From Halomonas sp. (GTDB taxonomy: Bacteria > Pseudomonadota > Gammaproteobacteria > Pseudomonadales > Halomonadaceae), in contig JAIVHM010000157.1 of the NCBI GenBank assembly GCA_020201095.1, positions 1 through 35,354 of the forward strand: DNA of 35,354 bases, read 5' to 3'. This document shows positions 1 through 35,354 of this stretch, piece after piece. How positions within the stretch are numbered: position 1 is the stretch's first letter; each line of letters opens with the position of its first letter. The position numbers and the translations under genes were made by a program. Under the pieces are notes generated by a model. It saw only the letters and a program-made list of their open reading frames with translations. It searched no databases and was not told where the DNA came from.

Positions 1-1709
1 CTACGCTCACCTTCGGCCACTTCGTCCAGGCTGTCTTCCATGCGGGCGGTAAACGAGAAGTCCATCAAGTCTGGGAAGGATTCCTTTAGGCGCTCCGTGA
101 CGATATCGCCGAGTTTTTCAGCATAGAACCGGCGGCTCTCTAGCTGAACGTAGCCGCGATCCTGGATCGTCGAAATAATCGAGGCGTAAGTCGAGGGACG
201 CCCGATACCCTGCTTTTCAAGCTCCTTAACCAGACTTGCTTCGGTGTAACGCGCGGGCGGCTTGGTGAAATGCTGCTGCGGGTCAAGGGCTTCAAGCGTC
301 ATGGGCGTGCCGGTTGGCAGATCCGGCAGACGCTGATCTTCATTTTTACCGCTGGGTTTCATCACCCGAGTGTAACCATCGAACTTCAGCACCCGGCCCT
401 TGGCACGTAATTCATAGCCATCGACATCAACACTCAGCGTGCTGGAAAGGTACTCGGCGGGCGTCATCTGACAAGCCACAAACTGGCGCCAGATAAGCTC
501 GTAGAGGCGCTCGGCATCACGCTCCATGCCGACCAGTTCTGTTGCCTGTCGGTCGACACTTGACGGACGAATCGCCTCGTGGGCCTCTTGGGCGCTTTCC
601 TTGCTGCTATACCGATTAGCTGCCTCGGGTAAATAACGCGGCCCGTATTCTTCACCGATAAAGGTGCGCACGTTGTCCACCGCATCTTTTGAAAGATTGG
701 TTGAATCGGTACGCATGTAGGTAATGTAGCCCGCCTCGTAAAGACGCTGAGCCATGGTCATGGTCTTTTTGACCGAGAACCCCAACCGCCCACTGGCGGC
801 CTGCTGCAGCGTCGAGGTAATGAAAGGTGCTGTCGGCTTCGAGCTGGTGGGTTTATCTTCCCGCGAGGTGATCGAAAGCGACGCGTTTCTGAGTCGTTCG
901 ATACGCGCCAGGGTGTCCTTTTCAGACGTTGGGCGGAAGGCCTTGCCATCCTGACGGGCCAGCGCGAAACGCACTTGCTCACCCTCCGGCGAAGCAAGAT
1001 CAGCGTGTACGTCCCAAAACTCTTCGGGAATAAAGGCCCGTATTTCACGCTCGCGCTCGACGATCAAGCGCACGGCAACGGACTGCACGCGGCCCGCCGA
1101 CAGGCCCCGGGCAATCTTGGCCCAAAGCAACGGCGACAGCATAAAGCCCACCACACGATCCAGAAAACGCCTGGCCTGCTGAGCTTCAACCCGCGGAATA
1201 TTAAGTGCCCCAGGGGCTTTAAAGGCATCCTGAATGGCGTTTTTGGTGATCTCGTTGAACACTACGCGCTTGTAGCGGCTGTCATCTCCGCCGATGGTTT
1301 CGCGCAGGTGCCAGGCAATGGCTTCCCCCTCGCGGTCCAAATCCGTTGCCAGATAAACGGCGTCGGCCTTTTCGGCTAGCTTCTTGAGTTCGGCAACGAC
1401 TTTTTCTTTACCGGGAAGCACTTCGTAATGTGCTTTCCAGCCGTTATTCGGGTCGATACCCATCCGCCGTATCAGCTGATCCTGCGCCTTGCGTTTTTTA
1501 TATTCGGCTTTTTCATCCGGCGACATTTTGCGTGTTGCCGCGGCTTGGCGAGCGCGCTCCTTGGGGTCAGAGGCTGCCTTACCTGAGCCGCTGGTCGGCA
1601 GGTCACGGATGTGACCCACGCTCGACTTCACGATGAAATCGTTGCCGAGGTATTTATTGATCGTCTTCGCTTTTGCAGGCGACTCGACGATGACCAGTGA
1701 CTTACCCAT
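1..1709 (-). CDS. topA: DNA topoisomerase I, N-terminal ~569 residues (3' end outside window)
   Basis: Type IA topoisomerase that relaxes negative supercoils by transient single-strand cleavage. The reading frame is open from the ATG at 1709 to the window edge. The product begins [17 protein letters not shown], the TOPRIM start of TopA, followed by the acidic TOPRIM motif [15 protein letters not shown]. The catalytic tyrosine lies in [10 protein letters not shown] (around 697-724), and a later block reads [14 protein letters not shown]. The last visible residues ([17 protein letters not shown]) align with the middle of E. coli TopA, so the missing part is the end of the core and the C-terminal zinc-ribbon region. 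I see no internal damage in the visible part. It reads towards the left edge, away from the DUF3141 gene, whose terminator lies just upstream. Family assignment is near certain. Confidence 0.97.
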
Positions 1710-1940
1710 AGTGCTCCACTTTCTTAGTGCACACGCTGAGGTGCGATGAATACGTTGCCGCAACAGCCATCAGAACCGTGCGGGCGAAAAAATGCGCCTA
1801 CCCTACCCCAGCCCATAACGAAGCGCCAGTGGCGAGCACGAAGATATAGTCAACTCGATGGAGATGAATATCACGCTTTTCAATTAAGCTAGACACTAGA
1901 CTGCCGATCGCGCAACGGCAACCAAAAATCCCTTCCGCTC

Positions 1941-1972
1941 AAAGCAAACGCCCCTGCCATTAGGCAAGGGCG
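1941..1972 (-). terminator. Probable Rho-independent terminator after the DUF3141 gene
   Basis: On the minus strand a GC-rich stem (CGCCC/GGGCG extended by TGCC/GGCA, loop TAAT, 1949-1972) is followed by a T-rich but interrupted tract, TTTGCTTTG. It starts about 20 nt after the DUF3141 stop codon and would insulate topA, which lies further downstream on the same strand. The T tract is imperfect, so efficiency is uncertain. Confidence 0.6.
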
Positions 1973-1992
1973 TGGAGCACTCGGTTGAGCCG

Positions 1993-4329
1993 TTATTGCT
2001 TAGGCGGCGATTTACGCCGTGCTGTCTTGGGCTTCTTGGCATTCGCCGTAGATGCCTTGGCAGGCGCCGTTTGAAGAGTCTGCTGAGGCGTCTGCGGCGT
2101 TGACGCAACGGCTTTTTCAACTGGCCGAGCCTGATTAAACAGCTCACCCACTTGTGCAAAACGCGATGCGGCATGCTCAGAAAGCTCGCCACTTGCCGAC
2201 AGCACGTCCTCCAGATGCGACAGGTGAGCATCAATTTCAGCGTTAGTCTGTCCCTTGAGCAGCGTAGGCAAGGTGCTAAGCGCTTGCTCCCGATCCAGTT
2301 TCAGAATAAAGAACTGCTCTCGCACCAAGCTCTTGAAGTCGCTTAACTTGGCACTTGGCTCAAGCGCAGCTCGAGAAGCGCGTAGCCGCTTGAAGTTACG
2401 CTCGTCTGTCGCGGGCGCACCGCCCAGCACGTAAATCATGGCGCGCATGACCGCTTCATGCGCCCCGCCCTGGGCAATTTTTGCGAGCAACTCGTTCTCA
2501 CGCTGCTCAAGGAAGCGGCGGTGCTCCGGCTCATCACCGGGGCGACGGCGATGCACATGAGCGTCGCCGTAAAGCCCAACGGCGGCCTGCAACAGGGGTT
2601 GGCCGTAGATATCCATGAACATCCGCTCGGTGGCGCCGTCACGGGCATCGCGCCATGCATTCAGCCCTGACACGATCTGATCAGAGGCCATGCTTTCAAA
2701 CGCCTTGTAAAAGTTGTCCTTGCCCACCGGGTGACGCGACTGACGAACCTGTTCGGCCATCACGGGCAGCGGCACACTCATTGGGTTTCGGTCAGACAGC
2801 AGCTTGTAGCCCAAGCGAATGGGGTGCATACGGCGGATCCAGCGTGCGGCTTCAGGGGTCATGACCGCCTGCAGCCAGGGCTGCATATAAAGCCTTTCGG
2901 AAATACGCGCCACGGTCGCAAAACGCCGATCGTCTTCGGGCTTGTGCATGACTTCACGATCAAGCTCTTTAAAATCACGTGGCGAAAATTCAAGCAGATA
3001 GTCGCGTTCGAGGCTCTCACCGTCGTGGCGGTCATCGGCATGCGTAATCGTGGTTTCGTACAGCCCCGGCGGCATCACATCGATATAATCCATGTTAGCA
3101 GTGAACTCAGTATGCTCTTTGCGCGACACGCTGCTCGACACGAAGATGCCCAGGTGGCCAGTCGTATCATGCTGGCAATAAACAATGGTCTGCTCATTGG
3201 CAATGATATCTTTTTCATCTTCGTATAAATCACGGATCCAACCCAGCGCCTGAGGCGGCGGGGTAATATCATCGCCCCGCGAGCAGAACACTACCACCGG
3301 CGAACGCACATTGCGCAAGTCGATCCGACGACCGTCACGGGTGACCAGTTGTGCGGTAGACAGCCGGTTGCCGACAAACAGGTTGTCGACGATATACTGA
3401 ATCTCTTCACCGCCGAGAACGACGTGACCGCCCCACCAGCGCTCAAACTCGAGATAGCGATTTGCCTCAGTATCAATGTTGTCGAACAGGTGATACTGCT
3501 TTTTCCAATGGGTATTCGCCGGGTTGAGACGTTCGAAATTCTGCACTAGCCAGGCACCATCGAACAGGCCGTTACCCAGATCACTGGTCATCGCGGTTAT
3601 CCAGCTACCGCCGGACATGCCACCGGTATAGCGCATGGGTGCCTTGCCATGCTCGCCAGCCCAATACGAAAGCGGCGCACCGGCGATCAGAATCGGGCCG
3701 AAAACCTCAGGCTCAAGGGCCGCCGCCATCATGATCTGCCAACCCGCCTGGCAATTGCCGACCACCATCGGCTTTTCACTGGTTTCAGGGTGCCGCTCGA
3801 TTACATGACGCAGAAACGCTACTTCAGACTCGACCACATCCTCAACCGTTTGTCCGGGCTCAGGAAACGGCAGGAAACCGATAAAGTAGCAGGGATGGCC
3901 AGCTCTTAGCGCGACACCAAGCTCGCTGTCAGGCTTGAAACCACCGATGCCGGGACCGTGACCAGCACGCGGGTCGACCACCACAAAAGGACGGCTCTCC
4001 GGGTCTGTTTCAATACCTTCAGGTGGGATAACGCGTAGCAGCTCGTAGTTGGTGGGCTGCGGTAATGTACGTCCATCTACCAATACTTCGGTATCAAACC
4101 CCAGCACACTAGGCTTAGTCTGTTCCATGTGCGCCAAATATTGGTTACCGCGCTCGCGCATCACGTCCAAGTAAAGCACGCTACGCTCAACGCTATCTCG
4201 CCAGTAATCAAACGCGGCACGGCCAAATCCGAAGGGGTCAAACATAGTGGCCATGGCATCACTGACAGATGCCGTCGTTTGATCTTGGTTAGTCTGAGTG
4301 GGCAGTAGAGGGTTAGCGAAGAAATTCAT
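1993..4329 (-). CDS. DUF3141 protein, poly(3-hydroxyalkanoate) synthase-like alpha/beta hydrolase
   Basis: A 778-residue protein of the DUF3141 family, related to the alpha/beta-hydrolase fold of PHA synthases. The frame extends upstream to 4506, but the start at 4329 is preferred: it follows GGGAGA at good spacing and begins MNFFANPLLP, whereas the upstream extension is not protein-like. The elbow motif GNCQAG (residues 191-196, Cys193) matches the G-x-C-x-G lipase box of PhaC, so a cysteine nucleophile is plausible. It is preceded by a DPRAGHGPGIGG block (119-130). The last ~45 residues are rich in Pro, Ala, Thr and Lys and end strongly basic, resembling the tails of PhaF-type phasins. No phaA, phaB or phaC neighbour is present. 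Real PHA synthase activity is unproven; members are usually annotated as DUF3141 only. Confidence 0.85.
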   Translation of the reverse strand: MNFFANPLLPTQTNQDQTTASVSDAMATMFDPFGFGRAAFDYWRDSVERSVLYLDVMRERGNQYLAHMEQTKPSVLGFDTEVLVDGRTLPQPTNYELLRVIPPEGIETDPESRPFVVVDPRAGHGPGIGGFKPDSELGVALRAGHPCYFIGFLPFPEPGQTVEDVVESEVAFLRHVIERHPETSEKPMVVGNCQAGWQIMMAAALEPEVFGPILIAGAPLSYWAGEHGKAPMRYTGGMSGGSWITAMTSDLGNGLFDGAWLVQNFERLNPANTHWKKQYHLFDNIDTEANRYLEFERWWGGHVVLGGEEIQYIVDNLFVGNRLSTAQLVTRDGRRIDLRNVRSPVVVFCSRGDDITPPPQALGWIRDLYEDEKDIIANEQTIVYCQHDTTGHLGIFVSSSVSRKEHTEFTANMDYIDVMPPGLYETTITHADDRHDGESLERDYLLEFSPRDFKELDREVMHKPEDDRRFATVARISERLYMQPWLQAVMTPEAARWIRRMHPIRLGYKLLSDRNPMSVPLPVMAEQVRQSRHPVGKDNFYKAFESMASDQIVSGLNAWRDARDGATERMFMDIYGQPLLQAAVGLYGDAHVHRRRPGDEPEHRRFLEQRENELLAKIAQGGAHEAVMRAMIYVLGGAPATDERNFKRLRASRAALEPSAKLSDFKSLVREQFFILKLDREQALSTLPTLLKGQTNAEIDAHLSHLEDVLSASGELSEHAASRFAQVGELFNQARPVEKAVASTPQTPQQTLQTAPAKASTANAKKPKTARRKSPPKQ

Positions 4330-4622
4330 AGAGTCTCCCATTGGATTGATGCGGTAGCATCGAACCCGAAAGCAATGATGCTGCAACGCAATATAGTTTA
4401 GGCCTTTCCCCGCATCACGTCGATGCCTAACGCTGACCCATTGGTATAATCTATTACCGACGCATGGAAGACTGACCGTCGCTACGCAGCCTGCGGTGTC
4501 ATGCAAAAGCCAACCTATGTTACATTACTCATTACTACCTACGTATCAATTGGCATGCAGTCGAATATGGCTTACATCGCCGCGTGACATTGCCTGCCGC
4601 CCAGTAGAGAGGCTCTCTCGCT

Positions 4623-5678
4623 ATGAGCAATAACACCTCGCCACGTGTCCCCAGCGGTGAAAAATTCCGTAATGAACACGGCATGACGGTGATTAAAGAT
4701 GGCATGAAACAGCGCAAAGCAGACGCTGATGCCCCTTTTTTGGATCGCAAGCCCAAATGGCTGCGCGCTCAAATCCCAGGTGGCGAGCGTTTTGAGGCGG
4801 TCAAAAAGAATGTGGCCAACCATCGGCTAAGCACTGTCTGCGCTGAATCCCACTGCCCTAACATGGGCGAGTGCTGGAGCAATGGCACGGCAACCATCAT
4901 GCTGATGGGCTCGGTATGCACCCGCGCCTGTCGTTTCTGTGCCGTCGATACAGGTAATCCGAAAGGCTGGCTCGACCATGAAGAGCCAGACAATACGGCA
5001 AAATCAGTCGAGTTGATGGGCCTGCGCTATATCGTACTTACCTCGGTGGATCGCGACGATTTAGACGACGGTGGCGCCAGCCACTACGCCAACTGTATTC
5101 GCGCCATTAAAGCGCGCACCCCTCATGTCGTGGTTGAAGCACTAACACCGGATTTTGACGGTGTGCCTTCGGCAATTGAACAAGTCGCTGATTCAGGATT
5201 GGAGGTCTTTGCCCAAAACGTCGAAACGGTTGAACGCTTAACGAGCCGTGTGCGTGACCCGCGTGCGGGTTACCGCAAGACGCTGGACGTTCTTGCCCAT
5301 GCAAAACGCTACCGTCCCGACGTGATCACCAAGACCAGCTTGATGCTCGGCCTGGGCGAGACCGACGAGGAGATTCTTCAGACATTCGACGATCTGCGCG
5401 AAATTGGCGTCGACATCGTGACCCTGGGGCAATATCTTCGCCCAACCAAGAACCATCTGCCGGTTGAGCGTTGGGTAACGCCTGAAGAATTTGATCGCTA
5501 TCGCGAAATCGGTCTTGAGAAAGGCTTTATGGAAGTGCCATCAGGCCCGCTTGTTCGCTCAAGCTACCGGGCTGACCGCGTGTTTGAAAAGAACAACCTT
5601 GGTCTTGCGTCGCCAGCGGCGGTGCCCGGTCAAGAAGAGCCGGATCCCAATATCATACCGGCACTCAATGTCGGCTAA
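4623..5678 (+). CDS. lipA: Lipoyl synthase (radical SAM)
   Basis: Inserts two sulfur atoms into protein-bound octanoyl groups to make lipoyl cofactor for 2-oxoacid dehydrogenases and the glycine cleavage system. The 351-residue product is about 30 residues longer than E. coli LipA, through an N-terminal extension. It carries the auxiliary-cluster cysteines in C-x4-C-x5-C (Cys73, Cys78, Cys84) and the radical-SAM cysteines in C-x3-C-x2-C (Cys99, Cys103, Cys106). The C-terminal RSSY motif that ligates the auxiliary cluster is present. AGAGAGG, about 10 nt before the ATG, is a plausible ribosome site and sits in a short symmetric AGAGAG-G-CTCTCT element. It is convergent with lipB, which is broken here, so LipA appears intact without its usual octanoyl supplier in this window. 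Confidence 0.97.
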
Positions 5679-5692
5679 TGAGCCCCACCAGC

Positions 5693-5716
5693 CCACCGCT
5701 ATGCAATCAGCGGTGG
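5693..5716. terminator. Possible hairpin between convergent lipA and lipB
   Basis: A perfect 8-bp inverted repeat (CCACCGCT / AGCGGTGG, 8-nt loop) spans the lipB stop codon and lies 15 nt beyond the lipA stop. It has no clear T tract in either direction, so it may be a weak bidirectional terminator or an RNA 3'-end stabiliser. Confidence 0.4.
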
Positions 5717-6200
5717 CGGTTGCACGGCCGTTACCAGCGAACGATTTAACTGGGCGGCCAGCGCCTCAGCCAACTTTTCGCCTACCCGGTGGTCGCTTGG
5801 TAATGCCACGCAATCAGCGAGACGCGTCATCGGCATGCCCACATAGCCACACGGATTGATGTAAGAAAAAGGCGTCAGATCTCCGTCGACATTGAGCGCT
5901 ACCCCGTACACCAAGCTTACCTCGCCGTACATCAAGCAACGGATATAGCACCACCTGGCCAGGGCCATGGTAGGTCACCTGCCCGCCTCGGTCGGTCTGC
6001 ACGACCGGGATATCGCCCGGCATCAACACATGCTCAGGCTTACCGGCCTGGCCCTGGGTAAACACTGGGTCGTGCTCCACCAGCCAGAATTGATCAGGCG
6101 TTTGCGGATCGCGGTGGTCGGTCAACGAACGCATGGCCTGCCAGACTGGCAGATAAGGCCTTCGGCCCAGCACATGCAGCTCGATGGGGGGGGCAGACAT
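5699..6200 (-). pseudogene. lipB: Octanoyl-ACP:protein N-octanoyltransferase, broken by an internal deletion
   Basis: LipB transfers octanoate from ACP to lipoyl domains, the step before LipA. The first frame (5814-6200) has the normal N-terminal half, including [16 protein letters not shown] and [14 protein letters not shown], and reaches KLGVR. The rest of the protein is in another frame (from about 5910 down to 5699): [14 protein letters not shown], then INPCGYVGM with the catalytic cysteine. Compared with E. coli LipB (213 residues), about 50 residues are missing at the junction (about 5901-5915), including the catalytic lysine segment (KICSLGLR in E. coli), and the frame is lost. The start codon overlaps the ybeD stop (TAATG), and a C8 run on the coding strand (6186-6193) follows the start closely. 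It could be a true pseudogene or a sequence/assembly error. Confidence 0.88.
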
Positions 6201-6511
6201 TACACCACCATATGCACAAGGCCAGTGGCTTTCAGCTCGTCAAACAGTTGCTTCAGCTGTTGTTCACCGGTTGCCGTGATCGTGACCCTCACTGATTGAA
6301 AGCGCCCGTTGCGGCTATCGATGACCTGCATCGTCGTTTCGTCAAAGTCGGGCGCGTGTCGAACAATCACCTGGCAAACCCGCGCCGGGAAATCCTCAGT
6401 AGCGTCGCCCACGACTTTTAACGGATAGGGGCACGGAAAGCTGATCTTGGGTGCCTCTTGTTCCGCTGGCTGTCGCAGATCGCGAAAGCTGTTTTGACCA
6501 CCTTTTGACAT
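6200..6511 (-). CDS. ybeD: DUF493 family protein YbeD
   Basis: A small conserved protein (103 residues from the preferred start) of the DUF493/YbeD family, which has an ACT-like fold and sits between dacA and lipB in many gammaproteobacteria. Its molecular role is not settled. The core motif [13 protein letters not shown] and the C-terminal VHMVV match the family. The frame could begin at 6541, but the start at 6511 (MSKGGQNSF) fits the family length and has GTGAG upstream; the extra 10 residues look non-native. It lies 58 nt after dacA and overlaps lipB by one base (TAATG), as in the E. coli dacA-ybeD-lipB arrangement. Confidence 0.9.
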
Positions 6512-6569
6512 AACTAACTCACTGGTTTGGCAAATGATCATCTGACTTAGGCAGCAAAATAACCGGCAA

Positions 6570-7769
6570 TCAGTCAGTAAAATTACCGATCAGATTAGAG
6601 AAAAAACGCCGCACCTGATCAAGTAACTGCTTGAAAAAGCCGCCTTCTTCAGCGTCTTCTAATGCCACCAACTGGCGCTCACCGACAACGTTGTCGCCCA
6701 TGTGGATCTCAAGCGTACCGACTTCGTCGCCGACGCTCAGCGGCGCCTGGAGTTCAGTATCGAGATTCAAACGCGCGCGTAGCTCGTCATTACGGTTACG
6801 CGGTAACGTCATGGTGACGTCTTCATCCACCCCAACACGAATCTCATTGATATCACCACCCCATACACGTGGCGTGGCAAGCACGGCACCACGCTCGTAC
6901 AAATTCATGGTTTCAAAAAACCGGAAGCCGTAGCTGAGCAGTTTTTGAGTTTCCTGGGCACGAGCCTCTTCAGAGTCGGTTCCCATGACCACGGAAATCA
7001 ACCGCATATCGTCTCGCTTAGCCGAAGAAACCAGCCCGTAACCTGCCTCGGACGTCCAACCGGTTTTCAGGCCATCGACCGATGGGTCACGCCACAACAG
7101 GCGGTTTCGATTAGGCTGGTCAATACCGCCAAAGACAAAGTTACGCTCGGAATAGATCGCGTAATGCTCGGGATAGTCATTGATGATGTGTTGGGTCAGA
7201 AGCGCCATGTCGTGGGCGGACGAATAATGATTTTCGCCCGGCAGCCCCGTCGGGTTTTCGAAATTGGAGTTCTTCATACCCAGTCGCGCAGCATGCTGAT
7301 TCATCAAGTCGGCAAACGGCGCTTCGCCCCCCGCCAAATGCTCAGCCATTGCCACGCTTGCATCGTTGCCAGATACGATAATGATACCGTGCAGCAAATC
7401 TTCGACGGCGATCTGGTCACCGACTTCAACAAACATTTTCGAGCCGCCTGTGCGCCACGCTTTTTCGCTGATGCTCACTTCGTCATCAAGTGAAATACTG
7501 CCCCGATCCAGCTCACGCTCTACCAGATAGGCGGTCATTAACTTGGTCAAACTGGCCGGTGGCAGGCGCTCATCAGCATTCTGCTCGGCCAGAATTTCAC
7601 CGCTATCTGCGTCCATCAGTATCCACGACTTAGCCGCTAACTGCGGCGGTGCCGGGATGATCGTTTGCGGCTGGGGTACCTCTTGGGCACTGACGGCCGG
7701 GGTAACCACCATTGCCGCCGCCAAAACACACAGCCGAGCAGAAGAAAATAAAGCGTTAAACACATTCAT
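6570..7769 (-). CDS. dacA: D-alanyl-D-alanine carboxypeptidase (PBP5/6 type)
   Basis: Periplasmic, membrane-tethered penicillin-binding protein that removes the terminal D-Ala from peptidoglycan stem peptides. The 399 residues begin with a signal peptide, likely cleaved near AVSA-QE (residue 28). The active-site motifs are SLTK (Ser73, Lys76), SGN (133-135) and KTG (235-237). A C-terminal beta domain follows, and the last ~22 residues (FFKQLLDQVRRFFSNLIGNF) form the amphipathic helix that anchors PBP5 to the inner membrane. Length matches E. coli DacA (403). A strong terminator-like hairpin lies between rlpA and this gene, so dacA-ybeD-lipB may be partly uncoupled from the upstream cluster. 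No damage is seen. Confidence 0.96.
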   Translation of the reverse strand: MNVFNALFSSARLCVLAAAMVVTPAVSAQEVPQPQTIIPAPPQLAAKSWILMDADSGEILAEQNADERLPPASLTKLMTAYLVERELDRGSISLDDEVSISEKAWRTGGSKMFVEVGDQIAVEDLLHGIIIVSGNDASVAMAEHLAGGEAPFADLMNQHAARLGMKNSNFENPTGLPGENHYSSAHDMALLTQHIINDYPEHYAIYSERNFVFGGIDQPNRNRLLWRDPSVDGLKTGWTSEAGYGLVSSAKRDDMRLISVVMGTDSEEARAQETQKLLSYGFRFFETMNLYERGAVLATPRVWGGDINEIRVGVDEDVTMTLPRNRNDELRARLNLDTELQAPLSVGDEVGTLEIHMGDNVVGERQLVALEDAEEGGFFKQLLDQVRRFFSNLIGNFTD

Positions 7770-7790
7770 TATGACAGTCTCATTAACTTG

Positions 7791-7816
7791 AAAAAAACGC
7801 GCTCATCAGTGCGCGT
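7791..7816 (-). terminator. Rho-independent terminator after rlpA
   Basis: On the minus strand the stem ACGCGC/GCGCGT (8-nt loop) is followed at once by a run of seven T. It sits 21 nt after the rlpA stop and about 21 nt before the dacA ATG, leaving almost no room for a separate dacA promoter downstream of it. This is compatible with partial read-through or attenuation within the cluster. Confidence 0.75.
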
Positions 7817-7837
7817 CAATATAATAACGGTGGGCAA

Positions 7838-8806
7838 TTATCGCACGATAAACACATCGGTAAAGCCCGCATCGTGTAACGCTTTGCGAGCGTCGCTCTC
7901 TTGATCAACGGCGACGGGGCCCACTTGTACCCGATAAACCTCATCATCTTCGTCGACACGCACATCGTGAGGTATCGCATCGCTTAGCTGTGATCGCATT
8001 TGCTGAGCTGTTTGGGAACTACCCAAGGCGGCAATTTGTAAATAAATGGTCTCGTCACTTGGCTCACTAGGCGGATTATCGCTGTTGCGCTCAGCTGCTT
8101 CCGAGGATGTCGCCGTCATTTTTTCAGGCGCCGCGTTAGGCTCAGAATTGCCACCCGAACGCTGAGCCTGCCAGCGTTTGGCGTCTATCGCTTCAACTTT
8201 CACCTCGCCGGTACCTTCATCCAGAATGTCCAGCCTGGCCGCCGCCGCGTACGACAGGTCTATTTCACGATCGCTGTGGAAAGGGCCTCGGTCATTAACC
8301 CTGACAATCACCGACTGTCCATTGCGTTCGTTGGTTACCCGGGCATAGGAGGGAAGCGGTAGCGAACGGTGCGCCGCCGACATTTTGTACATGTCGTAGA
8401 TTTCACCGTTTGATGTTGCGTAACCGTGAAACTTTTCACCGTACCAAGAGGCACGACCTTGATTGCTGTACCCATCGGCACTCGGCAGGACATTATAAGT
8501 TTTGCCCCACACTTCGTAAGTCGACCGATTACCGGCCCTGGAACGGGGCTCGTCGCGGGGCTCGGCATCAGGTACGTCGGACACATCCGGTGGCTCAAGA
8601 GGATAGGCATCACCGCTCATGGCGTAACGTCCGCCTGCGGTATCACGGTCGTTACCGTCCTTGCTCCGCTCAGCACTGTCCTCTGTGCGGTTTTGTGCAG
8701 ATTGGCTAGAGCCACTCGTGGGTTCGTGACTCGCACAGCCGCTGACCACCGAGAGCACCAAGGCCGCCCATCCTAATCGCTGACAGACTTTAATGTAATG
8801 CATCAT
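7838..8806 (-). CDS. rlpA: Septal-ring lytic transglycosylase RlpA, lipoprotein with SPOR domain
   Basis: Outer-membrane lipoprotein that, in characterised homologues such as P. aeruginosa, cleaves denuded peptidoglycan at the septum. The 322-residue product starts with a lipoprotein signal, lipobox VVSG-Cys near residue 24. A Ser/Asp/Glu-rich linker follows, then the double-psi beta-barrel domain containing GRASWYGEKFHGYATSNGE and RVNDRGPF. A C-terminal SPOR domain (about 250-322, IYLQIAALGSS to DVFIVR) should direct it to septal glycan. Its ATG overlaps the stop of the second mltB frame (ATGA), suggesting translational coupling in the ancestral operon. A second ATG immediately after the first is an equally possible start. 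Confidence 0.94.
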   Translation of the reverse strand: MMHYIKVCQRLGWAALVLSVVSGCASHEPTSGSSQSAQNRTEDSAERSKDGNDRDTAGGRYAMSGDAYPLEPPDVSDVPDAEPRDEPRSRAGNRSTYEVWGKTYNVLPSADGYSNQGRASWYGEKFHGYATSNGEIYDMYKMSAAHRSLPLPSYARVTNERNGQSVIVRVNDRGPFHSDREIDLSYAAAARLDILDEGTGEVKVEAIDAKRWQAQRSGGNSEPNAAPEKMTATSSEAAERNSDNPPSEPSDETIYLQIAALGSSQTAQQMRSQLSDAIPHDVRVDEDDEVYRVQVGPVAVDQESDARKALHDAGFTDVFIVR

Positions 8807-9839
8807 GCGTCATCCTCGCCCTGTGGCCTAGTTGTCCCCACCTCTTGTGCCTCAGTTGCTATGGCTTCCGCCAGCTCGGCAACGGCCATGGCATAAAGAT
8901 GACTATGATTGTAGCGGGTAATCACGTAAAAATTATGAACGCCAAGTCGATACGTCAGTTGCCCATCGTTCAAGGTCAGCACCAGGGGCGTGACCAAGGC
9001 ATTTTCATCTAACGCCCTACTTGCTCCAACGCTTCCATTGACGTGTCGGGGGGTGTTATTTGATTTACGGTCAGGTCAGATGGCGCTGTATCAGGCCCAT
9101 CCGCCGGGTAATAGATAGCGCCTCCTTCCTGCCAGCCGTGCTCCGCGAAATAGTTGGCAACGCTACCAATCGCGTCAACCGGATTGTTCCATAGATCGCG
9201 CAGCCCATCGTCGTCAAAATCAACGGCATAGGCTTGATAGCTTGTCGGAATAAACTGTGGGTAGCCCATTGCTCCGGCGTAGGAGCCCTTTAGGCTTGAA
9301 GGATCAACTTCCTGGTCGTGAGCAATCTGCAGGAAAGCGCCCAGTTCACGGGTAAAAAAATCACCTCGTGTGGGGTGTTCAAACGCCAATGTCGCCAAGG
9401 AATCCAGTACTGGATGCTCACCTCGGTGTCGACCATAGTAAGTTTCTACACCGATAATAGCGGTTATGATATCGTGAGGAACACCGTACACGTCTTCTGC
9501 TTCGGCCAGCGCATCCTGGTGGGCTTGCTGGAACTCAACGCCTTCTTCAATACGCTGCTGGGTGATAAAAATATCGCGGTACTCATGCCACTCAAGGTGA
9601 CGCTCGGCAGCCCCATCCATGGCATCCAGCACTGACTGACGCAACTTAGCCTGACGCAACTGTCGGTTTAACCAGTCGCTCGGCAGCCCTTCGCCCTCAA
9701 GACTTTTCACCAGCGCGCGAGCGCCTGAGTGATGCTCGGGGTCAAAATCCTGTGCGTCCTCGGCCATCAGAGGGAACGCTAAGCCGCCGACCATAATGCC
9801 CACCATGCCGACACCTGCCATCCGTTTGGCTCTACTCAT
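8803..9839 (-). pseudogene. mltB: Lytic murein transglycosylase B, frameshifted near the C-terminus
   Basis: MltB cleaves the MurNAc-GlcNAc bond to form 1,6-anhydro ends. The first frame (9009-9839, 276 residues) has a signal or anchor segment, the catalytic glutamate in IIGVETYYG (Glu132), and GSYAGAMGYPQFIPTSY. It ends prematurely after ALEQVGR. The adjacent frame continues the same family with LDENALVTPLVL, then the conserved YRLGVHNFYVITRYNHSHLYAMAV block, and ends at 8803, overlapping rlpA. Restoring one base near 9011-9018, beside a GGG run, would give one product of about 344 residues, the normal family length. The lost segment belongs to the conserved SLT_2 fold, so a truncated enzyme would probably be impaired. 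A one-base sequencing error is a real alternative. Confidence 0.9.
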
Positions 9840-9879
9840 TCACTCACTGCTCCTGTGGGATGCGCTGTATTTTCTATCG

Positions 9880-10911
9880 CTAGCGTGGCAGAAGCCGACG
9901 ATGCGCGTGAATCGACATGAGAATACCGAAACCCACCAACAAGGTCACGCTTGAGGTGCCGCCGTAGCTGACCAGAGGCAAAGGCACACCGACGACCGGT
10001 AATATTCCGCTCACCATACCAATATTGACAAATACATAGATAAAAAACGTCAGAATAATACTGCCCGCGACCAAGCGACCAAAGGTATTTTGTGACTCGC
10101 TTGCCAGCCAGAGGCCACGGCTCACAATCAGCAGGTACAGTAGAATCAATATCACCATGCCGATCAGGCCAACTTCTTCACCCCAACCCGAGCCCAATGG
10201 GTCGGTATCCGGGTTCAAAAAGGTCAGTATGCGCTGGCGCTGATAGTTATGCAGGTTCATCCACAGCAGGGGGAAACCAGACGCCAGTAACACACATACA
10301 AGCCCGATTAATCGCCACGACAAACCGGCCAATAGCACAACGATAATTGCCGCGCTGGCAACCAGCAACGACGTACCTAAATCGGGCTGGGCCGCAATCA
10401 ACGCCACCGGCAGACCAATAATTAGCGCGCACACCACAATGTCTTTAAGCTTAGGCGGCAGTTCACAACGATAGAGATACGCCGCCACCATCATGGGAAC
10501 GGCCAGCTTCATCATTTCCGAGGGCTGGAAGCGAATCACACCCGGTATTACCAACCAGCGCTGGGCACCCATGCCAACATCACCGACCAGCTCTACGGCT
10601 ACCAGCATCAGCACGCCAATGCCATAAGCCACGGGCGCCCAGCGCAGAAAGAAGATCGGTGAAAACTGGGCCACTATCAGCATTGCCATCAGCGCAACAC
10701 CAAACCGAATAGCTTGGGCGATGACCACATTCATGCTCTGGCCAGAGGCACTGTAGATCACCAGCAGTCCACTGCCCATTAACACCAGCAACAAGCCCAG
10801 CAGCCAGGGGTCCAGATGAATGCGCTCCCAGATACTGCGACGCTTGGGGATACCACCACTGGTGCGCACCGGACGACCGCGTAGGGATTGAGTTATTGCC
10901 TGCCATGGCAT
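9880..10911 (-). CDS. mrdB: RodA, SEDS peptidoglycan polymerase, lacking the catalytic loop
   Basis: RodA is the SEDS glycosyltransferase of the elongasome and works with PBP2. The 343-residue product has the expected membrane segments and family blocks: GAQRWL, RFQPSE, AAQPDLGTS, HNYQRQR and the C-terminal GVPLPLVSYGGTS. It is shorter than E. coli RodA (370) despite a longer N-terminus. At residues 243/244 (about 10182) the sequence jumps from NPDTDPLGSGW to GEEVGLIGM. Homologues have about 43 residues here (the IIQSKxAIGSGG, GTQSQLEFLPE and HTDF motifs), including the catalytic aspartate. The loss is in frame, so the ORF stays open but the protein should be inactive. It starts two bases after the mrdA stop, in the standard mrdA-mrdB order. 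Family identity is certain; whether the deletion is real is not. Confidence 0.9.
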   Translation of the reverse strand: MPWQAITQSLRGRPVRTSGGIPKRRSIWERIHLDPWLLGLLLVLMGSGLLVIYSASGQSMNVVIAQAIRFGVALMAMLIVAQFSPIFFLRWAPVAYGIGVLMLVAVELVGDVGMGAQRWLVIPGVIRFQPSEMMKLAVPMMVAAYLYRCELPPKLKDIVVCALIIGLPVALIAAQPDLGTSLLVASAAIIVVLLAGLSWRLIGLVCVLLASGFPLLWMNLHNYQRQRILTFLNPDTDPLGSGWGEEVGLIGMVILILLYLLIVSRGLWLASESQNTFGRLVAGSIILTFFIYVFVNIGMVSGILPVVGVPLPLVSYGGTSSVTLLVGFGILMSIHAHRRLLPR

Positions 10912-10913
10912 GA

Positions 10914-12821
10914 TCAGTTGCCCTCCACGTTACTGGTATCGGTTTCAAGGGTCTCGCGAACCTCGTCGACTTCAGGTGCTTCGTCGTCCAGCAACCATTC
11001 ATCGGTCATCGCCCTGGCTAGGTGAGCCGCGTGGGTGCTGCCGCCACCGGCATTTTCAACGATGACCGCTACGGCAATCTCAGGGTCTTCGATGGGCGCA
11101 AATGCCATGAACAGCGCATGGTCACGCAGGCGCTCCTCCAACTCGTCGGCATCGTAGCGTTGGTCTTGCCCAAGCGAGAACACCTGGGCTGTTCCTGACT
11201 TGCCACCCATGCGGTATTCAAGGCCTTCACCGGTTCGACGAGCAGTACCTTCACTGCCACTTATCACCTTTTCCATACCACTGAACACGCTGTCCCACCA
11301 ATCGTCCTGGGCCAGATTGATATCGTCCGGCGTGCCTGGTAAGTCGCGCTCCAGCGATGTATCACCAATTTTGCGCGCCATACGTGGCTTAACCCACTGA
11401 CCACGGTTAGCCAACGTGGCGGTCGCTGTGGCCAGCTGCAGTGGAGTGATCTGCCAGTAACCCTGGCCGATGCCCACGGATAATGTCTCACCTGGATACC
11501 AGGACTGATCAAAGCGTTCGCGTTTCCATTCACGCGACGGCATCAAGCCAGAGCTTTCACTTTGCACATCATGTGCGACGCGCCGGCCAAACCCAAAATT
11601 ACTCATTTGCTCGTGGAGGCTATCAATACCCATTTCGTGGGCGAGCGAATAATAAAAAGTATTGTTGGACACCGCCAGCGACCGCTCAAGGTCGACTCGC
11701 CCATGCCCCCAGCGCAACCAGTTGCGATAACGCCTAGAATCATTGGGCAGTTGATAATAGCCAGGGTCATTAATGGTGGTATTCGGTGTAATGGCCCCAT
11801 CGACAAGCCCGCCTAACGCCAGAAAGGGTTTGATCGTCGAGCCGGGAGGATAATGACCGCGAATCGCACGGTTGAAGAGCGGCAGGTTGAGATTTTCCTG
11901 GAGCTCTTGATAGGAGGCCCTATCGATACCGGTGACGAACTGATTACTGTCAAAACCGGGCGTTGATACCATCGCAAGGATCTCACCACTATCTGGCTCG
12001 AGGGCGACGATAGATCCACGACGACCATCCATCAACTCGTAGGCCAACATTTGTAACGACTTATCCAGCGTTAACGTTAAATCCTTGCCGGGGACCGGAT
12101 CAGTGCGCCCAAGCTCCCGCAGTACGCGCCCACGTGCGTTGGTTTCGACTTTGCGTAAGCCCGCTTGACCATGCAAATCATCCTCGTAAAAACGCTCTAC
12201 GCCGGTTTTACCGATAAAGTGCGTCCCGGCGTAGCGGCTAGCGTCGAGGTTCTCTACCTCTTCAGCATTAATGCGCCCCACAAAGCCCAGGGCGTGGGCC
12301 ATTATCTCGGCATCTGGATAGTAACGCAGCAGTTGAGCTTCCACTTCGACCCCAGGTAACCGGTGGCGATTAATCGCCAACTGAGCAATTTGCTCTTCAC
12401 TGAGATCGCTGGCCAGCAGAACCGGCTGAAAGGGACGCTGCCATTGCTGGGAGCGTTCATAGAAGGTGCTGGTTTCTTCGTCGTTAAGTTCAAGAAGCTC
12501 GACCAAAAGCGCCAGCGTTTCATCGACGTTTTCCGAGCGCTCGCGAACCAGTGTCAGGTTGTAGGTGGGCCGGTTTTCCGCCAGCAATACGCCGTTGCGG
12601 TCGTATATCAACCCACGGTTCGGCGGGAGGGGCTCAACGCGCACGCGGTTTTTTTCAGAGCGCGTGCTGTAAACATCGTGCTGAACAACCTGCAGATAGG
12701 CCAAACGACCCACCATCAGGCTGGTCAAAGCCACCACGACCACAAGGGCCAATAGCGCTCTGGCACGAAAAATCCGCAGTTCTTGCTCGGTGTTCTTAAG
12801 CTTGTCGGAGCGCGGTGGCAT
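10914..12821 (-). CDS. mrdA: Penicillin-binding protein 2 (elongasome transpeptidase)
   Basis: Cross-links peptidoglycan during cell elongation in partnership with RodA. The 635-residue length matches E. coli PBP2 (633). A single membrane anchor (about 21-42) is followed by the dimerisation/pedestal region with EPLPPNRGLIYDRNG, then the transpeptidase domain. Its motifs are STIK (Ser328, Lys331), SNN in LAVSNNTFYY, and KSGT in MGGKSGTAQV. The C-terminal ~30 residues are acidic, in keeping with a halophile. It is followed at once by mrdB and preceded by rlmH with a 54-nt gap. No damage is visible, which contrasts with the lesion in its partner RodA. Confidence 0.97.
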   Translation of the reverse strand: MPPRSDKLKNTEQELRIFRARALLALVVVVALTSLMVGRLAYLQVVQHDVYSTRSEKNRVRVEPLPPNRGLIYDRNGVLLAENRPTYNLTLVRERSENVDETLALLVELLELNDEETSTFYERSQQWQRPFQPVLLASDLSEEQIAQLAINRHRLPGVEVEAQLLRYYPDAEIMAHALGFVGRINAEEVENLDASRYAGTHFIGKTGVERFYEDDLHGQAGLRKVETNARGRVLRELGRTDPVPGKDLTLTLDKSLQMLAYELMDGRRGSIVALEPDSGEILAMVSTPGFDSNQFVTGIDRASYQELQENLNLPLFNRAIRGHYPPGSTIKPFLALGGLVDGAITPNTTINDPGYYQLPNDSRRYRNWLRWGHGRVDLERSLAVSNNTFYYSLAHEMGIDSLHEQMSNFGFGRRVAHDVQSESSGLMPSREWKRERFDQSWYPGETLSVGIGQGYWQITPLQLATATATLANRGQWVKPRMARKIGDTSLERDLPGTPDDINLAQDDWWDSVFSGMEKVISGSEGTARRTGEGLEYRMGGKSGTAQVFSLGQDQRYDADELEERLRDHALFMAFAPIEDPEIAVAVIVENAGGGSTHAAHLARAMTDEWLLDDEAPEVDEVRETLETDTSNVEGN

Positions 12822-12875
12822 AGCGATGGCTAACTCTCATTCAATCGATGACGGGCATCCAGCTGCCTGAATAAC

Positions 12876-13343
12876 TCAACGATGGTAGGGATGCCCCACC
12901 AGAAGCGTCCAGGCGCGATAAAGCTGCTCGGCGAGCATAATACGCACCAACGGATGAGGTAAGGTGAGCGGCGATAACGACCAACGCTGCTGGGCCATCG
13001 CCGACACAGTAGGGTCAAGCCCATCGGGACCGCCAACCAGCAGCACCACATCTTGGCCCTGCAGCCGCCAACCATCGGCCTGTTGGGCAAGCTGCTCGGT
13101 GGTCCAGGCATGGCCATTGACCTCCAGTGCGACCACATGCTCGTTGCCGCGCAGCTTACTACGAATACGTTCCGCCTCTTGCTCCCGCGCCCGGGCAATA
13201 TCGGCATTTTTGCCACGTTGCCCAAGCGCCACTTCTTCGATATCCAGGCTGAACTCTTTCGGCAGGCGCTTGCGGTACGTCTCAACGCCCTCTTCCACCC
13301 AGGCGGGCATCTTGCTACCCACCGCCAACAGGCGGATTTTCAT
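12876..13343 (-). CDS. rlmH: 23S rRNA pseudouridine(1915) N3-methyltransferase RlmH
   Basis: SPOUT-class methyltransferase that modifies pseudouridine 1915 of 23S rRNA on the assembled 70S ribosome, using SAM. The product is 155 residues, exactly the E. coli length. It begins [19 protein letters not shown] and carries the trefoil-knot SAM-binding motifs LLVGGPDGL and the C-terminal [18 protein letters not shown] ending HPYHR. It overlaps rsfS by four bases (ATGA), indicating translational coupling of two ribosome-associated genes. No anomalies. Confidence 0.97.
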
Positions 13344-13720
13344 GACATGCTGGCCGGCTCGTCGCTCAGCGAAAGCTCACGCAGCGCGGTGTCGCTCGGC
13401 AAGTCAGCCCATAACCGCTCCAGATCATACAGAGCGCGAGCTTCAGGCAGCATGATGTGGACAATCACGTCGCCTAGGTCGACAAGCACCCAGTCGGCGT
13501 TATCGCCCCCTTCGACACCCCGCGGGGACAGCCCGGCGGCTTTGGCTTTCTCTACCACGTTCTGGGCCAGAGCGGCCACATGACGGGTGGACGTACCGCT
13601 GGCAATGACCATGATATCAGCAATATCGGTCAACCCAGCGACGTCCAATTGAGCAATGTCGCGAGCCTTAAGTTCTTCCAGCGCATCAAGCGCTAAGCTC
13701 TTTAATGTATCGATGTGCAT
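13340..13720 (-). CDS. rsfS: Ribosomal silencing factor RsfS
   Basis: Binds ribosomal protein uL14 and blocks subunit joining under starvation (established for the family). The 126-residue product shows the conserved core [18 protein letters not shown], followed by [25 protein letters not shown] and a C-terminal [11 protein letters not shown]. The start at 13720 ([12 protein letters not shown]) is preceded by AGGAGAT, a strong ribosome site. It lies between nadD and rlmH in the order usual for gammaproteobacteria. Confidence 0.96.
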
Positions 13721-13775
13721 ATCTCCTAACGATAACCCCGTGTAATGCGCTTTTTGAAGCGGGTCATTGTAACGA

Positions 13776-14441
13776 CTAATAAGCGGACTGCCAGCGCTGA
13801 TACAGCCCTTCGCGTAAAATGGTGTTTTCCACCGCTTCGGGTACTAGAAAGCGTACGCTTTTGCCCTGCCCCAGCCATTGGCGAATTTGGGTCGCTGAAA
13901 TAGCCATCGCGGACGGCAGCGTCACGCGTAACACCTGCCCGTGAGGTGCCGCCATTAAACGGGACACGCTATCGACTTCACGCTCGGCTAGCAGTTCCGC
14001 AAGGAACGGTGACGGCGCCTCACTATGGCCTGGCCTTGCAATCACCACTAGGTGGGCAAACGCAAACAGCTGTTCAGGCTTATGCCATTGGTCAAGTCGC
14101 AGGAACGCGTCCCAGCCTATAGCCATGACCAGGCGTGCTTGCTCACCGTACTCATGACGCAGCGAACGCAATGTATCCACGCTGTAGGAAGGGCCAACGC
14201 GCTCTAGCTCACGCGCATCGGCCTTGAGACCCGGCGTATCGTCAATGGCCGTTTGTAATAGTGCAAGGCGCTGTTGCGGCGACACCTCAGGCGTGTCGCG
14301 CAAGGGCGGCTGAGGTGCCGGTATCATGTGAACCGTGTCCAACCCCAGGGCATCGCGTAGCTCCACCGCACTGCGCAGGTGGCCGTTATGCACCGGGTCA
14401 AAGGTGCCGCCAAGCATGGCAATCCGCACGGGCCGGGTCAT
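13776..14441 (-). CDS. nadD: Nicotinate-nucleotide adenylyltransferase
   Basis: Converts nicotinate mononucleotide and ATP to deamido-NAD in NAD synthesis. The 221 residues have the nucleotidyltransferase signature [13 protein letters not shown] near the N-terminus (HxGH-type motif) and the C-terminal ISATQIR motif, a variant of ISSTxxR. PSYSVDTL and [15 protein letters not shown] lie between. The start overlaps the proA stop by four bases (ATGA). A 55-nt gap separates it from rsfS. No anomalies. Confidence 0.96.
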
Positions 14442-15745
14442 TCACGCACCTGGCCATTACCCATGACCACGTATTTCTGGGTGGTCAAGCCTTCAAGCCC
14501 CACCGGCCCACGGGCGTGCAACTTGTCCGTGGAGATGCCGATTTCAGCCCCCAGACCATACTCAAACCCATCAGCAAAGCGTGTCGAAGCATTAACGACC
14601 ACCGAACTTGAGTCGACTTCGGCCATAAACCGGCGAGCCAGCGAATAATCCTCAGTTACAATGGCATCGGTGTGATGCGAGCCATAGCGCTCAATATGGG
14701 CAATAGCCTCATCGATATCGTTGACCACCTTAATTGCCAGTATCGGCGCAAGGTATTCGGCGTACCAGTCATCGTCACTGGCGGGAAGCGCCTGGGGAAG
14801 TAGCGCCTGGGTTTGCGCGCAGCCGCGCAATTCAACCTCATGCTCGGCATACTGACGAGCCAGCTCAGGCAGCAAGCGATCGGCAATCGCCGCATCGACC
14901 AGCAGCGTTTCCATGGTATTGCAGGTGCCATAGCGATGGGTTTTGGCGTTGACCGCAATTGCCAACGCCTTGGCCGGGTCCGCCAGGCTATGTATATAGA
15001 CATGACAGACACCGTCGAGATGCTTGATCACCGGCACCTTCGCCTCGCGGGAAATACGCTCAATCAGCGACTTTCCACCGCGGGGAATAATCACGTCGAT
15101 ATAATCAGGCATGGTAATCATTGCCCCGACCGCTGCGCGGTCACTTGTTGCGACGACCTGAACGCTGCCCGCAGGCAACCCAGCATCGGCAAGCCCTTCC
15201 TGAATACAGCGGCTGATGGCAGCATTGGACGAACGTGCCTCAGAGCCACCTCTCAGCACACAGGCATTGCCCGCTTTAAGGCATAGACTGGCAGCTTCCA
15301 TCGTCACGTTAGGGCGCGACTCGTAGATAATGCCGATTACGCCCAAGGGAACGCGCATTTTGCCTACCTGAATACCGCTCGGGCGGTAACGCATGTCACT
15401 GATTTCACCTACAGGATCAGGCAGCGCGGCGACTTGGTTTAGCCCTTCAATCATGGCATCGATACGCGCATCACTGAGGGCCAAGCGGTCTAGCAGTGCA
15501 GCATCCAGGCCATTTTCCTTACCTCTTGAAAGGTCTTCACTGTTGGCCACGAGCACGTCAGCGCGTGCCGCATCCAGGCGCGCGGCCATGGCACACAGCG
15601 CGCGGTTTTTCTGGCCTGAGTCAGCGCGACGCAGTTCACTCGCCGCCTGACGAGCGGCTTTGCCAAGCGATTGCATGTAGGCCGCGACATCACCAGCTTC
15701 CAGGGATTGCTTTGCATCGGCGTCGAACGATGTTGTAACGCTCAT
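14438..15745 (-). CDS. proA: Glutamate-5-semialdehyde dehydrogenase (gamma-glutamyl phosphate reductase)
   Basis: NADPH-dependent reduction of gamma-glutamyl phosphate, the second step of proline synthesis. Proline also matters as a compatible solute in halophiles. The start at 15745 ([12 protein letters not shown]) follows GGAGATCGC and gives 435 residues; the open frame extends upstream to 15814 but lacks a ribosome site and family similarity. Motifs include [12 protein letters not shown], the substrate loop [10 protein letters not shown] and the catalytic cysteine in [12 protein letters not shown] (Cys275). It is the first gene of the minus-strand cluster and is translationally coupled to nadD. 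proB is not in the window. Confidence 0.96.
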
Positions 15746-15937
15746 GCGATCTCCATAAATTCCTCGGCGGGCGTAAGATATTGGGTCATATTTAGCCTCT
15801 AGATTAAACGGCATGCTAAGCTATTTTAGCGCTATACTGAGGGCTTATTTAACATTTTCCGCCACACTTCTGATGACGTTTATACGCATATCACGCTCAC
15901 CATCACGTTTCTCTATTAGGGTTGATAGTAAGCCACC

Positions 15938-16792
15938 ATGCAAAATAAATACAAAATACGTCTATTAAGAGTCAATCTGTTGGCGGCAGCCGTGGCGCTT
16001 GCCTTATGGACACCCTCTGCACCGCCGTCTGCGGCGCTGGTGCTGTGGCTGTCGGTCGGCTGGCTGTTTATCACCGCTCTTCTTCTGGACTTTAGCAATC
16101 GCTATTCGCGGGGGCGTCCTTGGCAGCTACTGCCAGGTGCACTACTGCTGGGGTTGATTGCCGCCGCACCGGAACGCCACAGCATGCTGGTCTGGGCTTG
16201 GGCAGCCCTGTTCATGTTACCGCAAATGAGTTGGGTGGCCGCGTTCAACATAAGCGCTGCGCTACTCAGCAGTGTAATGATTGCGCCACAGTTATCGACA
16301 CCCGCCTGGCTATTAATGGTTATTTCACTGGCGATTCTGTGCGTTCTGGCCCTGGCACGTGCGCAACAATTGATCGATATGAACGGGGCGATTCGCCAAC
16401 GGCTGCGGCTGATTCCCGGACTGAACCTATGGGCTGGCGAGCAGTTGGTAAGAGACATTCATCGGGAGCAGACACGCTGTGCGCGGGAAGGCATTTATGG
16501 CGAACTGTTGGTGTTGCATGTAAAGCGCCATCAGCTGTGGCCGATAGCCAAAAAACTCTGCGAACTCACTCACGACTTCGAAAACGTCTATCGCCTCAAT
16601 GGCACGACCCTGGCAACGCTAATGCTGTCACGCTCAGCACTTGAAGCCCATGAACGCTATCGACTGATGATCAACGCTCTACCCGATAACATTATCGCCA
16701 ACTCTATCGAGCTAATGGATGTTCCGCCCAATCCTTCAACGCTGGTAACGCTGACTCAACGACAAACAGGCGAATTACGAGGCCAGCCATGA
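15938..16792 (+). CDS. Membrane protein with a degenerate GGDEF-like cytoplasmic domain (first of pair)
   Basis: A 284-residue protein with about five or six membrane segments in residues 10-140, then a cytoplasmic region from about 160. That region has the layout of a shortened GGDEF domain: GLNLWAGEQLVRDIHREQTRC (helix after the missing TDxLTGLxNR), LLVLHVKRHQ (beta strand), and RLNGTTLATLML (219-230), which aligns with the RxGGDEFxxLL hairpin. None of the catalytic acidic residues survives, so diguanylate cyclase activity is not expected. It overlaps the next gene by four bases (ATGA), so the two are almost certainly co-translated. The ribosome site is weak. The GGDEF relationship is inferred from pattern alone and needs a profile search. 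Confidence 0.6.
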   Translation: MQNKYKIRLLRVNLLAAAVALALWTPSAPPSAALVLWLSVGWLFITALLLDFSNRYSRGRPWQLLPGALLLGLIAAAPERHSMLVWAWAALFMLPQMSWVAAFNISAALLSSVMIAPQLSTPAWLLMVISLAILCVLALARAQQLIDMNGAIRQRLRLIPGLNLWAGEQLVRDIHREQTRCAREGIYGELLVLHVKRHQLWPIAKKLCELTHDFENVYRLNGTTLATLMLSRSALEAHERYRLMINALPDNIIANSIELMDVPPNPSTLVTLTQRQTGELRGQP

Positions 16793-17721
16793 CCCAGCCT
16801 CATTTCCCACGCCGGTTGGTAACGCTTGCGTACATGGCCAGTATTGCTTTGATGGGAGGCTATGCTGTTTGGCTATATGCCATGGGCGATTATCGTGACC
16901 TTGTAGCCCCTAGCTTCATGGTTCTGATCCTGCTGGCCGCCTTTTTGCTTCATCTTGGCCAGGATATGCGTGCTCACCTGCCAAGGCTGGTACTGTTGGC
17001 TTGTACTTACACAAGCGTCATCGCCGCGTTTTATTACCAACCCGACACTCCGCTGGTCTGGATCGGCATGCCCATGACCGCCGCTTTCCTGCTACTACCG
17101 CTGATAGGCGCCATAACGTTGCATCTTGCATTGACCCCACTGTGGTGGCTGATGCCTGCGCTGGAACAAGCATCCCCCACCCTGGTGATGGGTTACGTGG
17201 CGCTTGGGCTTTTGCTCGCACTGCCGCGCTGGGAGCATGCACGACGTCGCGCACTACTGCGCGCCACCGACCCCAATGACAGCGAGTGCGACGCCTACCA
17301 CATCGACACGCTAAAAGAGCGTTTGCACAGTGAATACCAGCGTGCCGATATGCTCAACCAGCGCCTGGCCGTACTGGTCATCCACTTACCCCAGCGCGAC
17401 ATGGCGGAAGAACAGTTCGGCGCACGCGCCGCCCAGGCATTGCTGGGCGCCTTGTGTACCGAAGTATATAACTGCTGCCGCGACCACGACCTATTAGGGC
17501 GAGCCGACCATGCCTCGTTCTGGCTAGTATTACCCGATACCAGCGAAAGCGGTGCGCTACTGGTTCGGGATCGACTTCAGCGCGCGCTGTCCCGACGTGT
17601 ACTGGTCGAAACCGGACAGTGCGAGGCACGCATTGCCGCCTGCCTGCCATGCCCCAGAGAAAATTTTGAACACTATCTGCAGCGCCTGGAAAATCGGGGC
17701 AACACACTGGCGACTCCCTGA
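16789..17721 (+). CDS. Membrane protein with a degenerate GGDEF domain (second of pair)
   Basis: A 310-residue protein with about six membrane segments in residues 10-146 and a cytoplasmic GGDEF-like domain from residue 160. TDPNDSECDAYHIDTLKERL (160-179) parallels the TDPLTGLxNRRxFxxxL start of GGDEF domains. LAVLVIHLPQ (193-202) parallels LAVLLIDID. GRADHASFWLVLPDT (237-251) parallels RxGGDEFxxLLPDT, with ADHAS replacing GGDEF. The RxxD inhibitory site is also not seen. It therefore looks like an inactive cyclase, perhaps a c-di-GMP or GTP sensor, or a structural partner of the preceding gene. The stop is 40 nt from the convergent lysE-type gene, with no clear terminator between them. Confidence 0.7.
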   Translation: MTQPHFPRRLVTLAYMASIALMGGYAVWLYAMGDYRDLVAPSFMVLILLAAFLLHLGQDMRAHLPRLVLLACTYTSVIAAFYYQPDTPLVWIGMPMTAAFLLLPLIGAITLHLALTPLWWLMPALEQASPTLVMGYVALGLLLALPRWEHARRRALLRATDPNDSECDAYHIDTLKERLHSEYQRADMLNQRLAVLVIHLPQRDMAEEQFGARAAQALLGALCTEVYNCCRDHDLLGRADHASFWLVLPDTSESGALLVRDRLQRALSRRVLVETGQCEARIAACLPCPRENFEHYLQRLENRGNTLATP

Positions 17722-17761
17722 CGGACAAACGGCCCTTATTGAATTATTGTTGGCTCAGACC

Positions 17762-18385
17762 TTACCCAAGTGCCAGCCAAATGCCGACGCCGATCATCAA
17801 GGTTCCCGCAATACGGTTCAGCAGGCGGACATTGCCACTTTTACCCAGCACACGACGCAATGTTTTTCCACCGGTGGCATAGACCAGCATGCTGGCAAAT
17901 TCGATGGTCAATATCACCGCAATCAGCAAGACCAGCTGGTGACTGAGAGGTCGGCTGCTATCCAGGAAAGGCGGCAACAGCACCATGAAAAACGCCCAGC
18001 CTTTGGGGTTGGCAACAGCGGTTAAAAATCCCTGGAGTGCCAATTGCCAGCGCCCTGCCGGTGGGCCTGCCTCAAGCTCGTTGGGTATCGCCATGCGCCC
18101 ACGAGAACGCCACATCATGATGCCGATGTAGGCCAGGTACGCCCCGCCCACCCATTTAAATGCCATAAACAACCCTGGCTGGCGGAGCATCAGCGCCGCT
18201 ACTCCCACGCCCGCTGCTGCGGCTACCAGCCCAACACCGACTAATTCACCGATCATCATCCAGAGCGCGCGCTTCACACCCTGGGTCATCCCCAGAACCA
18301 TCGCCAGCGTCATGCACATACCCGGCGTTAACGACACCAGCAAAAACGTCGGCACAAACACCGAGAGCGTGGCCCAAGACATCAT
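17762..18385 (-). CDS. LysE/RhtB-family amino-acid exporter
   Basis: A 207-residue inner-membrane protein of the LysE/RhtB translocator family. The N-terminal block VFVPTFLLVSLTPGMCMTLAMVLGMTQG is the diagnostic LysE signature, followed by about five further membrane helices and the family motif FLTAVANPKGWAFFM. These carriers export amino acids (for example lysine, homoserine, threonine, leucine); the substrate cannot be read from the sequence. The start is three bases after the ubiX stop, so it is probably the last gene of an mpl-ubiX-lysE operon. ATG codons at 18385 and 18382 are both possible. Confidence 0.9.
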   Translation of the reverse strand: MMSWATLSVFVPTFLLVSLTPGMCMTLAMVLGMTQGVKRALWMMIGELVGVGLVAAAAGVGVAALMLRQPGLFMAFKWVGGAYLAYIGIMMWRSRGRMAIPNELEAGPPAGRWQLALQGFLTAVANPKGWAFFMVLLPPFLDSSRPLSHQLVLLIAVILTIEFASMLVYATGGKTLRRVLGKSGNVRLLNRIAGTLMIGVGIWLALG

Positions 18386-18388
18386 TGA

Positions 18389-19048
18389 TTATCCATCCTT
18401 GGTAGTTGAAGCAGACGATTGATCTTCCCCCCAGCGGGGCATCAGTTGGTGGTCAATGCCCAACTGATTGAGAATGCGCGCCACAATAAAATCGATTAAA
18501 TCATCGATCGATTGAGGACGATGGTAGAAACCAGGTGCTGCAGGCAGGATGACGACGCCAAGCCGACTCAGGGCCAGCATGTGTTCAAGATGAATGGGAG
18601 AAAACGGGCTTTCCCGCGGCACCATCACCAGCGTACGCCGCTCCTTCACGGCCACATCAGCCGCGCGCTCAATCAAGTTATTACTGGCGCCGGTGGCCAC
18701 GGCAGACAACGTGCCGGTGGAACACGGGCAAATCACCATCGCGGACGGCGCACCTGACCCTGACGCCACAGGTGCCATCCAGTCTTCACGACCAAAACAG
18801 CGGATTTGCCCCGCTGCCGCACCACTGCGTTCGCTCAGCGCCTCGGCGAGCCGCTCTGGCTGTGCGGGCAGGGTAATCTCGGTTTCGGTAGCGATCACCA
18901 TGTGGGCGGCTTTGGAGATCATCACCCAGACTTCATGGTGGGCAGCTACCAGCACATCAATCAGCCGAAGCCCGTACTGAGCCCCCGAGGCACCGGTAAG
19001 CGCAACGGTAACCGGCGGTTTGAAAGTCGCTGTCGTCGCGTTGCTCAT
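18389..19048 (-). CDS. ubiX: Flavin prenyltransferase UbiX
   Basis: Makes prenylated FMN for the UbiD decarboxylase of ubiquinone synthesis from FMN and dimethylallyl phosphate. The 219-residue product has the flavoprotein motif [19 protein letters not shown] at the N-terminus. [30 protein letters not shown] and the phosphate-binding [15 protein letters not shown] follow in the second half. A ~25-residue tail extends beyond the usual end. The ATG overlaps the mpl stop by one base (TAATG) and uses a GGAGG site inside the mpl 3' end, so the two genes are translationally coupled. ubiD is not in the window. Confidence 0.95.
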
Positions 19049-20433
19049 TATGCCTCCTCCCTGGCAGCTAATGCGCTTATCAAGCGCTCGTGCACGCCCT
19101 CGAAGCTACCGTTCGACATCACCACAATACGATCCTGAGGTGACGCCAGCGTGACGACGGCGTTCACCAGTGCGTCAATATCATCGTAAAGCGTCGAGTG
19201 CGCTTGGGCGTCCACCAGCGCCTCCATCGACCAGGTAACGCCTGGCGGTTGAAACCAGAACACCGCATCGGCTTGTGCCACGCTTTCCGTCAGACGTTCA
19301 CGCATTGCCCCCAACCGCATGGTATTAGAGCGCGGCTCGATAACCGCCAGCAGGCGCCCTTTGGTCGTTGCCGCCCTGAGGCCTTGAAGGGTCGCCGCAA
19401 TCGCGGTGGGATGATGGGCAAAATCGTCAATAACCTGAATGCCATTGACCTCACCCCGCACCTCCTGACGACGGCGCGGGGTTTCAAAACGCGCAAGGGC
19501 AGCACAGCCGCGTGCCAGGTCGACCCCGCATTGCCAGGCCGCGGCCAATGCAGCCAACGCATTGCGCGCATTATGCTCGCCGGTTAACGCCCACTCCACT
19601 ACGCCATCTTCTTCCAGCTTACTTTCAGGGTCGCGGTAGATGACCTGGAAGCGGCTTGCATCGGCGCGCTCGCTGCGCAACTGCCAGGCGCTATCCGGGT
19701 GGTCGCCCACATAATCCACCGGCGTCCACACGCCCTGTTCCAACACACGTTCAAGCGCTGGCTGCCGATCGGCAACCAAGAGACGCCCCTGGCTTGGCAC
19801 GGTGCGCACAAGGTGATGAAATTGACGCTCGATAGCGGCCAGGTCGGGAAAAATATCCGCGTGGTCGTATTCCAGGTTATGCAGCACGGCGATGTGCGGG
19901 CGATAGTGCACAAACTTGGACCGCTTATCGAAAAACGCCGTGTCGTACTCGTCGGCCTCCACCACAAACGGCGCATCGGGCGCACCCAGCCGGGCCGAGA
20001 CATTGAAGTTGCGCGGCACGCCACCAATCAAAAATCCTGGCGATAGCCCCGCACTCTCCAGTAGCCAGGCTAACAGGCTCGCGGTGGTGGTTTTACCGTG
20101 TGTGCCCGCCACAGCGATCACCCGCCGGCCCGGCAATACGTGCTCTGCCAGCCACTGGGCGCCTGACGTGTAAGGTAAGCCACTGTTCAGCAAAGCTTCG
20201 ACTTCCTCATTACCACGGGAAAGCGCATTGCCTACCACCACCATGTCGGGGGCTGGCTGCAGATGCTCGGCCCGGTAGCCTTCCATCAGGCTGATCCCCG
20301 CTTCTTCCAGTTGGGTGCTCATCGGCGGATAGACGTTGGCGTCAGAGCCGCTCACCTGATGACCCAACTCCCGGGCGAGCAGCGCCAAACTGCCCATGAA
20401 AGTGCCGCAAATTCCGATAATGTGCAGATGCAT
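19048..20433 (-). CDS. mpl: UDP-N-acetylmuramate:L-Ala-gamma-D-Glu-meso-DAP ligase (murein peptide ligase)
   Basis: Recycles murein tripeptide by ligating it to UDP-MurNAc in the cytoplasm. The product is 461 residues from the preferred start at 20433 ([14 protein letters not shown]), which follows GAGG; the open frame extends to 20478 but that part is not conserved. The Mur-ligase motifs are [14 protein letters not shown], the ATP-binding [30 protein letters not shown] and [22 protein letters not shown] and [10 protein letters not shown] follow in the C-terminal half. The presence of Mpl implies active wall recycling, which fits the lytic transglycosylase and carboxypeptidase genes of the neighbouring cluster. 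Confidence 0.96.
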
Positions 20434-20645
20434 CGCTACGCCTCTAAACAACCCCAAAACAGCTCGCAAGCCTAGCACGCCAGGCCTTATGGCTCACCTG
20501 TCTTAAACGGTCACATTGACGCAAGGCAAGCATCGTCCAGTGACAACGTCACTCAGATATTGCACGATGCCCGATCAGATAACATGCCTACGCTTCTCGC
20601 TGCTTTAATCGTGGCGACAAGCACGAATACCACGAGGGTTACTTA

Positions 20646-21032
20646 ATGCGCATATTGATACGCTATTTTTTCCGCGGCCTCCGCCTGGTGCTTGCACCTA
20701 TCATGCTGATATCCGAGAAGCTCTCGACACCCCAGTCGGTTAAGCGCTCACCTGAGGAACAAGCCAAGGTAGATCAAGCTTGCAACAGCCTTGCGCTGTA
20801 TCAGTTCCGCACCTGCCCGTTTTGTATCAAGGTGCGCAAGGAGATGGCCCGCCTCGGGCTTACGATCGAAAAACGTGACGCACAGTTGGACCCTGACCAC
20901 AAAAAAGCACTGCAGGAAGGTGGCGGCCGCGTCAAAGTGCCGTGCTTGAAAATTACCCATGATGATGGACGCGAAGAATGGCTATATGAATCTGATGAGA
21001 TCAATCGCTGGCTACATCAGCGCTTTGCTTAA
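20646..21032 (+). CDS. Membrane-anchored glutaredoxin-like protein
   Basis: A 128-residue protein. Residues 1-24 form a basic-hydrophobic N-terminal segment (IRYFFRGLRLVLAPIMLI), probably a membrane anchor with the rest in the cytoplasm. Residues 48-128 form a glutaredoxin/GST-N-type thioredoxin fold with a CPFC active site (Cys57, Cys60). A VKVPCL motif supplies the cis-proline, and a C-terminal LYESDEINRWL helix follows, as in glutathione-binding domains. The likely role is thiol-disulfide exchange with glutathione; the partner is unknown. GAGGG precedes the ATG by 7 nt. It stands alone, divergent from mpl and upstream of the ABC operon. Confidence 0.85.
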   Translation: MRILIRYFFRGLRLVLAPIMLISEKLSTPQSVKRSPEEQAKVDQACNSLALYQFRTCPFCIKVRKEMARLGLTIEKRDAQLDPDHKKALQEGGGRVKVPCLKITHDDGREEWLYESDEINRWLHQRFA

Positions 21033-21079
21033 CTACTCCTTTCGTCGCAACTGCCCTTCGTAACGCTCGCCACAGCCTA

Positions 21080-21102
21080 CCTCATTCATATGCTGAATGA
21101 GG
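21080..21102. repeat. Perfect 9-bp inverted repeat after the glutaredoxin-like gene
   Basis: CCTCATTCA and TGAATGAGG flank a 5-nt loop (TATGC), about 48 nt after the gene's stop. It could end the upstream transcript, although only a weak T-rich stretch follows, or act as an operator for the downstream ABC operon. Confidence 0.5.
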
Positions 21103-21177
21103 TCAGTCATTATTTCGATTGTAGAGAACCATTGCCTCTCTCTATGTTAGATACATAGCTTTCGAGCTGACCGTGTC

Positions 21178-21240
21178 TGCTTTGCTGCTCTGAGCATGTC
21201 TTCGTGACGTCTTCATTCCCAAGAAAAGAGCAGCAAAGCA
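21178..21240 (+). repeat. Perfect 14-bp inverted repeat in the leader of the ABC operon
   Basis: TGCTTTGCTGCTCT (21178-21191) is exactly complementary to AGAGCAGCAAAGCA (21227-21240), separated by 35 nt. The second arm ends 30 nt before the ATG of the binding-protein gene. In RNA it would form a strong stem-loop just upstream of the ribosome site (CAGGGAACG); in DNA it could be a looping operator. No T tract follows, so it is not a normal terminator. Confidence 0.65.
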
Positions 21241-21270
21241 AATAAACAATATCCTTTACAGGGAACGATA

Positions 21271-22854
21271 ATGACGTTTAAAAAAACGCTACTGGCTTCT
21301 GTGATTGGTGCCACATTAACGGGCACCGCTCTCCTACCCTCGATCGCAAGCGCTGAAACCCTGCGCATTGGTTACTCGGCCGACCCGGAAACGCTGGATA
21401 TCCACGAGCAGCTGTCGGGTGGCGTGCTGCGCTTTTCGCACATGGCTTTTGACCCGCTGGTTCGTTGGACTAAAGATTTCGAGTTCGAGCCGCGCCTGGC
21501 GACCGAATGGGAGCAGGTGGATGAAACCACCATGCGTATGACGCTGCGTGAGGGTGTTAAATTCCATTCCGGCAACGAATTTACCGCCGACGATGTGGTC
21601 TGGACCATCGAACGTCTCAAGAAAAGCCCCGACTACCGCGGCATTTTCGAACCAGTTGAAAGCGCCGAAGCCATTGACGATACGACCGTCGAGATCAAGA
21701 CCAGCGAGCCTTACCCGCTGCTGCTGAACATTGCCACCTATATCTTCCCGATGGACAGCGAGTTCTATACCGGTGAAACCGAGGATGGCGATGACAAGGG
21801 CGAAATCGAAAAATCTGGCGACTCCTATGCCTCGCGCAATCTATCGGGCACGGGGCCGTTCGTTATCACTGACCGTCGCCAAGGGGTTCGGGTTGAATTT
21901 GAGCGTTTTGAAGATTACTGGGACACCGAAACGGAAGGTAATGTCTCACGTATCGAGCTAACGCCGATTTCTGAAAATGCCTCACGCGTGGCTGCCCTGC
22001 TGTCCGGGGACGTGGACTTTATTGATGCGGTGCCGCCCAACGACCTGGATCGCGTTCGCGATGCCGATGATGTCAATCTGGTAGAGGTAGACGGCACCCG
22101 TATTATTGGCTTCCAGATGAACGAAGAGCGCGTTGAAGCCTTCCAGGATGCCCGTGTTCGCCAGGCGGTCGATTTGGCCATTAATCAGGAAGGCATTGCC
22201 GACCGTTTGATGCGCGGTTTCGCGAACCCGGCGGGTCAGTTCTCGCCAGAGGGTTACTCAGGCCACAACCCTGACTTGACACCGCGCTACGATGTCGAGC
22301 GTGCCAAAGAGCTGATGGCTGAAGCCGGTTACGAGGAAGGCTTCGAGATCGAAATGATCGCGCCTAACAATCGCTACGTTAACGACGCTCAAATCGCCCA
22401 AGCCGTCTCCAATATGCTGGCGCGCATTAATATCGATGTTGATTTGCGCACCATGCCGCTTGCCCAGTACTGGCCCGAGTACGATGAGCGCGAGTCTGAT
22501 ATGGCAATGATCGGCTGGCACGCTGACACCGAAGACACCGCTAATTTCTTCCAGTACCTGTCTTTCTGCATTGATGAAGAAACCGGTGCCGGTCAGTATA
22601 ACTACGGCAACTACTGCAACGAAGAAATTGACCAGTTAGTTACCGAGGCTGACAGCGAAACCGATCAGGAAAAACGTAACGAAATGCTGCGTGAAGCCGA
22701 AGCCATGCTCTACGAAGATGTCGGCTACATCACACTGCACTGGCAGAACCTTGCTTACGCTGCCAGCGAAGGGGTCGAAATTGAACCCGTCGTCAATGCG
22801 CTCGACTTCCCCTACCTCGGCGACCTTGTCATCAACCGTGAAGATGACGAATAA
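21271..22854 (+). CDS. Peptide ABC transporter substrate-binding protein (SBP family 5)
   Basis: Periplasmic binding protein of the DppA/OppA family, 527 residues. A signal peptide is likely cut after SIASA (residue 28). Family features include the start ETLRIGYSADPETLDIHEQ, MTLREGVKFHSGNEFTADDVVWTIERL, and the repeated lobes ending in LHWQNLAYAA. The mature protein is very rich in Asp and Glu, as expected for a periplasmic protein of a halophile. It is the first gene of an importer operon, with a 15-bp hairpin between it and the permease genes, which often allows binding protein to be made in excess. The nearby pepQ points to dipeptides or proline peptides as ligands, but this is inference. 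Confidence 0.92.
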   Translation: MTFKKTLLASVIGATLTGTALLPSIASAETLRIGYSADPETLDIHEQLSGGVLRFSHMAFDPLVRWTKDFEFEPRLATEWEQVDETTMRMTLREGVKFHSGNEFTADDVVWTIERLKKSPDYRGIFEPVESAEAIDDTTVEIKTSEPYPLLLNIATYIFPMDSEFYTGETEDGDDKGEIEKSGDSYASRNLSGTGPFVITDRRQGVRVEFERFEDYWDTETEGNVSRIELTPISENASRVAALLSGDVDFIDAVPPNDLDRVRDADDVNLVEVDGTRIIGFQMNEERVEAFQDARVRQAVDLAINQEGIADRLMRGFANPAGQFSPEGYSGHNPDLTPRYDVERAKELMAEAGYEEGFEIEMIAPNNRYVNDAQIAQAVSNMLARINIDVDLRTMPLAQYWPEYDERESDMAMIGWHADTEDTANFFQYLSFCIDEETGAGQYNYGNYCNEEIDQLVTEADSETDQEKRNEMLREAEAMLYEDVGYITLHWQNLAYAASEGVEIEPVVNALDFPYLGDLVINREDDE

Positions 22855-22918
22855 AACGCAATAAATAAGGTATTGGTAAGCATTGTTTTCATAACCGTCT
22901 TTACCTTATCGCAAGGAC

Positions 22919-22953
22919 GCTTCGCTCCCTGGGTCAGCCCCAGGGAGCGAAGC
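22919..22953 (+). repeat. 15-bp perfect stem-loop between binding-protein and permease genes
   Basis: GCTTCGCTCCCTGGG pairs perfectly with CCCAGGGAGCGAAGC across a 5-nt loop (TCAGC), 65 nt after the binding-protein stop. Only a short T/A stretch follows, so it is better read as an intercistronic stabilising or partial-termination hairpin than a full terminator. A smaller inverted repeat (ATAAGGTA/TACCTTAT, 22865-22909) precedes it. Confidence 0.7.
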
Positions 22954-23027
22954 CTGTTATTAAAAGATTCGCGACAACCTCCTTGCCGACTCCCACGTTG
23001 AACCCTTTCATATAGGTGGCGTACGCC

Positions 23028-23862
23028 ATGATCGCCTTTTTAATCAAACGGCTAATGCACGCGGTATTGGTGATGTTTATCATCAGCCTGCTAGCCTTCG
23101 CTATTCAGGACAACCTGGGTGACCCCATCCAACAGATGGTTGGGCAGTCTGTACCGGAAAGCGAACGCGAAGAGCTTCGCGAACGCTTTGGCCTGAACGA
23201 TCCGTTCCTGGTTCAATACACTCGTTTTGCGAAAAATGCCCTGCAGGGCGACTTTGGCTATTCGTATTTTTACCGGGAGCCTGCGCTGGACGTCATTGCA
23301 CGCCACCTACCCGCTACCCTGGAGCTGGTTTTCGCGTCTACGTTAATCATCGTCGTGTTTTCCGTCCCCATAGGGGTATATAGCGCCATCAAGCCCCGCT
23401 CGCTGATTTCGCGGTTTTTCATGGGCATATCGATCGTGGGTATTTCCATTCCGGTTTTTTTAACCGCTATTGTGCATCATGCTGCCACTGTTTATCCGCT
23501 TAATCCGCGCGGAAATGATGGAAGTATTGCAGTCTGACTACGTCAAATACGCTCGTGCAAAAGGCATTTCCATGCGCCGGGTGTATTTTGTTCACGCGCT
23601 TAAAAACACCATGTTGCCGGTCATTACCGTGGGCGGCGTGCAAATTGGCACTATGGTGGCTTACACCATCCTGACCGAAACGGTCTTTCAATGGCCAGGG
23701 ATGGGCTTGATGTTCCTGGACGCGATCAACCGCGCCGACATTCCCCTGATCATTTCTTACTTAATGATTGTCGGGGTCATTTTCGTGGTCACCAACACTA
23801 TCGTCGATTTGATCTACGGCTTGGTGAACCCCACTGTCAAATTAACCGGGAAGCCCGCATGA
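23028..23862 (+). pseudogene. Peptide ABC transporter permease (DppB type), broken by an internal deletion
   Basis: First inner-membrane permease of the importer. The start ATG at 23028 (MIAFLIKRLMHAVLVMF) has AGGTGG upstream; a GTG at 23016 is in frame but less likely. The first frame runs through DNLGDPIQQMVGQS, DPFLVQYTRFAKNALQGDFGYS and GISIPVFLTAI, then goes out of frame at about 23470-23480 and stops at 23537. The second frame resumes the same family at IMLPLFIRLIRAEMMEV, includes the EAA-like loop VKYARAKGISMRRVYFVHALKNTMLP, and ends at 23862, overlapping the next permease (ATGA). Comparison with DppB-type permeases suggests about 50 residues missing between the parts, with loss of frame. 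Without a working first permease the importer should be dead, so this needs checking against reads. Confidence 0.88.
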
Positions 23863-24800
23863 CAACGACTACGCACCCCGTTCCTGGCCGCTGGCAGCGC
23901 TTCCGCGACTCCTATCTTTGGTACAGTTTCAAGCGCGATTACACCGCGCAGCTGTGCTTCGCGATATTCGTCTGTCTGGTGTTTGCCGCTTTTTCGGCAC
24001 CGCTTCTTGCCCCCACTGATCCTTATGACTTGAGCCAGATTGATATTCTGGCCTCCGAGTTGCCGCCCTTCTGGATTAACGGCGCCGACGAGAACTACAC
24101 CCTGGGCACCGATGCCCAGGGACGCGACCTGTTATCGGTGATTCTTTACGGCACGCGGGTATCCCTGCTGATCGGCTTCGGCGCCGTTGCACTGCAAGCC
24201 CTCTTGGGGGTCACCTTTGGCCTGATGGCCGGTTATCTGGGGGGCCGCGTGGATGCCTTTTTGATGCGCTTGGCCGACATCCAACTGTCGTTTTCGACGC
24301 TGATGGTTGCCATCGTGGTCGGCGCCGTGGTTAAGGCCTCATTTGGCAGCTCGTTTTACAGCAGCTACGCCGTCTTGATGCTGGTGTTGATTATCGGCCT
24401 CGCGGAATGGCCACAGTACGCGCGTACCGTGCGGGCATCGGTGCTCGCCGAGAAGAACAAAGAGTACGTCGATGCCGCCCGGGTGATGGGGTTACGCAGC
24501 AAACGCATCATGTTCCGCCACGTACTGCCCAACACGCTATCACCGATCTTCGTGATTTCGACGGTGCAAATCGCCAACGCGATTATCTCCGAGGCCGCGC
24601 TTTCGTTTCTGGGCCTTGGCATGCCCGAAACACACCCTTCGCTGGGCTCGCTGATCAAGTCTGGGTTTGACTACATCCAATCCGGCTCCTGGTGGATCAC
24701 CATGATCCCCGGCGCCGTGCTGGTGGTGCTGGTGCTTTCCATCAACCTGCTCGGCGACTGGCTACGTGACGTTATGAACCCGCGACTCTACAAAGGCTGA
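23859..24800 (+). CDS. Peptide ABC transporter permease (DppC type)
   Basis: Second inner-membrane permease, 313 residues. The start at 23859 overlaps the preceding gene's stop (ATGA); a longer open frame upstream is only a shadow of the first permease. It has the DppC-type N-terminal helix (LCFAIFVCLVFAAFSAPLLAP), the periplasmic loop with LGTDAQGRDLLSVILYGTRVSL, and five further helices. The cytoplasmic EAA loop reads EYVDAARVMGLRSKRIMFRHVLPN and contacts the ATPases. It ends LLGDWLRDVMNPRLYKG, typical of the family. It looks intact. Confidence 0.93.
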   Translation: MTTTTHPVPGRWQRFRDSYLWYSFKRDYTAQLCFAIFVCLVFAAFSAPLLAPTDPYDLSQIDILASELPPFWINGADENYTLGTDAQGRDLLSVILYGTRVSLLIGFGAVALQALLGVTFGLMAGYLGGRVDAFLMRLADIQLSFSTLMVAIVVGAVVKASFGSSFYSSYAVLMLVLIIGLAEWPQYARTVRASVLAEKNKEYVDAARVMGLRSKRIMFRHVLPNTLSPIFVISTVQIANAIISEAALSFLGLGMPETHPSLGSLIKSGFDYIQSGSWWITMIPGAVLVVLVLSINLLGDWLRDVMNPRLYKG

Positions 24801-24807
24801 AGACACC

Positions 24808-25824
24808 ATGGCACTACTGGAAGTGACAAATTTAGACGTGCGCTTCGGCCTGCGCCAGGGCGAAGTGCGCGCTTTGCGCGACGTCAATTTTACCCTCGAA
24901 CGCGGGGAGCGGTTAGGCATTGTCGGTGAATCCGGTGCGGGTAAATCCGTGGCCGCTTTTTCGCTGCTCAACCTGATTGCCAAACCGGGTTTCATCGCCG
25001 GCGGCAGCATCAGTTTTGAGGGTAAAACGCTCAACACCATGTCCGAACGTGGTCTGCGCAAAGTGCGCGGCAACCGCATCTCGATGATTTTTCAGGACCC
25101 AATGATGACGTTGAACCCGGTCCTGTCCATCGGCCAGCAAATGATTGAATGCCTCAAGGCCCACCGGCGTATTTCGTCTAGAGAAGCCCGCGCCATTTCG
25201 CTGGACAAACTTCGCCAGGTACAGATTCCTTCGCCGGAAACCCGCCTGGATCAGTATCCCCACGAGCTTTCTGGCGGCATGCGCCAACGCGTGATCATCG
25301 CCATCGCGCTGCTGCTGGACCCGGACATCATCATTGCCGACGAGCCGACTACCGCGTTGGACGTGACCATTCAGGCGGAAATCATGGCGTTGCTGCTGGA
25401 GCTATGCGAGCAGCACAACGTCGGCTTGATTCTGATCACCCACGACCTGGGGGTGGTCAGCCAGGTCACCCAGCGCATGCTGGTGATGTACGCCGGTCGC
25501 GTGATTGAACAAGGGTCTACGCGCGAGATCATCAACGACCCGCAGCACCCTTACACTCAAGGCTTAATCAACGCGCTGCCGCAAATGGCGACGCCCGGCG
25601 AAAAGCTCAATCAGATCCGCGGCACCATGCCGTCGCTTTCGAACCTGCCCAGCGGCTGCGCGTTTCACCCGCGCTGTAACTTCATCAATCGCGCCGATGG
25701 AAAGCCGCGCCCAGCCTGCACCGAGCAGGTTCCGGGCTTTGTCGAGTCCGGCAACTGCCGCGTGGCATGCCACATGGTCGCTGAAATGCTTGAAGACCGC
25801 CGCTTGAAGGAGGAATCCTCATGA
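24808..25824 (+). CDS. Peptide ABC transporter ATP-binding protein (DppD/OppD type)
   Basis: Cytoplasmic ATPase of the importer, 338 residues. It has Walker A GESGAGKS, the signature LSGGMRQRV, Walker [13 protein letters not shown] and the switch histidine in ITHDLG. The C-terminal oligopeptide-transporter extension contains the [16 protein letters not shown] cysteine motif found in DppD/DppF proteins, some of which bind an iron-sulfur cluster. It starts 7 nt after the second permease and overlaps the next ATPase by four bases (ATGA), so the two ATPases are co-translated. Confidence 0.95.
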
Positions 25825-26888
25825 CTGCCCCCTCTGAGGCCATAGCGGCCAACCCGACGCCGACCCAGAATGAAAAAAGTGACGACTCGCTGCTGCAAAT
25901 TCGCGGCTTGAAAAAACGCTTTTCATTGTCGGGCGATTTTCTTGAACAGCTACGCTTCAAGGGTGGCAAGCTGGTTCGTCATCGGGAATACGTACATGCC
26001 ATCAATGGCGTTGATCTCGATATCAAACGCGGCGAAGCGCTGTGCGTGGTAGGTGAATCCGGCTGTGGCAAATCCACTGTCGCGCGCACGGTCATGGGGT
26101 TGATTACTCCTTCCGAAGGTGAAATCCGCTACGGCGGCGAACGTATCGACAACCTGAGCTCGCGGCAGCTACTGCCCTACCGCAAGCGCATGCAGATGAT
26201 TTTCCAAAATCCCTATGCGTCGCTCAACCCGCGCATGACCATCCAGCAGACGCTGGAAGAACCGCTCCGGCTGCATCATCCGGATTGGAATCGCGAGAAA
26301 ATCGAAGCCAAAGTCTACGATGTCATGCAATCGGTAGGCATTGACCCGGACTGGGGCAAGCGCTTCGGCCATGAGTTTTCGGGTGGCCAACGTCAGCGTA
26401 TCGCGATTGCCCGGGCACTGGCCGTCGACCCTGAGTTTATTGTTGCCGATGAGCCAATTTCCGCGCTGGACGTCTCCATTCAAGCGCAGGTACTCAACCT
26501 GCTGATGGAGGCCCAGCACGAGCGCAACCTGACCTACCTGTTCATTACCCACGACCTGGCAGTCGTCGAACATTTCGGCACCCGCGTCGCCGTCATGTAC
26601 CTGGGCACGGTATGTGAAATCGCCACCACGGCGACGCTGTTTGAGAAGCCACGCCACCCCTACACTCAGGCGTTGCTGTCGGCGATTCCACGGCTGGAAG
26701 ATGACCGCCCCCAGCACATCCGCCTTTCAGGCGAAGTGCCCACGCCGGTGAATCTGCCCAGCGGCTGCGTGTTCCATGGCCGCTGCCCTCATGCCAATGC
26801 GCGCTGCAAACAAGAAATTCCTGTCCTGCAGACACAAGATGACGGCACGCGCGTTGCGTGCCACGCTGTTGAAGAAGGCCGCCTATGA
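25821..26888 (+). CDS. Peptide ABC transporter ATP-binding protein (DppF/OppF type)
   Basis: Second ATPase of the importer, 355 residues. It has Walker A GESGCGKS, the Q-loop region MIFQNPYASLNPRMTIQQTL, the signature FSGGQRQRI, Walker B FIVADEPISALD and ITHDLA. The C-terminal PVNLPSGCVFHGRCPHA cysteine cluster matches the DppF/OppF extension. An insertion near residues 45-55 (EQLRFKGGKLVRHREYVHAING) is typical of the F-type subunit. The stop lies 46 nt before the lysR-type gene on the same strand, so the operon may continue into it. Confidence 0.95.
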   Translation: MTAPSEAIAANPTPTQNEKSDDSLLQIRGLKKRFSLSGDFLEQLRFKGGKLVRHREYVHAINGVDLDIKRGEALCVVGESGCGKSTVARTVMGLITPSEGEIRYGGERIDNLSSRQLLPYRKRMQMIFQNPYASLNPRMTIQQTLEEPLRLHHPDWNREKIEAKVYDVMQSVGIDPDWGKRFGHEFSGGQRQRIAIARALAVDPEFIVADEPISALDVSIQAQVLNLLMEAQHERNLTYLFITHDLAVVEHFGTRVAVMYLGTVCEIATTATLFEKPRHPYTQALLSAIPRLEDDRPQHIRLSGEVPTPVNLPSGCVFHGRCPHANARCKQEIPVLQTQDDGTRVACHAVEEGRL

Positions 26889-26934
26889 GGCGGTCATTGG
26901 ACATACGATGGTGCCCTTCATGGAGAGGTAAGGC

Positions 26935-27726
26935 ATGGAAATTCGCTGGCTAGAAGACTTTATCGCCCTGGCCAGAACGCGACACTTCTCACGCGCTGCC
27001 GATGAACAGAACGTCACTCAACCCACGTTTTCCCGGCGTATCAAGCTGCTGGAAGAGGAAATGGGCGTGACGTTGGTCAACCGGCAAACACTGCCGCTTT
27101 CTTTAACTCCCGCGGGAGACGAGTTCTTGCTGCTATGCGAGCAGGTGACTGACCGCGTACGTCTGACGCGATACCGCGTTCAGGAAATCAGTGCAGGACA
27201 AAAGCGACGCATCATGGTGGCCGCCCCACAAAGCCTGCTGGGGCAGTTTCTGCCCGAGTGGCTGGCAACGACCGGCTGGCAAGCGCGCGTACAGCCTTAC
27301 CTGCGCGCGACTGGCTGGGTAGCCAGCGATTACTTTCAGGCCCTCCAGCACGGCGAATGTGACCTGGCGATCTGCTACTGGCCGATGGGTCGCTGTGATC
27401 TGGACATCGACACCAGTTCCTGCACCTACCGCGTCATCGGTCATGAACGACTGATCCCAGTGACCGGTGTCGACGACCACTCGGCGCCGAGAGCGTTATT
27501 ACCGGGCAGCCGCCAGCAACCACTTCCCTGGCTCGCCTACCCGCAACGGGGGCTGCTGGGCTCGGCAGTGACCGCTCACCTGGCGCGATTACCCCAGAGC
27601 CTGGTCCGAGCAGGCGACAGCCGCTGGGACGTTCCCATGGAGCTTCGCCTGTACCGCCACCAGAGCCAGCACCACGGTGAGTTGGACGCTTTCTGGAGTG
27701 AACTCCCACACTTTCGCACTTATTAG
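26935..27726 (+). CDS. LysR-family regulator, shortened by an apparent in-frame deletion
   Basis: Residues 1-60 are a clear LysR winged helix-turn-helix: MEIRWLEDFIALARTRHFSRAADEQNVTQPTFSRRIKLLEEEMGV. The effector domain follows, with CDLAICYW and LAYPQRGLLGSAVTAHLARLPQ. At about residues 218-222 (about 27590-27605) the sequence passes straight to SLVRAGDSRWDVPMELRLYRH, the usual family end. Related regulators have about 40 residues here (the EGLxxMxxEGxGxxxLPES region), and the total of 263 residues is below the normal 290-305. The frame is kept, so a protein would be made, but the effector domain lacks a core strand and helix. It sits between the ABC importer and pepQ, 9 nt before the latter, and probably regulates this operon. 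Confidence 0.85.
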   Translation: MEIRWLEDFIALARTRHFSRAADEQNVTQPTFSRRIKLLEEEMGVTLVNRQTLPLSLTPAGDEFLLLCEQVTDRVRLTRYRVQEISAGQKRRIMVAAPQSLLGQFLPEWLATTGWQARVQPYLRATGWVASDYFQALQHGECDLAICYWPMGRCDLDIDTSSCTYRVIGHERLIPVTGVDDHSAPRALLPGSRQQPLPWLAYPQRGLLGSAVTAHLARLPQSLVRAGDSRWDVPMELRLYRHQSQHHGELDAFWSELPHFRTY

Positions 27727-27735
27727 AGACCCTGC

Positions 27736-29025
27736 ATGTCATCGCAACTATACCGATTACAGCAAGAACACCTGACCCGCCTGCAGCGCGACTATACCGC
27801 CCTGCTTGACGAGCACCAGCTCGACAGCCTGGCAATATACAGCGGGCACGCCAACGCCTACTTTGCCGACGATCAGGCACCCGCCTTCCAGACCTATGGC
27901 CATTTCATGCACTGGGTGCCACTGGCCGACGTGCAGCACAGCTGGCTGGTAATACGCCCGCACCAGAGGCCACAACTTTACCTTTTTGCACTGGCGGACT
28001 TTTGGCACCTGCCGACTCGGCTTCCCGAAGAACCCTGGGTCGACGAATTTGATATCCACCTTTGCAGCGACCACGTCAGCCCCGCGCTGGATGGCCACGC
28101 CGCGATTATCGGCGACGTGGCGCAACTACCCAGCGCCAGCCTGAAGGCGCAGCTAAACCCCGCCACGCTGTTGAATCGCCTGGATGAGCTTCGCATCGTC
28201 AAATCCGGCTATGAAATCGCCTGCCTACGTGAAGCCAACCGGCTCGCGATCGCCGGGCACGAGGCCGCCCAGGCAGCCTTCCTTGGCGCGTCCGGTGAGC
28301 TGGATATTCAACTTGCCTACCTGGCAGGCAGCCGCCAGCGCGAGTCAGCGGTTCCCTACCAGAATATTATCGGCCTGAACGATCATGCGGGCGTCCTCCA
28401 CTACCAGCACTACGACACAAGCCCGCCCAGGCGACGCCATAGTCTGCTTGTCGATGCCGGAAGACGCTTTCGTGGTTACTGCGCGGATATTACCCGCACC
28501 CACGCCGGGCCAGACGCCCCGGCGCTGTTCGGCGAGTTAATAGGCGCCGTGCACGGCCTGAAGGACGAGCTGGTTCAAGGCGTCACAGCAGGTGCGGATT
28601 TCATCGCACTACACGATCAAATGCACCAGCGTCTGGGCGATATTCTGATCGCCCATGATCTTTTCCGTGGCAGCCGCGAACAGGCCCTGGCCGAGGGCGT
28701 CACCCACGCCTTCTGCCCACATGGGCTGGGCCATTCATTGGGATTACAGGTCCATGACGTGGCCGGTTTACGCCATCCAGACGGCACCGCTGCGCCGCCG
28801 CCCAACGACCACCCGGCGCTTCGTCTCACCCGTACGCTTTCCAGCGGCATGGTCGTAACCATCGAGCCTGGGTTATATTTCATTCCCATGCTGTTGGCGC
28901 CCCTGCGCGAGACATCGCTGCCCATCAACTGGACACTGGTTGATCACTGCCTGCCCTGCGGCGGCATTCGTATTGAAGACAATATTGTCGTGACCGACCA
29001 GGGGCCGAATAACTTGACCCCTTAA
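27736..29025 (+). CDS. pepQ: Xaa-Pro dipeptidase
   Basis: Cytoplasmic metallopeptidase (M24B) that hydrolyses dipeptides with C-terminal proline. The 429-residue product is close to E. coli PepQ (443) along its length. Metal-binding residues are visible in LLVDAGRRFRGYCADITRTH (two aspartates), HGLGHSLGLQVHDVAG (histidine), TIEPGLYF (glutamate) and GGIRIEDNI (glutamate). The N-terminal creatinase-like domain carries the characteristic LAIYSGHANAYFADDQAPAFQ. It starts 9 nt after the LysR gene and is followed by a strong bidirectional terminator. Together with the upstream importer it suggests use of proline-containing peptides. Confidence 0.95.
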   Translation: MSSQLYRLQQEHLTRLQRDYTALLDEHQLDSLAIYSGHANAYFADDQAPAFQTYGHFMHWVPLADVQHSWLVIRPHQRPQLYLFALADFWHLPTRLPEEPWVDEFDIHLCSDHVSPALDGHAAIIGDVAQLPSASLKAQLNPATLLNRLDELRIVKSGYEIACLREANRLAIAGHEAAQAAFLGASGELDIQLAYLAGSRQRESAVPYQNIIGLNDHAGVLHYQHYDTSPPRRRHSLLVDAGRRFRGYCADITRTHAGPDAPALFGELIGAVHGLKDELVQGVTAGADFIALHDQMHQRLGDILIAHDLFRGSREQALAEGVTHAFCPHGLGHSLGLQVHDVAGLRHPDGTAAPPPNDHPALRLTRTLSSGMVVTIEPGLYFIPMLLAPLRETSLPINWTLVDHCLPCGGIRIEDNIVVTDQGPNNLTP

Positions 29026-29049
29026 GCTAAAGTCGCAAACGCCTGATAC

Positions 29050-29078
29050 AAAAACGCCCAGCTCAGCTGGGCGTTTGT
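29050..29078. terminator. Bidirectional terminator between pepQ and the ompW-type gene
   Basis: A near-perfect palindrome AAACGCCCAGC-TCA-GCTGGGCGTTT (29052-29076). It has T residues on the 3' side for the plus strand (GTTTGTT) and A residues on the left that give T residues on the minus strand. It lies about 26 nt after the pepQ stop and about 43 nt from the convergent ompW stop, so it can serve both genes. Confidence 0.85.
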
Positions 29079-29118
29079 TCTAGCTTGGCTAACGCAACGA
29101 TGTGCTCAACATGGCCGC

Positions 29119-29733
29119 TTAGAAGCGGTATGTGACACCACCACCAACGGTCACCGGATCGATGTCCACGGCACCAATGTTGTTACCACCGCCATCTGTA
29201 ATGTCGGCGTCCACGTCGGCATAGCTGACATAGCCGTTAAGCAAGATGTTGTCTGTCACGGCCAGATCGAGACCCGCCTGGCCGATCGCACCATAGCTGT
29301 CGTCGACTTTGATACCGGGGCCAACGTCTTCGCTGTAGAAGTTGGTGTAGTTAAGACCCACGCCTACGTAAGGCTGAATACGCGAATCGACACCACCCAT
29401 CGGGTAGTAGTTGAACAGCGCATTAACCGGCAGACGCTCGACGCTACCGGCATCACCGGCGGCAGTCGTCAGGTCATGCTCATAGCCTTCACCGCTGTTC
29501 AGTTCAACACCGAATTTGTCATGAAACAGGTAGCCAACGCCGTAGCTATAGCCGTTTTCACTTTCAACGTCGAAGTCTGCTCCCTCTAAGTTGCTGTCGT
29601 CGGAAGCGATGTCCGTTTTAGCGACCCCACCGCGAACAAAGACATCACCCGCGGTGTATGCAAGAGCGGCTTGGCTTGCCATGGCAAAACCAGCGGTGAT
29701 CACAGCGGCCGTTACAATTTTGAATTGGTTCAT
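29119..29733 (-). CDS. ompW: OmpW-family outer-membrane protein
   Basis: An eight-stranded beta-barrel outer-membrane protein of the OmpW family, proposed to pass small hydrophobic compounds. The start at 29733 (MNQFKIVTAAV) is preferred: GAGAGG lies about 10 nt upstream, while the longer frame to 29781 adds non-signal residues. The product has 204 residues with a signal peptide cut near ASQAALA (about residue 25). GDVFVRGGVAKT at the N-terminus of the mature protein, PVNALFNYYP, QPYVGVGLNYTNFYSED, and the terminal VDIDPVTVGGGVTYRF ending in Phe fit the family. The mature protein is acidic. A sigma70-like promoter lies about 125 nt upstream. Confidence 0.92.
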   Translation of the reverse strand: MNQFKIVTAAVITAGFAMASQAALAYTAGDVFVRGGVAKTDIASDDSNLEGADFDVESENGYSYGVGYLFHDKFGVELNSGEGYEHDLTTAAGDAGSVERLPVNALFNYYPMGGVDSRIQPYVGVGLNYTNFYSEDVGPGIKVDDSYGAIGQAGLDLAVTDNILLNGYVSYADVDADITDGGGNNIGAVDIDPVTVGGGVTYRF

Positions 29734-29857
29734 CAGGGTCATCCTCTCAACTTTCGCTTGGAGTCCGTTATCAAGCGTCACGTATCACTTACGTCTACAA
29801 CATCTAAACGTCTACGCTTATACCGTCGGCGACGCTTCGATAACTTATACAGTAGTG

Positions 29858-29886
29858 AGTATACGAACACTGTTTCCAAACGTCAC
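29858..29886 (-). promoter_or_regulatory. Probable sigma70 promoter of the ompW-type gene
   Basis: On the minus strand GTGACG (-35, 29881-29886) and TATACT (-10, 29858-29863) are separated by 17 nt, giving a 5' leader of about 115 nt. The -10 box matches consensus at five of six positions and the -35 box at four of six. Confidence 0.5.
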
Positions 29887-29944
29887 GTAAAATTTTGTTA
29901 TAGTATTAAGCACAAAATATGCAGAGGGAGGCCAAATTACACGC

Positions 29945-29967
29945 AAAAAAAGTCCCCCGAAGGGGAC
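29945..29967 (-). terminator. Strong Rho-independent terminator
   Basis: On the minus strand GTCCCC-TTCG-GGGGAC (29952-29967) is followed by seven T residues (29945-29951). It ends either the candidate small RNA or the operon starting at 33154. The distance to the nearest upstream CDS stop (30278) is about 310 nt, which is long for a simple operon terminator. Confidence 0.85.
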
Positions 29968-30082
29968 CAGGTGGAGCACGCCAGCTCACTCGGTATATCG
30001 CTACCAGGTGGTAGCTATGTAGGTGAAGAAGGGAAAGAAGCAAGCTATCTAAACCGTTGTTTCTCTATTCACTCACCCTTTG
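29945..30082 (-). ncRNA. Candidate sigma54-dependent small RNA
   Basis: A stretch of about 138 nt on the minus strand lies between a -24/-12 promoter and a strong terminator and contains no meaningful ORF. From 5' to 3' it holds an A-rich stretch (GAGAAACAACGG), a pyrimidine-rich single-stranded stretch (CTTGCTTCTTTCCCTTC), two compact hairpins (GCTACC-ACCT-GGTAGC and GAGC-TGGCGT-GCTC) and the terminator. The motif CCACCTGGT occurs twice. Sigma54-driven small RNAs are known in relatives (CrcZ, NrsZ, GlmY, Qrr), but I cannot assign this to any of them. The alternative is that the region is only a long 3' UTR of the butanediol-dehydrogenase operon. Confidence 0.45.
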
Positions 30083-30092
30083 CCATATATAT

Positions 30093-30108
30093 TGCGATCT
30101 GCGTGCCA
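30093..30108 (-). promoter_or_regulatory. Sigma54 (-24/-12) promoter upstream of the candidate small RNA
   Basis: The minus strand reads TGGCACGCAGATCGCA, against the consensus TGGCAC-N5-TTGCW. GG and GC are exactly 10 nt apart, and only one base of the -12 element differs (TCGC for TTGC). The predicted start is near 30082. Confidence 0.55.
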
Positions 30109-30193
30109 CTTTTAAAAAAACATCAGTAAAACAATGCCTTAATGTAATTTCGCTTGATTTCTATTAATTCTGCTCGCACTGCAGCAAATAAAC

Positions 30194-30210
30194 TGCACCA
30201 GCACTGCGCA
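30194..30210. promoter_or_regulatory. NtrC-like binding site upstream of the sigma54 promoter
   Basis: TGCACC-AGCAC-TGCGCA matches the NtrC palindrome TGCACC-N5-GGTGCA at 10 of 12 conserved positions. It is centred about 120 nt upstream of the predicted small-RNA start, a usual enhancer distance. It lies in the spacer after the butanediol-dehydrogenase stop, and a second related TGCAG/CTGCA repeat is adjacent (about 30178-30197). Confidence 0.35.
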
Positions 30211-30277
30211 ATTTGCCGCCTTTTTGCATCACAAAGAATCATGTGAATCCGTTAGCGCCTAGAAACCCTCAAAGTCG

Positions 30278-31342
30278 CTAGGGTGTCACGATGATTTTCA
30301 CTTGAGCCTTATCGTTCAACAGCGCCTCAAAGCCCTCCTCCACAATGTCCGCCAGTGGAATGCGCTGGGTGACCATGTCTTCGGCTCGGAAGTAGCCCCG
30401 TTGCATGAGCGCCATTACCGATGGATACACATGGCGATAGGCAATAATGCCCTTCATGGTACGCTCTTTGATAACGAGGTCATTCGGCTGAAAGCTGGCC
30501 TCTCCTTCCCAAATACTGACCACTACTACTTCGCCGCCTTCGTGGGTGCTATGCAGCGTCTGATTGAGCACGGCAGGTATACCGGTCACCTCAAACGCCA
30601 CATCTACGCCGCCACTGCTCAATGATTGAATTTTTGCCACCGCATCTTCCTGCTGCGGGTCAACCACAATGGCCCCTAACGCTTCGGCTTTGGCTTTTCG
30701 CGACGGCGCCACCTCAACGGCATAAATTTGCGCTGCCCCCGCCGCTTTTAGCGCTTCAATGGTCATCAAGCCAATTGGCCCTGCGCCGAATACCGCCGCA
30801 CTATCCCCGGCTTTCAGACCGCTCTGGCGCACCGCATGCAGCGCCACCGCCGCAGGCTCTACCAGAGCCCCTTGCTCGTAGCTAAGCTCATCGGGCAACT
30901 TATGCACCATATGTTCACCCATCACGGTGAACTCCGAGAAGCCGCCGCCACCGCCCGAGAGGCCGTGAAAGCCGAGCATGGGCGTCAGGTTATAGTGCTC
31001 CATTTGGTAGGCGCCATCTTTATTGGGCGAGAGAATCGGCTCAATCGCCACGCGGTCACCCACTTTTACTCGCGTTACCTTATCGCCAACCTCAACCACT
31101 TCCCCGGCAAATTCGTGGCCCATAATGATCGGCGCCTGCTCACCGCTAATCGGGTGTGGCTTACCGACGGGAATAAAAATCGGCCCTGCGGCATACTCGT
31201 GCAGATCACTACCGCAGATGCCACAGGCGGCGACTTTTACCTTCACCGCATGGGGGTCGTTGATAGTGGGCACCGGCACTTGCTCGACGCGAAGATCTTT
31301 CGCTGCGTACCAAACCGCTGCCTGCATGCTTGACTGACTCAT
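30278..31342 (-). CDS. (R,R)-butanediol dehydrogenase-like zinc alcohol dehydrogenase
   Basis: A 354-residue medium-chain dehydrogenase/reductase closely resembling Bacillus BdhA, which interconverts acetoin and 2,3-butanediol with NAD(H). Catalytic-zinc ligands are Cys40 in ACGICGSDLHEY and His76-Glu77 in MGHEFAGE. The usual four-cysteine structural-zinc loop is replaced by the cysteine-free EPILSPNKDGAYQMEHYN, as in Bacillus BdhA. The GFHGLSGGGGGFSEF and VFGAGPIGL (NAD-binding) blocks and the C-terminal IVIKERT-like segment (DLVIKERTMKGIIAYRHVYPS) also match. AGGAAGGG precedes the ATG. It lies 15 nt after the monooxygenase gene, so the two form an operon. The true substrate may be another diol or ketol. 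Confidence 0.88.
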   Translation of the reverse strand: MSQSSMQAAVWYAAKDLRVEQVPVPTINDPHAVKVKVAACGICGSDLHEYAAGPIFIPVGKPHPISGEQAPIIMGHEFAGEVVEVGDKVTRVKVGDRVAIEPILSPNKDGAYQMEHYNLTPMLGFHGLSGGGGGFSEFTVMGEHMVHKLPDELSYEQGALVEPAAVALHAVRQSGLKAGDSAAVFGAGPIGLMTIEALKAAGAAQIYAVEVAPSRKAKAEALGAIVVDPQQEDAVAKIQSLSSGGVDVAFEVTGIPAVLNQTLHSTHEGGEVVVVSIWEGEASFQPNDLVIKERTMKGIIAYRHVYPSVMALMQRGYFRAEDMVTQRIPLADIVEEGFEALLNDKAQVKIIVTP

Positions 31343-31357
31343 GGGTTACCCTTCCTG

Positions 31358-33154
31358 TTAAGACGTGTGATGAACCGGCTGCAGCCCATAGACAGGCGTT
31401 TCCAGCCCCTCCATGCGTGCCTTTAACTGCAGCGCCAAATAGTGTGAGTAGTGCCGCGACTGGTGCAGATTGCCGCCGTGGAACCACAGCGCCTCCTGCT
31501 GGGTGGGTTTCCACATATTGCGCAGCTCGCCCTCCCACGGGCCTGGGTCTTTGGTGGTGTCAGATCCCATTCCCCAGCACTTGCCGACTTTATCGGCCAC
31601 CTCCTGGGAGATAAGCTTGGCCGCCCAGCCGTTCATGGAACCGTAGCCGGTGGCATAAACGATCAGGTCTGCTTCTAGCTCGCTGCCATCGGTGAGTGTG
31701 ATGGAGTGAGGATTGATTCGCTCGATCCCTACACCGCTGCGCAGCTTGATATCGCCATTGGCGACCAGATCACAGGCGCCCACATCGATGTAGTAACCCG
31801 ATCCCCGGCGCAGATACTTCAGGAACAGACCAGAGTCGTCGTCGCCAAAGTCGAGCAGAAAGCCCGCATCTTCGAGCTTTTTATAGAACTCGGCGTCGCG
31901 CTGCTTGATCACCTCAAACGCTGGGCGCTGAAAGTCTGGCAGCACCTTGTAAGGAATCGAGGCAAACATCAGGTCCGCTTTTTCAGTGGTAACCCCACCG
32001 GCAACGGCCTCTTCCGAATACAACGGCCCGAGCACTTCTTCCATCAGCGAGTCCGACTTCACAATATGCGTCGACGAGCGCTGTAACATGGTCACATCGG
32101 CATCGTGCTCCCACAGTGCAGCGGCGATGTCATGTGCAGAGTTATTCGACCCCACAACGACGCACTTTTTACCGCTGTAAGCATCTGGCCCCGGATGCTG
32201 GCTGGAATGCTGCTGCTCACCTTCAAAGCTTTCTGCACCGGCAAATGTCGGCACATTGGGCATCCCCGACATCCCGGTGGCCATGACTAACTGCTTGGGT
32301 CGCAAGGTGATCGCTTCACCGTTGCGCTTCACGTTCACCACCCACTCGCCTGCGGCTTCGTCGAAGCGTGCATTCTGACACTCAGTGGAACTCCAATAAT
32401 TGAGCTCCATCACCTTTGTGTACATTTCCAGCCAATCACCCAGCTTGTCTTTGGGCGCAAACACCGGCCAGTGTTCGGGGAAAGGAATATACGGAAGGTG
32501 GTCGTACCAGACCGGATCATGCAGGCAAAGCGACTTATAGCGATTTCGCCAGGAATCCCCTGCACGCTCGTTGCGCTCGATAATAATGGTCGGCACGCCC
32601 ATCTGCTTTAGCCGCGCGCCCAAACCAATACCGCCCTGGCCGCCACCAATCACGACGCAGTAGGGTTGCTGTGTGTAGCCAAGCTCCGCTTCTTCGCGCT
32701 GTCGTGCTTCCAGCCAGGTTTCACGCTGCTTATTGGCGCCGTGCTCAGCGCCTTTGGGGCGGTTGTGACGACGCGGCTCAGGGAAGTCGTGCAGTGACTG
32801 CATCGTGGTGAGCAGCGTCCAGCATTTACCCTCTTTCAGCCGCAGGTAGCCTTTGCCGCTGGCAACCGCGGTCTCAAAGGTAAACCACGCCTCGGCGATA
32901 TCGCCATTTTGGGTTGCTTCGCCTTCAAGCTGCCAGTTGGCCGGACGCGCATTGTCCAACGTAGCGTTCAGCATGGTCTGAATCTCGTCTTTACCTTCAC
33001 AAGTTTTTAAATTCCAGGTAAAGGTAAGGAAATCGCGCCAATAGCACTCATCGCCAAATAGAGAGACTACCTGCTGAATATTCTTCTCTTGCAGAGCGGT
33101 ATCAAAGTTGGTCAGCCACGTTTGAACAGTGGCCGTGGCGGTTGGCTGTGTCAT
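31358..33154 (-). CDS. Flavin-containing monooxygenase with N-terminal NTF2/SnoaL-like domain
   Basis: A 598-residue two-part protein. Residues about 8-125 look like an NTF2/SnoaL-type domain (WLTNFDTALQEKNIQQVVSLF at the start). Residues 164-598 are a class B flavin monooxygenase-type core: FAD motif VIGGGQGGIGLG (168-179), then WRNRYKSLCLHDP, and NADPH motif VVVGSNNSAHDIA (332-344). A family fingerprint FEGEQQHSSQHPG (310-322) and C-terminal YATGY follow. The fingerprint ends in HP rather than the W(P/D) of Baeyer-Villiger enzymes or the aromatic residue of classical FMOs, so the reaction is uncertain. The operon with a butanediol dehydrogenase and control by an AcoR-type activator suggest a small ketone, ketol or alcohol substrate. 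Start at 33154, about 47 nt below a sigma54 promoter start. Confidence 0.88.
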   Translation of the reverse strand: MTQPTATATVQTWLTNFDTALQEKNIQQVVSLFGDECYWRDFLTFTWNLKTCEGKDEIQTMLNATLDNARPANWQLEGEATQNGDIAEAWFTFETAVASGKGYLRLKEGKCWTLLTTMQSLHDFPEPRRHNRPKGAEHGANKQRETWLEARQREEAELGYTQQPYCVVIGGGQGGIGLGARLKQMGVPTIIIERNERAGDSWRNRYKSLCLHDPVWYDHLPYIPFPEHWPVFAPKDKLGDWLEMYTKVMELNYWSSTECQNARFDEAAGEWVVNVKRNGEAITLRPKQLVMATGMSGMPNVPTFAGAESFEGEQQHSSQHPGPDAYSGKKCVVVGSNNSAHDIAAALWEHDADVTMLQRSSTHIVKSDSLMEEVLGPLYSEEAVAGGVTTEKADLMFASIPYKVLPDFQRPAFEVIKQRDAEFYKKLEDAGFLLDFGDDDSGLFLKYLRRGSGYYIDVGACDLVANGDIKLRSGVGIERINPHSITLTDGSELEADLIVYATGYGSMNGWAAKLISQEVADKVGKCWGMGSDTTKDPGPWEGELRNMWKPTQQEALWFHGGNLHQSRHYSHYLALQLKARMEGLETPVYGLQPVHHTS

Positions 33155-33212
33155 ATCGGTACTCCAGGTCAGGTTTGTTATTGTTGAATCACCCAGGATT
33201 CAACATTCCCTA

Positions 33213-33228
33213 AGCAGCCGCCATGCCA
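33213..33228 (-). promoter_or_regulatory. Sigma54 (-24/-12) promoter of the monooxygenase-dehydrogenase operon
   Basis: The minus strand reads TGGCATGGCGGCTGCT, with GG and GC exactly 10 nt apart (consensus TGGCAC-N5-TTGCW; two mismatches). The predicted start near 33202 gives a ~47-nt leader. A sigma54 activator gene lies divergent, with its presumed sites between the two promoters. Confidence 0.7.
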
Positions 33229-33246
33229 ATCCACTCAAAAACCGAC

Positions 33247-33259
33247 TAAGATACTGATA
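33247..33259 (-). promoter_or_regulatory. Probable IHF site between sigma54 promoter and activator sites
   Basis: The minus strand reads TATCAGTATCTTA, matching WATCAA-N4-TTR at all but one position, within an AT-rich stretch. Its place between the -24/-12 promoter and the activator-site array is where IHF bends DNA at many sigma54 promoters. Confidence 0.45.
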
Positions 33260-33295
33260 AATAGTCAAATAACAGGCTGCGATAAAGCATCGCGA

Positions 33296-33382
33296 GGGTG
33301 TGCACCTGTCACACCCTTTACACCTAGACATTACAGGTGTAACACGCGACTAACGGTGTAATTCAGCCGCGTTGACACCTTA
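33296..33382. promoter_or_regulatory. Array of GGTGTAA/TTACACC half-sites: presumed enhancer for the AcoR-type activator
   Basis: Two inverted repeats lie side by side: GGGTGTG-N7-CACACCC (33296-33316) and TTACACCT-N9-AGGTGTAA (33318-33342). Further half-sites are TAACGGTGTAA (33351-33361) and TTGACACCTTA (33372-33382). The array is about 70-155 bp upstream of the sigma54 promoter. The last half-site overlaps the -35 box of the activator's own promoter, which suggests autoregulation. Confidence 0.6.
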
Positions 33383-33399
33383 CCCAAAGCGCATAGTCT
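33372..33399 (+). promoter_or_regulatory. Probable sigma70 promoter of the activator gene
   Basis: A perfect -35 TTGACA (33372-33377) is followed after 16 nt by TAGTCT (33394-33399), a weak -10. The predicted start is near 33406, giving a leader of about 30 nt with GTGAGGA as ribosome site. Confidence 0.5.
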
Positions 33400-33435
33400 G
33401 AAAGGACAACAACAAAGCGCGACGTGAGGAATACC

Positions 33436-35354
33436 ATGCCGACCAACTCGCCCCTGCCTGCGCAGCTGCGATCCGTTCAGCGCCAGCATATTGAGCATGT
33501 TTTTCAGCTCGGCGAAGGCCTGGAATCGCCCCATCTACCTGCCCAGGAAATGATTCGCCATTCTTGGCTGCGCTGCTTGAACGAATACCAGTTGGACCCT
33601 ACTCAACCTCGACCCGCGCGCGTCGTGCCACAACAGACATTGCTGGAACACCGTGAATCGGTGGATGAATTGCTCCACGTAGCACGGGCAGGCGTCGAGC
33701 AGCTTTACGGGCAAATTTCCCAGCTTGGCTATGTCCTGCTGCTTACCGACCAACGCGGTATCACGGTCGAGTTTCGTGGCGACCCACGCCAGGATCAGCA
33801 ATTGCGTAAGGCCGGGCTCTACTTGGGCGCTGACTGGGACGAGCGCTTTGCAGGCACCTGCGCCGTAGGCACCTGCTTACACGACCGCCAAGCGATCATC
33901 TGTCACCGCCAGGAACACTTCGACGCCTCGCATATTTCGCTCACCTGCACCGCCGCACCCATCGCCGACCCCCATGGCAATGTGATGGCCGTGCTGGATA
34001 TATCCGCACTTCAATCGCCGACTCAGCATGAGAGCCAGAATTTCAGCCTCTCGCTCGTAACGCTCTACGCGCGCATGATTGAAGACGCTTACTTTTTACA
34101 GCGCTATCGAGACTGCCTGATGGTACGTCTGGATACTTCACGGGAGTTTGTACACGTTAACGGACGGGGTCTCATCGCCATTGAAGAGAACGGGCAAGTG
34201 ATTGCCGCCAATGCGATAGGCCGTGAATTGATCGCCGAGCACCAGCGTCGCTGGCCACCCTGGTCGGCAGATCCTACGCCCATGCTAGGAGAATTATTCG
34301 AGTGCGAAATTACCGATGTTTTAAGCATCAATAGCGCCACCGACGACCAGCTTCGCGCCTTTCGGGCGCGCGCTAACAACACCATTTACTTTATTAGCCT
34401 GTTGGAACCAAAGCGCCCCCGCTCGAGCCAGCCGACAAAACCGGCCAGTACCTCACTGCCAGAGTCGCTGGCGCGCTTAGGCGCGGATGACCCTGCCATG
34501 CGCAAGGTACAGAAACTCACTGAACGGCTGCGTAATGAAACCAGCGTCAATGTACTGATTAGTGGAGAAACCGGCACCGGCAAGGAGGTCATTGCCCGCG
34601 CCCTCCACGAAAGCGGTAACCGCGCAACATATCCGTTTATTGCGGTTAACTGTGCCGCGATCCCGGAAGCACTCATCGAAAGCGAACTGTTTGGCTATGA
34701 ACCCGGCGCCTTTACCGGTGGCCGCGCCAAAGGGATGCGCGGGCTGATTCCCCAGGCCCACGGGGGCACGCTGTTTCTGGATGAAATCGGCGATATGCCG
34801 CTGGCACTACAAACCCGGCTGCTGCGCGTGCTGGCAGAACGGGAAGTCATGCCGCTGGGTGCCAATACGCCCGTGAAAGTCGATATTCGGGTCATTACCG
34901 CCACCCACCGCAATATCGATGCGATGATCCAACAGGGAGAATTTCGCGAAGACCTCTATTACCGCCTTAATGGGGCCCAGCTACGCCTGCCCGCGCTGCG
35001 CGAACGCGCCGATAAGCTCTACGTGATTCGCCAGGTGTTTAACGACGTGGTCAGCGAACGCGGCGGCAGCCCCTCACCCAGGCTAAGGGCCGATGCCATC
35101 AGCGCCCTGCTCGCCTACGCCTGGCCGGGCAATATCCGCCAGTTAAAAAATGCGATGGCCTTTGCCCTGGCCACCTCGGAAAGCGACGAAATCACCGTTC
35201 ACGATCTGCCCGAGCAGTGCCTTAGCCAACGCATTACCCAGCAGACACCCTGCCCGCCTGCTGTCACTGATGGCGACAACGGCAACACATTGCGGGAAAT
35301 GCTTAAGGAGCAGCACTGGAATATAAGCGCCGTGGCTCGCGCGCTAGGGGTTTC
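33436..35354 (+). CDS. acoR: AcoR-type sigma54-dependent transcriptional activator (3' end outside window)
   Basis: Enhancer-binding activator, open for 639 codons to the window edge. The N-terminal part (about 60-210) is a GAF-like sensor with LLLTDQRGITVEF and AGTCAVGTCLHDRQAIICH, typical of AcoR proteins. The AAA+ domain has Walker A GETGTGKE (377-384), the sigma54-contact loop GAFTGG (424-429, the AcoR-like variant of GAFTGA) and Walker B GGTLFLDEIGD (443-453), then AYAWPGNIRQLKNA. The end holds the start of a Fis-type helix-turn-helix (LREMLKEQHWNISAVARALGV), cut by the window. It is divergent from the monooxygenase/dehydrogenase operon, whose sigma54 promoter it very likely activates. 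The effector is probably acetoin-like by family, but that is inference. Confidence 0.92.
   Translation, partial: MPTNSPLPAQLRSVQRQHIEHVFQLGEGLESPHLPAQEMIRHSWLRCLNEYQLDPTQPRPARVVPQQTLLEHRESVDELLHVARAGVEQLYGQISQLGYVLLLTDQRGITVEFRGDPRQDQQLRKAGLYLGADWDERFAGTCAVGTCLHDRQAIICHRQEHFDASHISLTCTAAPIADPHGNVMAVLDISALQSPTQHESQNFSLSLVTLYARMIEDAYFLQRYRDCLMVRLDTSREFVHVNGRGLIAIEENGQVIAANAIGRELIAEHQRRWPPWSADPTPMLGELFECEITDVLSINSATDDQLRAFRARANNTIYFISLLEPKRPRSSQPTKPASTSLPESLARLGADDPAMRKVQKLTERLRNETSVNVLISGETGTGKEVIARALHESGNRATYPFIAVNCAAIPEALIESELFGYEPGAFTGGRAKGMRGLIPQAHGGTLFLDEIGDMPLALQTRLLRVLAEREVMPLGANTPVKVDIRVITATHRNIDAMIQQGEFREDLYYRLNGAQLRLPALRERADKLYVIRQVFNDVVSERGGSPSPRLRADAISALLAYAWPGNIRQLKNAMAFALATSESDEITVHDLPEQCLSQRITQQTPCPPAVTDGDNGNTLREMLKEQHWNISAVARALGV

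Follow-up and report, generated by a model that had tools for sequence, protein, structure and literature searches.

The four large losses found inside genes of the window are very probably scaffold gaps in a draft assembly and not deletions in the organism (probability about 0.93), and the bacterium's own genes are probably intact. The window is the whole stretch of DNA that was analysed (35,354 nucleotides), and it is the entire contig C28 of draft genome G000. The existence of the artefact is nearly established. As its mechanism we infer scaffolding with underestimated gaps, because the losses are near-blunt, frame-blind, of one size class and absent from the relatives checked, and because the gaps marked by N in the same draft are similarly short.

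Draft genome and reference

Draft G000 consists of 3,039,165 bases in 284 contigs and is 89.93% complete and 2.17% contaminated. The best named matches to the window are Vreelandella and Halomonas. Among same-genus genomes, the RodA nearest to that of the window is found in G013 (93% identity, residues 1–244), followed by G014 (87%). G013, the nearest relative in the set, served as the reference for loss sizes, and G014 was taken as V. arcis. When the window was compared by blastn with the syntenic 40 kb of G013, it aligned from base 2 to 30141, with main pieces of 84.7–92.7% identity.

Four genes in the window lack internal blocks

Internal losses in four genes, lipB, mrdB/RodA, a DppB-type permease gene and a LysR gene, had been proposed from the sequence only. 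The blastn alignment to G013 breaks inside all four, at 5905–5907, 10183, 23473/23475 and 27598–27600. One extra break is present at 22832–23009, where the window is 51 bases longer. Alignment to relatives, which the sequence-only reading had suggested for exact lengths and edge repeats, gave losses versus G013 of 167 bp for lipB, 126 bp for rodA, 215 bp for dppB and 123 bp for lysR, with only 0–3 bp of ambiguity at the edges. As proposed, the lipB and dppB losses shift the reading frame and the rodA and lysR losses keep it. The proposed codon numbers were good for lipB, rodA and lysR, but dppB loses about 72 codons and not 50. The proposed range of 120–155 bp was too narrow, since the four losses of the window span 123–215 bp and those of the draft as sampled 91–275 bp. 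The features are as follows.

5905..5908, minus strand: unmarked join in lipB, 167 bp missing versus G013, frame-shifting
5699..6203, minus strand: lipB (lipoyl/octanoyl transferase), split; residues 1–100 and 155–223 of the 223-residue G013 protein are kept (tblastn)
10183..10184, minus strand: unmarked join in rodA/mrdB, 126 bp (42 codons) missing, in frame
9880..10911, minus strand: rodA, 343 residues; same-genus frames have 387–492 codons in 18 other genomes
23473..23476, plus strand: unmarked join in the DppB-type permease gene, 215 bp missing, frame-shifting
23016..23862, plus strand: DppB-type permease gene, split; residues 1–153 and 223–353 of the 353-residue G013 protein are kept
27598..27601, plus strand: unmarked join in the LysR gene, 123 bp (41 codons) missing, in frame
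26935..27726, plus strand: LysR-family regulator, 263 residues; 303–364 residues in same-genus genomes with a match

The four junctions are blunt to within about three bases against G013, and 66–75 of 80 bases match at the best split. At the lipB join, equal-length G013 flanks align to the window at 90–92% identity. The G014 alignment breaks at the same four places of the window, and the G005 alignment is interrupted at or near each of them, although its breaks at lipB and lysR are less sharp. The G015 alignment, which does not reach dppB, breaks at or around the other three. In Pfam, the intact G013 copies carry LplA-B_cat (lipB), FTSW_RODA_SPOVE (rodA), BPD_transp_1 (dppB), and HTH_1 and LysR_substrate (lysR).

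The missing blocks are kept in relatives

The residues absent from the window were counted in relatives over 80 loci and 8 stretches, with V. arcis in both sets. Among loci with a match to the gene, they are kept in 80/80 for lipB, 84/84 for rodA (one V. arcis contig counted twice), 3/3 for dppB and 4/4 for lysR. Relatives with the same shorter genes, which the sequence-only reading had named as the sign of inheritance, were not found among those checked. An inherited deletion is therefore not supported, since these relatives retain the blocks. The lipB of L048 (V. azerica), which had seemed to be cut at the same place, is complete with a small frameshift. The relatives checked are all from species other than the window's own, and a recent species-specific loss would also be compatible with these data.

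Similar results were obtained when the G013 proteins were searched against 41 same-genus genomes. At 1e-80, DppB has a match in 40 genomes including G000 (G015 is without one), and 39 of these 40 matches are near end-to-end, the exception being G000. The match in G018 is only 46% identical and is probably a different permease. At 1e-70, LysR also has a match in 40 genomes including G000 (G018 is without one), and 39 are near end-to-end, with G000 again as the exception. G013, the source of the queries, is included in the 39 for both proteins. Single-piece coverage of more than 85% of the length does not discriminate, since the shortened RodA and LysR of the window pass it too.

Relocation of the blocks within the draft was also considered and found no support. 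With the G013 copies of the four blocks as queries, no match was obtained in the whole draft (0/4) or, by local blastn, in the window (0/4), whereas all 8 equal-length flanks matched the window (E 5.5e-32 or better); this flank control covered the window only, and the empty whole-draft search shows nothing by itself.

The same lesion recurs across the draft

Besides the window, 40 stretches of G000 were sampled, 38 of them chosen by contig number and the other two lying in C226. All 41, together 380,793 bases, were compared with 1.24 Mb of the 3.85 Mb of G013. Fourteen of the 41 stretches aligned (128,895 bases), and the other 27 presumably belong mostly to parts of G013 outside the 1.24 Mb. 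Before breaks were counted, we removed alignment pieces whose identity did not exceed 80% and those sharing at least 20 bases with a better piece. Twenty breaks were observed, and 12 of them are unmarked losses of 91–275 bp. At these 12, the aligned pieces are separated by −3 to +3 bases, and the best split against G013 is fixed within 0–3 bases in every case. The unmarked losses lie on six of the 14 aligned stretches: four in the window, two each in L122, L130 and L179, and one each in L126 and L177. They are unevenly spread, with none in L123, L127 and L173 (aligned stretches of 9.5–14.5 kb), which counts against the scaffold-gap explanation.

Eleven of the 12 unmarked losses each fall inside one G013 reading frame (minimum 150 codons), and the 275-bp loss falls outside. 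Three of the 12 have lengths divisible by three, which is close to the fraction of one third expected of frame-blind cuts. Among the hit genes searched with Pfam, the matches fit eight: lipB, rodA, dppB, lysR, moeA, a tail-specific protease, a GGDEF protein and a class-V aminotransferase. The last of these, which by resemblance we take to be a serC homologue, loses 187 bp.

No direct repeats beyond the 0–3 bp ambiguity were observed at the edges of the 12 junctions. Collapse at repeats was rejected on this ground, as the junctions share at most 0–3 bases. Mismatches to G013 are not enriched beside the junctions (22/240 at 0–9 bases versus 27/240 at 50–59 bases). Error-rich contig ends are thus not seen, which is a further point against the scaffold-gap explanation.

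The other breaks were kept outside the count of 12. One in L126 is marked by N. Another in L126 misses 103 bp and has 16 unlike bases in the draft versus 119, and a looser rule would include it. The breaks of 494 (L173) and 136 bp (L177) have long unaligned sequence on either side (thousands or hundreds of bases), and that of 1999 bp (L168) is near a contig end and beyond the size range. Three are net gains in the draft (window 22832–23009, L127 and L122), which keep 30–131 bases on the G013 side; near-blunt gains of 80–300 bp were not seen among the 20 breaks.

As a control, the region of the window was examined in G014 (V. arcis), G005, V. subterranea, HL-48 and CUBES01, which together gave 116,101 bases aligned to G013. 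No near-blunt loss of 80–300 bp was found in these five relatives, either between or inside aligned pieces, versus about 15 expected at the window's own rate and 11 to 15 at the draft's rates. At their breaks, 59 to 1,490 bases of the relative lie between the pieces, and inside aligned pieces only two gaps reach 20 bases, a loss of 44 bp and a gain of 35 bp. The control relatives are partly farther from G013 than the window is, so more, not fewer, small differences would be expected in them.

Gaps marked by N are short by a similar amount

The draft is scaffolded and contains runs of N. Five N-runs were found in the 380,793 draft bases, with lengths of 16, 136, 25, 82 and 9. Four of the five could be measured against G013, and their gaps were 234 versus 17, 214 versus 136, 167 versus 32 and 305 versus 82 (G013 versus draft), giving shortfalls of 217, 78, 135 and 223 bp. 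For the fifth, the flanks gave no match in order. Against G014, the shortfalls of the last three were 80, 135 and 223. Against G005, they were about 2 for the second, 135 for the third and 199 for the fourth, so the second is reference-dependent. The mean N-run shortfall (163, n=4) is close to the mean unmarked loss (170, n=12; Mann-Whitney p = 0.95), although n=4 gives little power. One N-marked gap strikes a miaB-like gene. A systematic assembly error had been put forward from the sequence as the simplest reading, and it is supported by the same unmarked losses on other contigs, beside similarly short N-gaps.

The mltB lesion

mltB had been described as carrying a one-base frameshift. This did not hold, as the gene is a net 16 bp shorter at about 9016–9024 than in each of G013, V. 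subterranea, HL-48 and CUBES01.

9015..9026, minus strand: 16-bp net loss in mltB, frame-shifting, origin uncertain
8806..9839, minus strand: mltB (lytic transglycosylase), in two reading frames; Pfam SLT_2 on the G013 copy

The chances are about even that this loss alone is a separate lesion, either real or from local sequencing. Its junction is not clean (47/60 bases match at the best split), and the four large losses are cleaner. On the other side, the loss shifts the frame in a gene that is covered in a single piece over more than 85% of its length in 82/84 loci, and it lies on a contig carrying four large artefacts. A 19-bp loss in another reading frame (L122) also indicates that small frame-shifting losses exist elsewhere in the draft, and the mltB loss may be a small instance of the same gap error. 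The count of block residues is uninformative for mltB, since local alignment leaves no residue uncovered.

Origin of the losses

In the preferred explanation, contigs would have ended on either side of unassembled stretches, and read pairs would have set the contig order. The scaffolder would have judged the gaps some 80–275 bp too short. When the gap estimate was positive, a short N-run would have been written, and when it was zero or below, the contigs would have been butted end to end, unmarked. The junctions would thus be crossed by read pairs and by no single read, and it is the estimate of gap size that would be wrong.

Another kind of artefact is improbable. Mate pairs could have been run together with no gap between them and then treated by the assembler as single long reads; the unmarked losses (mean 170 bp) would fit an insert length minus two read lengths. 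N-runs could also have been stripped after assembly, and blunt joins would fit N removal. However, the draft still contains N-runs, and these too are short by a like amount, which favours wrong gap estimates.

Slightly less probable again is that the genome is prone to deletions or decaying, and has truly lost these blocks through end joining without homology. The losses are plain in the sequence, near-blunt junctions fit homology-free end joining, and the lack of edge errors fits real deletions too. However, the losses strike rodA, the serC homologue and lipB, which are genes expected to matter, without preference for frame. N-runs, themselves marks of assembly, show like shortfalls, and the near-blunt gains looked for among the 20 breaks are lacking. 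The deletions are not common to close relatives, and their edges lack the short direct repeats of slippage deletions. The deletion-prone genome that the sequence-only reading had kept as its alternative is disfavoured by the short N-runs and the absence of frame preference. It is hardly credible that the organism really undergoes homology-free deletions of 90–275 bp, about one per 10 kb and frame-blind, while living with an internally deleted RodA and LysR.

Consequences and known parallels

The finding is a warning on the assembly and not a finding on biology. Joins without N leave plausible shorter frames, such as RodA of 343 residues and LysR of 263 residues, which can pass as real proteins. 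Unmarked joins would be mistaken for pseudogenes or for deletions specific to the lineage, and a species reference set including this genome would inherit them. By extrapolation and not by count, about 280 unmarked joins would be expected in such a draft, given 12 per 128,895 bases and a total of 3,039,165.

The proposed joins resemble the setting described for Meraculous (PMC3158087), in which read pairs set the order of the contigs on either side of a gap. There, a pair that spans a gap has to be longer than the gap, which biases an estimate left uncorrected, and certain gaps receive negative sizes. In Meraculous the bias is corrected and negative gaps are joined with splinting reads, whereas in this draft the contigs appear to have been joined with 91–275 bp missing. 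For BESST (PMC4262078), the portion cited here does not state the direction of the gap-estimate bias. The losses also resemble spurious pseudogenes, in which intact genes appear broken through assembly error (PMC11017572); metagenome-assembled genomes were left out of the assessment there, as its cited part describes it. That work, in the same part, concerns frameshifts and internal stops, whereas the draft here loses whole blocks, in frame or not.

Differences between the window and related genomes

A larger absence was found in another stretch of the same draft genome (L168, 3980–3983), where 1,999 bp present in G013, the nearest of the relatives compared, are missing. This absence is near-blunt and close to the contig end, and its size is outside the range of the other joins, the unmarked losses of 91–275 bp that are read as scaffold artefacts. 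It may represent a real difference or a misjoin.

Two of the genes damaged in the window, lipB and mltB, also change reading frame in V. azerica TBZ9 (L048). There, lipB has its whole length but is split over two overlapping frames (14972–15609), and mltB is likewise split over two frames (11296–12245). The V. azerica TBZ9 draft probably contains small indels.

At the right-hand end of the window, the match to the fetched G013 stretch stops at about 30141, and the alignment with the same-genus genome G005 runs on past this point up to the contig end (35354). One reading frame of the window ends at 22854 and the next begins at 23016; between them lie 176 unaligned bases (22832–23009) versus 125 in G013, and by eye this stretch seems to contain an inverted repeat. 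At 17691–17763, the window and G013 have only about 70 bases, whereas five relatives (G014, G005, V. subterranea, HL-48 and G015) have about 1.4–1.5 kb, apparently a real difference in gene content.
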